DNA of 64,000 bases from Flexilinea sp. (GTDB lineage Bacteria > Chloroflexota > Anaerolineae > Anaerolineales > Anaerolineaceae), in contig JAPKMT010000006.1 of the NCBI GenBank assembly GCA_026645735.1, forward strand, positions 1 through 64,000, given 5' to 3'. Below are positions 1 through 64,000 of this stretch, piece by piece (the stretch's first letter is position 1; each line of letters starts with the position of its first letter). The notes beneath the pieces were generated by a model. The model ran no database searches. It saw only the letters and a list, made by a program, of their open reading frames with translations, and had not been told where the DNA came from. Made by a program: the position numbers and the translations under genes.

Positions 1-86
1 GCCGCTGCACCACACGCTTCACAGAAAGACGATCCCTCTTCCACATCTGCTCCACATTCCAAGCACTTACCCATTTTCATCTCCAT
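1..86 (-). CDS. zinc-ribbon protein, N-terminus only (runs off window)
   Basis: Reverse-strand translation MEMKMGKCLECGADVEEGSSFCEACGAAA; two CxxC knuckles; AGGGAG upstream of the ATG. Confidence 0.6.
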   Translation of the reverse strand, partial: MEMKMGKCLECGADVEEGSSFCEACGAA

Positions 87-106
87 TAATCAACTCCCTG
101 ATTGAA

Positions 107-149
107 TAGCAATTTGAAATATGGAGAGAATCAATATTTCGAATTACTG
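107..149. repeat. internally deleted copy of the palindromic MITE-like family
   Basis: TAGCAATTTGAAATATGGAGAGAATCAATATTTCGAATTACTG: both termini present, central hairpin missing. Confidence 0.65.
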
Positions 150-180
150 TTAACTGAATTCTAAAATTCAGTAATCTACT

Positions 181-804
181 TTAAATAAAATTTTGTGGAT
201 CCATAGACGGATAGCGGCAAGCACGACACCTTTTTTCACCAATCGGATAAACCTTTCCGCATACCATGCACAACTGGTTTTTTCCATCCCGATTCAGCTT
301 TTCAGGGAAATCATAGCCCTTCACTTTAATCACTTGATCGCCCACCGAATAATACTCCATCAAACTGGCATTGCCAAACAGGCTTTTTTTCCCTTTGTCG
401 GTGTTAAAAATGAACTGAACGCCATTTTCTCTTTCTATCACCTTAACAAGTTGTCCTTTCCAGGTACTGCCTCCTTTTCGAAGGGTAGCCACACCCAATA
501 TCGTGGTAAACACAATAAAAAAGCCTAAAGACAACCAAACATCTTTTGATAATTCGCCTACATCTTTCCAAATGATAAATAAAACGATGGGAATGAGTAG
601 CAGACCAAATATTAGCGCCCATGCAATACGTTGACGCATGAAGCTGCCTGATCGGGCATGTGCCTCCTTACGGTCAATTGCAGGTTCTGTTGCCTGACTT
701 TCTTCCGATTCCAGTAGCGGATGGCCACAGGCATCACAAAAATTACTGTCTTGTGTAATTTGTGCACCACAATGATCACAGTACCGATGTTCGTCTACTG
801 ACAT
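181..804 (-). CDS. zinc-ribbon membrane protein
   Basis: ORF 207 aa; N-terminal CDHCGAQITQDSNFCDACGHPL, two hydrophobic segments, C-terminal CxxC pair; AAGGAG upstream of ATG. Confidence 0.8.
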   Translation of the reverse strand: MSVDEHRYCDHCGAQITQDSNFCDACGHPLLESEESQATEPAIDRKEAHARSGSFMRQRIAWALIFGLLLIPIVLFIIWKDVGELSKDVWLSLGFFIVFTTILGVATLRKGGSTWKGQLVKVIERENGVQFIFNTDKGKKSLFGNASLMEYYSVGDQVIKVKGYDFPEKLNRDGKNQLCMVCGKVYPIGEKRCRACRYPSMDPQNFI

Positions 805-875
805 TTTTTTCTCCTTGCGTTATCGTCTCAATCACTTTATCAATAGTTCCTCTCCAGATACTGGATGATCTATAC

Positions 876-998
876 CAGCGATTCGAAATATGAGAAGGAA
901 TATTCGTTATCGTGTTGATTTTGCGCGGAGCGCAAAATCAACACGATAACAATTTTTCTCTTTTTTCTCAAGAGGCTTTTGCAAATATTGAATTGCTG
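876..998. mobile_element. MITE-like palindromic element, copy 1
   Basis: CAGCGATTCGAAATATG...GAATTGCTG ends; perfect 21-bp stem, 3-nt loop hairpin at 906-950; perfect 9-bp direct repeat GATCTATAC at 867-875 and 999-1007. Confidence 0.85.
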
Positions 999-1008
999 GA
1001 TCTATACA

Positions 1009-1073
1009 CAGCAAATTGACTTTTCGAATCAATTAAGAACAACAATCCATTCTTTTCATCTTTCGAATTGCAG
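1009..1073. repeat. decayed partial copy of the same family
   Basis: CAGCAAATTGACTTTTCGAATCAATTAAGAAC...TTTCGAATTGCAG. Confidence 0.45.
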
Positions 1074-1143
1074 GCCCATCGCCAAATAAAACACCTGATC
1101 AGGTTTCGTTTCCCTGGTTGATCTCACCGCTCTAATTCCAGGA

Positions 1144-2511
1144 TCAACTCACCTTCATGCCGCAATTCTTGCAAAACGCCGCTCCAGGACGGATAGGCTG
1201 TCCACATTGTTTGCAGATGTTTACCGGTACTGGCGTTGCCTCCACCTTGGTTCCACAAACCTTGCAAAAGCGCGCGGTAGGGCTAAGTGATGCACCGCAA
1301 CTGCTACATACGCTTGTACTGGATTGTCGACTGGATGGATGGATGAGCTGCTGAACTGGCGCAACAGGAGGTGGAGCAGGAGAAATCACTGGTGGTGTCG
1401 GCGATTTCCGAGCACGAGATTGCGCTTGTACGGTCACCTTTGAATCTTTCGGTCGAGATGCGCCAGGCCGTTCGGCTTTTACAAAAGAAACTGGCTTCTC
1501 GGACTTTTTGGACCCCAGCATATTGGATATAAACTCAAAAACACGCTGTTTTAAAACCCATCCGCTAATCATTTGCGGCACGATTAATTTCTCTTCTAAG
1601 TTCGTTGGGATGAACTGCCAAAGAACGGATGACTGCAAACAATATATGGATTTCATAGCGTCATGTCCATCCGTAGATACGCTCTCCAATCCTAAAGTAA
1701 GATCCCACCAGGCCAAACAACGCAAAGCCACTAACAGGTCTTTGGCTACAAAATACACTGATTCTACTTCGCCGGGATATTGATTCTCATTTTCCAGCCC
1801 GAGATAGAATTCATTGACAAAAGCCAATAACCAGAATTCAAGTTCTTTCAGCGTCACCTGTGGCAAAGGTTTGCCAGTAAGGCTTACATAAGCAGCGATC
1901 AAAGATTCATGGGTAGTACCATTCACCCCTTTAAGGATCCGCTCGTGCCACGAATTCAATGTTAAGTTCAGTGGGCGGTTGGGACGCCAATTAGGATCGG
2001 GGTATGGATAGATCTCATTAAAAAGGTCTGCTAACGCAAGCAACGCAGCAAAACCGGATGGTGCAAGCGGAGGCAAATAATCCTGCGGAAAGCTCAGGTT
2101 TGAAATATGTTCCATGGGATTACATAATTCATCTGTCAGGGTTTGAAGGTAAAACGGAAAAATCAATTCAACGCCTGTATCTGGTCGGGTTTTAAGCAGT
2201 AAGATTTCACTTTCAGGAGTAACCTCATATGCGAAACTGCTGCTGACTGGTTTGCGGTGGTAACCCTGTTTGATGTGAATTGGCAATTTTGCCCCTGCCA
2301 TGGTTCTCAAATAGGTTTCCAATTGGTCAACAGGCAGCTTGCTTCGCAAGACTTCCATAAGATTTGAAACGTGGCGTTGCTCTGGCCAGCGATTAAGAAG
2401 AGATTGCTTTCTCAGTGGGTTATTCTTCTCAACGACAATGCCATAATGCTCCATTAAGAAAGCCAGTTCACCCGGCTGCAGCCAAATGCGGTTGATGGAT
2501 GCTTGTTCCAT
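1144..2511 (-). CDS. hypothetical protein with two C-terminal zinc ribbons
   Basis: C-terminal CSSCGASLSPTARFCKVCG and CKQCGQPIRPGAAFCKNCG; start placed at MEQASIN behind GGAGG rather than at the longest-ORF start. Confidence 0.75.
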   Translation of the reverse strand: MEQASINRIWLQPGELAFLMEHYGIVVEKNNPLRKQSLLNRWPEQRHVSNLMEVLRSKLPVDQLETYLRTMAGAKLPIHIKQGYHRKPVSSSFAYEVTPESEILLLKTRPDTGVELIFPFYLQTLTDELCNPMEHISNLSFPQDYLPPLAPSGFAALLALADLFNEIYPYPDPNWRPNRPLNLTLNSWHERILKGVNGTTHESLIAAYVSLTGKPLPQVTLKELEFWLLAFVNEFYLGLENENQYPGEVESVYFVAKDLLVALRCLAWWDLTLGLESVSTDGHDAMKSIYCLQSSVLWQFIPTNLEEKLIVPQMISGWVLKQRVFEFISNMLGSKKSEKPVSFVKAERPGASRPKDSKVTVQAQSRARKSPTPPVISPAPPPVAPVQQLIHPSSRQSSTSVCSSCGASLSPTARFCKVCGTKVEATPVPVNICKQCGQPIRPGAAFCKNCGMKVS

Positions 2512-2542
2512 TTTGTCATGACCTCCAGAAATCCCAGAAACT

Positions 2543-5500
2543 TTATTTCTTCTTGGTGGCAAGCTTCATGCTCTCAAGGTTACTGGATATGTATTTTTGG
2601 GTGAAATCATCCACATCTTTGCCTAGGCCTAGGTCGTTGATTAATTGGTTCGTCTGAGCAATCGATTTCGGGCTGAATTTTTCTTTTTTAACCTTGGTGA
2701 TCGCATTCATAACTTGCTGAACTTTCGGTTCGATCGTTCCAACATCGTAGTCCTGATTTTCATATCCTTCACGTACCTGATTAAGCTGTTCTACTCCTTT
2801 TGCAGCTTGAGCGTAAGCATCAGCGAAGGCGCCTTTTTCCATGCTGTCTCTCACCTTTGTTTCGTACATGAGACCCAGTCCTTGTGCGTCTTTTAATTTC
2901 GATTTACCCTCATGCACTTGTGTAATATTTGAGCCCACCTGTGCTTTTCTGTAAGTTAGTTTTTTGTTTTTGTCATGTACATACTTTTTTCGCCACGAAT
3001 CAGGATCTTTTACGATTTTGCCGCTTTCGTCGATCCACACAATCCCTTGATCAGTAAAATCCGGGCAGGCTTCTTTATTGAATCTTGCAGCAGCCAATTG
3101 ACCATGTGCTTCGGTATATTGCCTGCCTTCTTCCATGGTGAATTCTCTACCTTCAGCGGTTTCGGCAAAGATCTGATAAGACTTGCCCTGGTAAAGCTCT
3201 TCCTCAATTTCAATGAATTTTTCCTCGCCTGTATCCGGATCGGTTTCTATGTAACCCAGGCGATAATCACGATCTGTCCCCAAATCCAAACCGTCTTTCC
3301 CGGGTGTCCGAAAATCACCAACAGTTATTCGCTTGCCTTTATACTGCGGCAGTTCTTCCTGTGCCCAATTGACCAACTCCTCATCATGTTCACGATATAT
3401 TTTTTCACGCGCATTAGAAAAAGCCTCCTGTATCTCACGAGGGGCATTTTTTAAAGTACGCGTAGCGTCCAGGTCACCCATTATTTCCAACACAGCTTTC
3501 CTGTCTGTTACAAATTCTCCATCAATTTTTCTGGTTGCTTTTTTGATCTTATCCGTTGCCCATTTATATTTCGGGTCATCTAAATCCGCAGAACCAGTAA
3601 CCCCTTCTTGATCCTCGGTTTCATCCTGATCTGGGGTTTCCTCCTGTTCTGTCCAGCCACTTTCTTCATAAGCCTCCATAATGTCGTCATAAGCCTCTCC
3701 AGCTTTTAACTTGGCGAGCGACGCTTCCTTTGATCCTGCAATCTCTTCCTGTAATACCTCGGACAAATTCTTATCACCTTTTTTACCCACTAATTCGCCA
3801 AGGTAATCACCAATAACATCATCAGTGGCTTCCCAGGTGGTCATTTTTGCAGCTTCATAAATCGATTTCCCTTCAAGGTACAGCTCCATAAAACGAATAA
3901 GGGGCTTAATGATCTTGAATACCACCCAGCCAGGAATGACGACTCGCCAGTTGCTGCCGACAACGATTATCTGACGGTTTTCCAATTCCTTTTGCAGCCA
4001 TTCCATTCCTTTATCTCTGGCTGCATCTTTAGCGACTTTCATCATAGCCCAAACATCGGTGAGCTGACTCAGGATTTGTTGAATATATCCTTGTGCCCAT
4101 TCAAAGGGAGTCTTCTTTTCATAGATCCCGGCATTGATGCAGTCAATCAACAGATTTTTTACAAATGGAGCCCATTTCTGACCTGTCGGGCCAAGTTTTG
4201 TTGCGATGATGGCATTAAAGCAGTGATCGCCCGCCCATTCTGTCCATTCCAAAACAGTCTCAATCCGTGCAGCCCAATTGCCCTCTGCCAGGTAACCTTG
4301 TCCCCCTTCTCCCAGGATCAGCAATTGTGTGATATTCCAGATTTTTCGGCGCAATTGGTAGAGACCTTCAGGTCCGAGCACGGGTGCATATTTGTCAAAG
4401 ATCTCTTGCATCTTGCGTTGATAATCACCGGGGACAAATTTGGTGATCATAAGCTGGCAGCGCTGCATTTCCAACATGCGCTCAAAAATCGGCATCGCCG
4501 TCGTTTCTACGCCCAGTGTGAACTCAGCCGAAAACTCTCCCGATATTGCCATGTAATTAACTCGCATGACACGACCATCCACCAGCAGCTCGTGCTCGAT
4601 CCAAAAACAGTATCTCTCTGCTGCCAATCCGCTGCGTTCAAATTCGATGCCCTGTTTTTTGATACAGAGATTCCCAACTTCCATTGCGTTTGCAGTTTCT
4701 TCATCCGAAACTAATGAACTGAACTCAATGTCCAGTTCTCTCTCCGGGTTTGCTTCCAGTTTGCGTCTCTCTGGATTCCATAGAAGCAGACGGAAATCAA
4801 TCAATCGAGGTTCTTGACTGCCATCAGCCATCAAATGGAATGTGCCGTCACGTGATTGACCTTGTGTATCGATGAAGAGCCCTTCCTGATAAATCCCGAC
4901 ACTAACCCTTTTCTCCAGTTCTATTTCATCCTGTGTGGCAGTAATGTTGAGTTCACCCGAGGCATATAAACCGCCTGGGTGCGTGGTTAACGTTGAGTCC
5001 TTTTCGCCGCATTCGGTGATGACCAACGTGGCACTGGAATCCTCAACATCTTCAAATGAAATCTTGATCGGCAGGCGCGAATTATCCCAATTACAGGTGA
5101 AATCCCAAACCTCTCCGCTCTGCGGGTTGATCCAAAATTTAATCTCGGATTTTTCACCCGCACCCAACAGAAAGTTTGCCCTGTCAGGTTGGTACTCAAG
5201 CGTAACTTCACCTGCCAGGCCGATGGTGATGGATGCATTCAGTTCCTTCTCCTCGTATTTGCCACTCACCTTAATCTGAACATCATTAGGCGGTGGTTGA
5301 CTACCTGGATGATCCTGCGGTTTGGAAGCCTGAATGTAGATATACTGCCACTCCCCTTCTTTTGTTTTCTCGCTTGTCTCAAGCCAAGTCTTCCCAACGC
5401 CGCTGATTGAAAATTCCAGTGATTCTTGTGCTGCTTCCAGCTTTTTCTCATCTGTCTCACCTTCCACCACCACGCAGGCATAAACATTCAGTCCATCTTT

Positions 5501-6832
5501 GCCATCCGTTCGCAGTGTGCGTCGGTTGTCACTGGTTTCAATCTTGATCGCAATCTCGCTCTCAATGTCAATATTGACCTGAGCGCTGGAGCTCGTGCCA
5601 CCCACCCTGCCAATCACGTTCAATTGAAAACTGAGATTGGTCACCTTACCTGCAATACTTAAATTGCTCTTCAATGAACCCTGCGCACGGCGCGGTGTGA
5701 TGTTCAAAAAATTGGTATTGGCTGGCTGTTCAACGGATAGATCAGCTTTCGAGGCCAGTTTGTAGCCACCCTGTTTGTTCACCTCCCATACCGTCGCCTC
5801 CAAATTAGCCGGCTGATTCTGGTTGATTTGCAGGTGATCCTGGCTGATCTGCAAAATGTAACCTGCAGGTTCATCATCTTCATTCTGATCTTTTTTATTT
5901 TTCCTTGTAGAGGGATTTTTTCTTTTTGCCCGGGCCGCCAAAGCCCTGGCGGCTGCTCCCACCGCCACACCTCCTGCAGCGATTGCACCAACCACAGTCA
6001 CCCAAGGTGTACCTACTTCATTGCCTGTTTGCGATTCGCTCTCCCCAGCCAATCTAATTCGAAACGAGTTTGCTAAATCCCAAAGATCACTCGAAATCGC
6101 TTGATCATATGATTTGTAATCCCCCTGATAATTCGTATATGTAAAAACATCAATCGCAATAATCGAACATAAAGCGTTTTCATCACGTTCCTCAGCCACA
6201 CACATTAATCGATGAAAATCCTTAGCCCTAGAGTAGTTTTTTGTTATGTCAATATAGATTGCAGGAAGGTGATGAGATGATGCGTTATTCAACGGAAACA
6301 TGATTTCGGTGAAGTCCGAGTAAGCTAAATCCCCTTCTTCTGAAAATATTTCTTGATTTAAAGAACTTAAGTCATAATTGGCGACAAATTCCGAAAATTC
6401 GCCATACGTGATGGATGTAAATCCATCTTTCGGCGTGTCGATTGAGCCCCTAGTACCCCGAGTTGTATAAACATATAAAGCATATTCATAAGCGATTTCT
6501 TCTTTCCTAATGTCGTTTGGAGATTTCTCAAAGGTATTCCCTGTCTCTATATATCTCTCAGGCATAGAACACCATATTTCGTGATCAAATAAATCAATAA
6601 AGGCATTCGATTCGTTCCCTGGATATTGGCAATACATCTCAATACCAAGATCTTCCATTTTGGACCCAATCCAGAATCGGTGTGAGTCCATGTTTTCATC
6701 GAAGATCACAAAGGGTAAATCCGAATCTTCGTTGAGCTTATCCTCTTGAGCCAATCCGATCTGATGATGTCCAAGTAGCACGAATCCGGTGAGGATTAAG
6801 ACTAGAAAGGATCGAGTATTGAATTTTGACAT
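2543..6832 (-). CDS. large exported or membrane-anchored protein, beta-rich middle, unassigned C-terminal domain
   Basis: ORF 1429 aa; signal-like MSKFNTRSFLVLILTGFVLLGHHQIGLAQ; Gly/Ala hydrophobic segment PWVTVVGAIAAGGVAVGAAARAL; long beta-rich middle, helical and charged C-terminal region. Confidence 0.8.
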   Translation of the reverse strand: MSKFNTRSFLVLILTGFVLLGHHQIGLAQEDKLNEDSDLPFVIFDENMDSHRFWIGSKMEDLGIEMYCQYPGNESNAFIDLFDHEIWCSMPERYIETGNTFEKSPNDIRKEEIAYEYALYVYTTRGTRGSIDTPKDGFTSITYGEFSEFVANYDLSSLNQEIFSEEGDLAYSDFTEIMFPLNNASSHHLPAIYIDITKNYSRAKDFHRLMCVAEERDENALCSIIAIDVFTYTNYQGDYKSYDQAISSDLWDLANSFRIRLAGESESQTGNEVGTPWVTVVGAIAAGGVAVGAAARALAARAKRKNPSTRKNKKDQNEDDEPAGYILQISQDHLQINQNQPANLEATVWEVNKQGGYKLASKADLSVEQPANTNFLNITPRRAQGSLKSNLSIAGKVTNLSFQLNVIGRVGGTSSSAQVNIDIESEIAIKIETSDNRRTLRTDGKDGLNVYACVVVEGETDEKKLEAAQESLEFSISGVGKTWLETSEKTKEGEWQYIYIQASKPQDHPGSQPPPNDVQIKVSGKYEEKELNASITIGLAGEVTLEYQPDRANFLLGAGEKSEIKFWINPQSGEVWDFTCNWDNSRLPIKISFEDVEDSSATLVITECGEKDSTLTTHPGGLYASGELNITATQDEIELEKRVSVGIYQEGLFIDTQGQSRDGTFHLMADGSQEPRLIDFRLLLWNPERRKLEANPERELDIEFSSLVSDEETANAMEVGNLCIKKQGIEFERSGLAAERYCFWIEHELLVDGRVMRVNYMAISGEFSAEFTLGVETTAMPIFERMLEMQRCQLMITKFVPGDYQRKMQEIFDKYAPVLGPEGLYQLRRKIWNITQLLILGEGGQGYLAEGNWAARIETVLEWTEWAGDHCFNAIIATKLGPTGQKWAPFVKNLLIDCINAGIYEKKTPFEWAQGYIQQILSQLTDVWAMMKVAKDAARDKGMEWLQKELENRQIIVVGSNWRVVIPGWVVFKIIKPLIRFMELYLEGKSIYEAAKMTTWEATDDVIGDYLGELVGKKGDKNLSEVLQEEIAGSKEASLAKLKAGEAYDDIMEAYEESGWTEQEETPDQDETEDQEGVTGSADLDDPKYKWATDKIKKATRKIDGEFVTDRKAVLEIMGDLDATRTLKNAPREIQEAFSNAREKIYREHDEELVNWAQEELPQYKGKRITVGDFRTPGKDGLDLGTDRDYRLGYIETDPDTGEEKFIEIEEELYQGKSYQIFAETAEGREFTMEEGRQYTEAHGQLAAARFNKEACPDFTDQGIVWIDESGKIVKDPDSWRKKYVHDKNKKLTYRKAQVGSNITQVHEGKSKLKDAQGLGLMYETKVRDSMEKGAFADAYAQAAKGVEQLNQVREGYENQDYDVGTIEPKVQQVMNAITKVKKEKFSPKSIAQTNQLINDLGLGKDVDDFTQKYISSNLESMKLATKKK

Positions 6833-6852
6833 TTCTTCGCCTTTTCACCAAC

Positions 6853-7587
6853 TTATTTTCGCAAACATTTAATTCCAGCACCTACCGCCGCCAGCACGGA
6901 CAGACCTTGTGTGATTCCATCGGGCAATAGTCCACCCAGCATAGTTGGGTTGTCCATTACTTGTATGATAGTGTTAAGTAGAGGACCTCCCTGCATGAGC
7001 GCCAGCACGACGTTAGCGATCAACATGAGGATGGATGCCAACCCGCGTCGTTTGCCTGCAATCGCTCCAGTTATTAAATTGACCAACGCCAATCCAATCT
7101 TCGGGACCATCATGCTTGCGCTTTGGCCGCTATTCGTCAGAAGAGGTGGGACCAACGCAGCAATCGTGGTAATAAAAGAGAAGAAAGCTGGTCCCAAGAG
7201 TGAAGAACCCAGTTGAGCTGCTCCGGAGGAGAGAGACTTGCCGGCTGACTGAACGGCGGCCAGGCCGGCTGATTTCAGGATATTTTGAATGGCATTGGGA
7301 GGCATCTGATTGCCTACCACCACCTGCCAGGGTGCGCCCGAGACGGCCGCTTTCAATGCGGCTGTACCAGCAGACTTGGCAGCTTGGCTGATTGTTGAGG
7401 TGATTTGCGATTCGTCTTTCTTTCCAGCTTGTATTGGATTCGGGATACTTCCTTGACGCGAAACAGCTTGCTCTTGAGGTTGGGCTGCACCCACCACAGC
7501 CAGTGGCTTGCCGCATGCTTTACAAAAACGCGCACCGGGTCGTTGGCGCTCACCACAGTAAGAGCAAAATAGGGGTTGGACATTCAT
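6853..7587 (-). CDS. zinc-ribbon protein with hydrophobic Gly/Ala-rich C-terminal region
   Basis: CSYCGERQRPGARFCKACGKPL; start MNVQPLF behind GGAGG. Confidence 0.75.
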   Translation of the reverse strand: MNVQPLFCSYCGERQRPGARFCKACGKPLAVVGAAQPQEQAVSRQGSIPNPIQAGKKDESQITSTISQAAKSAGTAALKAAVSGAPWQVVVGNQMPPNAIQNILKSAGLAAVQSAGKSLSSGAAQLGSSLLGPAFFSFITTIAALVPPLLTNSGQSASMMVPKIGLALVNLITGAIAGKRRGLASILMLIANVVLALMQGGPLLNTIIQVMDNPTMLGGLLPDGITQGLSVLAAVGAGIKCLRK

Positions 7588-7933
7588 TCTGTTACCTCCG
7601 TGGTTTCTTACCAAGAGATGCCGGGGGAGGATTTCTTATAAATTCTATTCCTACACAGGGAAGTAAAAATCCTGGCAGAGTTTCAGGCACATGTCTCCTA
7701 TTAATAAACCGTCCAATAATGGTTGGAGTTGTGGGAATTGATGTTTTAGCGCAAGAAGCGTTGACGGGTTAACCAGCAAATCTTTGTTTTACTTGGTCGC
7801 TTTTCAAAGACCGAGTTCTTTCTGATGGTGGCAGTCCCATTAAATCTTTATCCCCACGGTTTGCTCGAACGCAAGCGGATCAAGACTTGGCCTGACTAAG
7901 AAACTTCTATTTCTTAACCCTTTAAGATTATTT

Positions 7934-7981
7934 GTTTAATAAAGAGTTTAATATAGAGTTTAATAAAGAGTTTAACATAAT
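7934..7981. repeat. 12-bp tandem repeat, four units
   Basis: GTTTAATAAAGA / GTTTAATATAGA / GTTTAATAAAGA / GTTTAACATAAT. Confidence 0.85.
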
Positions 7982-8050
7982 TTGAGATGTAATTCAATGA
8001 TTGCACGCGAATCCGAATAAATAATAACTGTTTTTTGCGACACTTTTTTC

Positions 8051-8100
8051 CAGTCAATCGAAATATGGATTGACTTTTCGAATTAATGACTATTTTCTTA
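8051..8100. repeat. half copy of MITE-like element (long end)
   Basis: CAGTCAATCGAAATATGGATTGACTTTTCGAATTAATGACTATTTTC. Confidence 0.5.
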
Positions 8101-8119
8101 GAGACTTGAAAAGATAAGC

Positions 8120-8866
8120 CTATTGGGCACAGGGGAAATAGGTAACCTCTTTATAAATTTTTGTCTGATAAGAGCCGTCTGGAAGAAAAATTTGGAATTC
8201 AAACCAGGACTCACCCAACAGCGGTGGGTAATTGAAATTGTTTGTTCCTCCCCACACATCAGCATTCAATGTATAAGAAAACTGCGTAGATGAATCTTTT
8301 TCAAGATAGTCCCCTTCCCAATCCGTAACCTGGCCATCTTTTTTGGTATTTAATCGCCATCTAAAGGCCAAAACAGGAACACTTGGATCCGTGTTGGCTT
8401 TAATCGTGAGCGTGGTCGGTCCATCCGATGAAACACAGTAAAAGACATCGCGATCAGTACCCACATGAAAGATGGGTTCACTCGAGGTCGAAGAAGCAGA
8501 ATCGACTGCAGGCGATTGTTTTTTATCTTGCGTAGCAGTAGTGCTCTCCAATTGAGAAAGCAATGAAGTGATTATTCCCGGGGCTGTCTCTTTTAATCGG
8601 TTAATCCACTGGCCAGGCTTGAGGATCAGGATGAATAGAACCACGAACACGATGATAGCTGCTGCTCCGATCAATATATACTTGCCTTTTCTGGATGGTT
8701 GAGTGGATTGTGAGGATGTCTGTGGAGTTGGTTGTGAAATTGGTTGTTGAATTTGTGGTGGATAACTGTCATGCGGTTGTGAAACGACAGCGTGCCCACA
8801 AGCTTCACAAAAATGAGCATCTGGAGCTAATTGGGCTCCACATTGTTCACAAAAATTATTTGCCAT
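8120..8866 (-). CDS. zinc-ribbon, single-TM protein with extracytoplasmic beta domain
   Basis: CEQCGAQLAPDAHFCEACGHAV, TM segment YILIGAAAIIVFVVLFILIL, AAGGAGG upstream of ATG. Confidence 0.8.
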   Translation of the reverse strand: MANNFCEQCGAQLAPDAHFCEACGHAVVSQPHDSYPPQIQQPISQPTPQTSSQSTQPSRKGKYILIGAAAIIVFVVLFILILKPGQWINRLKETAPGIITSLLSQLESTTATQDKKQSPAVDSASSTSSEPIFHVGTDRDVFYCVSSDGPTTLTIKANTDPSVPVLAFRWRLNTKKDGQVTDWEGDYLEKDSSTQFSYTLNADVWGGTNNFNYPPLLGESWFEFQIFLPDGSYQTKIYKEVTYFPCAQ

Positions 8867-8999
8867 TTTTGCCTCCTTGTTCGAACGACAAATGTATTAT
8901 CGTTATTGCAAGACACACATTGTTAGCCAGTATATTCAACCCTGATGATGATCATTGTAACAAGTCTGCTTGTTTTATGCAAATATTGAATATAACAAA

Positions 9000-9040
9000 C
9001 AGCATTCGAAGTATGGGGGAAAAAATTTGTAGTGTTTTTA
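9000..9040. repeat. truncated MITE-like end abutting the IS remnant
   Basis: CAGCATTCGAAGTATGGGGGAAAAAATTTGTAGTGTTTTTA resembles short end plus one hairpin arm, stopping where transposase-like sequence begins. Confidence 0.45.
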
Positions 9041-9053
9041 CGAGGAGAGCAGA

Positions 9054-9573
9054 TACACTCAGTTTGAGAGAATGCTGATGGACCAGGATGTTTTGCCAAT
9101 CCATGGACGGTTTTACCACCCACAGACCCAGGGGAAAATTGAACGTTTACCATCGCTCTTTGAAAAATGAGGTGCTTTTCTTGCGGAACATACAGAACCT
9201 TGATGACGCAGCGCGGACATTCAAAAACTGGCAGCAAATCTATAACTTTGAACGCCCACATTCAGCTCTTGGGAACAAATGCCCTGCAGACATATACTCC
9301 AGCAGCCCAAAACAATTTCGAGATACTGTTCCTGTCTATGATTACAACACTGAATATCGAATGTATCGCATTAATAACTGGGGGTTCTTGAGGTTCGCAA
9401 AATACCAAATCTACATCAGCGAAACCTTTCGAGATACCCATGTTCAACTGATCCCTGAGGAAAGTGAGGACATTACTTTGGTTTGTTACAGAATCTTTAT
9501 TATCGCAAAAATTGATGTTATGTGCGGAGAGTTGCTCAGTCGCAAAGCATATCGATTGAACAACTCTGTATAA
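9054..9573 (+). pseudogene. IS481-like transposase, 3' fragment with frameshift
   Basis: YTQFERMLMDQDVLPIHGRFYHPQTQGKIER in one frame, then frameshift to YHRSLKNEVLFLRN...WQQIYNFERPHSALGNKCPADIY. Confidence 0.8.
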
Positions 9574-9585
9574 TTAGCTTAGGAG

Positions 9586-9621
9586 TGTTACTCATGTGGT
9601 TGCACAACCTGTTACCTATGT
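9586..9621 (+). repeat. probable IS end motif
   Basis: TGTTACTCATGT...TGTTACCTATGT, direct repeat directly downstream of the transposase remnant. Confidence 0.5.
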
Positions 9622-9724
9622 TGCTGTAAACAGCAAGCCCTGCCCCTACATTGAAAATGGATGATCAATTTTTTTTAGGGACAACCGCACAGAGAATTCT
9701 GTCAGAAATTAAAACGATGAATTT

Positions 9725-10222
9725 TCAACGGGCGATTTTGTGCTGCAATTTGTTGTTTTCCTCGTAAATACGGAACAAGTCCAGACAACCCTCGCGATCC
9801 AGTTCCATCATTTGCAGCAATCCCGGATCCTTTTCCTCGCCGCGGATGTAGCGGTAGACAAAACCGCCGCGGAATCCGTGCATTTCCGCATCTTCCGGAC
9901 TGCAGCCGTAATACACCGTTTTGATATTCGCCCAGAGGATCGCCGAAAGGCACATCGGGCACGGATAGCCGGTGGCGTACAGCGTGCAGCCGCTCAGATC
10001 AGGCGTGCCAAGAGCCGCGCAGGCGATGCGGATGGCATTCATTTCCGCATGAGCGGTGGGATCGTGTGTTTCCTGCACACAGTTGCCGGCTGCGGCAATG
10101 ACCTGCCCGGCTGGATCGGTGATGACTGCACCAAATGGTCCGCCGGCATCCCGCCGCATGGTTTCCTGTGCAGCCTGGATGGCCAGTTGCATGAAGCTTT
10201 CGAGTTTTTTTCGATTTTCCAT
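9725..10222 (-). CDS. nucleoside deaminase (cytidine/guanine deaminase fold)
   Basis: HAEMNAI and PCPMCLSAILWA zinc-binding motifs. Confidence 0.88.
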   Translation of the reverse strand: MENRKKLESFMQLAIQAAQETMRRDAGGPFGAVITDPAGQVIAAAGNCVQETHDPTAHAEMNAIRIACAALGTPDLSGCTLYATGYPCPMCLSAILWANIKTVYYGCSPEDAEMHGFRGGFVYRYIRGEEKDPGLLQMMELDREGCLDLFRIYEENNKLQHKIAR

Positions 10223-10370
10223 TATTTTTAATTTTCCTTTATTTCCGGTAAATGATGGTTGGTGTTACACGCAGCAACGCGTCAGCCTGTTCTCGGGTGT
10301 TGGATCCGCAATGGCAAAATTCAACGCTATCTGTATTAAGAATACGGAAAATTTCATTTTCGTCAAATAT

Positions 10371-10492
10371 CCGCGATTCTAAATATGTAAAAAAAAATTG
10401 TTATTGTGATGTTTCTGCGCGAAGCGCAAAAACATCACAATAAAATATTTTCTTTCTCTATTTTATAAGATTGTCCATATTTCGAATTGCTG
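10371..10492. mobile_element. MITE-like palindromic element, copy 2
   Basis: CCGCGATTCTAAATATG...CCATATTTCGAATTGCTG; hairpin TTGTTATTGTGATGTTTCTGCGC-GAA-GCGCAAAAACATCACAATAA; no clear 9-bp direct repeat. Confidence 0.75.
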
Positions 10493-10617
10493 GATAACCG
10501 CTCCCAACGTGAGATGTAAGGTAAAATCAGGAAAGAAATCATTATCAAACGCCGCTAATTGGAATAGAAGGACAGCAGTCCATTCGAATATTTCAGGAGA
10601 TTCAGACAGGAGATACC

Positions 10618-11076
10618 ATGACTTTCCCAACCGTTAATGGATCAAATTTACTCAGGCAGAAACTGACTTTGCCGCAGGATTTTCAGTGCAGGTACAATCT
10701 GGTCTTTGTCGCTTTTCAACAGTGGCAGCAGCGTGAGGTGGATTCCTGGATGGCGCTTGCCAGCGAACTGGAGGAATCATTCGACGGGTTGGCCGTCTAT
10801 GAGCTTCCGACCATCCAGAGCAAAAATTTTTTCTACAAGACGCTTATTAATGAAGGCATGCGGGCTGGCATCCCCAATCCAAAATCGCGGGAACACACGA
10901 TCACGCTGTATCTGGATAAAGCGGATTTCCGGAATGCGCTGGATATGACCGATGAAGCCCACATTTATATTCTGGTGATCGATCGCCAGGGGAACGAGTA
11001 CTTCCGCACCCGTGGAACGTTCAATGCCGGGAACGAGGCGGTTTTGCGCCAAATTCTTGGACAGCTTTTCCAATAA
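10618..11076 (+). CDS. conserved hypothetical protein, possibly thioredoxin-like fold
   Basis: ORF 152 aa ATG to stop with upstream AGGAGA; fold guess is weak. Confidence 0.65.
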   Translation: MTFPTVNGSNLLRQKLTLPQDFQCRYNLVFVAFQQWQQREVDSWMALASELEESFDGLAVYELPTIQSKNFFYKTLINEGMRAGIPNPKSREHTITLYLDKADFRNALDMTDEAHIYILVIDRQGNEYFRTRGTFNAGNEAVLRQILGQLFQ

Positions 11077-11087
11077 GAGCGGACACC

Positions 11088-11515
11088 ATGTCTCAGCGCG
11101 CGATACGCACACCCGGAATTTATCATGGTTTGTATCAGAAGCTGCCTTTTTTTGAGGGGTAGTACTTTAAACTGGTCAGAGCCGACGAACGTTATAAAAT
11201 GATCCTGATTCCTGGAGTGATCCTGGGGCAGGATGGTCACGCCTTTCTGCAGGTCATGAATGGCGTGGATGGCACGACCGCCTATCTTGAATTCCCGTTG
11301 ACCGATTTTCGGGCTGATGATCGAAAATTCTCGATCGGGCTGGATAAGAACCGCTTTAATGAGCGCCATCTGCACCTCGAATTGGACGCCGCCGGCTGCC
11401 AGTTGGAGCGTGACATTCAACTGGGACCGCTCAATCCCTGGCCGGTAACCTAGTTTTCACCGGGGATTATGGGCTGGTTTGCCTGGTTCCCGCAGATCCC
11501 TATTTGTTCACATCC
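11088..11515 (+). pseudogene. tocopherol cyclase-like protein, interrupted by two TAG codons and truncated
   Basis: MSQRAIRTPGIYHGLYQKLPFFEG*YFKLVRADERYKMILIPGVILGQDGHAFLQV...LGPLNPWPVT*FSPGIMGWFAWFP; TAG at 11160-11162 and 11451-11453 in one frame. Confidence 0.65.
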
Positions 11516-11565
11516 GAATTTCGTTTGTTTCAGCATCAAAGCTCGCAGTCCATTCAGGTAGGTTT

Positions 11566-11695
11566 CTGCCATTCGAAAAATGAGAGGATTTATATGTTGT
11601 TGTGTTGTTTTGTTTTTTTGCGTTCCATGCAAAATCATAAAAACAACATATTTCCTTTTTTTATTCGAAAGGTTAATCTATATTTCGAATCGTTG
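11566..11695. mobile_element. MITE-like palindromic element, copy 3 (degenerate hairpin)
   Basis: CTGCCATTCGAAAAATGAG...TATATTTCGAATCGTTG; imperfect hairpin around ATGTTGTTGTGTTGTTTTG...AAAACAACAT. Confidence 0.65.
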
Positions 11696-11887
11696 GGTTA
11701 TCACTACCACACTGGTAAAATTGATCGGAATCTGCTTTTCGCTGGCTGCCTGATGCAGCCAGCGGCGCTGTGATCCTGACGAACCACACCTGGAGTATGG
11801 GTCCATCTTCACCGTGGAAAGCGATTAAGAAAAAGCAATGCGTCAATGTAACAACCTTTTGTATTCTAAATGTTCTGGGAGTGTTCG

Positions 11888-12670
11888 ATGAAACTGTTCC
11901 TGATTACCGTATCCATCTTCGCTGTCGTGAGTTTTATATTGTGGCTGGGTCTGCAAGTTTCGCCCCGACCTTTTTCACAGCCTGCCCTATCCCAAAGTGT
12001 GGTCGAGACAATAGCCCTGCCACAAGGGCTGCCCGCTCCGGTCGAACGTTTCTACCGCAACACGTATGGCGATGAAATCCCGGTAATCGAAAGCGTGGTC
12101 ATCACCGGACGCGGGAGATTACGGCCGTTCGGGGTGTGGATGCCTGCGCGTTATGTGATTGTTCATCGCACCGGATACGATTACCGACACTATTTCGAGG
12201 TCACGTTTTTTGGACTTCCCTTTTTACGCATCCATGAGGGCATCATCGACGGGGTCAGCTTTTTTGAGAGCCCGATGGGGTCCTATATCGATGATCCCAA
12301 CACCAATCAGGCGGCAAACCTGGCGGTCTGGGCTGAAGCAGGCTGGTTCCCGAGTGTCTGGATCACCGATCCGCGCGCCCGCTGGCAATCTGTGGATGCG
12401 CAGACCGCAATTTTGTTCGTCCCGTATCAAGCCGGCGAAGATTCTTTCGTGGTCCGTTTTAATCCGGATACAGGTCTGGTGGATCAGATGGAAGCCATGC
12501 GGTTCAAAGCTAAAGGCGATACCAGCAAAACGTTATGGATCACCAATGAGGTCCGCAAAGTGTCCTATGCCACCTGGCTGGATGACGGCAAGCCGTGGGC
12601 TGCCCTGGGCCTGGATGAAATCCGCTTTAATGTGGATGTGTCCGATTACCTGCGGCAGCGCGGACAATAG
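11888..12670 (+). CDS. DUF6544-like membrane-anchored protein (paralogue A)
   Basis: N-terminal TM; shares PVERFYRNTYGDEIPVIES, FFESPMGSYIDDPNTNQAANLAVWAEA and WITDPRARW with ORF 20927-21772. Confidence 0.75.
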   Translation: MKLFLITVSIFAVVSFILWLGLQVSPRPFSQPALSQSVVETIALPQGLPAPVERFYRNTYGDEIPVIESVVITGRGRLRPFGVWMPARYVIVHRTGYDYRHYFEVTFFGLPFLRIHEGIIDGVSFFESPMGSYIDDPNTNQAANLAVWAEAGWFPSVWITDPRARWQSVDAQTAILFVPYQAGEDSFVVRFNPDTGLVDQMEAMRFKAKGDTSKTLWITNEVRKVSYATWLDDGKPWAALGLDEIRFNVDVSDYLRQRGQ

Positions 12671-12911
12671 CCGGACCGGCCATCTTTCATGTACAGCAGC
12701 CTGACGGATTCAGGATTTAAAACGGTGCTGCCTCCATCCCCGATGGATCTCCTTCCGCTGCATCGACCACACTTTTTCGCTGGCTGGCTTCACAAAAGCT
12801 CTGTCGCTTCAATCCCGGCGGTGGTCCGATCATCGTGTCTTAGGTGATTAAGTTTGCTCTTATTCAGCGAGAAGCGGATGTTCAGGGGGAGCACCATTTC
12901 TCTAAAGCACA

Positions 12912-13598
12912 TTATGTAGCATTCGGTTTATTTTTCAGGTACAGCGCCATTGGGAATGGCCGGCCATGTCCCGGGTAGACCGTCTGAATTTCGAATTGCC
13001 GCAGCTTTTCAACGCTGGCACGCGCTGCCACCAGATCATCCATAATCGAATTGAGCTCCGGTCGGCGGTTATTTTCGAACAGATCGCCGCAAAACAGATC
13101 ATGATCTCCTGTCAGGATCCCGATCGAACCCATGGAGTGTCCCGGAATGGAAAGGACGCGAGCATCCACTTCGAAAGCGGAGAGATCGAATCCGTCATCC
13201 AGCAGCAGATCGGGTTGAAAGCGGGCAGATCTGCCAAAACCGAAGAGCAGCGGAGCTGCCTGTCGGATGAGAAAGTTGCTTTTTTGCCGGTTGCAAAACA
13301 TGTCTCCCCGTTCAGCCATTCCGCAATCATCCGCATGCATGGCAATTTTTGCACTGAACTGGTTCCGCAGATAGGCGGCATTGCCAATATGGTCAAAATC
13401 GCCATGCGTTAGCAGCATCAGCTTCAGACTGCCGGGTGCGCAGCCTGCACACTCCAGTTCGCGGGTGATGGCTGCACGGCAATTCGAACTGCCGGTATCG
13501 ATCAGGATTGAACCACGCTCGCCTTCGACCAGAAAACTATTGACGCTGCCCATATGAAACGGGAGTGCAAACGATAATGTTTTAATTTTCAACGGCAT
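12912..13598 (-). CDS. metallo-beta-lactamase fold hydrolase
   Basis: LTHGDFDHIGN motif, later SIPGHSMGSIGI and PGHG; AGGAG before MPLKIK. Confidence 0.88.
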   Translation of the reverse strand: MPLKIKTLSFALPFHMGSVNSFLVEGERGSILIDTGSSNCRAAITRELECAGCAPGSLKLMLLTHGDFDHIGNAAYLRNQFSAKIAMHADDCGMAERGDMFCNRQKSNFLIRQAAPLLFGFGRSARFQPDLLLDDGFDLSAFEVDARVLSIPGHSMGSIGILTGDHDLFCGDLFENNRRPELNSIMDDLVAARASVEKLRQFEIQTVYPGHGRPFPMALYLKNKPNAT

Positions 13599-13744
13599 AT
13601 GGTTCTCCTGGATCATGGCCACGGAATGTCATCATTCCGGTTTCTGCATAAAATTCCTGTGAATATCGATTGTTGCATCCGATACAGCAGAAAAAAAAAG
13701 AACATTCTATCCATATTTTAATCATCTGCATGGCAAGAATTCAA

Positions 13745-13867
13745 CAGTGATTCGAAAAATGGATTGGCTTTTCGAATAAAGAAAGAAAATTATTTGATCT
13801 AATGGTATTGCGCTTCGCGCAATACCATTAGATCAATATAGAATTTTTTTATTATTTCAATTTGTCG
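13745..13867. mobile_element. MITE-like palindromic element, copy 4
   Basis: CAGTGATTCGAAAAATGGATTGGCTTTTCGAATAAAGAAAG...; perfect 20-bp-stem hairpin 13794-13836; flanks AGAATTCAA / GGTATTCAA match 7/9. Confidence 0.8.
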
Positions 13868-13942
13868 GGTATTCAAGCTACAAATTATGAAAAAAAGATT
13901 TCTGGTCTGCTATCGGATTTTTCAGCCAGGAGAGCCATATTC

Positions 13943-14674
13943 TCAGAAAAAAGATTGCGCTGTCAGCACACAGAAGCCGGTATTCAAAAGGCAATGCGTC
14001 ACCATACTGAGATAGATATTATTTTTCCGTCGTACCGTCCAGGCCAAAGGAAAAAAAGCCAGGATGCGCGTCAAAAATTGCCAGGGTGAAAAGAAATGGT
14101 AAAGGGAAAACAGCAGGACATTGACCAGCGGCGCCCACCCCTTCAGGTATTCCATGCGCGGCAGCAGGTAACCGCGAAAATACAGTTCTTCGGTGATGGG
14201 TCCAGTGAACCCGTTGAGCAGAAGAAACAGAACGAATGTCGTTGTCAGAACCGGCTGGCTGTAATCAGCGGGATTGATTTGACTGAATTGAAACCAGTCT
14301 GGCAGCCAGTCAAAAAAAGCCGCCATGATGGCCTGGTCAACAGGCTGTAGCAGCGTAAAGCTCAGGATGGACCCGATCAGCAGCAGCGGGACAAGCAGAA
14401 AATAATCCTTCTTCGGCAATGGCTGGCGATTTAACACGATTCCATCCAGGGAGAACTTTTGGTTGGTTCGATATCCCAGAAAAATGATCCACCCCAGTTC
14501 AAAAGGGATTAATACCACAAAGATGGGGAACAGAAGTGCAAGCAACGGCGGAAGATGGTTTTGCCGCAGCCACGGGCCGAGCAAAACAAAGACAATGGTT
14601 ATCAATCCCCCTGGAAGCAAATGAAAAAATAAACTCTGCAGGATCGTATGTTGTTTTGGTTGTATGTCCATCAT
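13943..14674 (-). CDS. CPBP family intramembrane metalloprotease
   Basis: EELYFRGYLLPRM and NVLLFSLYHF motifs, multiple TM segments. Confidence 0.85.
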   Translation of the reverse strand: MMDIQPKQHTILQSLFFHLLPGGLITIVFVLLGPWLRQNHLPPLLALLFPIFVVLIPFELGWIIFLGYRTNQKFSLDGIVLNRQPLPKKDYFLLVPLLLIGSILSFTLLQPVDQAIMAAFFDWLPDWFQFSQINPADYSQPVLTTTFVLFLLLNGFTGPITEELYFRGYLLPRMEYLKGWAPLVNVLLFSLYHFFSPWQFLTRILAFFPLAWTVRRKNNIYLSMVTHCLLNTGFCVLTAQSFF

Positions 14675-14763
14675 AAAATATCCTCTTTCTGTGCATGATG
14701 TATTACAGTGCTTTACAAACACTGTCCTGAATCCAAAAAGGATCAGGTTTTCATGCTGAAATC

Positions 14764-15519
14764 TTAAATAAGAAGGGCAAATAAATACCCGGATCCAACC
14801 ATAATGACGTTGCTGACACTGTGCATGAGCATCGGATACAGGATGCTGCGGGTTTTCTGGTAAACGACCCCGTTCAGGATGCCCATGGCAAAAGCGTACA
14901 CCAGTCCGAAGATATTCAATTCAGAAATGGAGAACGGCGAGATGGTCCAATGAATATGGGCAGCAGTGAACAGGAAAGAAGCCAGTACGACTTCCCATGT
15001 AACATGCTTGCTGATGGAAACGCTCTTTCCAAAAGCAAAAATAATCAGGGTAACCGGTAACGCGCGATACAGAATTTCTTCTGAGGTGCCGGTTAAAAAT
15101 AGCTGAAATCCAAGGGTTCCGAGGATATTTCGTGTGGTTAACGGATAGTGATAAGAGATCGGTTGGCCAAGAGCCCTCAAGAGAGCGTGATATCCCATGG
15201 CAATTACGGCAATCGTAGCAGTGAACAGCAGAAAATATCGAAAGCCCATTTTTCTGTCTCCCCATTGAAATCCGAAATCCGCCTGAATCCCGATACGCAT
15301 GATCAGAATGATGGCCAGCGCGATCTCCATTAGAATGAGATGATGAATGGACAACGGGACGAATACCCCATCGGGATCGACTGTTTCACAGGAGAAAAAA
15401 TCGGCAATAGCCCATCCAAGTTTTCCTGCCATCAACTGAATACCAAACAAAAAGACCAATCCGAAAAAAACTCGCAAAATAGTCACCGTACGCTGACTTT
15501 TGTTCTCAATCTCGTTCAT
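14764..15519 (-). CDS. CPBP family intramembrane metalloprotease
   Basis: TSEEILYRALPVTLI, FLFTAAHIHW, LMHSVSNVI. Confidence 0.85.
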   Translation of the reverse strand: MNEIENKSQRTVTILRVFFGLVFLFGIQLMAGKLGWAIADFFSCETVDPDGVFVPLSIHHLILMEIALAIILIMRIGIQADFGFQWGDRKMGFRYFLLFTATIAVIAMGYHALLRALGQPISYHYPLTTRNILGTLGFQLFLTGTSEEILYRALPVTLIIFAFGKSVSISKHVTWEVVLASFLFTAAHIHWTISPFSISELNIFGLVYAFAMGILNGVVYQKTRSILYPMLMHSVSNVIMVGSGYLFALLI

Positions 15520-15775
15520 TTTCATTCCTTTCAAAGGTTCCTTTTTTTGCAGTGCACCACCAGGCACTGTATGAGCCGCCTCCCCTTAAAACGATGCGAA
15601 TCGCAAACTGCGAAGATGCGGTAGATCTGGCGCAGTCACAGGCCGATGCCAGATTTGCAGCTCCGAGTTTCAGAGCAATTCACAGCACAATCTCCATGAT
15701 GATCGTACGATATGCGCGATACAGTTTCGTTAAAGAATCGTTACAGAAGCCACTTTAAAACCTGTTTTCTTATTT

Positions 15776-15901
15776 TCCGGAGAATTGACTGGGAGAACAT
15801 GTGTTTTGAATAAAGAAATGAAATAGGTTGTTCTTATGGTTTTGCGCTTCGCACAAAACCATAAGAACAACCAAGAATTATTTTCCTATTTCGAATTGCT
15901 G
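15776..15901. mobile_element. MITE-like palindromic element, copy 5 (left end decayed)
   Basis: hairpin GGTTGTTCTTATGGTTTTGCGC-TTC-GCACAAAACCATAAGAACAACC at 15826-15872; right end TATTTCGAATTGCTG. Confidence 0.7.
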
Positions 15902-15991
15902 TAACAGTTATTCACTGCTGGTATATAATGAAGAAATAGTATTTTCATTAGTTGATCCGTTCTGCCAAGAAAAACCCTGATAAAACATCAA

Positions 15992-18900
15992 ATGGATGGA
16001 ATAAAGACATACTGGCTGGGCAATCCCATTATTGAACGAGATGGCGTTGTGGTTCATCTTGAAACGCGAAAAGCAGTTGCATTACTGGCTTATCTGAGTA
16101 ATGCCGGCTCTTCTCCGTTCGCACGAGAAAACATAGCGGCATTATTTTGGCCGGAATATGATGAACAGCATGCCAATGCAAATCTGCGCCGCACGCTATA
16201 TGCGATTCATCGTGTTTTAGGGCCTGATTTCATTACCGGCAATCGGGAAAAACTCATCCTCCATCCATCCGGCGCGTTTTGGCAGGATACCACAGCGTTC
16301 CGACAGCTCCTCGCCGACGTGAAAGCCCATCATCAAGAGCACACCGTTTGCACAGAAAGCATCAACAACCTGGAAAAAGCCTGTGCGCTTTACAGGGGAA
16401 GTTTTTTGGAGGGATTAAACTTACGCGATGCGCCAGATTTTGATCATTGGCAGTACAATCTACGCGAAAGTTTTTTACAGGACCTGGCGTTATCATTGGA
16501 GAAATTGGCGCTGGCTTATGTCAGCCTGGGAGACTGGGAAAATGCCATTCAAAGGGCGCACAACTGGGTCAGCCTGGATTCTCTGAATCAAAAAGCCCGT
16601 CGAACACTCATTACATGCTATGCACAGGCCGAACAACGCAGCGCTGCCATACAACAAATGGAAGCGTACGCGCGCGTTTTGCAGGATGAACTCGGGCTGT
16701 CCCTGGATGCGGAGATGAAGGAGCTCTACCAGGAAATCAGGGCAGGGAAAAATACCATGCCGGCCAGGATCCATCCTGCTCCGAGCGTTGAGACCGGAAA
16801 ACAGCCGCTTATTAAGACAAAATTTTTCATTCCGCGCCTGCGGAAAGATTATGTGCCACGTCCGCACCTCCTTGATAAACTGGCACAGGGTTCAAAAAAA
16901 ATCCTGACATTAATCAGCGCTCCTGCCGGGTATGGAAAGACCACGCTGTTATCCGAATGGACAGAATACCTTAAAAATGCAGACACCCCCAGGCCCTGGG
17001 CCATCGGCTGGTTTTCATTGGATGCCGGCGATAATGACCCCATACGGTTTGTCTCCTACCTGACAGCCGCCCTGGAAAAAGTAAATCTGAATTTAAGTAC
17101 TGAAACGCAAGAATTTGTTCAATCATCAGAATCAGGCTACCCCAGGACACCCCTGGCCATGCTGCTCAATGATCTGCATGACCTGGATCAATCCGTCCTG
17201 TTGGTCTTGGATGATTATCAATTCATCGAAAACCCTGCAATCCATGACGGAATTACATTTTTGATTGAAAATTTACCCGAAAATGTTCATGTTGTCATTG
17301 TGACGCGTTCGGATCCGCCGCTTCCGCTGTCCCGATTGCGGGCCCGCGGTCAATTATCCGAAATCCGGGAAGAAGACCTGCGTTTCAATACGGCAGATGC
17401 GACCAAATTCTTGAATCAGGTATTCGGCTTGGACCTCTCTCAGGAACAGGTGACCAGACTTGAGAATCGTACCGAAGGGTGGATCGCCGGTTTGCAACTG
17501 GCGGGTGTATCGATGCAAGGCCGGGGGGATATCCCCCAGTTTATCGATGCCTTTTCTGGAAGCCATCGATTCATTATGGATTACCTGGCGGAAGAGGCGC
17601 TGAACCGTCAGCCGCCGGATATTCAAAGTTATCTGCTGCAGACGTCAATTCTTGAGCGAATGAATGATTCATTATGCGATGATGTGCTGTGCATTCATTC
17701 AAACAACCAGCCAGCGCCAGCGCAAGATCCGGCTATGTTTCCTGCAGGATCTGGTGAGCAAAAGATACGGCTGGCCATGCTGGAGAATCTGGGTTTGTTT
17801 ATCGTGCCGCTGGATGACGAACGGATCTGGTACCGGTATCATCATCTTTTTGCGGATCTGCTGCGAGCCCGCCTTCAGGCCGCTTTTCCCGGTTTGGTTC
17901 CCAAACTTCATCGTCGCGCTGCCGCGTGGTTTGTAAAACAGGAAGACATGGAAGCAGCGATCATTCATTCTTTGGCAGCCGGCGACTGGGACAGCGCAGG
18001 CCGGCTCATAGGCCTTTATTTGCCCGTCTACCTGGAAAATGGCCAGATGACCACCATTCTGAAATGGCTTGAACAATTTCCGCAAGAGGAGTTATTCAAG
18101 AGGCCCAAATTATGTGTTCAAGTGGCAGAAATATATTCCCAGGCGGGGATGATCGATCAAATCGACCCGCTTCTGGATAAGGCGGAGGAATTGGTTGCTG
18201 CCGGCCAGCCTCATGGGAAATCAGAGGCTGAATCTCCTGAAATGCAACGCTCGGCAGAAGAGATCATCGTCATCCGGTCCATGGCTCCAATCCTGCGCGG
18301 GTTGAAAGCCATATGCTCCGGCCAACCCCGGCGGGCGATGGAAATTACCAGCGCTGCATTGGAAAACATACCGGATATGCGGCTGAAAGAACTTGCCATT
18401 CTCCATTGGGTGCAGGGATGGGCGCAGCGCAGCCTTGGCAATCTGGATCTGGCTTTGGTATTGTTAACCAAAGGTACGCAATATGCCAGTCAATCCGGAG
18501 CAATCCTACGGGATATCTGGACGGATCTGGGCAATGTGACCCGCCTGGTCGGAAAAATACCGCAGGCAATCAGGATCCTTGAAAACTCGATTCAAGCCAT
18601 CATGAACAAAGATCATCAGAATCAGGGGAATTTGTCGAGAGATGAATCCTTCCTCAGCTTTCTGTATTATGAAAGGAATCAGTTGGATCAGGCGTTCCAG
18701 TACGCGCAAAGAGCACTGGCGCACACGCAATGGTGGCCGAGTCATAATATTATTGCGACAGCCAATGTCAGCCTGGCGCAAATCATGCTTGTGAGGGATG
18801 ATCTCAACGGAAGCCTGGAGGCCCTGCAGAAAGCCGAGGACGAACGAAGAAACAGGCTGATGACGCCTTTTGTCCATTGCCTGGTGGATGTGACCTGGGT

Positions 18901-19606
18901 GCAGGTCTGGCTAAAGCAGCGTAACTGGGATATGCTGGACCGATGGGAGGCCGATCAGGTTTCAGCCCTCGAATTCAAAGTGGTCACCACGGAAAAGATC
19001 GATGAATACCTGGAATTGCGATTCATCATGCTGATCCGGTTGTGGATTGAAAGGACGTTGCTGGATCAAAAGAAAGAACGGTACCAGACCGGCCTGTCGC
19101 TTTTAGACCGTCTCGAAACAAACAGCCGCAGTTCCGGACGCGGAAATTCACTGACCGTCGTTTTGTTGTATCAAGCGATTATTCTCTTCCAGACGGAAAG
19201 AAAGAGCGAGGCGTTTCAAGCGCTGGAAGGCTGTTTCGCAATCGCGGAACCTGGCGGCTACATGCGCATTTTTCTGGATGTGGGAGAATCCAGCCAGGAG
19301 CTGCTTTCTGCATACCGGCAGCAACCGGCTGCGGCGCACAAAAAGTATGCCTTGAGAATCCTGAATGAATTGGCTATTTCACAGCAGGTACAAAAACAAA
19401 AGGAAGATTCCCCTGAAATGCTGACTCCCCGGGAAATGGATATTCTCCTGCTGCTTACGGAAGGGTGTTCCAATCGCGAAATGGCGGACCGTCTTTTCCT
19501 CTCAGAAGGAACGGTCAAATTTCATGTTCACAATATCCTTGGCAAACTGAATGCAGTCAGCCGGACACAGGCCATCGCCAATGCCAGGGGAAAAAATTTG
19601 ATATAA
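15992..19606 (+). CDS. LAL/MalT-type transcriptional regulator with N-terminal BTAD-like domain and C-terminal LuxR HTH
   Basis: 1204 aa; Walker A APAGYGKTTL; SARP/BTAD-like N-terminus; C-terminal LTPREMDILLLLTEGCSNREMADRLFLSEGTVKFHVHNILGKL. Confidence 0.9.
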   Translation: MDGIKTYWLGNPIIERDGVVVHLETRKAVALLAYLSNAGSSPFARENIAALFWPEYDEQHANANLRRTLYAIHRVLGPDFITGNREKLILHPSGAFWQDTTAFRQLLADVKAHHQEHTVCTESINNLEKACALYRGSFLEGLNLRDAPDFDHWQYNLRESFLQDLALSLEKLALAYVSLGDWENAIQRAHNWVSLDSLNQKARRTLITCYAQAEQRSAAIQQMEAYARVLQDELGLSLDAEMKELYQEIRAGKNTMPARIHPAPSVETGKQPLIKTKFFIPRLRKDYVPRPHLLDKLAQGSKKILTLISAPAGYGKTTLLSEWTEYLKNADTPRPWAIGWFSLDAGDNDPIRFVSYLTAALEKVNLNLSTETQEFVQSSESGYPRTPLAMLLNDLHDLDQSVLLVLDDYQFIENPAIHDGITFLIENLPENVHVVIVTRSDPPLPLSRLRARGQLSEIREEDLRFNTADATKFLNQVFGLDLSQEQVTRLENRTEGWIAGLQLAGVSMQGRGDIPQFIDAFSGSHRFIMDYLAEEALNRQPPDIQSYLLQTSILERMNDSLCDDVLCIHSNNQPAPAQDPAMFPAGSGEQKIRLAMLENLGLFIVPLDDERIWYRYHHLFADLLRARLQAAFPGLVPKLHRRAAAWFVKQEDMEAAIIHSLAAGDWDSAGRLIGLYLPVYLENGQMTTILKWLEQFPQEELFKRPKLCVQVAEIYSQAGMIDQIDPLLDKAEELVAAGQPHGKSEAESPEMQRSAEEIIVIRSMAPILRGLKAICSGQPRRAMEITSAALENIPDMRLKELAILHWVQGWAQRSLGNLDLALVLLTKGTQYASQSGAILRDIWTDLGNVTRLVGKIPQAIRILENSIQAIMNKDHQNQGNLSRDESFLSFLYYERNQLDQAFQYAQRALAHTQWWPSHNIIATANVSLAQIMLVRDDLNGSLEALQKAEDERRNRLMTPFVHCLVDVTWVQVWLKQRNWDMLDRWEADQVSALEFKVVTTEKIDEYLELRFIMLIRLWIERTLLDQKKERYQTGLSLLDRLETNSRSSGRGNSLTVVLLYQAIILFQTERKSEAFQALEGCFAIAEPGGYMRIFLDVGESSQELLSAYRQQPAAAHKKYALRILNELAISQQVQKQKEDSPEMLTPREMDILLLLTEGCSNREMADRLFLSEGTVKFHVHNILGKLNAVSRTQAIANARGKNLI

Positions 19607-19625
19607 GTAAATTACTCATCCCATG

Positions 19626-19659
19626 AAAACCATCCTTTCCAAAAAAGGATGGTTTTTTC
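19626..19659 (+). terminator. rho-independent terminator
   Basis: AAAACCATCCTTTCCAAAAAAGGATGGTTTTTTCT. Confidence 0.85.
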
Positions 19660-19667
19660 TTAAATTC

Positions 19668-19790
19668 CAGTGATTCAAAATATGGAGAGAATCATTTGTT
19701 GTTGTGTTGTTTTTGCGCTGAGCGCAAAAACAACACAACAACAAGTTTTCTTTTTTTTCTCAAAAGGTTTTTCCAAATTTCGAATTACTG
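19668..19790. mobile_element. MITE-like palindromic element, copy 6
   Basis: CAGTGATTCAAAATATGG...CAAATTTCGAATTACTG; perfect 23-bp-stem hairpin 19696-19744; flanks CTTAAATTC / CATAAATTC match 8/9. Confidence 0.85.
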
Positions 19791-19915
19791 CATAAATTCA
19801 AACCGGATCCTTATCTTAAGATAGACGACAAATTCATCCCATTTGGTTAAGATGTTTTTGTATGACCTACTGGGCTCATCCCTTACAGGATAATAACAAT
19901 GACAAATCGAGCTCC

Positions 19916-19978
19916 TGTCATTGCGATTATAGAGAAGCAATCTCTTTTCGTGTGGCAATCTTTACTCAATTGGACAGG
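19916..19978. repeat. dispersed TGTCATTGCGA...GAAGCAATC repeat, copy A
   Basis: Aligned by eye with 27934-27997; resembles a repeat seen in many bacterial genomes. Confidence 0.65.
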
Positions 19979-19999
19979 CAGCGTGAATGGAAGAACTGC

Positions 20000-20236
20000 A
20001 TGGAAAATAAATTGATGAATCATCCTGGTACAGCTTATGAAATCCGGGTAAAAAATCACCTTGAAAAGCATTGGGCAGCCTACTTTGCAGGCTGGTCTAT
20101 CGAAAATCTGGAAAATGGAGAAGTCGTTCTGCAAGCCCTCCATGTTGATCAGGCTGGATTGCACGGAGCGCTCAATAAGATTCGCGATCTGAATCTTATC
20201 CTGATTTCTGTAAAACAAATACAAAACAAAAGATAA
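20000..20236 (+). CDS. small conserved hypothetical protein
   Basis: 78 aa MENKLMNHPG...; directly upstream of the flavodoxin gene. Confidence 0.55.
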   Translation: MENKLMNHPGTAYEIRVKNHLEKHWAAYFAGWSIENLENGEVVLQALHVDQAGLHGALNKIRDLNLILISVKQIQNKR

Positions 20237-20246
20237 GGAGATTATT

Positions 20247-20930
20247 ATGTCAAAAATCATCACCCGCCGTCAATTTCTCACCTATACGGCTGCAGGTATC
20301 GGAGTCACTGCATTAACCTGCGCCGGCATGGGAGCCTTTGCGACACATCGTCCTGTGGATATTCAATATCGTAAACTGGCTGCGAATCGCAATCCGGCAA
20401 ATCCGGTTGCGCTTGTCACTTATGCCTCCAAAGCCGGTTCGACGATGGAAATTGCGCAGGCAATTGCCCTGGAACTTGAGAATCGTTCTTTTACAGTCGA
20501 TATTTGTCCGATCCAACAGGTAAACAGCCTGGAGGGTTACAGCCAGATCATCATGGGAAGTGCGATCCGAATGGGATCGCCGCTTCCTGAAGTGAACCGG
20601 TTCATCGAGGAACATTGCTCCGAATTCCAGAAGATTCCTCTCGCCTGTTTTGCAGTCCATCTCCAGCATGACGGAGAAGATGAAGCCAGCCGGAAAGCGC
20701 GTGTGGCTTACCTCGATCCGATCCGCAACCAGCTGCAGATCACGCACGAAGCGTATTTCACCGGTGTTTACGATCCCGCCAAAGTTACTCCCATTGAAAG
20801 ACTGATGGGGAAAATGGTGAAAACACCTGTCGGAGATTTTCGAGATTGGGCAGCGATTAAGGGTTGGGCACAATCGATCTTTTCCAATTCACCGGCTGCC
20901 CGGATAGAGATGGAGAGTGTTGCCTTGTGA
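20247..20930 (+). CDS. Tat-exported flavodoxin-domain protein
   Basis: Tat-like TRRQFLTYTAAGIGVTALTCAGMGAFA; flavodoxin loop VTYASKAGSTMEIAQAIA; IIMGSAIRMGSPLPEV. Confidence 0.82.
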   Translation: MSKIITRRQFLTYTAAGIGVTALTCAGMGAFATHRPVDIQYRKLAANRNPANPVALVTYASKAGSTMEIAQAIALELENRSFTVDICPIQQVNSLEGYSQIIMGSAIRMGSPLPEVNRFIEEHCSEFQKIPLACFAVHLQHDGEDEASRKARVAYLDPIRNQLQITHEAYFTGVYDPAKVTPIERLMGKMVKTPVGDFRDWAAIKGWAQSIFSNSPAARIEMESVAL

Positions 20931-21772
20931 CCCGTGCTTTTGGAAGGAATTTGAGAGCTTTTCGAAACCTGCTTATGGGCTTCACCATTTTCATCATCTC
21001 GACTGGTGTGCTGGTATGGATTGGAATTCAATACCAGCCAAAGCCTTTTCCTCCGCTGCCTGATGAAAAACGATCAATAAAAACAGTACCGCTGCCAGCG
21101 GGGCTTCCAGATCCGGTGCAACGGTTTTACAGCGCTGTTTATGGCAAGGAAATTCCCGTCATTGAAACAGCCGTCATCTCAGGCCGCGGGACACTGAAAC
21201 CATTTCTGAATCTCCCGATACCGGCGCGGTTTTTTTTCGTACATAATGCAGGGAAAGCGTACCGCCATTATTTTGAAGCCACGATTTTTGGGATGCCTGT
21301 CTTCAAGGTCAACGAGGGGTATCTCCATGGCATGAGTTTCTTTGAAAGCCCGATGGCAAGTTTTACGAATGACCCGAACAGCAATCAGGCCGCCAATCTT
21401 ACCCTTTGGGCGGAAGCGATCTGGTTTCCTGCCATCTGGGTGACCGATCCGCGTGTCCATTGGGAGCCGGTTGATGACGACACAGCGCTCCTGTTTGTGC
21501 CGTTTGATCAGCGTGAGGAGAATTTTCTGGTTCACTTCAATCCTGTAACGGATTTGATCGACATTATGGAAACCATGCGGTATCGTGAGACCGGGGATGA
21601 TCAGATTACAATCCTGTGGATTCTGCGCAGCGAGTCGAAACAACCGGTGGCTGAGGGAAATGCCGGAGCCACGGGATCTGCGATGTGGCTGGATCAGGGC
21701 TCGCCATGGGCTTCCTTTGATGCGGAACAGATCTTCCTCAATGTGGATGTAAGCCAATCCATCCATCGATGA
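20927..21772 (+). CDS. DUF6544-like membrane-anchored protein (paralogue B)
   Basis: Colinear with 11888-12670; GTG start overlaps upstream TGA (an ATG start at about 20973 is also possible). Confidence 0.72.
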   Translation: MTRAFGRNLRAFRNLLMGFTIFIISTGVLVWIGIQYQPKPFPPLPDEKRSIKTVPLPAGLPDPVQRFYSAVYGKEIPVIETAVISGRGTLKPFLNLPIPARFFFVHNAGKAYRHYFEATIFGMPVFKVNEGYLHGMSFFESPMASFTNDPNSNQAANLTLWAEAIWFPAIWVTDPRVHWEPVDDDTALLFVPFDQREENFLVHFNPVTDLIDIMETMRYRETGDDQITILWILRSESKQPVAEGNAGATGSAMWLDQGSPWASFDAEQIFLNVDVSQSIHR

Positions 21773-21881
21773 TAAGGCATCCAGAATTGCTTTGTAAGAT
21801 TTCACCATCCTGCAGGATGAAACAAGAAGCTTACTCGATTTCAAAAAGCGTGATCAGACACCTGCGATAAGGAGAACAAAC

Positions 21882-22883
21882 ATGAACCAGAACTCAAAAA
21901 AAATATGGATATACCTGGCGTTGTCCTTCGGCATCCCCTGGACGGCTGCTCTGGTCATTTCACAGTCCAGTATCATGGAGAACCATCCGGATCAGGCGGC
22001 AGCCATCGCGAACGGAATCTTTATCTCGTTCCCATGGCTGGCAAATATTGCTGCGCGTCTGATCACCCGGGAAGGTTGGAGCGCTCTCTGGCTTCATCCA
22101 AAAATCAGAAAAAGCCGGCGATACTACCTGGCACTCTGGTTCTTACCGTTTCTGGCGACAATCGCCGGCGGGCTGATCTTTTATTTACTTTTCTCGAAAT
22201 CTTTTGACCCAAACCTGAGCGCACTCAGGAATCTGGCACAAAACGCTTCACTGCCAGCAGAATCCAGTCCCTGGACGCTCTTCCTTCAGATCACATTTTC
22301 GCTGATGTTCATCTCCGTTCCCATCAACACCGTGGCTTCGATGGGCGAGGAATTCGGCTGGCGGGCTTATTTACTGCCGAAGCTCATGCTACATTTCAAC
22401 AGGCACAGCTCCGTGGAAGATGGTTCCGGGGATGCTCCCGCGGATACCTCTTTATTTGCCAGTGCTTTTTCCGAAGGCGCTGCGCGGAAAGCAGCCATGC
22501 TGACAGGTCTTATCCACGGGGTATGGCACTTGCCGCTGATCCTGATGACAACGAGTTCAACGCCTTCCGCAAGTGCGCTCACACTGCTGGTATACCTGCT
22601 GTTCACCTGTTCATTGAGCATCTTACTGTCCTGGGGCACGCTGAAAAGCGGCAGTGCCTGGCCTGCTGCAGTTGGTCATGGCGCAGCTAACGCCGCTTCC
22701 GTATTGCCCGGTTTTCTCCTGTCAGGTCAGCCCGTCCCCTGGATGGGGCCGGATCCCACCGGCCTTGTTGGCGGCCTGGGGTACATCATCCTGGCATTGG
22801 TGCTGCTCTTCGGGAAAGGATTCACGGGAGGAAAAGAGAAGATTCGCACAGCGCCGGTAAAAAGATGCCAGATTTCCCCATAA
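21882..22883 (+). CDS. CPBP family intramembrane metalloprotease
   Basis: MGEEFGWRAYLLPKL, GLIHGVWHLPLIL, GHGAANAAS. Confidence 0.85.
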   Translation: MNQNSKKIWIYLALSFGIPWTAALVISQSSIMENHPDQAAAIANGIFISFPWLANIAARLITREGWSALWLHPKIRKSRRYYLALWFLPFLATIAGGLIFYLLFSKSFDPNLSALRNLAQNASLPAESSPWTLFLQITFSLMFISVPINTVASMGEEFGWRAYLLPKLMLHFNRHSSVEDGSGDAPADTSLFASAFSEGAARKAAMLTGLIHGVWHLPLILMTTSSTPSASALTLLVYLLFTCSLSILLSWGTLKSGSAWPAAVGHGAANAASVLPGFLLSGQPVPWMGPDPTGLVGGLGYIILALVLLFGKGFTGGKEKIRTAPVKRCQISP

Positions 22884-22929
22884 TAAGCCCTGTCTGGCTA
22901 AATTTCTGGCAATCAAAACCCGCATAAGG

Positions 22930-23025
22930 TCATTTTATATCGGGGATTAACTTGAATTCAATCTTTGCGCCTAATGCTTCAGCGATCTTGGCAAGGAAAG
23001 ATAAACTGGGAGCGGTGGTGTCATT
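22930..23025 (-). pseudogene. XRE/HigA-like antitoxin, C-terminal fragment
   Basis: Reverse-strand NDTTAPSLSFLAKIAEALGAKIEFKLIPDIK*. Confidence 0.65.
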
Positions 23026-23130
23026 TTACACCTCATCCATTAACGCTTGCTTTCGTCGCATGGCTATCTCAATCTCACGGTCTGGTGCCTTTTGACTTTG
23101 TTTTCTATATCCATGCAAGATGACAAATTG
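23026..23130 (-). pseudogene. RelE/HigB-like toxin, C-terminal fragment
   Basis: Reverse-strand FVILHGYRKQSQKAPDREIEIAMRRKQALMDEV*. Confidence 0.65.
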
Positions 23131-23211
23131 TAAAAAAAAGGGTGCAAATAAAAACCTGACCAGATAGAACAGGAGATTCGTCAAATATTCTTATGAGGAA
23201 CGGTCCTCCCC

Positions 23212-23377
23212 GTAGGGACAACCCTTGTGGTTGCCCGAAATCGACACGGTTCGGCATGATTCATTTTTTTGTAGGGGCAACCCATGCGAACGCCCAATGT
23301 CGATATGGTTCGTCATGGTCCATCCAGGGCAGGGGGTAGGGGCAACCCTTGTGGTTGCCCGAAATCGACACGCATCC
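23212..23377. repeat. tandem array of GTAGGGGCAACCC... repeat, about 2.7 units of 59-65 bp
   Basis: Units start at 23212, 23271 and 23336, each with a GGGCAACCC...GGTTGCCC-type inverted repeat. Confidence 0.85.
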
Positions 23378-23440
23378 GAAAAACAAAACCGTAACCCTGG
23401 GTATTACGGCTGCTTGCACCCCGTTAAGGGTTTTTCCAAG

Positions 23441-23460
23441 TAGCGGGGTCACGATTCGAA
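23441..23460 (-). repeat. partial copy of tRNA 3' end
   Basis: TAGCGGGGTCACGATTCGAA versus TAGCGGGGACACGATTCGAA inside the tRNA; one mismatch. Confidence 0.75.
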
Positions 23461-23497
23461 TATCATAATTCGATGCTGCCAGTGACCTTAATAGAAA

Positions 23498-23519
23498 AAC
23501 GCCAGATTTCTCTGGCGTT
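23498..23519 (-). terminator. rho-independent terminator downstream of the tRNA
   Basis: AACGCCAGAGAAATCTGGCGTT followed by TTTC on the minus strand. Confidence 0.8.
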
Positions 23520-23521
23520 AG

Positions 23522-23593
23522 TAGCGGGGACACGATTCGAACGTATGACCTCCGGGTTATGAGCCCGACGAGCTGCCACTGCTCTACCCCGCA
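23522..23593 (-). tRNA. tRNA-Met(CAT), initiator-like
   Basis: TGCGGGGTAGAGCAGTGGCAGCTCGTCGGGCTCATAACCCGGAGGTCATACGTTCGAATCGTGTCCCCGCTA; CAT anticodon, three G-C pairs in anticodon stem, unpaired 1-72. Confidence 0.9.
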
Positions 23594-23697
23594 TCAACTT
23601 GCATAATCATATACCCGAATGACGAAAAAGTCAACCTGCCGCCCTTTTTCCTTATTACATTTCGGAGGCGGCTGCGCTTTTCATCCAAGGGAGCACC

Positions 23698-26301
23698 TCA
23701 GAAGAGCGCGTACTGATCCGGATCCGTTGACGAGCCACCGCCCGAATCCACATTCTCCTGGTCCGGGCTCACCCGGGGCGCAGGCTTCACCGCTTCTTCT
23801 TCGTCCGCTGCTTTAATTTTCTTCGCCCTGACCGGTTTTTCCGGCTCTTCGACGGGCTGCGTGTCTTTGGCTGTTTTTTCGAGCACCACCTGTGAAAGGC
23901 CGGTGACACTCTGATTGATCATCTTGACAGTCACCTCAAGCTGTCTGGCGCGCCGGATCTGTTTGACGGTCGTCAAACGGATCGGCCGCGTTTTTCCTTT
24001 GCCATAATGGAGCAGCAGCAGCGTCTTTCCGGATTCCAACTTTACGGCGCCGGCGATGAATTCCCCTTCCGCCATCCGGACAGCGATCACACCCTGACCA
24101 TAGCGGCCCTGTTTGGGGAATTCGCTGACCGCGATTTTTCCCAATCCCCAACTGCTGGCTGCAAGACAGCAATGATCCGTTTCCGTGACCAACAACGCAG
24201 CCGCAAGGCGATCCTCCTCCTTCAGTTTCATGCCGTTGACCCCGGCAGCAATCAGCCCCATCGGGCGCAGATAACTCTGATCAAAACGAATCGCCATGCC
24301 ATTGCGGCTGATCAGCATCAGATGGCTCGAATTTTCCTCGCTCACCAGCACGGTCAGCAGCCGGTCTCCCGGATTGACCTTGCAAAGTGTAAAGGACTGT
24401 GTGGAAGCAAACGGCAGCTCTGCCGTGGATGTCTTCTTCAGGATGGCGTTTTCCGTCACGGTGATGACGGCTGATTCGTCCCCGTTTTTTTCATTGGCGG
24501 AAAGCGTAAAGATGGCACTGATTGTCTCATCACTGCCCCAGCCTGAGATGGAACCAAAATCAATACCGTCTGCAAAAGCATCCACCTTGGGAAGCGTCTC
24601 GACATAAATGCCGAACGCTTTGCCGCTTTCCGAAACAATATAGACGGTCTTTTGTGTATCGCTGCGGACCATCCAGGCCGGAATCACAAATTCTTTTTCC
24701 GCGGCTTTGGCTGCTTCACAGCGTCCGATCTTCCCATCAGCCGACAATCCCACAAAGACCTCATCCGCTTCCACCAGGGTATTGGCGGTCAATAGTTCTT
24801 TGGAAGAAATGCCCTCCCCCAGCAAAGCGATCTGCGTGCGGCGTGGATCGGCGTACTTCTTTCGGACATCCAGCAGCTCCCGTTCCAGCATTTCCCGCAT
24901 CTTTTGCGGGGAAGCCAGCAGGTCCTTCATGGCTGCAATCGCGTGCTGCAGTTCCGCATGTTCGCTCTGCAGCTTCGTGCTTTCCAGATGTGTCAGCCGT
25001 TTCAGCGGCATATCCAGGATCGCCTGAGCCTGCTCCTCATCCAGTTTGAATTTTTGCATGATTTCGGATCGCGCCTGTTTTTCATCATCCGCATTGCGAA
25101 TGATTGCAATCATTTCATCCAGATGTTGAATGGCAATGAGCAATCCTTCCAGGATATGCGCACGCCGCTCCGCTTTTTCAAGTTCAAAGGTGATTTTTCG
25201 ACGGATCACGTCCAGTTGATGATCGATGAAAACTTTTAATGCCTGTTTCAGATTTAAAACGCGCGGGCCGTTATCCACCAGCGCCAGCAAAATGATCCCG
25301 AACGTCGTCTGCAGGGGTGTATGCTTGTACAGCTTGCGGAGAATTTTCTCGGATTCACCGGTTTTGGCAATCTCGATGACGATCCGCATACCCTGCCGAT
25401 CGGATTCATCCCGCAGATCCGAAATGCCTTCAATGATATTGTCCCGCACCAGCTGGGCGATGCGTTCGATCAGACCGCTTTTATTCACCTGATAGGGAAT
25501 CTCGGTAATGATGAGGCGGCTGCGCCCTTTTCCCATGTCCTCCAGATGGACGCGTCCACGAACCATCAAGCGTCCGCGTCCCGTGGCATAGGCGGAAACG
25601 AGCTCATTGCGGGCATCTTCCAGCACGATGATGCCGCCGGTGGGAAAATCCGGTCCTTTGACAAATTTCATCAGGTCATCCACACCGATTTCGCTGTATT
25701 CATCCCATTGGTGGAGGATGTAGATGGTGGCGTCAATCACTTCTCCCAGATTATGCGGCGGAATATTGGTCGCCATACCCACCGCGATGCCGCTGGCGCC
25801 GTTGACCAGCAGGTTCGGAATGATGGACGGCAGGACGACCGGTTCGCTCAGTGTGTCATCGAAGTTGCGTGAAAAATCAACCGTGTTCTGGTCGATGTGT
25901 TCCAGCATCTCCATCGAAAATTTATCGAGTTTCGCTTCGGTATACCGCATTGCAGCGGGTGAATCTCCATCAACACTGCCGAAGTTTCCCTGCCCGTCAA
26001 CCAGCGGATAACGAATCGTGAAATCCTGAGCCAGTCGCGCCATGGCATCATAGACAGCCGTGTCCCCATGCGGATGATATTTACCCAGCACCTCGCCGAC
26101 AATTCTGGCAGATTTCTTATAGGCAGAATCCGGCCGGATTCCCATATCATACATGGCGTAAAGAATCCTGCGCTGCACCGGTTTCAACCCATCCCGGGCA
26201 TCCGGAATTGCGCGAGAAATGATCACGCTCATCGCATAATCCAGATAGGACTGCTGCATTTCATGTTCGATATCTACTGGTCGTGTTTCTTGTTTGTTCA
26301 T
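23698..26301 (-). CDS. gyrA: DNA gyrase/topoisomerase IV subunit A
   Basis: [55 protein letters not shown]; start after GGAGG. Confidence 0.93.
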
Positions 26302-26560
26302 TAAGATTTCCTCCGATTTTTTCATCCGTTGGAATCAGTCCGTCTTTCCATAATTCCGAAATGAGGATTATAGCATTATTTTTTATTCCAAAAAATTCAA
26401 TACAGCGATTCGGATTCGGGGTGGATTGCTGGTTGTTCCAGTAAGTTGGTGTTTCCCATCAAGCCGGAGGAACAGCAGCGGTTCGTTTTCTTATTCATAA
26501 GTCCGCTTTCCATGTTCAATAGCCCATCGGAAAGGATCCATCGGTTAAAAACTCGAATCG

Positions 26561-26574
26561 ATGATTATAATCAT
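26561..26574. promoter_or_regulatory. perfect 14-bp palindrome upstream of deoB
   Basis: ATGATTATAATCAT. Confidence 0.35.
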
Positions 26575-26586
26575 AATCAACTTTAC

Positions 26587-26611
26587 TGCTGCTTTTTACT
26601 AAAAAGCAGCA
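26587..26611 (+). promoter_or_regulatory. leader hairpin before deoB
   Basis: TGCTGCTTTTT-ACT-AAAAAGCAGCA, 11-bp perfect stem, no T-tract. Confidence 0.45.
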
Positions 26612-26655
26612 ATGCGAAATTTGAAAAATCCTTTTGTGTTAAAGGAGAACACCCT

Positions 26656-27816
26656 GTGAAGACAAATCGTATTATTTGGATCGTATTGGACAGCGTCGGT
26701 ATGGGACCCATGCCGGATGCCCATGCGTTTGGTGATGATGAACCGAACACGCTGGGACACATTGCGCAGGCCGTCCCCGGTTTTTCGCTGCCGGTCATGG
26801 AATCGATGGGATTAGGAAATATCGATGGAATGATCGGGTATCAGCCGGCAGACCGTCCCATCGGAGCGTATGCCCGCATGGCGGAGTTTTCTGCCGGCAA
26901 GGATACGACCATCGGACATTGGGAGATGGTCGGAATTCAGATGACCAGGCCGCTGCCGACGTATCCGAACGGATTTGGTCCTGAAATCATGCAGGAATTT
27001 GAAGCGCGCATCGGACGCGGAACGCTCGGCAACAAACCGGCCTCCGGGACTGCGATCATTGCCGAATTGGGCGATGAGCATGTCGCCACCGGCAAACCGA
27101 TCATCTATACCTCCGCCGACAGCGTCTTCCAAATCGCTGCGCACGAATCCGTCATCCCGCTGCAGGAACTCTATCATCTTTGCCAGATCGCCCGAGACAT
27201 GCTGACCGGTGAAAACGGCGTCGCCCGCGTCATTGCGCGCCCCTTTACCGGGACATCCGGCGCTTATGTACGGACCGCCAACCGGCGGGACTTCTCATTA
27301 AAACCGGATACGACGGTGCTGGACTTTCTCAAAGAAGCCGGTTATACCGTCGCCGCGGTGGGTAAAATCGAGGATATCTTTGCCGGGCAGGGCATTACGT
27401 ATGCCGTTCACACGCAGTCCAATTTGGACGGGATGCAGCAGACGGAGGCCTGCATGGAAAGATTCGACAGCGGACTGATTTTTGTCAATCTGGTCGATTT
27501 CGACATGAAATACGGGCATCGCAGGGATGCAGCTGCATATGCAGCGGGTTTGACAGAGTTTGATCAATGGCTGGGGACGTTCCTCCCGAAGCTGCTGCCT
27601 TCCGATCTTCTGATCATCACCGCCGATCACGGTTGTGATCCGACGCACAAAGGGACGGATCATACCCGAGAATATGTTCCGTTGCTGATGTACGGAGAGG
27701 ATGTCGAAGCAGGCCTGAATTATGGCACGCGGCCGACGTTCGCGGACATTGGACAGACGGTCGCCAGGGTTTTCAACGTTGATCCACTCGATGCCGGCAC
27801 TGCCTTATTGCCATAA
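26656..27816 (+). CDS. deoB: phosphopentomutase
   Basis: [57 protein letters not shown] start after AAGGAG. Confidence 0.93.
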
Positions 27817-27933
27817 AGCAGCGATGTACAATAGGAGAATTTTATTTACTGCCTGAGTTTCTCACTTTTTGAAAAACTCAGGAGTACACGTATGGCGATC
27901 TGTCATTGTGTGGAGAGCATCGACCCAACACAC

Positions 27934-27997
27934 TGTCATTGCCATCATAGAGAAGCAATCTTTTTTCGTATGGCACCCTTTACATAATATGGGGCAG
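27934..27997. repeat. dispersed TGTCATTGCCA...GAAGCAATC repeat, copy B
   Basis: Aligned with 19916-19978. Confidence 0.6.
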
Positions 27998-28035
27998 GGA
28001 GATTCCAAGGCACTAATTTGAGGAAAATGCATACA

Positions 28036-28068
28036 AAAAAAATCGCACAATAAAATGTGCGATTTTTT
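28036..28068. terminator. bidirectional terminator hairpin between deoB and rpoC
   Basis: AAAATCGCACA-ATAAAA-TGTGCGATTTTTT, poly-A/poly-T both sides. Confidence 0.8.
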
Positions 28069-28088
28069 GATTATTTACGAATAGGTGT

Positions 28089-31000
28089 TTATTCAGACGG
28101 CAGATTCGAGATGATCGTACTCTGATCAATTTCATCTTCAAATGCAAAACGTCCATGAACAAACCCCGTACCAGCCGGAATTAATTTACCGATGATGACG
28201 TTTTCTTTGAGTCCGAACAGCGGATCTTTGGTTCCCGCGATTGCAGCGCTTGCCAGGACCTTGATGGTATGCTGGAATGATGATGCGGACAACCAGGAAT
28301 CCGTGCTCAGAGAGGCTTTCGTGACACCCAGCAAAACCTCGACCGCTTTGGCAGGGTTCTTTCCTTCAGCTTCCAGACTCTGATTCATTTCACGGAAACG
28401 CAGCCGGTCCACGACATCCATCGGCAGATACGGAGAATCACCGGAACGGGTCACCTGTACTTTGCCGAGCAGTTTTCGGATAATGACTTCGAAATGTTTG
28501 TCGTTGATGTTCTGACCTTGCGCACGGTAAACGCGCTGAATTTCGGTCAGGATGTACATCTGACAAGCATCACGTCCATTCAGTTTCAAAACAGTATGCG
28601 GATTCAATGATCCTTCGGTCAATGGCTGACCAACGGTGACATGTTGATTGTCTTTAATGATCATACGGGCAGTCGTCGGAATATCATATTCTTCGCTTTC
28701 CTGTTTTTCATAGGTCACAATCACTTTGTTCTCTTCAATCCGAATTCGGCCGGTATGAGCAGCCGTAATGGTGGTCTCACCGTTTTCAGCGAGCACGTCA
28801 CCCAGATTAACCTGTTGCTCATCAGTAACTTTTTGGGTCCAACCTGACGGAACTTCATACACATCAGAAACCAGTTCACTGTGGTCGACACGAACCGTCC
28901 GCAAGTCAGAATACTTGTCAGACTGGATGATCTTGGCAGTTCCTTCGAGCTGTGTGATAACAGCTTCACCTTTTGGTGTGCGGCGGGCTTCAAAGAGTTC
29001 TTCAACACGGGGGAGACCCGTCGTAATGTCTCCGCCTTGTGCAACACCACCGGAGTGGAAGGTTCGCAGTGTCAACTGGGTCCCTGGTTCACCAATGGAT
29101 TGCGCCGCGACGGTACCAACCGCCTGTCCCAGTTCAACCATCTTGCCTCGTCCTAAATCCAGGCCGTAGCACTTTGAACAAATTCCGTGTTTCAATTCAC
29201 AAGTCATTGGAGAACGGACTTTTAATTCCTGCACATTGGAGGCGCTGATTTTTTTGGCAAGGGTATGATCCACAATGTCGCCTTTTTCCGCGATGATTTC
29301 ACCGGTGATCGGATCAACAACGCGTTCTGCAGTTAATCGTCCGAATACACGTTCAGAATACGCCTGTTTGGCGACGTCATCCGCACGGCGGATCCAAATA
29401 CCCTCTTCCGTACCGCAATCTTCGTCATTGATGATCAGGTCTTGCGCCACATCGACCAACCGCCGCGTCAGATAACCGGCATCGGCCGTTCGCAGCGCTG
29501 TGTCCGCCAAACCTTTACGGGCTCCGTGTGTGGAAATGAAATACTCCAGCGCATCGAGACCTTCACGGAAATTTGATTTAATCGGCAATCGGATGATACG
29601 GCCGGATGGATCTGCCATCAAACCACGCATACCAGCCAACTGAGCAATCGGGCCGAAACCGCCTTTGGTCGCGCCGGAATTTGCCATTACGGCCATGTTT
29701 CCCTGCGGATCCATGTTGTTGCGGACTTCTTTTGCAATTTTGGCTGTCGTGTCCTGCCAGACATCAATGGTCCGGTCGTTGCGTTCCTGTTCGGTCAAAA
29801 GACCGCGCCGCCATTGCCGGTTGATTTGATCGACCTCAGAGTCCGCATCCGCCAGCATCGTATCCTTTGTGTCTGGAATCGTGATGTCGGAAACGGCGAT
29901 CGTTGATCCGGAGCGCATGGAATATTCAAATCCGATATCTTTAATGGAGTCAGCAACTTCGGTGGTTACTTCCTGGTCACAGACCTGATAGACTTCCGAA
30001 ATCAAATCCTTAATGGCTCCCTTGTCGAGGATGACATTCTTGAAGCGCATCTCCGGAGGAAGAATGTTGTTGAAAATGACACGGCCTGCGGTGGTGTCCA
30101 CCAACCGTGTTTCAGGCTGCGGCAAGCGTTTTCCGTCGGTGTCATAATACGTTTCAACCTGGAATTTGATCTTTGCGTGCAGATCGATCAGATCCATGTC
30201 GTAGGAATACTGAACTTCGTCGATCGAGTAAAATGCTCGTCCATCCCCTCTATGGTCGCCATCCATATCCATGGTCAGATAGAACACCCCTAAGACCATA
30301 TCTTTGGACGGGCTGATGATCGGTTCGCCGTCTGCCGGTTTGAGCAAGTTCTTGGAAGCCAGCATTAAGGTGCGGGCTTCTTCCACTGCTTTTTCGGAGA
30401 GCGGTACATGAACAGCCATCTGGTCGCCATCGAAGTCAGCGTTAAAGGCGGTACAAACCAGCGGATGCAATTGAATGGCGTTCCCTTCAATCAACACCGG
30501 TTCGAAAGCCTGAATACCCAGACGGTGCAGGGTTGGCGCACGGTTCAACAACACCGGTCGTTCACCGATCACATCGGCGAGCACTTCCCAGACTTCCGGA
30601 CGATTGCGTTCGATAATCCGATTGGCGCCTTTCACATTGGTGGCGAACCCTTTTTCGACCAGCCGTGAGACGAGGAATGGATGGAAAAGTTCCTTCGCCA
30701 TTGTTTTCGGCAGGCCGCATTGATATAACTTTAATTTCGCACCGACGACAATTACCGACCGGCCGGAGTAATCGACACGTTTTCCCAGAAGATTTCTGCG
30801 GAAACGGCCTTTCTTGCCTTTCAGCATGTCGCTCAATGATTTGAGTTCGCGCCGGCCGCGACGGGAAAGCGCCTTGCCGCGTTGAGAATTGTCGATCAAA
30901 GAATCCACTGCTTCCTGCAGCATGCGTTTTTCGTTGCGGACAATCACATCCGGTGCACCCAGTTCCAACAGTCTTTTCAGACGGTTGTTGCGGTTGATCA

Positions 31001-32315
31001 CACGCCGATACAAGTCATTCAGATCGGATGTGGCAAAACGCCCGCCGTCCAATTGAACCATCGGCCGTAAGTCCGGAGGAATCACAGGCAGTACCGTCAG
31101 GATCATCCATTCCGGATGATTCTTGGAAGCACGGAATGACTCCACCACTTTCAAGCGGGAAGTCGCTTTTTTCCGTTTCTGTTTACTCTTGGTGGTTCGG
31201 ACTTCAGTCCACAAATCTTCGGATAATTGGTCCAGATCCAGTCGCTTTAAAATATCATAGAAAGCTTCAGCCCCCATATCCGCACGAAATACCTGGCCCC
31301 AGCGTGATTTTAATTCGCGATAGGAGGTTTCGCTCAGGAAGGTGAACGGCTGGAGATCCTGCAGTTCATCCCGTAATTTTGAATTTTGGCTCTGCGATTC
31401 CGTGGATTGATCCGCAAGCTGGTTGCGAAGCGCTTCCATCTGTTCCTCGGCTTCAGCTCTGACCTGCTGTTTATCCATATCCAGCCGTTCGATATCTCGC
31501 TGGAGTTGACCTTTGAAATCGCTTTCAATCGTATCCAGTTTTTCTTTGACGGCTTTCTGAATCTTGGAGATGTGCTGATTAGCGACAGCTTCTCCGACGG
31601 AGGCAATGGTAATATTCGCAGAATTGAAATAGACATCAGCCTTCAAAATCTGTCCGATTTTCTCTTGCAGATCCGCTTCCAGCCGTTGTCCTTCTTTCAT
31701 GACAGGATCTAATTTCTGGGTGATCTGCTCCTCGGCATTTTCCATCAATGCATCGCGTTGTTCCTGGATTTGGGCGATCTTTTTATCTCTGCCGGCTTTC
31801 ACTGCCAGGATTTTCTGGTTAATTTCCTGTGCAAATTCTTTTTCGGTTCCGGATATCTCATCTTCCAGGCGGCTTAACGCTTTTTGACGGGCATCTTCAT
31901 CCACATAGGTCACAATATATTGAGCAAAGTAAAGAACACGATCGAGATTCCTGCGCGAAATATCCAAAAGGAGTCCGAGATAGGATGGAATCCGGCGGGT
32001 ATACCAAATATGCGCAATCGGGGTGGCCAATTCAATATGTCCCAAACGTTCACGACGGACAGCCGAACGGGTTACTTCAACACCACATTTATCACAGATG
32101 ATTCCCTTATAACGGGGATTTTTATATTTTCCACAATAGCATTGCCAGTCGCGTGTTGGGCCGAAAATTGCTTCACAAAATAATCCATCTTTTTCTGGTC
32201 GCAAACGGCGATAGTTTATCGTTTCGGGTTTTAATACCTCACCGTGAGACCAGCTCCTGATTGTCTCCGGCGAAGCCAAACTGATACCTAATGCAACTAA
32301 ACCTTTGGTTTCCAC
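28089..32315 (-). CDS. rpoC: DNA-directed RNA polymerase subunit beta'
   Basis: 1408 aa; [22 protein letters not shown] zinc site, [16 protein letters not shown] active site. Confidence 0.97.
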
Positions 32316-32684
32316 GAATATTCCTCCCGATTCTTTATGCTGTTACACTCAATCCATGCATTCAAGCGCATAAGATTTTCCTCATGCGCAAAACATAAGT
32401 TTCATACATTTTTGGCCAAAAAAGCAATTGAGCCGAAGAATTATTATATCATAGAACGATAGCTGATTTTTCATCGCTGAAAAAAAATTACACGGATCGT
32501 TAACTCAAATGGTTTCCTTTCATTATGGAAAGAATGAATGCCATCTTCAGATCAGATGATTTCAGCAGGTGCAATTAAATTCAGTAATCCGGAGGATGAG
32601 GATTAGTATTATTTTTTCAATTTATCCGAAAAACAAGTCTATATTTTTTTAGATACTGACCTGAAAATGCTATGGATTGGTAAT

Positions 32685-34256
32685 TCATGTGCATGGGTTC
32701 AAATCGGCCGGTTCAAAAATACTAACCCGATTTCGTCCGCTATTTTTCGCCTGGTACAGCGCCTGATCAGCATCTCGAAGCAATTTTTCAAGCGAGACAT
32801 TTTTGAGACATTGATGGCTGACCAGTCCAAAGCTTGCTGTCACCCGGACCTCGTCAGGCAATCCTTCAAAGATCATATTTTCGATAATACTTCGAAGACG
32901 TTCTGCAAGCTGCTGCCCCATTTCCAAAACCGTCTCGGGCATCAGAATCACAAATTCTTCACCGCCGAACCGGCCGATAGCATCGGTTTTTCGCAGTTCA
33001 TTCTGGCAGGTTGATGCAACTTTTTTCAGGACGATATCTCCTGCAAGATGGCCATACACGTCGTTAATGCGTTTAAATGAATCCAAATCAAAGATCATCA
33101 ATGAAAAATTACCACCATATCGTTCTTGACGAGCCATTTCCTGTTCAACAAGCCAGAAAAAATGACGGCGGTTAAAAACGCCGGTCAGATTATCATGAGT
33201 AGCCAGGATTTGAAGTTTGTCCAACAGTTTTTTCTCTTCTGTATAATGATACAGTGTAATGATTTCACCAATCAAATGATGATTTTGATCACTCAGATTG
33301 GTCTTTTTGATCCGATAAAATTCAGCATTTTCACTTTTAAGAACGGTAATATTATTCTGATCAACTGGCGCATTTTGAATAACTTCCATCATCGCAGGGT
33401 ATTGAGAAAACTCATCCACCGCATTTTTTCCAATCGACTGGTTGTTGAGATTTGGAAAAATTTCTTTTAGCTGACGGTTAAAATCGATAATCATGCCTAA
33501 TTTGTTCACAACTAGCACTCCATCCCGCATTCCGTCAAAAATTACATCGCGTGCTAAAGGGACCAGTGTCAGCATGTTCCGTTTGAATAAACCGACAGCA
33601 ACAATCAGTGCTGTAACAATGCAGCCAAAAGGGGCCAAATCCAACCCTGAAGGGGACAATCCAAAAACATACAGCAAACCGCTGATCCAGGGGACAAAGG
33701 AGCTGGCCCAGATCAGGACGGATTGACGCCGCAGTTCCGGAGAAGTGCTTACGATCAGCTTCGTAAACAACAAGGTACTGATTATCAAGAGGGAACTGAG
33801 ATAAATAACGGATACAACCATCAGGACGGTAAAATCATAGGAAAAAATTGGAAATGGACCAATCCAGGTAAAGCGCGGGTTTTTATGCAAAATATTAAAA
33901 CCGCCCAGGGTAAGAGCAGCCAAAATCACAAAAACAGGGATTACAAATAAAAGATAGATGCGTCTTTTTGAAATCCATTTCCCATTTCCAGTTTGATGCA
34001 ATGTAAAAAGAAACCAGAATGGCGCTGCAGTCTGAATACCAAAATGCTCAAATCGAACCCAAAACATGATTTGCGATAAGGAATTGCTGGATAATTCCAG
34101 GGCATAACCAAAACTGTAAATGGTCAGAGACAACAAACATCCTGATAAAAATAAGGAAGATTTCGCGCTGACCTTTCTGCGAAGAAACGTAATGGCAGCA
34201 AATATCGCCAGGAATCCGGAGGAGATGATCAGGAGAAAGATGACGAAGTTCCGCAT
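32685..34256 (-). CDS. HisKA_7TM-like + PAS + GGDEF diguanylate cyclase
   Basis: RKTDAIGRFGGEEF; start shares nucleotide with upstream stop (TAATG). Confidence 0.88.
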   Translation of the reverse strand: MRNFVIFLLIISSGFLAIFAAITFLRRKVSAKSSLFLSGCLLSLTIYSFGYALELSSNSLSQIMFWVRFEHFGIQTAAPFWFLFTLHQTGNGKWISKRRIYLLFVIPVFVILAALTLGGFNILHKNPRFTWIGPFPIFSYDFTVLMVVSVIYLSSLLIISTLLFTKLIVSTSPELRRQSVLIWASSFVPWISGLLYVFGLSPSGLDLAPFGCIVTALIVAVGLFKRNMLTLVPLARDVIFDGMRDGVLVVNKLGMIIDFNRQLKEIFPNLNNQSIGKNAVDEFSQYPAMMEVIQNAPVDQNNITVLKSENAEFYRIKKTNLSDQNHHLIGEIITLYHYTEEKKLLDKLQILATHDNLTGVFNRRHFFWLVEQEMARQERYGGNFSLMIFDLDSFKRINDVYGHLAGDIVLKKVASTCQNELRKTDAIGRFGGEEFVILMPETVLEMGQQLAERLRSIIENMIFEGLPDEVRVTASFGLVSHQCLKNVSLEKLLRDADQALYQAKNSGRNRVSIFEPADLNPCT

Positions 34257-35848
34257 TATGAACACTCTCTTTCCGAAGCATCTGTGTCTATCTGCTGGAA
34301 AATCCGGGTGCAATTCCTCCCGGCTTCTTTTGCCTGATACAGTGCCTGATCAGCGGATCGCAACAGGTCTTCCAAATTTTCTGACATCTGATTATCATAA
34401 TTGACGATACCAAAACTTGCTGTGACATGCAAATTTTTTTCAATAACGCTGAAATTCAAAGCCTCAATAGATTTTCGGATTCTTTCAGCCATACAAAATC
34501 CATTTTTCGTATTGGTTTTTGGAAGCAGAAATATGAATTCCTCACCGCCAAACCGGCCAAACAAGTCGTTTTCGCGCAAAGATTTCTTGCATTCAGCCAC
34601 AATTTTCTTTAGAACAATATCACCGTTGATATGACCGAACTGGTCATTGATCTTTTTGAAATGGTCCAAATCAAAAATAATCAGCGAAAAACAACCGCCA
34701 TAGCGTTTTATCCTGCAAATCTCTTTTTCGGCTGATTGTAAAAATGACATGCGATTTTTAATTCCGGTTAATTCATCAGTCTCAGCAAATTCTTCCAGTT
34801 TTTTCAGCAGGTTTTTTACTTCAGTGATCAAGCTGAATTTGATGATGAAACCCGCCGGTTGGTCATTCGTGTTTCTTAAGATACTTTTTTTTACCTGATA
34901 GTACTCGGTTTTTCCTTCATGGATCATGATTATTTCTGTATCCACGATCTGTTGGTCTTCCCAAAGAATTTTCATTTCCGGATGTTTTTCGAATATTCTG
35001 AAGGCATATTCGCCGATGCAGGTCCGGTTTAGTGCAGGAAAAATCTGGCTCATTTGAGAATTCAGATCAATAATCTGTCCTTCCTGATTGAGGACCAGCA
35101 TGCCATCCCGCATTCCATTAAAGATAATATTTCGCGCCAATGGGACTATCGTCAAAATATTTTGTTTAAGGAAGCCATAGGACAACAGCAAAGCACTGAG
35201 GGAGAAGGAAAAAGGAGTTAAATCCAGATTGTAAGGAGAATTTCCTGTATTGTAGATCAATCCGGACAGAAATGGTATGAAAATCGCAATCATGAACAGG
35301 ATGGATTGTTTTCTTAAAGCTGGCGTTGATCCAAACATCATCCGTACAATCAGAACTGCGCTGCTAATTAATAATGAATAAATATAAACCAAAGCCAGTT
35401 TCATCCAAATTGTCTGTTCATAATGAAAAATCGGGAACGGACCAAACCAGACAAAGCGGGGATTTGCATGCAGCATATTCTGTTTACCCAAAGTCATCGC
35501 GAATAACAGGTTGATGGCAGGAATGATAAGAAAGAACAGGTACCTCCTGTTTTGAATCCATTTTTCATTATGAGAGTGGCATAGTGTAAATAAGAACAGA
35601 AATGGAGCAATCATTTGGATTCCAATATGTTCAAAACGGACCCAATACAGGATCCCTTCCAACGAGTTACTGGACAATTCCATGGCATATCCCATTCCAT
35701 AAATTGAGATCGAAATCATACTTAGGGAGAGGAAAACCGCAGATTGTCCGGAAATCTTGCGTTTGTTAAATGAGATCATGGCTAACCAGATCATGGCTAA
35801 CGAAAAAATCATCAAGCTGATGATTACCAGGAATCGCATTGTCTGCAT
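34256..35848 (-). CDS. 7TM + GGDEF diguanylate cyclase
   Basis: RENDLFGRFGGEEF; paralogous to both neighbours. Confidence 0.88.
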   Translation of the reverse strand: MQTMRFLVIISLMIFSLAMIWLAMISFNKRKISGQSAVFLSLSMISISIYGMGYAMELSSNSLEGILYWVRFEHIGIQMIAPFLFLFTLCHSHNEKWIQNRRYLFFLIIPAINLLFAMTLGKQNMLHANPRFVWFGPFPIFHYEQTIWMKLALVYIYSLLISSAVLIVRMMFGSTPALRKQSILFMIAIFIPFLSGLIYNTGNSPYNLDLTPFSFSLSALLLSYGFLKQNILTIVPLARNIIFNGMRDGMLVLNQEGQIIDLNSQMSQIFPALNRTCIGEYAFRIFEKHPEMKILWEDQQIVDTEIIMIHEGKTEYYQVKKSILRNTNDQPAGFIIKFSLITEVKNLLKKLEEFAETDELTGIKNRMSFLQSAEKEICRIKRYGGCFSLIIFDLDHFKKINDQFGHINGDIVLKKIVAECKKSLRENDLFGRFGGEEFIFLLPKTNTKNGFCMAERIRKSIEALNFSVIEKNLHVTASFGIVNYDNQMSENLEDLLRSADQALYQAKEAGRNCTRIFQQIDTDASERECS

Positions 35849-36015
35849 TTTATATTCAGATCCGTATCAGGTTTTTTTGTACATTCATGTATGAAAAGAT
35901 TAAACCAGATTATTATATCTTGCATCAGGAGAAACATAAAAGAAACATACAACAAACAGCAATTCCTATGAAAATAGAATTCAATTTTCATTATCGGATG
36001 TGTAATTTCTTTCAT

Positions 36016-36060
36016 CTGCTATTCAAAATATGGATATGCTTTTCGAATAGAGAGAGAAAG
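36016..36060. repeat. half copy of MITE-like element (long end)
   Basis: CTGCTATTCAAAATATGGATATGCTTTTCGAATAGAGAGAGAAAG. Confidence 0.55.
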
Positions 36061-36156
36061 TATATTTTTCACATACTTTTCTGAGGGATGCCTTCCTTTT
36101 TTATTTAGTGTTCCGCGGCAGTTGATCGATTCAACAAAATGCATCCATGGGATCCA

Positions 36157-37722
36157 TTATGCTGTGACTTCTATTGGATAAGAACACACGCAATTGCGTC
36201 CTGAGGATTTCGCCTTATATAAAGCCTGATCCGCCGCACGCAGCATTTCTTCCAGTTTCATAGAATTCTGGTCTTCATTGCTGGTAATACCAAAACTGGC
36301 GGATATTTTTAGATCAATGTCTATTGCGAGAAATGAGATGTTTTGTATGGCAATGCGCATCCGCTCCGCAAATAACTGCCCTTCTTCCAAATTCGTCTCA
36401 GGCAGCAAAAAGACAAATTCTTCGCCTCCAAACCGCCCGAAGATATCTGAGCCCCGAAGGCAATCTTTGCATGTTTGCGCGACCGTCTTCAAAACAACAT
36501 CACCGGCAAGATGTCCGTACTCATCGTTGACATGTTTAAAATGATCAAGGTCGAAAATGATTAGTGAGAAAATTCTTCCATAGCGCAATGACCGATTAAT
36601 CTCGACTTCAGCCAACTCAATAAATCTACGGCGGTTATTGACGCCGGTAAGCTGATCGTGTGTGGCGAATTCCTCTAATTTATTCATTAATTCTTTGATT
36701 TCTGTATATAAATAAAAAGTGACTACTGTTCCCAACAGTTTTCCGCTGCGATCCTTCAGCTCCGACTGGTTCACCTGATAGTAATGAGTGATCCCGTTTT
36801 GACAAACTGTGATTTCTGTTTTTTTTATATCAGTTTTTTGCAGCAGCTTTTGAACGTCCGAATGAGCTGAAAACTCACCCGTAGCCAGTTTCCCGACAGA
36901 ATTGTGATTGACAAACGGAAAGATTTCAGTCAGACGATAGTTAAAATCAATGATTTGCCCATTCAGGTTGATTACAAGCGCAGCATCGCGCATCCCATCA
37001 AAAATCAGGTTTCTTGCCAGGGGGACAACCGTCAGAATGTTGTACTTGATGATTCCAATGGAGGCAATGATACCGCTGATTGTGAACGCCAATGGCGCAA
37101 TGTCAAGGTCATACAGAGAATAGCCAAAATAATAAACGAGTTCAGATGCCCAGGGGATAAACGCGCTGAGCCACAAGATTAACGTTCGAGATCTTAATGC
37201 CGGGGCAGAGCGAATCATCAGCATGGTTAATAAGAGGAAACAGATCAGGACCAGCAGACTCATGTAAACCACGGCGATCGCCATGATCGGGGTTGGATCA
37301 TAATCAAAAATCGGCATACCTTGAATCCAATTGATTCTTGGATTCAGGTGCATCCAATTGCGGTTTCCAAGTGTCTGACTGCTGAAGTAGAAAAACAGGG
37401 ATATCCCATACAGGCAAATTTTTGTGTAAGTATTCACCCATCTGTGATGTCCGGTCTGGTACAAAACGAAAAAAAACCAGAATGGAGCGAGAAACTGTAT
37501 TCCGATATGCTCAAAACGAACCCAAAAAATTACTTCATCCAGCGTATTGCTGGATAATTCAAAAGCATAACCAAAACAATAGATGGCTGTCGCTACCAGG
37601 CAAAATGTCAGATAAAGCGGTGATTTTCCGACAATTTTGCGCTTTGAAAAAGTGATACGCGCTAAAAAAACAAGAATGAATGTGGAGAGGAATAAAACTG
37701 TAACCATTATGAAGCGGACCAT
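36157..37722 (-). CDS. 7TM + GGDEF diguanylate cyclase
   Basis: RGSDIFGRFGGEEF; paralogous to preceding two. Confidence 0.88.
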   Translation of the reverse strand: MVRFIMVTVLFLSTFILVFLARITFSKRKIVGKSPLYLTFCLVATAIYCFGYAFELSSNTLDEVIFWVRFEHIGIQFLAPFWFFFVLYQTGHHRWVNTYTKICLYGISLFFYFSSQTLGNRNWMHLNPRINWIQGMPIFDYDPTPIMAIAVVYMSLLVLICFLLLTMLMIRSAPALRSRTLILWLSAFIPWASELVYYFGYSLYDLDIAPLAFTISGIIASIGIIKYNILTVVPLARNLIFDGMRDAALVINLNGQIIDFNYRLTEIFPFVNHNSVGKLATGEFSAHSDVQKLLQKTDIKKTEITVCQNGITHYYQVNQSELKDRSGKLLGTVVTFYLYTEIKELMNKLEEFATHDQLTGVNNRRRFIELAEVEINRSLRYGRIFSLIIFDLDHFKHVNDEYGHLAGDVVLKTVAQTCKDCLRGSDIFGRFGGEEFVFLLPETNLEEGQLFAERMRIAIQNISFLAIDIDLKISASFGITSNEDQNSMKLEEMLRAADQALYKAKSSGRNCVCSYPIEVTA

Positions 37723-37854
37723 ATTCTTATTCCTCCTTTTCGTATGAATTACGTTTCAATAGTGGATGAAAAACTTTTTTATAACACATGAACCAGTGCC
37801 CGGATCTTTTTCTTTTCCAAATCAATAAACGTTAAGAAGAACAAATGACTGGTA

Positions 37855-39243
37855 TTAATAATAGGGAGCCTCAAATGTAAACGTGGAGCCTTTTCCGAGT
37901 TTGCTTTCAATGTCCAATCTGCCCTTGTGCAGCTTTGCGACATACCTTACGAATTGTATCCCATTAATGATAGTCGATTCTGATCCTTCCATTGTAGAAA
38001 CCGCTTCATCAAATATTTTTTGAATATCAAGAGGCGAAATTCCTATGCCATCATCTTGAACGCTCAGAATCCAGGAATCAATCTCATACTTTAAATCGAT
38101 TTTAATCGGTTTGCTTTCGATCTTTGAGTAACGAATCGCGTTATCCACCAGATTGTAAACAGCCATGGTAAGAAGCCAGGCATCCCCGATGATCTTGCCG
38201 GTTTGTGACCGGCTGCCTTCAATTTTATCAATTTCAAAAAGGATATCCAGTTTTTTCTTCTTGGCAATTGGTTTCAAATCGTAGATCACTTCTTTGACGA
38301 TATCGCCGATCAAAATCGTTTCAAAGATGCCTTCATGAGAATTTTTGAAATGATTTATATGTTTTTTCTTATATCGAACGACCGTTGCAAGCCGGCGCAG
38401 TTCAACTTCAGCCATCCCTCGATAGTTGGTTTGCAGCAGATTCAGCTCTCCCGCGGTATTGAGCAGGTCCAAGGTGCCATTCACTTTCTGAATCAGCATT
38501 TCGATGTAATCCAGCTCGTTTGTATTGAATACTACCTGAGAAACTGTTTCTTCCTTGGGTTGAAATAAAAATAGTTTTCCGGTTTTTCCACCCGGGAACT
38601 TTATTTCATGCAATTCACAATGGTATAGATCAAAGAGATCTTGAAAATCGGAATCTGAAGACAATCCTGATCGGATCATCTGAATCACTTTCTCTTTGAA
38701 ATGCATCGCTTCAAAGAGAGGATTGGAGATGCTGATCTGATCGGGCTGGATCACGATGAATGCCGGAGTGTTTAACTGTTCCAGAAAATCGGAATAGCGG
38801 CTGGCAATAATCTGAATTCCAAAATCATTTTTTAGATCATTCGTAATAATTTCAGTGATCCAATCGCGAAAGTTTCCAAATAAAATCTGAGTTCGTTCGT
38901 TAAAATCCTTTTCAGCAAAACATGCCCAAAAACAGCCGCAATATCCAAATTCAGAGCGAATTGGCGAAAAAATTGCAGCCGAATTTTCAACCGAAAGGTT
39001 GGACAATAAACGCGATTGTTCTACGGAAGGGATGATAATGGTGGATTGGCTTTTCATGATCCGATAAAACTGATAATCGGTCTCCAAAAAAGCTTCATTG
39101 TTTTTTCCAAAAAACCAGGTTTTAATTTCTTCTTCGTTGATTTGGCCAGTCTTTTCATTCAAGATTAAACGAATAGAGATCGGGTTGAGAAATTGTGTTG
39201 TATCCAAAGCAGCTTTTAACTTCTTATCCGTTTCTTTTTGCAC
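37855..39243 (-). CDS. sensor histidine kinase-like protein (HATPase)
   Basis: N-box DNAIRYS, G1 box DDGIGIS; no convincing H-box histidine. Confidence 0.78.
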   Translation of the reverse strand: MQKETDKKLKAALDTTQFLNPISIRLILNEKTGQINEEEIKTWFFGKNNEAFLETDYQFYRIMKSQSTIIIPSVEQSRLLSNLSVENSAAIFSPIRSEFGYCGCFWACFAEKDFNERTQILFGNFRDWITEIITNDLKNDFGIQIIASRYSDFLEQLNTPAFIVIQPDQISISNPLFEAMHFKEKVIQMIRSGLSSDSDFQDLFDLYHCELHEIKFPGGKTGKLFLFQPKEETVSQVVFNTNELDYIEMLIQKVNGTLDLLNTAGELNLLQTNYRGMAEVELRRLATVVRYKKKHINHFKNSHEGIFETILIGDIVKEVIYDLKPIAKKKKLDILFEIDKIEGSRSQTGKIIGDAWLLTMAVYNLVDNAIRYSKIESKPIKIDLKYEIDSWILSVQDDGIGISPLDIQKIFDEAVSTMEGSESTIINGIQFVRYVAKLHKGRLDIESKLGKGSTFTFEAPYY

Positions 39244-39324
39244 GCTTTTTTCCCGTATTGTGGATTTTATTCTCTTGATTCAATATATTGATCAGCCATT
39301 CGAACTGTTTATTTTATTCTATTC

Positions 39325-39447
39325 CAGCAATTCGAAATTTGGAAATGTTTTCCGAATAAAGAAAGGAAATTTGTTGTTCATATGGTTTTGCTAGAAGCGC
39401 AAAACCATATGAACAACAAAGAATTCTTTTTATATATCGAATTACTA
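39325..39447. mobile_element. MITE-like palindromic element, copy 7
   Basis: CAGCAATTCGAAATTTGG...CGAATTACTA; hairpin 39370-39420; perfect 9-bp direct repeat ATTCTATTC at 39316-39324 and 39448-39456. Confidence 0.9.
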
Positions 39448-39450
39448 ATT

Positions 39451-40128
39451 CTATTCCTGATATTTGATTAAAGATAGTATTTTCTGGACAACCTGCTCCT
39501 GGTTAATTTGATCTGTTTCGATCAGAATGGCATCTTCAGCTGCTTTTAACGGAGCAAGAACACGCGTTGAATCGATCTCATCACGTTTCATTATATCCAT
39601 CAAAATTTCGTGAAAATCGGCAGTCATTCCTTTCCGAATATTTTCCTGATATCGTCTTTCTGCCCGTTTTTCAGGAGATGCCAGTAAATAGATTTTTAAA
39701 GGTGCATCCGGCATCACCACCGTTCCGATGTCGCGGCCAACCATCACAACGTTTCCCAGCAAGCCAATTTTCCGTTGTTTTTCTGTCAGGATTTTTCGCA
39801 CTCCGGGATACGATGCAACAATCGAAACGTTCTTGTCAACTTGAGGGGAGCGTATGGCCTGGTTGACCGGTTCTCCGGATAAAAGAACTTCAGTTTCATC
39901 TTTTTCCGTATTGACACGCAGTGTAATCTCCATCTCCTTTGTAATTGCTGTAACATCTTCTTCATTCGCAACGTCTCCCAATTTTTGGAGCGCTACATAA
40001 GTAGCCAGCCGATACATCACACCTGTATCAAAGAACAGATAGTCCAGTTTTTTTGCCAATAATTTTCCAACAGAGGTTTTTCCTGAAGCAGCAGGACCGT
40101 CAATGGCTATTTGCTGTGGTCTTATCAT
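39451..40128 (-). CDS. cmk: cytidylate kinase
   Basis: IAIDGPAASGKTSVGKLLAKKL, GRDIGTVVMPDAPLKIYLLASPEKRAERR. Confidence 0.94.
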   Translation of the reverse strand: MIRPQQIAIDGPAASGKTSVGKLLAKKLDYLFFDTGVMYRLATYVALQKLGDVANEEDVTAITKEMEITLRVNTEKDETEVLLSGEPVNQAIRSPQVDKNVSIVASYPGVRKILTEKQRKIGLLGNVVMVGRDIGTVVMPDAPLKIYLLASPEKRAERRYQENIRKGMTADFHEILMDIMKRDEIDSTRVLAPLKAAEDAILIETDQINQEQVVQKILSLIKYQE

Positions 40129-40142
40129 AAAATCCTTCCTTT

Positions 40143-41912
40143 CTACTCTTGTGAGATCTCAGTAATCCAGCGGGGTTCCTGCCAGAAACTCAGCATGAAA
40201 GGATTCCCTTTCGACTGCCGATACAACATCCATCTTAGCCAATCCGCCAAAGTGAAAGAATTCCATTCATCCTGAGTTTTCCACTTCAATGGCATCCCGA
40301 TGAAATCCTTTTTCAGATCATCTGGCACCCCATCAGTTGTTATAACATAAGACGGTCTTTCTGTCTGCGGATTGAGAGAATCAGCAAACTGAATGGATGG
40401 GTTATTGCGCAATTCCCAAATCAGCATCGGCTCATCTACATTCAGTATAAGACCATTTGCACCTTCTATAAATCCGCTTTCTTTTAAGCCAATTTCATGG
40501 ATCAGATCCACTGCCAGCGAATTTATCTGGTTTGTTTGTGCACCTAATGCTAATTCGTGTCGGTTATAGATTTTTTCTCTGGAGAAATCTTCCTGGTTGT
40601 ATCGGAAACCGGCTGCTGACCAGGAATTCGCCACCACACTGCAGAACCAGATGATCAGAAAGCCGAAGCTAAAACTCGACCAAATTTTTTTGGGGCTGAA
40701 GTAATTCAGCAGGTACGGGAAAAAAATACCGAAAATAATCAGGCAAATTCCAATAATGATTAAATATCCCTGAAACCGGGTCAGCGAAATCGTTATCCAT
40801 TGTTGATTCCATTGAAAAGAAACGGGAAGAGAAAGATCACCCAGTTGCAGCAATTCTGAAATTCGAAAAATCAGGAAACAATAAAGGCAGGGCAATATGA
40901 TTATCGCAAGTAATGAATAAATATTTTTTTCAATCCGAATCTTACCTGACAGGTCGATTAAGATATCGGCGCTCAAAATACTAAGTGGAAGACTGATCCA
41001 GGCCAGCAAGAGAATTCCCTGTCGAAATAATTCCAACAGGAGAGCAAAGGTCAGTAAAATGAGCAATGGTATGATTGCAGAAAACTGTTTTGATCGAAGG
41101 GATTGAATAAATTTCAGTAATAGCAACAGCAGCATAAAACCAAAGTAAAAGATACAACCCATTAGAACCGGTATCAGTCCCACCACTTCTGGTGCCGAAG
41201 TCGTATTGGCAGAAAAACCGGACAGGATACCTTCTCCTATCGCGTTAAGACCTTGCGGAAATCGGAAGAATCCAATACTGAACAAAAGGAAACTGACTGC
41301 CAAAAGAATCAGGTTTTTTACAGAAATTGAATCCTTAATCGAATCAGGAAACGTTTTTCGATGCGAAAAAACGAGGTAGATCAGCAAGCAAACCATCATA
41401 GCGAGGGCAGCCGGCCAAAACCGTTCTCCGCCAGTCATGGCTAGCGCTAATAGTATAATGCCAGGCGTGATTCTTTTTTGATAAAAGGCAGCCATCGCAA
41501 AAAACAAAAGGCAAATCACGATAATCACAGAATCGGCGGTCTTTGACCAGGCGATTCCCACCGGATCGATTGCCACGAAAAAAGTCAATAGGGCTGTTTT
41601 ATGAAATCCAATTTTTTGTTGAAACAGCATCGGCAAAAAGACCAGCAGAAATCCCATAATCGCCGGAAATACGCGTGCAGTAAACTCATTCGCACCAAAA
41701 AAGAAAAAGTTAACTGAGGTTACAAAAACATATAGCGGTTGTTGAATCTGAAAATCAGGATCTCCTTTGATTGCTGACAGAGATTGCAGTGCCAGCCGGG
41801 CTTCATTTTCAGACAACGCTGCCGATCCAAGTCCGATGAACCGCAAAATAAATGCCGCCAGAATGATTAAAACATAAAAAAGGAAATATCTTTTTTGATC
41901 GGTGTTATCCAT
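40143..41912 (-). CDS. PMT/ArnT-like membrane glycosyltransferase family protein
   Basis: 589 aa polytopic; FIGLGSAALSENEARLALQSL near N-terminus. Confidence 0.65.
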   Translation of the reverse strand: MDNTDQKRYFLFYVLIILAAFILRFIGLGSAALSENEARLALQSLSAIKGDPDFQIQQPLYVFVTSVNFFFFGANEFTARVFPAIMGFLLVFLPMLFQQKIGFHKTALLTFFVAIDPVGIAWSKTADSVIIVICLLFFAMAAFYQKRITPGIILLALAMTGGERFWPAALAMMVCLLIYLVFSHRKTFPDSIKDSISVKNLILLAVSFLLFSIGFFRFPQGLNAIGEGILSGFSANTTSAPEVVGLIPVLMGCIFYFGFMLLLLLLKFIQSLRSKQFSAIIPLLILLTFALLLELFRQGILLLAWISLPLSILSADILIDLSGKIRIEKNIYSLLAIIILPCLYCFLIFRISELLQLGDLSLPVSFQWNQQWITISLTRFQGYLIIIGICLIIFGIFFPYLLNYFSPKKIWSSFSFGFLIIWFCSVVANSWSAAGFRYNQEDFSREKIYNRHELALGAQTNQINSLAVDLIHEIGLKESGFIEGANGLILNVDEPMLIWELRNNPSIQFADSLNPQTERPSYVITTDGVPDDLKKDFIGMPLKWKTQDEWNSFTLADWLRWMLYRQSKGNPFMLSFWQEPRWITEISQE

Positions 41913-41933
41913 CGTTTCGCTTTCGTATCATTC

Positions 41934-44540
41934 TCATTGATTCAATTCATAAATTTTACAATCACCCGATTCAAAAACCAGGTGCAGATTATTAAGGAAC
42001 TTCTTTTCTTGTATGTCATAAGCGCTGTGCTCGGCAGATCCAATAAAGACATAGCGGACATTATATTTTTCGAGCAGCATTTTCGTGTTCTCCCAACTGC
42101 GGGATTCATAGATCTGCCGTACTTCATCTTCACGATTCCCAATTTCAGCATAACCGCCTCTCCATTGTGATTCATGGTTGGTTGGCCCGAGAATTGCCGG
42201 CAGACCCGAAAATGTACTGACAGAATTATCGGAAGTGTAGCTGGCGCCGACTTTCTCAACCACAACACCAAATTCTGCCTGCTGCAGCCATACAATGCCT
42301 GCCCAGTCATTCGGCCGGCTGCGTTCTATAAATTCAGCTCCATTCAATGTGAGCTGTTTCAAACCTCCGGACGAAAGAGTCTTTTGTTGTACCGCTTCAA
42401 ATCTGGTAAGAATACCCCAAAAAGGGTAGATGAGTGAACAGATTACCAGGATCATTATCGGAAAATGTATGAGACGTTTTAATCCATTTGAAAAAGTCTG
42501 TTGAATCCGGGTCCAGAAATATGCTGCAGATAAACCCAGCAATATCCATACTTGATAATAGAATTTAAAAATGGTGTTCATTCGAGTTCCAAAAAAATCA
42601 CGCAAATAAACAAATTCCGGCAAGATGATCAGGCCAAAAGCGGTCAATAAAACCAGACAACAAAATGCATCCATGGGATTCACCATTTTCGCACTGGCGT
42701 TTTGATCCGTCTCAAAGGTTTGTCGCTTCGCAGTTGTCCTGCTGCGCAATCCAAAGAGGATCACAAGAATACATCCGACAACACCGAATAAAAGGATCAT
42801 CGTAGGCAAAGTTTGCATTCTTCTGATCAAAAATTGGAGAACTGGCTTTTCAACCGTGCTTGAACCCTGTACGCCGGCGTAGGATGAACTGGCTAATACC
42901 AGGGCGTTGCCGATGGCGGAGAGTCGTCCCTTCGAAGATCCCTGCCATACCTGACCCAGATTTTTTGATAGAACCAACGAAATGAACAGCAAGGATTCCA
43001 AGAGGAAAGGGCCAACAAAACCGATAATCGCAATTCGAAATCCTTTGCTCTTACTTTTCGAATCCTGTCTGAAAACAGCAGCTATCAGCCACGCAATAAT
43101 AATCAGGTAAAAAGTCCCGAACATGATCAGCAGATGGATGGTCCGGGTTGTAAAAACTCCGCTTGGAATCAATCCGCCTGCCTGGGAGGAGAGCCCTATC
43201 AGAAAAACCGAATACAGGAAAACACATGCCATCCCGGTAAATAGCGCTGTGCCCAGAAAGACCTGAATGGTTTTTCGATTCCAGCCATAGAATTGAAAAT
43301 ATGCAAAAAATACGATGGAGAGAAACAGGAAAAAATAGAATGGGAAATCCCATGTATTCATAAATATAAGTGAGCCTAAACAGAGAGAAAGGAACCAGAA
43401 ATCAGCATGGGATGTGAATTGAAAAGAAAATTTTTTCAGCCGAAAGGAATGAATTTCTGCAAATGGATTGCCCCAGAATGGATCATCTGCTTTTTGCTGG
43501 AGTATTTGCAAATAAACATTGAGTACAACTGCCACCGCTAAAATGACAAAGGGAATGCCTAAAACATGCGGATGAAGATCACCCAGATAGAATGAGAAAA
43601 ACGGGAATTCATCGATGATCTCCCTGGAGCTTCCATCCATTCCAAGATCAGTCAAAACTCGTGATGCGCGCCACCACCAGATTCCAGGTCGAAACGTGGG
43701 ATTCCAGGTAGGCAGTGCTGTGGGCGGTACCGTTAATTCTTTTAATTGGACCCAATTCCAAAAACCGGATGAACCGTCAGGGTTCCAGAACAAACCCTTT
43801 GCGTAAAGTGTTTCAAAAAGACCCTCCAGGTTTCCGGCGACCAATACAAAAAGGGGAGCGGAAAAAGATCCAATCCGGATTCTAATTTTTTCAAGTATTG
43901 CCGAGTGTCGAAATTCGAGCAGATCATTCACGAGGCCAAAAGCGCCGATCGCTGCCATCGCAAAAACAGTTGCAAGCATCAGATTAAATCCTGATTCTGC
44001 AGCAACAGCGGATAATCGAATGAGAAGTGCCGTTAGAATGTATCCGAAATAATAATATGAAATTCCATATCCGGACAGCCAGGAATCATGCGGTGGAAAA
44101 CTTTCTGAGCGCAAAATCCCGTTGATGAAGGTCATCTCCATCGGTTTTTCTGTGCCGGAGATATTTGGATCAGCCAGACGAAATACGATAATCAGAGCAA
44201 AAGAAATCAGAAAAAGCAATCCATTTCCCATGGAAAACCGCCAATTCAAGCGGTTCCAGGTTCGAATATCCTGTAAATTCTTCTTCCAAAAATATATTGA
44301 AAGACATGTCACAATAATAAGGACTGTTAAGATTCCGCCGGCAGTATTACCGATCAACCCCAGGCTGCATAGAATCCAAAAAATATAGCCGGAAATGATG
44401 AATCCAACGGGTAAGGCGAAACTGAAACCACGACCTGGCAAAAAACGCAGATAATGAAAACTGATCGGGTATCCCAGAAATCCCATATACAACAAAACAA
44501 GCAGCCATTTGAAGATTTCAATGATCCAGTTATTAGCCAT
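41934..44540 (-). CDS. DUF2298 (YYY-type) membrane protein
   Basis: GTEKPMEMTFINGILRSESFPPHDSWLSGYGISYYYFGYI. Confidence 0.82.
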   Translation of the reverse strand: MANNWIIEIFKWLLVLLYMGFLGYPISFHYLRFLPGRGFSFALPVGFIISGYIFWILCSLGLIGNTAGGILTVLIIVTCLSIYFWKKNLQDIRTWNRLNWRFSMGNGLLFLISFALIIVFRLADPNISGTEKPMEMTFINGILRSESFPPHDSWLSGYGISYYYFGYILTALLIRLSAVAAESGFNLMLATVFAMAAIGAFGLVNDLLEFRHSAILEKIRIRIGSFSAPLFVLVAGNLEGLFETLYAKGLFWNPDGSSGFWNWVQLKELTVPPTALPTWNPTFRPGIWWWRASRVLTDLGMDGSSREIIDEFPFFSFYLGDLHPHVLGIPFVILAVAVVLNVYLQILQQKADDPFWGNPFAEIHSFRLKKFSFQFTSHADFWFLSLCLGSLIFMNTWDFPFYFFLFLSIVFFAYFQFYGWNRKTIQVFLGTALFTGMACVFLYSVFLIGLSSQAGGLIPSGVFTTRTIHLLIMFGTFYLIIIAWLIAAVFRQDSKSKSKGFRIAIIGFVGPFLLESLLFISLVLSKNLGQVWQGSSKGRLSAIGNALVLASSSYAGVQGSSTVEKPVLQFLIRRMQTLPTMILLFGVVGCILVILFGLRSRTTAKRQTFETDQNASAKMVNPMDAFCCLVLLTAFGLIILPEFVYLRDFFGTRMNTIFKFYYQVWILLGLSAAYFWTRIQQTFSNGLKRLIHFPIMILVICSLIYPFWGILTRFEAVQQKTLSSGGLKQLTLNGAEFIERSRPNDWAGIVWLQQAEFGVVVEKVGASYTSDNSVSTFSGLPAILGPTNHESQWRGGYAEIGNREDEVRQIYESRSWENTKMLLEKYNVRYVFIGSAEHSAYDIQEKKFLNNLHLVFESGDCKIYELNQ

Positions 44541-44543
44541 TTT

Positions 44544-47500
44544 TTATTTTCTTACCTGATATAGGAACGTATCCCCGTTTTGATAGACTTCATCCCACAG
44601 GATCCTATCATATCGCTCAAACTTGTACAGTCCCTCATATGTATACATTCCTTCTTCCATCTGTCCGACAACGATATAGCTGACGTTATATTTTTTCAGG
44701 AATGCTATGGTTTCATCAATACTGATTGTATTATAAAAAGCTTCAATCGCTTTCACACGTTCCCAAACCTGATCCGAGTTAGCTCCGCGCTGCTGACGCT
44801 GATGGTAGTTCCATCCAACGACGCCAGGCAATCCTGTATAAATCGTATATCTGTTGCCCCATTTATACTCTGTCGCATTGGCTTCGACAATAACCGGTGA
44901 ACCTTCCACATGATCCTGCAGCCATCGGATCGCAAGGTAATCTTGCGAAAGATCCATTGAAAATCCATCCTGATAATATGTGGAGGTTTTCATAAAATCC
45001 ATACCATCCAGCGAATGGGGAGCGACGGAGGACATCCGGTCTGTCATTTTGTCAATGGAACCAGATATCGTAAAGGACAGGGTACCGATCACAAAGAAGG
45101 CCAGTAATCCGCGCCAGATATGCTTTACTCGGAGATGACCTCCGGCCATGAAGTATTTCTCGAGGCAAACGGTTAATGCCACTGCAGCAGAAATGGACAG
45201 AAGAACCCAGGCTTGTAAATACAGCTTGAAAACCATATTCATGCGTCCCAAATCCCCACGTAAACAGGTCATTTCTACAAACAGTGTGATAAAAACACCT
45301 GTTCCTGTTAAGAACATCAAAAAACGTTTTCCAGGCGAATTGTTCCTGCGGAAAAGCAGGAGTGCTGACCAGCCCATGAGCGGAAGAGCTGTCCATACAA
45401 CCACAACTTTCTTGATGCTGAAAAAAATCAACACGAATAAAAACAGCAGCGTCAAAAACACCAGCAGACTCTTTTTTTCACGCAGAAATTTCCTGAAATT
45501 GGAAAGTTTTACGCAAGCCATCCATTGGATGGTCTCAATGGAGTACCAGCTGATCAATGCGAACAGGAAAAATCCCCAATGCATCCAGTAAGACCAGAGC
45601 GGTGTTCGATTCCCATTCCAAATATCAATGGATGAATCGCGAAAATTTGTTCTTAGATAGGGGGTAAACAGTATGAAAACAGCTCCACAGAGCAAAACAA
45701 GGACGAATATCAGGGAAAGAGTTTTATTTCTTCGTTGTTTCTGATTTGAATGTTCTTCTGCTAATTTGAAAAGCGGAAATTTTATGCCTACAGCAGTCAG
45801 CACGACACAGGAAATCAGCAGATAAGTCGGCATATCCCATGTATTGGCAGGGATCAGTGATCCGATGATCAGACTACCCGATAAGAGGATAAAACCGGTT
45901 GCCGCAATGTTTCCTTTCGATGAATCCTGCATGCGGCGAATGATTGCCAGCAGCCATACTAACACCAGAACGGTAATGGGCAGCGCAAAAAGATGGGCAT
46001 GCGGATCTCCATATAAAAAGGTAAAGAAAGGAAATTCTGTGATCGGTTCTCCTGGAATAGCTCTGCTTGGAATCCAATACCAGTCTCCTCGATACATCTG
46101 GAAATGCTGGCCTTGCAGCAGTTTTAATAATCCGGAAAAGAACCAGGTGATGTTCTGAAGACCGGATCCTGTCGCACCTCCGGAACCTAATTCCACCATC
46201 TCTGATAAAATGATTTTGATCGTACCCAAGTTCCCTATTACTTGAAGCATAAAAATCGAAAGCATCCCGCTGATATTTGCCCATTTGTCTGCCTTAAAAT
46301 CCGCAGCATGTGGTTTCGTAGCTGAATAAATCGCTGATCCGGCAGAATAAGCTCCAATTGCCAGGAAACCATACCAGGTCGGGAGGATTAAGTTATAGGC
46401 GATACTTGGAATCATGCCAATCAGCTTTACCAGCAATCCGGAGAGAAAAAAGCCATAGTAATAATAATTCAGGTATCCGCCCGCAAACCAGGGATCGTAT
46501 GGGGGGAAAATCGTACTTTTTAACACGGCGTTGAAATAGGAAAAATCCATCGGCTTTTCTCCGCCTTTTGCAGGATGCCACAAATCCGGATTTCCAAGAC
46601 GGATCAACAAAAAGAACAGGAAAAATGACAGGAAAATCAATTCAGAGCGAAGAAAAATTTGGATATTTTTGTGAATCTCGGCTGATAATTTCTTGCGGTC
46701 AGATAAAAACAAAATCAGATTGAGCAGGGCGAAGACAGCGATGACAATGATAATCAACCCGCGTGTATAGGGAATTTCCAGAAATCCACAGATCCATACG
46801 ACATAGCCAATACATAAAATCCCGAAAAACTTCGAAATTCCAAATCCCTTGTCACGCAGAGAACCAAATACAATTCTTGACATCGGGAAAAAAATCCAGC
46901 CGATCAACATGAGAATCAACATCCAAACGAAGGTGCCAAAAATCTGATTTTCATTTATCCATGCAGATCGATTGAAAAGTACAGACCATGTTCCACCGGT
47001 TTGCTGGATCGCAGCCTGTTCATCGGTTAACAGTAGCGATAGTATGTTTTCCATATCCCTGTATTCTACCGGATTTTTATTCGATATCTGAGAAAGATTG
47101 ATCGCATCCAGGTTTTTTCTGAACGCGGTCAAATCAAAAGTATCTGCCTTTTGGAGTATGAACACTTTCGGATGGTCATAAACAGTAAACGCCTCCTCAG
47201 CTGTCTGAGTGTTGATTGTATGGCCGAAGAGATGCGGTTCCGATTCAAATACTGCTGCTATTTGAAAAAAATTTCCTGATCGCAAATCAGTTTTCGATAA
47301 TTGTTCAAAACATTCTGAAAGAATCTCGGATTCCGGACAATTGATCAGTTGACGATAAAGACGCTCCAGCAACGGGTATTTTTCATGAATTCTGGCTGCT
47401 GCACCATAAATTCGATTGGAACTGATTACCCAATAATCCGCTGCATCAATTTTCGCCAGCATTTTTTCTCGTTGCAGAATATTTTCATCCGCAAACAAAT

Positions 47501-49799
47501 CCAGGTCGATGCTGGTTCCATAATATCCGGAAGTCATATCATAAGGGAGCCGTCCGGTTGCTGGCAGCGGAAGAATATCATCCCACTTAGATTCCGAAGC
47601 AATGGATTTTACAGTCAATGCTGCAACTGAATCAGGATCGCGATTAAAAATCTTAATCCCGATCGTATCCCCACGCTGAACAAGTACAGGAGATTGGCGA
47701 AATGTAATCACAGATTCTGATTCTTCGAATGGATTCTGCGTAGAATTCATTCGGAACACAGCTTCAGAAACCTGGTAATGATCGTAATTGATGATCTCCA
47801 CTGCCAGATCAAGGGAGGAAGTCAAACCAGTTAGCTCCCGCAAACCTGACAGGAACAATTCATACAAATTTCCATCGGCTTCGGATTCAAAATAGATTTC
47901 AAGGGGCTCACCATTCCGAATCTGACTGGATAAGCCATGGTAGAAACGATAGGATGGCTTTTGTTCGTAAATTTGATAAATGTCATATTGACTGCTGATT
48001 CGATAGGAACAGTCAGTTCCAAAACCTGATAATCGCAGAAAAGCAAATTGATTTTGCAGATTGAGTTTTACGGGTACAGGAAAATAAAATGTTGATCCTG
48101 AATTGCTGGCTACACCCGAAAGTGAAGAATCGGTTACGAGAGCGGCAGAATCCACTACATTATTACACTTCGCATCAGTACAAATGTCAGCCATCAATGA
48201 ACAATTGCTGCCGCCTGTTTTTATTATGGATTGGAATTCAGCCATTTGAATATCCATTCCGTTCTCTGCTTGAATTGGCAGCAGGACAGGTTCTTTATCA
48301 AAAGATATTGTTTGAAAAGTGGGAATACCGATGGATTGTCGAACCGATCCTTCCGTGGTTTCTATAACTGCCTGCAGCGGCGATGGGATATTGGCATAAA
48401 TCCACTCGCTGGCTTGAATACGCGTATGTTTTTCATGGTAAATCGATAAAAAAGCCAAGCTCCAGAATAACGAGGTCAAAAACAGAATGATGACAAGAAA
48501 ATTCTTGATTCTTTCGATTTTCGCGGATTTGCTGGAAATGCTGAAAATGCCGCCAGAGATCATAAACAATAAAGGGAAAATTGGCAGGAAATAACGCATC
48601 ATTTTGGAGAATTCCATCATCTGCCAAATGAAGAAGAAAAATGCACACAACATGGAGATGACCAGAAAAACTGTCCTTGACGCCAGATCCGCATCACAGC
48701 CACTTACGCTTTCCATCAAAGCTGTTTCTTTAGGGAACGTTGGATCCTTATAATGGAGGGAATACGCTTCATCCGATGATTCCGCCTTTTTTCCCCGCAA
48801 TGCAACATACGATTTTCTGATAAAAATCATCGAAAAAATCCATCCGGATATCAGAATCAAAGACAATGCGATTCCTGATCCATAGAGGAAGAGATTCTTC
48901 AGTGCAAAATTAACAGGCTGATCTACCCATTGCCAGGCTGGCGGAAATGCGACAAATCCTCTGCTTTGCAGACTGAGTTCTTTCATACCGTTCAGCCAGT
49001 CTGCATTGATCGAGAAATTCAGTAAATTTGGTTCTCGAAACGCATAGGGTTGAAATATGCGGAAGGTAAATGCAAAGAAAACAGCAAAACATAAAAGTCC
49101 GCAAAGAACTATCAAACGTCTCAGTTCTTTGTTTCGATTGGAGAGAATGAAATGCGCAAGAAATATGAAAAACGGTAAAAGCAGGAAAAAAACAGCATTA
49201 ATTTTACTGGCAGCAGCACATCCAGACAAAAAACCGGTCAGGGCAGATTTTATTAAGAAAATTCGAGGATCAGATTCTCTTAATAGCAGGAGCGCGGACA
49301 AAATTGAAATCGTCACCAGGAAGGCAACAACAGTGTCAAAGGTATAGAAATGGGATTGCTGGATCGCTGCCGTCAGAATGGCATATCCGCCCATGGAAAG
49401 AAGGACTGATTTCTTGTTTTTCCAAAGAATCCAACTGGCGAAACCGATACAGGCGACCGTCAGAACGTCAAATAATGCGCTCAGAAAACGCCCGATTTGA
49501 ACGACCATGGAAGGAGTTGTCTGGAATGCAAACAGTGAAGCTGCCGCCTTATTAATGAGCAACGGCAGCGTCCCGTAAACAAAAAACTGGAACCCGTTAT
49601 TCGCCGGATTTAGTCTGGAGGCTGCCGGATCGATCCATTCAGAAAACGATTCAGGAAGCGAACCGGCTTCAGTAACCTGCACTAAAAATCGTTCATCCGG
49701 ATGCAGCAAGTGAAAATCATCCCAGTCAGAACCTGTAAATCGAAAACAGACTGCAATGAGTAGTGGAAGGATCCAATAGAGTTTTTGTAGATATTTCAT
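44544..49799 (-). CDS. fusion: N-terminal PMT-like + C-terminal DUF2298 membrane protein
   Basis: 1751 aa; N-term DWDDFHLLHPDERFLV; C-term GGEKPMDFSYFNAVLKSTIFPPYDPWFAGGYLNYYYYGFF. Confidence 0.8.
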   Translation of the reverse strand: MKYLQKLYWILPLLIAVCFRFTGSDWDDFHLLHPDERFLVQVTEAGSLPESFSEWIDPAASRLNPANNGFQFFVYGTLPLLINKAAASLFAFQTTPSMVVQIGRFLSALFDVLTVACIGFASWILWKNKKSVLLSMGGYAILTAAIQQSHFYTFDTVVAFLVTISILSALLLLRESDPRIFLIKSALTGFLSGCAAASKINAVFFLLLPFFIFLAHFILSNRNKELRRLIVLCGLLCFAVFFAFTFRIFQPYAFREPNLLNFSINADWLNGMKELSLQSRGFVAFPPAWQWVDQPVNFALKNLFLYGSGIALSLILISGWIFSMIFIRKSYVALRGKKAESSDEAYSLHYKDPTFPKETALMESVSGCDADLASRTVFLVISMLCAFFFFIWQMMEFSKMMRYFLPIFPLLFMISGGIFSISSKSAKIERIKNFLVIILFLTSLFWSLAFLSIYHEKHTRIQASEWIYANIPSPLQAVIETTEGSVRQSIGIPTFQTISFDKEPVLLPIQAENGMDIQMAEFQSIIKTGGSNCSLMADICTDAKCNNVVDSAALVTDSSLSGVASNSGSTFYFPVPVKLNLQNQFAFLRLSGFGTDCSYRISSQYDIYQIYEQKPSYRFYHGLSSQIRNGEPLEIYFESEADGNLYELFLSGLRELTGLTSSLDLAVEIINYDHYQVSEAVFRMNSTQNPFEESESVITFRQSPVLVQRGDTIGIKIFNRDPDSVAALTVKSIASESKWDDILPLPATGRLPYDMTSGYYGTSIDLDLFADENILQREKMLAKIDAADYWVISSNRIYGAAARIHEKYPLLERLYRQLINCPESEILSECFEQLSKTDLRSGNFFQIAAVFESEPHLFGHTINTQTAEEAFTVYDHPKVFILQKADTFDLTAFRKNLDAINLSQISNKNPVEYRDMENILSLLLTDEQAAIQQTGGTWSVLFNRSAWINENQIFGTFVWMLILMLIGWIFFPMSRIVFGSLRDKGFGISKFFGILCIGYVVWICGFLEIPYTRGLIIIVIAVFALLNLILFLSDRKKLSAEIHKNIQIFLRSELIFLSFFLFFLLIRLGNPDLWHPAKGGEKPMDFSYFNAVLKSTIFPPYDPWFAGGYLNYYYYGFFLSGLLVKLIGMIPSIAYNLILPTWYGFLAIGAYSAGSAIYSATKPHAADFKADKWANISGMLSIFMLQVIGNLGTIKIILSEMVELGSGGATGSGLQNITWFFSGLLKLLQGQHFQMYRGDWYWIPSRAIPGEPITEFPFFTFLYGDPHAHLFALPITVLVLVWLLAIIRRMQDSSKGNIAATGFILLSGSLIIGSLIPANTWDMPTYLLISCVVLTAVGIKFPLFKLAEEHSNQKQRRNKTLSLIFVLVLLCGAVFILFTPYLRTNFRDSSIDIWNGNRTPLWSYWMHWGFFLFALISWYSIETIQWMACVKLSNFRKFLREKKSLLVFLTLLFLFVLIFFSIKKVVVVWTALPLMGWSALLLFRRNNSPGKRFLMFLTGTGVFITLFVEMTCLRGDLGRMNMVFKLYLQAWVLLSISAAVALTVCLEKYFMAGGHLRVKHIWRGLLAFFVIGTLSFTISGSIDKMTDRMSSVAPHSLDGMDFMKTSTYYQDGFSMDLSQDYLAIRWLQDHVEGSPVIVEANATEYKWGNRYTIYTGLPGVVGWNYHQRQQRGANSDQVWERVKAIEAFYNTISIDETIAFLKKYNVSYIVVGQMEEGMYTYEGLYKFERYDRILWDEVYQNGDTFLYQVRK

Positions 49800-49916
49800 G
49801 GACGGTCTTTTTCATTACCGGAAGATGAAAGGATTAAAAAATAATTTCAGTAAACATGCTGTCCGATTTATGCAGTGCGATTCAGAACCATTAACAGGCT
49901 GTTCAACAGCAGCTTC

Positions 49917-52133
49917 TTATGGCACCAGATAACTGAAAAAATTCTTCCCAGGATATTCACTTACCTGCAGGATGGCTTTTCCATCCGGATATAGCTGGCT
50001 GAGAGATTTTGCTGTGTCCAGATCATCTTCCTTATAGATAAATAACATCGGACGTACTGATTTTCCTGTTGAAGAAATCATATCCCTTGCCAATGCATAA
50101 TCTTTACCAGGGACTCCGGCATTGATGCCCACCAGCCGGGTATCAACCCAATACGGGTAGGGTATTACAAATACATCTTCATAATCGCCGATCGAATCCG
50201 CAAAACCTTTGATTACTGAACCGATCTGGCGGGTGTTGAGTGCATTCCGGTCATAATTCAAGCGATAGTCGTGAAAAACCAGATGATAATTTTGGATACA
50301 AATACCTGATATGATTCCACCTGCAAAAAGGACTGTCAGCCATATGGATAATCCCGGTCGTTTTGCTTTATCAATAATCGCCTCGACCAGATAACAAAAT
50401 CCGAAGGCGGTTAAAATAAAAATCGGTATGACTGCTGCACTGGTTCGATTAAGACATGGGTTTTCATCCGGGAATGCAATGGACAAACTGGACGGAAGCA
50501 TCAACAGAGGCACACACAGAAGAAGACACAGATCCTGCCATTGTTTTCGTTTGAGATAGCGGAAAAATACAAGCATCGATCCCAAAAAAAACAGGGGTGC
50601 ACTGAATAAATCCAATGCAGGACGGTAAAGAACCGAATGAACCCAAATGCCGCCATTATTCCAAAAAGGCATAACAGCAGCTTTCCAAAAGTTAACCAGA
50701 AAAATCAGAATAGCCGGTTTGGCAAATACAGTTTCAGTTTCTCCGATTCGCGTCATGACTCTATAGAAAACCGATTCCGGCATGTCCAGGATTACTCGGA
50801 GCAGCGGAAGACTGGTCAGCACCGTAAAAAATACAACTGTTCCAAAACTGATGAGTGTTTCTTTCCGATTACTTCTGGAATCTGAGAGCAAGGATATCAA
50901 AAAAAATATTGCGACAATTATTGGAACAATACGCATGGCGCTGTAACCTTGCAAGCCAATCCCTAAAAATAACCCGCAAAGAATAAAATCTTTCCGTGAT
51001 TTTTGCGTCAATCCTCTGAATAAATAAAATAAAGCAGGTGCTGTAAACATCGGATAAAAAGCAAACCGTAAAGCAACTCTGCTGATCACATTAGGCCAGT
51101 AAGCAACACCGCAAAATAACATGGCGAATAATCCGACCCAACGGTTTCCAAATAATTTTCCCAGCAGGTAAATATATGGCAAGGCAAATAATCCTGCCAA
51201 AATCGTTCCGATTTTCAGACTAAGAAAACTGATCCCGCTTCCGAATATTTTTATGATGAATGCTGTCCAATAAAATTGGAAGGCTTCCCGGCCGGTGTTT
51301 CGGACGAAGAAAATGGAAGTTTTTCCATCCAGTACATCCATGACATCATAAAGTTTTTCAGCATGGTCGCTAAACATATCACCCGGAATTTCATTGATTT
51401 GAGAAAAGCGAAAATATGCGCAGATACAAAAAGTGAAAAAAACCAGTATTTGCCAGGAGGAAATTCGAATTTTCAAGGCACTGAAAATATTGAACTTCGA
51501 ACGAAATTCTTTTGCCTTATGAGAAAAAGAAATATCCGGTAAGAACGAAATGATGCCCATTATGACGGAAGTGATCCAAAAAATGAGGTTGAAATACGTA
51601 AAACGGTTGCCGGCAAACAAAAGAAAGGCGATGAAAGCAGACAGAACAGATGCAAAAAACCATTCCAGCCGAACAGCCTTCAACATCGTCACAGATCTTT
51701 CCTTAAATTCGGAAGATGAATTTGTCAAAGCATCTTTCTGATTGTTTCCGGAAGACTGTCTTCGATGTTGGAAAAAATTCAATCCGAGGAGAACTGTTGA
51801 CAATCCGTAAAACAGGACTGCGGGCAAAGAATTCCGGGATCCGCTGACTATGTTCGGTTCAATAGATATTTGAGCGAGCTGAGACAAGACAAATGTCAAA
51901 AGGAGAGGGATGAAAGAAAGCGCGCAGAAAGCAAGTTTTTCGTTCTCTGTCAAGAATTCCATTCGTTGAAAGAGCGTCAAAAAAAAGGAGGGATTTTGAA
52001 AACTCTTTTCCGCAAACGAAATTGTTTCGGATTGAACTTCACTCGGTTCAGAGTCTTCAGGAAGAATCTCCCGATTCCAATTCTTCGGATTTAGTTTAAA
52101 CCGAAAATAATCCAAAACGGTTATTTCATCCAT
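49917..52133 (-). CDS. PMT-like membrane glycosyltransferase family protein
   Basis: 738 aa polytopic; EIPGDMFSDHAEKLYDVMDVLDGKTSIFFVRNTGREAFQFYW. Confidence 0.7.
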   Translation of the reverse strand: MDEITVLDYFRFKLNPKNWNREILPEDSEPSEVQSETISFAEKSFQNPSFFLTLFQRMEFLTENEKLAFCALSFIPLLLTFVLSQLAQISIEPNIVSGSRNSLPAVLFYGLSTVLLGLNFFQHRRQSSGNNQKDALTNSSSEFKERSVTMLKAVRLEWFFASVLSAFIAFLLFAGNRFTYFNLIFWITSVIMGIISFLPDISFSHKAKEFRSKFNIFSALKIRISSWQILVFFTFCICAYFRFSQINEIPGDMFSDHAEKLYDVMDVLDGKTSIFFVRNTGREAFQFYWTAFIIKIFGSGISFLSLKIGTILAGLFALPYIYLLGKLFGNRWVGLFAMLFCGVAYWPNVISRVALRFAFYPMFTAPALFYLFRGLTQKSRKDFILCGLFLGIGLQGYSAMRIVPIIVAIFFLISLLSDSRSNRKETLISFGTVVFFTVLTSLPLLRVILDMPESVFYRVMTRIGETETVFAKPAILIFLVNFWKAAVMPFWNNGGIWVHSVLYRPALDLFSAPLFFLGSMLVFFRYLKRKQWQDLCLLLCVPLLMLPSSLSIAFPDENPCLNRTSAAVIPIFILTAFGFCYLVEAIIDKAKRPGLSIWLTVLFAGGIISGICIQNYHLVFHDYRLNYDRNALNTRQIGSVIKGFADSIGDYEDVFVIPYPYWVDTRLVGINAGVPGKDYALARDMISSTGKSVRPMLFIYKEDDLDTAKSLSQLYPDGKAILQVSEYPGKNFFSYLVP

Positions 52134-52138
52134 TGATA

Positions 52139-53002
52139 CTATCCTTTTTTACGGGAAATATAAAATGTATAAGAACCTGATTCCTGATTGTCATCTTCAT
52201 CATAATACTTACGGCAAATTTGTTCCACCAGCCATAAATTCCAACGATATGGAAACAAGATCCACTTTCTGGTCAGAAAATGACAAATTAAGGATGGCAA
52301 TCCAAAATAATGTCCCCACTCCAGGGTATGAAAAGCGGCAGGAGAAAAATAATGCCAATACTTTACAATTTCAAAATTTGCATTTTCCAGTCGATCCTGC
52401 CAAATTAGCGGATTGTCGCAATGATGATGTCGTGAAATTTTATTAAAAAACCTTCGGTACCATTCTGCTGCAAAATGCATGTGAATTTTGTCAAAAAACG
52501 AAGAAACGGAAAGATTGTTTAGAAACTGATGATTGGGAACACAAAACAGAAATGTACCGCCTTTCCGCAGCACTCTGCCGGCCTCTTTGACAACATCATC
52601 GACCTCTGGAATATGTTCTAAAACCGAATTGCTGATAATGGTCTGAAAGGTTTCATCCGGAAATGGCATATCGCTGCCAATACAGCGATATGTCTGCAGA
52701 TAGGCACCGGATTTTGAAGCTTCCTTCAAAGGACCTACCCAGGGATCAATACCTGCATCGATTGGAAAATCAAAGGACCGGCTTGCAAAATGCCCATCAC
52801 CACAACCAAGATCCAGGATCGGACTTTCAATCGGAATTTGCTGATAGAATCTGGCTTCCACGGCACGCAGCAATCCGCGAAAATAAGGCAGCTCGCGTAT
52901 TTGAATCCAGAGATAATCTTTTCGTTTTGTTTTTATCGACGAATTTGTTTGTTTTTTATTTGATTCCATAGGCTTTGAAGATTCGATCATATTCTGCGGC
53001 AA
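52139..53002 (-). CDS. class I SAM-dependent methyltransferase
   Basis: ILDLGCGDGHFASR, ISNSVLEHIPEVDDVVKEAGRVLRKGG. Confidence 0.9.
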   Translation of the reverse strand: MPQNMIESSKPMESNKKQTNSSIKTKRKDYLWIQIRELPYFRGLLRAVEARFYQQIPIESPILDLGCGDGHFASRSFDFPIDAGIDPWVGPLKEASKSGAYLQTYRCIGSDMPFPDETFQTIISNSVLEHIPEVDDVVKEAGRVLRKGGTFLFCVPNHQFLNNLSVSSFFDKIHMHFAAEWYRRFFNKISRHHHCDNPLIWQDRLENANFEIVKYWHYFSPAAFHTLEWGHYFGLPSLICHFLTRKWILFPYRWNLWLVEQICRKYYDEDDNQESGSYTFYISRKKG

Positions 53003-54113
53003 TAACTGAAGGAGTATAAAATGCTTTTATTGCAGCAGTTTTTTCCTTGAATTGCTGATGAAGGCCAATCTGGTGAATGATGGCATCAGCCAATTTTTGA
53101 CTGTCACCAACCGGAACAATATCACCCATACCATGGCGTTGTACAGGAATTCGGATTCCAGGCAAATTGGAGGCAACCACCGGTTTTCCGTTCATCATGG
53201 CCTCAATTTGAACCAGCCCAAAAGCATCCGTTCTGTTGAGACTGGGCATCGTTAGAAGGTCAATCGTCTGATAAAATTTTGCCATCTCTCGAGGAGAAAG
53301 ACTGCCAAGAAATTTCCAGTGTCCGGAATCAATAAAATCCTGCAAGATCGGTTTCAGACGCAAATAATACGCTTTTTCGCCCAGAACATCCTGATATGGT
53401 CCTGCAAAGAAAACGCAGCAATCTGGAAAAACCTGGATGATTTTTGGCAATGCTTCCAGCAAAATTTCAACACCTTTGTCCGCAGCAAAACGACATGCCA
53501 TTCCAATGACAGGATGTTTGCTTTCCGAATTGACATTGTTCTCAAATGCTGCCGTTTCATCAGGACTGACTTCCGGCAATTCAACTGGAGGCTGAATAAT
53601 CGATGTCTTTTCAGAGAATTTTGGCAAGAAAAAAGAATGTTTTGCATAATCTTCTGTATATGCAACAATCCTGTCACTGAATCGGCCAGCCAAGTTATTC
53701 ATCCACAAGATGACTTTATTCGATAATTGATTCACAAATCCGCCTGGCATCTCCAGATCACAGTGATAGGTAAGAATTGTGAATTTTTTCGAAATTTTTC
53801 CAAGCCAGGCCACCCAGGCTGCATCGAATTGAGGCAAATGGAGATTGATGACATCAGCCCACTTTACCAGATAAATTGCGTCCTTCCAAAAAGAAGGCAT
53901 CAAAGATCCTTTACTGATGCGGAATAAAACCGGAGCACGAATGACGCGAACTCCTTCCATTAATTCTTCTTTTGGCAAAACAGGAGAGTGTTGCGATGTC
54001 AGGACAATCACATCATGTCCTTCCCTTACCCAGGCTCTGGCAATTCGATCTGCATAGATGGTTAATCCGCTGACATATGGAGAGTAATAGGTTAATGCAA
54101 TAAGAATTTTCAT
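52956..54113 (-). CDS. GT4-type glycosyltransferase
   Basis: MKILIALTYYSPYVSGLTIYADRIARAW, MPSLNRTDAFGLVQIEAMMNGKPVVASNLPGIR. Confidence 0.9.
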   Translation of the reverse strand: MKILIALTYYSPYVSGLTIYADRIARAWVREGHDVIVLTSQHSPVLPKEELMEGVRVIRAPVLFRISKGSLMPSFWKDAIYLVKWADVINLHLPQFDAAWVAWLGKISKKFTILTYHCDLEMPGGFVNQLSNKVILWMNNLAGRFSDRIVAYTEDYAKHSFFLPKFSEKTSIIQPPVELPEVSPDETAAFENNVNSESKHPVIGMACRFAADKGVEILLEALPKIIQVFPDCCVFFAGPYQDVLGEKAYYLRLKPILQDFIDSGHWKFLGSLSPREMAKFYQTIDLLTMPSLNRTDAFGLVQIEAMMNGKPVVASNLPGIRIPVQRHGMGDIVPVGDSQKLADAIIHQIGLHQQFKEKTAAIKAFYTPSVIAAEYDRIFKAYGIK

Positions 54114-55139
54114 CCAAATAAATTCCGATTTGCTGATGCCCACGAATACAATCGGGCAATGCCTTCTTTGGCTGATATTACCGGAGTCCAGCCTAATTCC
54201 TGTTTAATCTTCCGGATATCTGAAACATAAATAACCTGATCGCCAGGACGCCAATCTCCAAAAGCAACTTCAATCGGATGCCCACATAATGATTCTAAAA
54301 TTGGCCCGAAATCTTTCCAGATTGAGATACAATTTTCGGCTCCACCGCCAATATTATAAATTTTTCCCGCAGCTATCTCAGGATGATGAATCGCTTCGGA
54401 ATATGCTCGAACGAGGTCCTCTATGTATAATAGATCCCGAACCTGTTTCCCGTTTCCATAAATGGTTATCGGTTTGCCAGTCAGTACCGCAATAATGAAC
54501 CAGGATACCCAGCCTTGATCCTCGACTCCAAATTGACGCGGTCCATAGATCGCGCTTTGCCGAAAAACGATAGTCGGAATCCCATAAATCCGGTAATAAT
54601 CCCGAACATATTGGTCACCTGTTCCTTTTGAACATCCATAAGGAGAATGAAAATCGAGAAGCTGGTTTTCATTAATGCCTTGCGGATAATCTGCATATGC
54701 ATAATCATTTTCGCGTTCTATGACTCTGACATTTTCCATTCCACCATAAACTTTGTTGGTAGAAGTATACAGAACAATCGGTTGGCGATTTGATTTTCGA
54801 ACCGCTTCCAGGACATTGAGAGTGCCTGAAGCATTCACTTCAAAATCCTCTTTGGGGTTTAGTACTGAAGTTGTTACAGCAACCTGTCCGGCAAAATGTG
54901 CAACGACATCCATTTTCTCTACTGCTTTTTCAAGCGCATCCGAATTCCTGATGTCACCTTCAATAAAGTGAAATGCATCCTGACCATATTTTTCTCGCAA
55001 CCAGGAAAGATTCAATTTTGAGCCATTGCGCGAAAGATTGTCAAAAATGACAACATTCTGATTTTTGTCCAAAAGATGGGCTGCGAAATTTGAACCAATA
55101 AAACCGGCTCCACCGGTTACTAAATAGTTCTTCGTCATT
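54110..55139 (-). CDS. NAD-dependent sugar epimerase/dehydratase
   Basis: YLVTGGAGFIGSNFAAHLL, SPYGCSKGTGDQYV, RDLLYIEDLVRAY. Confidence 0.92.
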
Positions 55140-56178
55140 TTAAATTGCCTTTTTCTGATAAATCTGTATTTTGTAATCCTTTGAAAACTTCGGAAAATTT
55201 TTGACCCTGAACGCTGAAACCGATGATCCCCCAAATCATCGGGGTCAAGATCCCGATTGCGTGCATGAGCAGTCCGAACGCAAGAGCCTGTGATTGATTG
55301 ATGTCAAACAAACTTAGCGCAAAAACATAAGCGCCTTCAACGACACCCAATCCGGCTGGTGCAGACGGAATCGCGCCACCCAAAGCTCCGATACTTTGCG
55401 TGAAAAAGCTTGCCCAAATCGGGAGCTGTGGAAAAAAGAAGCGCATCCCGATGATTAATGTAAGCCACCAGCAGCACCAGGTCATTAAAATCCAGAAAAG
55501 CCATCTAAAGAATTTGCGCGGATTCGAAAGAATTTCCATGCCGCTTAATAAGGATTGGATTTTCGGCAGCACAAATAAACCAGTTTTTGATTCCGGTTTC
55601 AAGATTCTGGACAAAAGTTTCAAAAAACTTGCCTGGTTTCGGATGATCAGAAAAACAGCGGCCAAGCCTATCAGAATCACAGCAAAAAGGAGGTAATACG
55701 TTGAAGCAGAAAACGAGCTGCCGGACAATAAAGGGATGGTAGTGATCAGCATAATCAATGTAATGATGACATCAAACAAGCGCTCCAACAGAACCGTCGA
55801 AAAAACATAAAAAGGGCTCTTGCGAACAATACCACCCATAATGACGGCTCTTCCAAGTTCGCCAAGCCGCAATGGCAGGAGATTCAGAAGATACCCTTCA
55901 GTGATCGTCCAAAAACCTTGCGCAAGAGAGGGTTTGCCATCTAAAATGACACGCCACGCCAGACTGCGAAAGACAAATGCGATGGTTTGCAGGAGGAATA
56001 CTTCAATGAGGAGGATCGCGGAGACATTACGAAACGAAGCCAATAATTCATCAAAATCAACAAAATAAAGTAAAACTCCGATGATGATCAGACTGATAAA
56101 AATTCCCGGTAAACTCTTTTTTACCATACTGCCTTTTTGAGAAGTGGAATCAGTATTTGAAGATCCAGTTTTTTTCAT
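55135..56178 (-). CDS. YbhN/LPG-synthase-TM family membrane protein
   Basis: LLPLRLGELGRA, GGAIPSAPAGLGVVEGAYVFAL. Confidence 0.82.
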   Translation of the reverse strand: MKKTGSSNTDSTSQKGSMVKKSLPGIFISLIIIGVLLYFVDFDELLASFRNVSAILLIEVFLLQTIAFVFRSLAWRVILDGKPSLAQGFWTITEGYLLNLLPLRLGELGRAVIMGGIVRKSPFYVFSTVLLERLFDVIITLIMLITTIPLLSGSSFSASTYYLLFAVILIGLAAVFLIIRNQASFLKLLSRILKPESKTGLFVLPKIQSLLSGMEILSNPRKFFRWLFWILMTWCCWWLTLIIGMRFFFPQLPIWASFFTQSIGALGGAIPSAPAGLGVVEGAYVFALSLFDINQSQALAFGLLMHAIGILTPMIWGIIGFSVQGQKFSEVFKGLQNTDLSEKGNLK

Positions 56179-56182
56179 AACG

Positions 56183-57982
56183 CTACTCATCATCCAACTG
56201 CAGGATTGCCATAAAGGCTTCCTGTGGAATTTCAACATTACCAACCATCTTCATCCGCTTTTTCCCGCGTTTTTGTTTTTCAAGCAATTTCTTTTTCCGG
56301 GAGATGTCACCACCATAACATTTGGAAAGAACATCTTTCCGCATGGCCTTCACATTCGCGCGTGAAATTACCCTGCCGGAAGCGCTTGCCTGAATCGGAA
56401 CTTCAAATAATTGTCTCGGGATTAATGCTTTCAGTTTGGTCACCAGCAACTGACCTTTGTGATATGCATCTTCCTTATGAACAATGGTAGCCAGTGCATC
56501 AACTGGTTCACCACCCACCAATACTTCAACTTTGACCAAATTGCCAGGACGATAATCCGCAATCTGGTAATCCATGGAAGCATACCCTTTTGTTCTTGAT
56601 TTTAATTCATCAAAGAAATTGACGATGATTTCTGCCAGAGGAATCTCAAAATTTAATTGCACACGATCCGGAGCAGGATAATCCTGATCAACAAAAACCC
56701 CTCTACGTTTTCGGATTAATTCCATAATCGTGCCGTAATACTCGGTTGGAGAAAATATCTGAAGGTGCATCCAAGGTTCAAGAATTTCATTGATTAATCC
56801 TTCGTCCGGCAATTGGACAGGAGAATCGACAAAAATTTTTGATCCATCATTCAGTAAAACCTGGTATTCCACCGATGGCGCTGTCACCACAATATCCAGA
56901 TCATATTCTCTTTCTAAACGCTCCTGAATGATCTCCATATGAAACAGTCCAAGAAAACCGCAGCGAAATCCGAAATTTAACGCCTGTGATGTTTCAGGCT
57001 GATAATCTAAAGATGCATCATTTAATTGAAGTTTTTCCAAAGCATCGCGCAGATCATCATAATCTTCTCCTTCGACAGGGTAAATTCCGGCAAACACCAT
57101 TGGTTTTGCTTTTTTATACCCTGGAAGCATCTCGGGAGCGGATTTATCAGCAGTCGTGATCGTATCTCCAACTCGGCATTCCCGGACAGTTTTTAATCCT
57201 GTGGCAATATACCCGACTTCACCGGCGGACAAACGTTGAACCGGTTTCATTTCCGGTGAAAAGATGCCGATTTCAACCGGTTTCAGATCCGTATTGGTTG
57301 CCATAAGATGTAAATTTGAATTTTGAGAAATGATTCCATCACGGACCCGGATGTAAGCGATCACGCCTTTATAAGAGTCGTATATGGAGTCAAAGATCAG
57401 CGCTCTGGTCGGCATGGAATCATCACCGGTTGGCGGTGGAACTAATTTGACAACCTTTTCCAGAACCTGATCAATATTGATCCCTTCTTTGGCTGATATT
57501 CTGGGAATATCCTCCGCGGGGATTCCAAGTAGGTTGTTTAATTCTTCAGCAACTTCATCCGGAATCGCAGAAGGAAGATCAATTTTATTGATCACCGGAA
57601 TAATGACCAGATCCGATTCCAAAGCGAGATACAGGTTGGCAAGTGTCTGTGCTTCAATTCCCTGCGTTGCATCCACAACCAACAAAGCCCCTTCGCACGC
57701 AGCCAATGCCCTGCTAACTTCATAATTAAAGTCAACATGTCCCGGAGTATCAATTAAATTCAGCTCATAATTGTTGCCATCGGCTGCCAGGTAGTTCATC
57801 CGAACTGCGGAGGATTTTATGGTCACTCCTTTTTCACGTTCCAGATCCATACTGTCCAGCACTTGATTAACCATCTCGCGGTCGGATATGGTTCCAGTCA
57901 TTTGCAGCAGCCGATCCGCAAGAGTCGACTTGCCATGATCCACATGTGCGATAATACAGAAGTTGCGTATGTTTTCTTTCAT
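56183..57982 (-). CDS. lepA: elongation factor 4
   Basis: [39 protein letters not shown]-terminal [18 protein letters not shown]. Confidence 0.96.
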
Positions 57983-58030
57983 AATCGGAAAATAAGTATA
58001 TCATCAATTCTTACATCTCAATTTTATGTC

Positions 58031-58124
58031 TGATTGAAGCCAACGATTCGAATTATGAGAGGGATTACTTGTTGTTGTGATTGAAGCCAACAATTCGAAT
58101 TATGAAAAAAATGATTGTCATTTT
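58031..58124. repeat. two 47-bp-spaced copies of a truncated MITE-like end with its flank
   Basis: TGATTGAAGCCAACgATTCGAATTATGA at 58031 and TGATTGAAGCCAACaATTCGAATTATGA at 58078. Confidence 0.75.
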
Positions 58125-58138
58125 CTGTCACAATTTTA

Positions 58139-58167
58139 TTGACTTTATCACAGTAAAGTGATAACAT
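58139..58167 (+). promoter_or_regulatory. sigma70-like promoter with inverted repeat in the spacer
   Basis: TTGACT-N17-TAACAT; TTATCAC-AGTAAA-GTGATAA at 58145-58164. Confidence 0.65.
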
Positions 58168-58193
58168 ATTGTCATGGATGAAAAATCCGATCT

Positions 58194-59021
58194 TTGATTC
58201 GATTTTTGAGGAGCTTTATCATGAAAAAGAATTCATTTGTATTAATTACTCTGCTTTTGACTGCAGTCGTCCTTTCCAGCTTTACATCGGTCTTTGCTGA
58301 TGGAAAAACTACACTTGTAGTCGGTTTTGACCAGGATTTCCCGCCCTATGGTTTTGTAGGTGAAGACGGAGAATTTACTGGTTATGATCTCGAAATGGCC
58401 GCTGCTGCAGCTGAAATCATGGGTTTGGAAGTCGTCTATCAGCCGATTGCATGGGATTCGAAAGACATGGAACTTGATTCCGGTACAATTGATTGTATTT
58501 GGAATGGATTCACCATTAATGGTCGTGAAGACAAATATGAATGGACCGAAGCCTATAAAGATGCAGGACAGGTCATTTTAGTCAAAGCTGATTCGGATAT
58601 CGAAACATTAGAGGACCTTGCAGGAAAAGTCGTTGCTGTTCAAACTGATTCCTCCGCTCTGGAAGCATTGGAATCCGAAGATTACAAAGATTTAGTTGCT
58701 GAATTCAAAGATCTTCTGGTTGTTGCGCAGTATAACACTGCATTTATGGATCTTGAGGCAGGCGCAGTCGACGCCATCGCCATGGACCTCGATGTAGCAA
58801 ACTTCCAAATTCAGGATAAAGAAGACCAATATCGGATTCTTGATGAAATGCTTCAGGCAGAACAGTATGGTGTCGGTTTCAAGCTGGGCAATACAGAACT
58901 GCGTGATAAAGTACAGAGCGCGTTGGAAGAGCTTGTCAAATCCGGAAAGTTTGCTGAGATTTCTGAGAAATGGTTTGAATACGATTCCTGTGTAATGAGT
59001 ATCTGCAAGGATGAAGCATAA
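58194..59021 (+). CDS. amino-acid ABC transporter substrate-binding protein
   Basis: Signal peptide; VGFDQDFPPYGFVGEDGEFTGYDLEMA. Confidence 0.92.
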   Translation: MIRFLRSFIMKKNSFVLITLLLTAVVLSSFTSVFADGKTTLVVGFDQDFPPYGFVGEDGEFTGYDLEMAAAAAEIMGLEVVYQPIAWDSKDMELDSGTIDCIWNGFTINGREDKYEWTEAYKDAGQVILVKADSDIETLEDLAGKVVAVQTDSSALEALESEDYKDLVAEFKDLLVVAQYNTAFMDLEAGAVDAIAMDLDVANFQIQDKEDQYRILDEMLQAEQYGVGFKLGNTELRDKVQSALEELVKSGKFAEISEKWFEYDSCVMSICKDEA

Positions 59022-59133
59022 TTAATAAAAATTTATTTGAATATCTGTGAAACTTGAGCGCCAGTCAAGATGGAATAACGAAAACTGCTGTCGCTCAATC
59101 ATTTTGAGTAACATAATACAAGGATGGCGGACA

Positions 59134-59171
59134 AAAGCGCTGGGGTGAAATGCAAAATTTCTCAGCGCTTT
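59134..59171 (+). promoter_or_regulatory. intercistronic hairpin (attenuator or mRNA processing)
   Basis: AAAGCGCTG...CAGCGCTTT. Confidence 0.55.
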
Positions 59172-59215
59172 ATCCTTGAATAGGGATCAGTATTTCAAAA
59201 AAGGGAGAGAAGGAT

Positions 59216-59866
59216 ATGAGTATTTCTGTGATGTTGAGCAAACTGGGTGAAGGGATGATAACTTCGGTTCTGATTTTTACACTGACGTTACTATTTTCAC
59301 TCCCGTTAGGTTTGATCGTAGCTCTTGCCAGAATGTCAAAAAATATCATTCTGCGAAATTTCACAAGGATCTATATCTCGATTATGCGTGGAACTCCCTT
59401 AATGCTCCAATTATTGGTCGTCTATTTTGGCCCTTATTATTTATTTGGAATCTCCATCTCTTCTGGTTATCGATTTTGGGCAGTCATCCTTGCTTTTTCC
59501 ATTAATTACGCAGCTTATTTTGCAGAAATTTATCGCGGAGGAATTGAATCGATGCCGCTTGGGCAATACGAGGCCGCCCGTGTTCTGGGTTATTCCGAAT
59601 CACAGACCTTCATGAAAATCATACTTCCTCAAGTTATCAAACGAATTATTCCGGCAATTACAAATGAGGTCATCACCTTAATTAAAGACACCTCTCTGGC
59701 TTTTTCCATCGCAGTAACAGAAATGTTTACCGTTGCCAAAGCCATAGCATCATCAGAAAAAACCATGGTTTCGTATGTAGCAGCCGGGATTTTCTACTAT
59801 GTGTTTAATTTTGTGGTCGCAGTTGTGATGGAATCTATAGAGAAAAAACTTGATTATTACCGCTAA
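59216..59866 (+). CDS. amino-acid ABC transporter permease
   Basis: IYISIMRGTPLMLQLLVVYFGPYY, EIYRGGIESMPLGQYEAARVLG. Confidence 0.94.
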   Translation: MSISVMLSKLGEGMITSVLIFTLTLLFSLPLGLIVALARMSKNIILRNFTRIYISIMRGTPLMLQLLVVYFGPYYLFGISISSGYRFWAVILAFSINYAAYFAEIYRGGIESMPLGQYEAARVLGYSESQTFMKIILPQVIKRIIPAITNEVITLIKDTSLAFSIAVTEMFTVAKAIASSEKTMVSYVAAGIFYYVFNFVVAVVMESIEKKLDYYR

Positions 59867-59878
59867 GGAGCGATAGAA

Positions 59879-60643
59879 ATGGAAATCTTCAGCATTAAAA
59901 ATGCTAAAAAAAGTTTTGAAAACAATCTGGAGGTTCTTCAAGATATTTCTATATCAGTCTCCAAAGGAGAAGTCGCAGCCATCATCGGTCCATCCGGTTC
60001 TGGAAAATCGACGTTGCTGCGATGTGCAACCTTGTTGGAAACAATGGACAGCGGCGAATTGATTTATTCCGGGGAAAAAGCAGCCTGGAATAATGAAGAG
60101 GGAAAGACTGTCTATGCTAGTCCAGAAAAGCTGAGACAAATCAAGAGCAAATTCGGATTGGTATTTCAAAATTTCAACCTTTTTCCTCACTATTCCGTAT
60201 TAAAAAATATTACCGATGCGCCGATTTCCATCCAAAAAAGGAAAAAAGAAGAGGTGATGCAGGAAGCTCAGGTGCTGCTCGAAAAAATGGGGCTCAGTGA
60301 CAAAGCGTATGCATATCCTTTTCAGCTCTCCGGCGGACAACAGCAGCGCGTCTCGATTGCACGTGCACTGGCGATGAATCCGGATATTCTGTTTTTTGAC
60401 GAACCGACCTCTGCCTTGGACCCGGAATTGACTGGTGAAATTCTGCGTGTCATTCGCAGCCTTGCTGCAGAACACATGACCATGGTGATTGTGACACATG
60501 AAATTGAATTCGCAAGAAATGTTGCCGACAGGATTATCTTTATCGCCGGAGGCGTTATTGTTGAAGAGGGTAATGCTGAATCGTTAATCAGCGATCCTCA
60601 AAATGATCGAACAAAAGCCTTTTTAAACCGTTTGCAGCGGTAA
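59879..60643 (+). CDS. amino-acid ABC transporter ATP-binding protein
   Basis: Walker A IGPSGSGKSTLLR, LSGGQQQRVSIARAL, FDEPTSALDPEL. Confidence 0.95.
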   Translation: MEIFSIKNAKKSFENNLEVLQDISISVSKGEVAAIIGPSGSGKSTLLRCATLLETMDSGELIYSGEKAAWNNEEGKTVYASPEKLRQIKSKFGLVFQNFNLFPHYSVLKNITDAPISIQKRKKEEVMQEAQVLLEKMGLSDKAYAYPFQLSGGQQQRVSIARALAMNPDILFFDEPTSALDPELTGEILRVIRSLAAEHMTMVIVTHEIEFARNVADRIIFIAGGVIVEEGNAESLISDPQNDRTKAFLNRLQR

Positions 60644-60666
60644 AATTATAGAGGATGGAGGTCCGC

Positions 60667-60963
60667 ATGTACGAGAGCAAAATACAAAATCCGGAAACAG
60701 ATGATTTGTTTCAAGCCGTTCTGGCACTGCAATCCGTTGAAGAATGCTACCGCTTCTTCGAGGATCTCTGTACTATCAAGGAAGTCAGCGAAATGGCACA
60801 GCGTCTTGAAGTCGCAAAAATGTTGCGCAATGGGATGACCTTTAATGCAATTGCAGAAGAAACCGGAGCGTCAACCGCTACAATTGCCCGCGTCAACAAA
60901 TGTCTTTTGTACGGAGCAAAAGGCTACACGACAATTCTTAATCGAATCGATCCAAAAGAATAA
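60667..60963 (+). CDS. TrpR-like YerC/YecD family regulator
   Basis: FFEDLCTIKEVSEMAQRLEVAKMLRNGMTFNAIAEETGASTATIARVNKCL. Confidence 0.9.
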   Translation: MYESKIQNPETDDLFQAVLALQSVEECYRFFEDLCTIKEVSEMAQRLEVAKMLRNGMTFNAIAEETGASTATIARVNKCLLYGAKGYTTILNRIDPKE

Positions 60964-60972
60964 GAGACAAAA

Positions 60973-61023
60973 TCTGTTGTTCTATTGCTTTTGCGCTTCG
61001 CGCAAAAGCAATAGAACAACAGA
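60973..61023. mobile_element. MITE-like hairpin, copy 8 (termini decayed)
   Basis: TCTGTTGTTCTATTGCTTTTGCGC-TTC-GCGCAAAAGCAATAGAACAACAGA perfect hairpin between convergent genes. Confidence 0.7.
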
Positions 61024-61071
61024 AAATTTTTTTCATGTTTCTCGATATTGTTTATCCTATCGTAACATAAA

Positions 61072-61848
61072 TCAAATTACCTGCCGCACCCATAAATCAA
61101 CATCCACAGCCTTGCCCGGATATTGAAACCATGCCAGAAATTCTACGTTTCCCTTTGGTCCAACCAGCGGTGATTTGATTAAACCTTTGGTTTCGTAATT
61201 CATCTCATTCGCTGCAGACAATACATCTCGCAGCACTTTCTGATGGATCTGTGAATCCCGGATAACCCCTGCTCCCTTTGCTGCTTCTTCCTTGCCTGCC
61301 TCAAATTGCGGCTTGATCAATGTAATCAGCGAACCGGTTTTGTCCTGATACCATTTCCGTATGACAGGTAAAAGTATTTTCAATGAAATAAAAGATGCAT
61401 CGACGACGACCAGATCGATTGGATCCGGCAGCACATTCACATCTCGCGCATTGGTCTTTTCCATCGAAATTACTTTCGGATGGTTCCGCATCTTCCAATG
61501 CAAGACGCCATAACCGACATCGATGGCATAGATTTTATCCGCTCCATGCTGCAACAGGCAATCTGTAAATCCTCCGGTTGATGCACCCACATCGACACAA
61601 ATCAGCCCTGATAAATTGGTAAGTTCAAAAGTATCCAATGCCCCAAGCAATTTCTCTCCGCCTCGAGATACGAATTGAGGTCCGTGATCGATCGTGAAAA
61701 GATCATTCTCACTGAAAGCCAAGGATGGTTTGATGACCATATTTCCGTTGACACGCACTTGTCCGGCCATAATTAATTTTTGTGCCAGTGTTCGGCTTTC
61801 GACAAGGCCTTTTTCTTGTAACAGAACATCCAATCTTTTTTTATTCAT
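61072..61848 (-). CDS. tlyA: TlyA-family rRNA methyltransferase
   Basis: S4 domain KKRLDVLLQEKGLVESRTLAQKLIMAGQVRVNG; VDVGASTGGFTDCLLQHGA. Confidence 0.92.
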   Translation of the reverse strand: MNKKRLDVLLQEKGLVESRTLAQKLIMAGQVRVNGNMVIKPSLAFSENDLFTIDHGPQFVSRGGEKLLGALDTFELTNLSGLICVDVGASTGGFTDCLLQHGADKIYAIDVGYGVLHWKMRNHPKVISMEKTNARDVNVLPDPIDLVVVDASFISLKILLPVIRKWYQDKTGSLITLIKPQFEAGKEEAAKGAGVIRDSQIHQKVLRDVLSAANEMNYETKGLIKSPLVGPKGNVEFLAWFQYPGKAVDVDLWVRQVI

Positions 61849-61995
61849 TCAATACTTCCAGCCAATTTATGGATTGAATCAAGTTCACTTTTCCCAGATG
61901 TGTCTTTGAACAATTTGGAAAATTGTCCTGAAAAAGGGGCACAATCTGACCTTCACCAAACCAGACCTTTGAAAAAAGGAAATTTTCTCTTTATT

Positions 61996-62117
61996 CAGCG
62001 ATTCAAAATTTGGAAAAATAAATTGTTATTGTGGTGTTTTTGCGCTTCGCGCAAAAACACCACAATAACATATTTTCTTTCTCTATTCGATAAGTTTGTC
62101 CATATTTCAAATTGCTG
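61996..62117. mobile_element. MITE-like palindromic element, copy 9
   Basis: CAGCGATTCAAAATTTGG...CCATATTTCAAATTGCTG; perfect hairpin 62024-62070; flanks CTCTTTATT / TTCTTTAAT match 7/9. Confidence 0.85.
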
Positions 62118-62157
62118 TTCTTTAATAATTAAACACCAAAGATTATAATATAGAATT

Positions 62158-63027
62158 ATGAGAAAAAATCCATACATTCGCGCACTCAGAATCCGACAAT
62201 GGCCGAAAAATGGTTTTATCCTTGCGCCGCTGGTTTTTGATGGTCAATTGACAAATTTACCTGCACTTTCAAAAACATTTGCAGGATTTATTCTGTTGTG
62301 CATACTTTACAGTGGAATCTATGTTTTCAATGACATTCAAGATATCCAGTCTGACCGTGCTCATCCGCGCAAGAAATTTCGCCCTATCGCTTCCGGTGAA
62401 ATTTCCATACGAAATGCCTGGCTTTATGCAACGATATTGGTTCTGTTCTCTCTTATTTGTGCATTCGTAATGGATCGCGAATTTTTGCTGATTCTATGCG
62501 CAATCCTTCTGATAAATATCATTTACACACAATTCGTCAAACACCTGCCAATTATCGATGTCATGGCCATCGGTCTCCTGTTTATCCTGAGAGTGGCAGC
62601 AGGAGCATCGCTGGTTATCGTAAAAATATTTTCTCCCTGGATTTATATCATCACCTTTATGTTGGCATTGTATCTTGGATTTGGGAAACGCCGCGCTGAA
62701 CTGGCAATGCTTGCTGATCATGAAAATCTGACAAGACCCGTTTTGGACGGATATAGTCTGCCGCTGCTGGATCAATTAATTACGATTGTATCCAGTGTGA
62801 CCATTGTCGGATATACGCTATATACATTTTCAGGGCCGACGCTTCCTGAAAACAATCAGATGATGTTAACGATTCCATTTGTGGTCTATGGCATATTTCG
62901 ATACCATTACCTGATTCAAATTGAACATGCCGGAGGAACCCCGGAGGAAGTGTTATTTTCAGATCGTCCGCTCCAGATAACCATATTGCTCTACATCCTG
63001 ATGGTCATCTATGCAATGTATGTATAA
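62158..63027 (+). CDS. UbiA-family prenyltransferase (decaprenyl-phosphate phosphoribosyltransferase-like)
   Basis: IRQWPKNGFILAPL, YVFNDIQDIQSDRAHPRKKFRPIASG. Confidence 0.85.
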   Translation: MRKNPYIRALRIRQWPKNGFILAPLVFDGQLTNLPALSKTFAGFILLCILYSGIYVFNDIQDIQSDRAHPRKKFRPIASGEISIRNAWLYATILVLFSLICAFVMDREFLLILCAILLINIIYTQFVKHLPIIDVMAIGLLFILRVAAGASLVIVKIFSPWIYIITFMLALYLGFGKRRAELAMLADHENLTRPVLDGYSLPLLDQLITIVSSVTIVGYTLYTFSGPTLPENNQMMLTIPFVVYGIFRYHYLIQIEHAGGTPEEVLFSDRPLQITILLYILMVIYAMYV

Positions 63028-63042
63028 GGGATATCAATAAGA

Positions 63043-63957
63043 ATGGGTATTGGCATTGCACCTGCAAAAACAATTTTGTTTGGAGAACATGCAGTCGTTT
63101 ATGGAGAACCCGGAATAGCAATTCCTTTATGGGAAATCACAACAACCGCTTCTTTTCAACCATTTCGAGATTCTGATCGGAAACGGGATTTTCATATCCA
63201 TTCTCCGATGATCGGTTTGGATGCGGATTTTTCAGATATACCGGTCAACCTTCCACTTAAGAAATTAATCATTCGATTAATGAACCTGCTGCATCTGACA
63301 GAACCTCCTGCGAAAATTTTGCAAATCGAATCAACAATACCGATAGCATCCGGACTTGGATCCGGTGCTGCCTGTTCCGTTGCTGTCATCCGTGCATTTT
63401 TCGATGAATATCACAGCAATTTCGATGATGCGGAAATCTCTGCTATTGCATTCGAAATAGAAAAATCCTATCATGGTTCTCCATCCGGTTTAGACAACAC
63501 AACCATCAGTTTTGGCAAACCAGTTTATTTTCAAAAAGGAAAAGGGTTCGAAATTCTTAAACTGGATTCAAAACTGAACTTAATCGTAGCGGACACCGGT
63601 ATTCAAAGCGTGACATCGGCAGTTGTACAAGATGTCCGAAATCACTATGAGCAGAATCAGGCGTTTATTCGTGCTATTGGGATCATTGCTGAAAAAGCGC
63701 GTCCGGCTGTCGAAAAGGGCGATGTGCAAGAAATTGGTCAGTTAATGAATGAAAATCATGATTATTTAAAGAAAATCAATGTATCCTGCTACGAGTTGGA
63801 TTTGGCAGTAGAGACTGCGCGAAAACATGGCGCCATCGGAGCGAAATTAACCGGGGCTGGCCGGGGAGGAAATTTCATCGCTCTGGCAGAAAAGCCATCT
63901 GACATGATCGAAATTAAAAAATCATTGGTACATATTGGAGCAAAAATAATATTGTGA
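63043..63957 (+). CDS. mvk: mevalonate kinase
   Basis: APAKTILFGEHAVVYGEPGIAIPL, PIASGLGSGAACSVA, GAKLTGAGRGGNFIAL. Confidence 0.92.
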   Translation: MGIGIAPAKTILFGEHAVVYGEPGIAIPLWEITTTASFQPFRDSDRKRDFHIHSPMIGLDADFSDIPVNLPLKKLIIRLMNLLHLTEPPAKILQIESTIPIASGLGSGAACSVAVIRAFFDEYHSNFDDAEISAIAFEIEKSYHGSPSGLDNTTISFGKPVYFQKGKGFEILKLDSKLNLIVADTGIQSVTSAVVQDVRNHYEQNQAFIRAIGIIAEKARPAVEKGDVQEIGQLMNENHDYLKKINVSCYELDLAVETARKHGAIGAKLTGAGRGGNFIALAEKPSDMIEIKKSLVHIGAKIIL

Positions 63958-64000
63958 TTACACTTCTGAAACTAGGCGGTTCGCTGATTACTGAAAAAGA
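63954..64000 (+). CDS. isopentenyl phosphate kinase, N-terminus only
   Basis: GTG start overlapping mvk TGA; V/M-ITLLKLGGSLITEK. Confidence 0.7.
   Translation, partial: MITLLKLGGSLITEK

Follow-up and report, generated by a model that had tools for sequence, protein, structure and literature searches.

The 64,000-nucleotide stretch of DNA analysed here (the window; positions 1-64000 of contig C66 in assembly G000, which comprises 86 contigs and 3.35 Mb and is 92% complete) carries repeated copies of a short sequence with a hairpin at its centre. These copies raise the questions of what kind of element they represent, how it spreads, and why the hairpin stays paired. The explanation that we judge best, with a probability of about 0.92 for the account as a whole, is that the repeat is a 123-bp MITE on which the transposase of an IS group would act in trans, and that its copies subsequently decay while the hairpin is kept up.

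Copies of the element in the window

An earlier note on this DNA described eight copies and one additional hairpin as a family of non-autonomous elements, and all of these are present where they were listed (Table 1). Ungapped repeat finding also groups the listed copies into families. The hairpin, described as having both ends decayed, is indeed part of a decayed copy (profile alignment 60961-61041, covariance model 60929-61050), and the single decayed end reported for the copy at 15776 proves to be the left one. The entries in Table 1 described as fragments or as a remnant are five partial copies that had been overlooked and were added by HMM or repeat matches, and the 9-bp target duplications (TSDs) given there are likewise new. 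All nine originally listed items are intergenic, as claimed, but this description does not extend to every fragment, because the one at 26607 lies inside an ORF.

Table 1. Members of the 123-bp element family in the window, with central hairpins and flanking duplications
Position	Strand	Feature	Hairpin	9-bp TSD	Remarks
876..998	-	Full copy	906-950	Exact, GATCTATAC, at 867-875 and 999-1007	
1035..1073	+	Fragment			Profile positions 85-123, E 5.6e-4
8051..8085	+	Lone left-end remnant			Start approximate; below profile threshold
10371..10492	-	Full copy	10401-10443	Not recognisable	
11566..11695	-	Full copy		Not recognisable	7-bp insertion in hairpin, imperfect stem
13745..13867	+	Full copy	13794-13836	7/9	
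15776..15901	+	Copy with decayed left end	15826-15872		
19668..19790	-	Full copy	19696-19744	8/9	
26607..26652	+	Left-half fragment			Within ORF 26446-27816
36017..36080	+	Left-half fragment			Profile E 5e-8
39325..39447	+	Full copy	39370-39420	Exact, ATTCTATTC, at 39316-39324 and 39448-39456	HATPase gene and cytidylate-kinase gene as neighbours, one per side
58041..58081	-	Right-half fragment			Profile E 3.5e-5
60929..61050	+	Copy with both ends decayed	60973-61023		Perfect private stem
61996..62117	-	Full copy	62024-62070	7/9	

At 58041-58100, half an element precedes a second occurrence of its own flanking sequence (GATTGAAGC), after which comes another end; this arrangement looks like a rearranged insertion. 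A separate feature of the window is a run of consecutive minus-strand genes at 32685-39243 encoding proteins of 542, 530, 521 and 462 aa. A 149-nt segment recurs in the first three at 65-72% identity, a histidine-kinase ATPase domain is present in the last, and the run is perhaps a tandem gene expansion.

Abundance and placement in the genome

Building a covariance model and looking for further copies had been proposed as checks on the family. Iterated nhmmer searches with a sequence-only profile covered 789 kb of the same genome (six contigs, 24% of the total). They identified 169 copies or fragments that do not overlap, including 80 at full length, and a covariance-model search agrees with this count. 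Copies and fragments recur once every 4.7 kb on average, are spread evenly over the six contigs (range 3.8-5.1 kb) and together make up 2.1% of the sampled DNA. Extrapolated from this 24%, the 3.35-Mb genome would hold approximately 720 copies and fragments, of which approximately 340 are full length. Given that the terminal inverted repeat (TIR) pattern CAGYAATTCGAAATWTGG, with up to three mismatches, yields 549 + 498 = 1,047 matches in the 3.35 Mb versus 3 + 0 for a reversed control pattern, chance is excluded.

The size class is tight, with lengths clustering at 120-125 bp. Short forms of 45-81 bp lack the hairpin and keep their TSDs, and because their breakpoints are scattered we read them as later deletions; the same scatter speaks against a separately amplified hairpin-less subfamily. 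Six of the 169 copies and fragments are embedded by more than 60 bp in an ORF of 130 aa or longer, and the remainder are located in gaps, at gene edges or at contig ends, with 138 gaps occupied. Insertions into genes would mostly be lost through selection, leaving the intergenic copies, which may afterwards decay and be trimmed by internal deletions.

Target duplications and distribution among relatives

When the flanks of the 80 full copies are compared as direct repeats, identity reaches 67.8% at k=9 versus 29.4% for shuffled pairing, and it stays near background at other values of k. The 9-bp TSD is exact in 19 of these copies and matches at 8 or more of the 9 positions in 37. Such a duplication is difficult to reconcile with REP/BIME-like repeats spread by a RAYT (Y1 transposase), a reading invited by the palindromic structure, intergenic location and very high abundance of the element. 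No GTAG/CGTC-tagged end is present, and a DDE-type IS carries the same ends (see below). The TSDs and this DDE partner contradict the REP/RAYT reading, which we regard as highly improbable.

A census of TIR matches with at most two mismatches in 101 genomes returned 715 in the host genome, 752 and 156 in two congeners and 11 in another, 0-1 in ten more congeners, and 0-6 in the remaining genomes except for one of another genus (G028) with 40. This patchiness fits mobile amplification and does not fit vertical inheritance of a functional RNA. The congener G010 (three contigs, 97% complete) has an element load similar to that of the host, and within the sampled stretches the two genomes have just four conserved neighbour pairs in common.

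The 40 TIR-like matches in G028 turned out to belong to a different, longer family. Its members (L095, L096, L105 and L106) are non-autonomous elements of 350-1,414 bp with ends CAGCAATTCTCAATATGG and 8-10 bp duplications.

A candidate autonomous partner

The earlier note had also suggested a search for an IS or RAYT-like transposase with matching ends. This search succeeded in the congener G010, where a DDE IS was found, and returned none in the host genome. The congener element, located through a DDE_Tnp_1 search, is a single-copy IS of 1,632 bp (L110, 821-2452) with ends CAGCAATTCGAAATATGA and CAGTAATTCGAAAAATGA, whose TIRs match at 16 of 18 positions. It is flanked by an exact 9-bp duplication (GCATTCTGT) and has an intact ORF for a 446-aa DDE transposase at 949-2289. 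An IS or transposase of this type was absent from the host assembly (86 contigs, 92% complete) and from assemblies G003, G008 and G028.

Other potential mobilisers were examined and set aside. The sole DDE_Tnp_1 match of the host genome (L068) is a 5'-truncated member of the IS1634 family that simply has a separate MITE copy nearby, after it, and the complete IS1634 copy (L109) lacks MITE-type ends. TIR pairs spaced 1-4 kb apart in the host genome (contigs C3, C4 and C22) enclose ordinary or hypothetical genes and no transposases.

The L110 transposase is not readily assigned to a family by profile. Its PF13808 score of 20.6 bits is below the cut-off of 32.3 and there is no NCBIfam match, which together argue against ISAs1; PF01609 is also below cut-off. 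The IS4 family is not supported by profiles, with no NCBIfam IS4 match for the partner and a best weak match of 4.5e-6 among its relatives. A tblastn search with the protein recovered relatives on cyanobacterial and proteobacterial plasmids (E 2e-92), one of which is annotated ISNCY. Closer relatives are 35-40% identical to the partner, with D128, D216 and E344 invariant, and 506 genome-contig stretches encode a relative. In cyanobacteria, Chloroflexota and proteobacteria these relatives are bounded by CAGCAATTC ends, and their duplications are mostly of 9 bp; those in other phyla have ends CAGCAATTCTCATTTTG and exact TSDs, mostly of 9 bp, and the Calothrix and Anabaena elements have ends CAGCAATTCTCATTTTRA and exact 9-bp duplications. 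Among 11 relatives with filter-detected ends, nine end in CAGCARTTC and eight have a 9-bp TSD. A transposase of this CAGCAATTC-ended group was not found in G028.

With its homologous DDE transposase, CAGCAATTC-type ends and 9-bp TSD, the L110 element can be placed with the ISNCY-type group. Its placement is based on homology, end sequence and target duplication, and transposition itself we infer. Given that the congener IS and the transposase relatives share ends and mostly 9-bp duplications, the sequence evidence indicates that the element is a MITE and that its mobiliser is a diverged group of DDE transposases, named ISNCY in RefSeq. The transposase (catalytic triad D128, D216, E344) would act in trans on the TIRs of the MITE. 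The MITE and the L110 IS have little in common beyond their ends, and therefore the former did not arise from the latter simply by internal deletion.

Thus, the original proposal of a non-autonomous mobile element is well supported: the repeat has TIRs of approximately 18 bp, a fixed 9-bp TSD, a small, non-coding sequence of uniform length, several hundred copies and a patchy occurrence in relatives, and its ends match those of an autonomous IS, albeit one in a congener and not in the same assembly.

Comparison with known elements

It is already known that MITEs can be moved by ISs. Here, a hyper-abundant MITE is linked to a candidate autonomous partner and to an end signature that recurs across phyla. 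A search of the literature found no described MITE for the host group.

The closest described analogue is probably Nezha of cyanobacteria, a likeness drawn from descriptions of the element. Nezha is similar in size to the 123-bp MITE and likewise has a hairpin and a 9-bp TSD. Zhou et al. 2008 (BBRC 365:790) reportedly proposed its mobilisation by ISNpu3-like elements. Like the 123-bp MITE, Nezha is short and non-coding, and it is the published cyanobacterial case of a MITE whose movement is attributed to an IS, here ISNpu3-like elements of the same host (PMC3049150). A further link is that cyanobacterial relatives of the partner transposase carry CAGCAATTCTC at their ends and are flanked by exact 9-bp TSDs; a 50-kb portion of plasmid A from T. 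variabilis contained no such ends. The two MITEs differ in host phylum and density and probably also in internal sequence.

ISNCY-annotated DDE elements with CAGCAATTC ends (e.g. Gloeothece WP_013335080.1) share the invariant D, D and E with the partner, and those with detected ends, from which the Gloeothece element is excluded, agree with it in the last 9 nt and are mostly flanked by a TSD of 9 bp. These are autonomous ISs, whereas the window element is non-coding and has its own interior.

In copy number the 123-bp MITE is on par with ERIC of Enterobacteriaceae, which with 711 copies in Photorhabdus luminescens is the most abundant bacterial MITE in a 2024 review (PMC10969869). ERIC is likewise palindromic and intergenic but has different ends; a partner is identified for the 123-bp MITE, and the density of the latter looks higher (approximately 720 extrapolated copies and fragments in 3.35 Mb).

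Maintenance of the central hairpin

The stem stays almost perfectly paired while its sequence drifts. In the five copies tested (six folds), folding energies are 6-11 SD lower than those of dinucleotide shuffles. The stems form two subfamilies (CTTATGG type and GTGTTG type), and within them the arms covary, with 4.8% and 2.5% of pairs mismatched versus 17% and 10% after right arms are reassigned among copies. For the TIR pairs of these copies the mismatch rate is 27.8%.

This strong compensation and the consistently low folding energies could indicate a functional RNA, such as a terminator or an mRNA-stability or processing element, whose stem is kept by RNA selection and was only spread by mobility. 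Some copies with decayed ends retain a perfect stem, and published MITEs are transcribed and alter neighbouring mRNAs (PMC3733652, PMC3049150). Nevertheless, the shares of copies in tandem, divergent and convergent gaps (0.55/0.32/0.13) follow the shares of gap length (0.58/0.28/0.14), there is no orientation bias (45:41) and no excess downstream of genes, and a terminator role is rejected because copies are not in excess between convergent genes. Stem mismatches are without a wobble bias (G-T/T-G 16, A-C/C-A 17), and an Rfam scan of the window matched no family besides one tRNA. RNA selection predicts neither this absence of wobble bias nor loop inversion, yet the loops flip freely. We consider RNA selection an unlikely main cause.

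The evidence for flipping is that a given three-base loop and its reverse-complement form are found in similar numbers (TTC 15/GAA 14, AAA 8/TTT 5, GGA 6/TCC 4). This symmetry (25 versus 3.9 under the null, a value reached by none of 20,000 draws) is evident in both subfamilies and is not expected from substitution. Between nearest relatives, loop orientation is random, being the same in 30 cases and flipped in 31; 57 of 63 copies belong to the same stem subfamily as their nearest relative.

The latter agreement means that compensated variants partly follow subfamilies, as they would if transposition required the stem, for example as an accessory transposase site or DNA fold, and compensation were inherited from master copies. 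Stem mismatch is also lowest with intact ends and grows with end decay (0.055, 0.104, 0.15). Set against this, hairpin-less elements of 45-81 bp keep TSDs, although their scattered breakpoints suggest later deletion, no such stem requirement is seen in the autonomous relatives, and inheritance alone does not account for loops being inverted at close to 50:50 in each of the subfamilies. We view a transposition requirement as somewhat less probable still than RNA selection.

There remains template switching during replication of the DNA palindrome, which predicts correction of one arm by the other and occasional inversion of the loop (PMC8794818). Beyond a priming patch close to the loop, the switch would use one arm as the template for the other, and it would sometimes invert the loop. 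Compensated and uncompensated changes number 7:37 in pairs 1-6, next to the loop, and 72:14 in pairs 7-20 (odds ratio 27, or 24 with G-C pairs alone), where copies are counted rather than independent events, and the register is the one that maximises pairing. The loop-proximal patch may be needed for priming and would thus escape correction. Compensated stems, flipped loops and loop-adjacent mismatches suggest, but do not prove, DNA template switching over RNA-level selection. Given that copies with decayed ends mismatch more, which relaxed selection would produce as well, and that shared ancestry inflates the counts, we put the odds near even, with perhaps a slight lean towards template switching as the main process that keeps the stem near-perfectly paired.

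A second family was located through the shared end signature. In Pseudanabaena biceps (L219-L241), a 131-bp MITE with CAGCAATTCTCATTATGA ends and at least 23 copies forms two long hairpins, and its TSD matches at 8 or more of 9 positions in 17 of 23 copies. It resembles the 123-bp MITE in TIR group and 9-bp TSD and repeats all three signs, namely compensated stems, inverted loops and loop-proximal uncompensated changes; it differs in having two hairpins, an unrelated interior and a host of another phylum. It is an evenly balanced proposition that template switching, and not RNA selection, keeps the hairpins and randomises loop orientation, and does so independently in two MITE families and phyla.

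Template switching has been proposed as a source of compensatory changes in hairpins, where compensatory changes with loop inversion were found extremely rare and the evidence for stem maintenance was called circumstantial (PMC8794818). Hundreds of repeats with no evident RNA role allow a test of such maintenance. If the proposal is true, dispersed hairpins would constitute a natural record of arm-to-arm correction and frequent loop inversion.

Other repeats in the window

Three tandem units of the form GTAGGG(G/A)CAACCC...GGTTGCCC at 23212-23372 adjoin a tRNA gene (23522-23593, minus strand). These units are reminiscent of the GTAG-tagged palindromic repeats in PMC3733652, and similar ones are found in gaps of G010 and within the G028 elements. 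A second dispersed repeat, CTGTCATTGCGATTATAGAGAAGCAATCT, is present at 19915-19970 and 27933-27988 in copies that are 86% identical.
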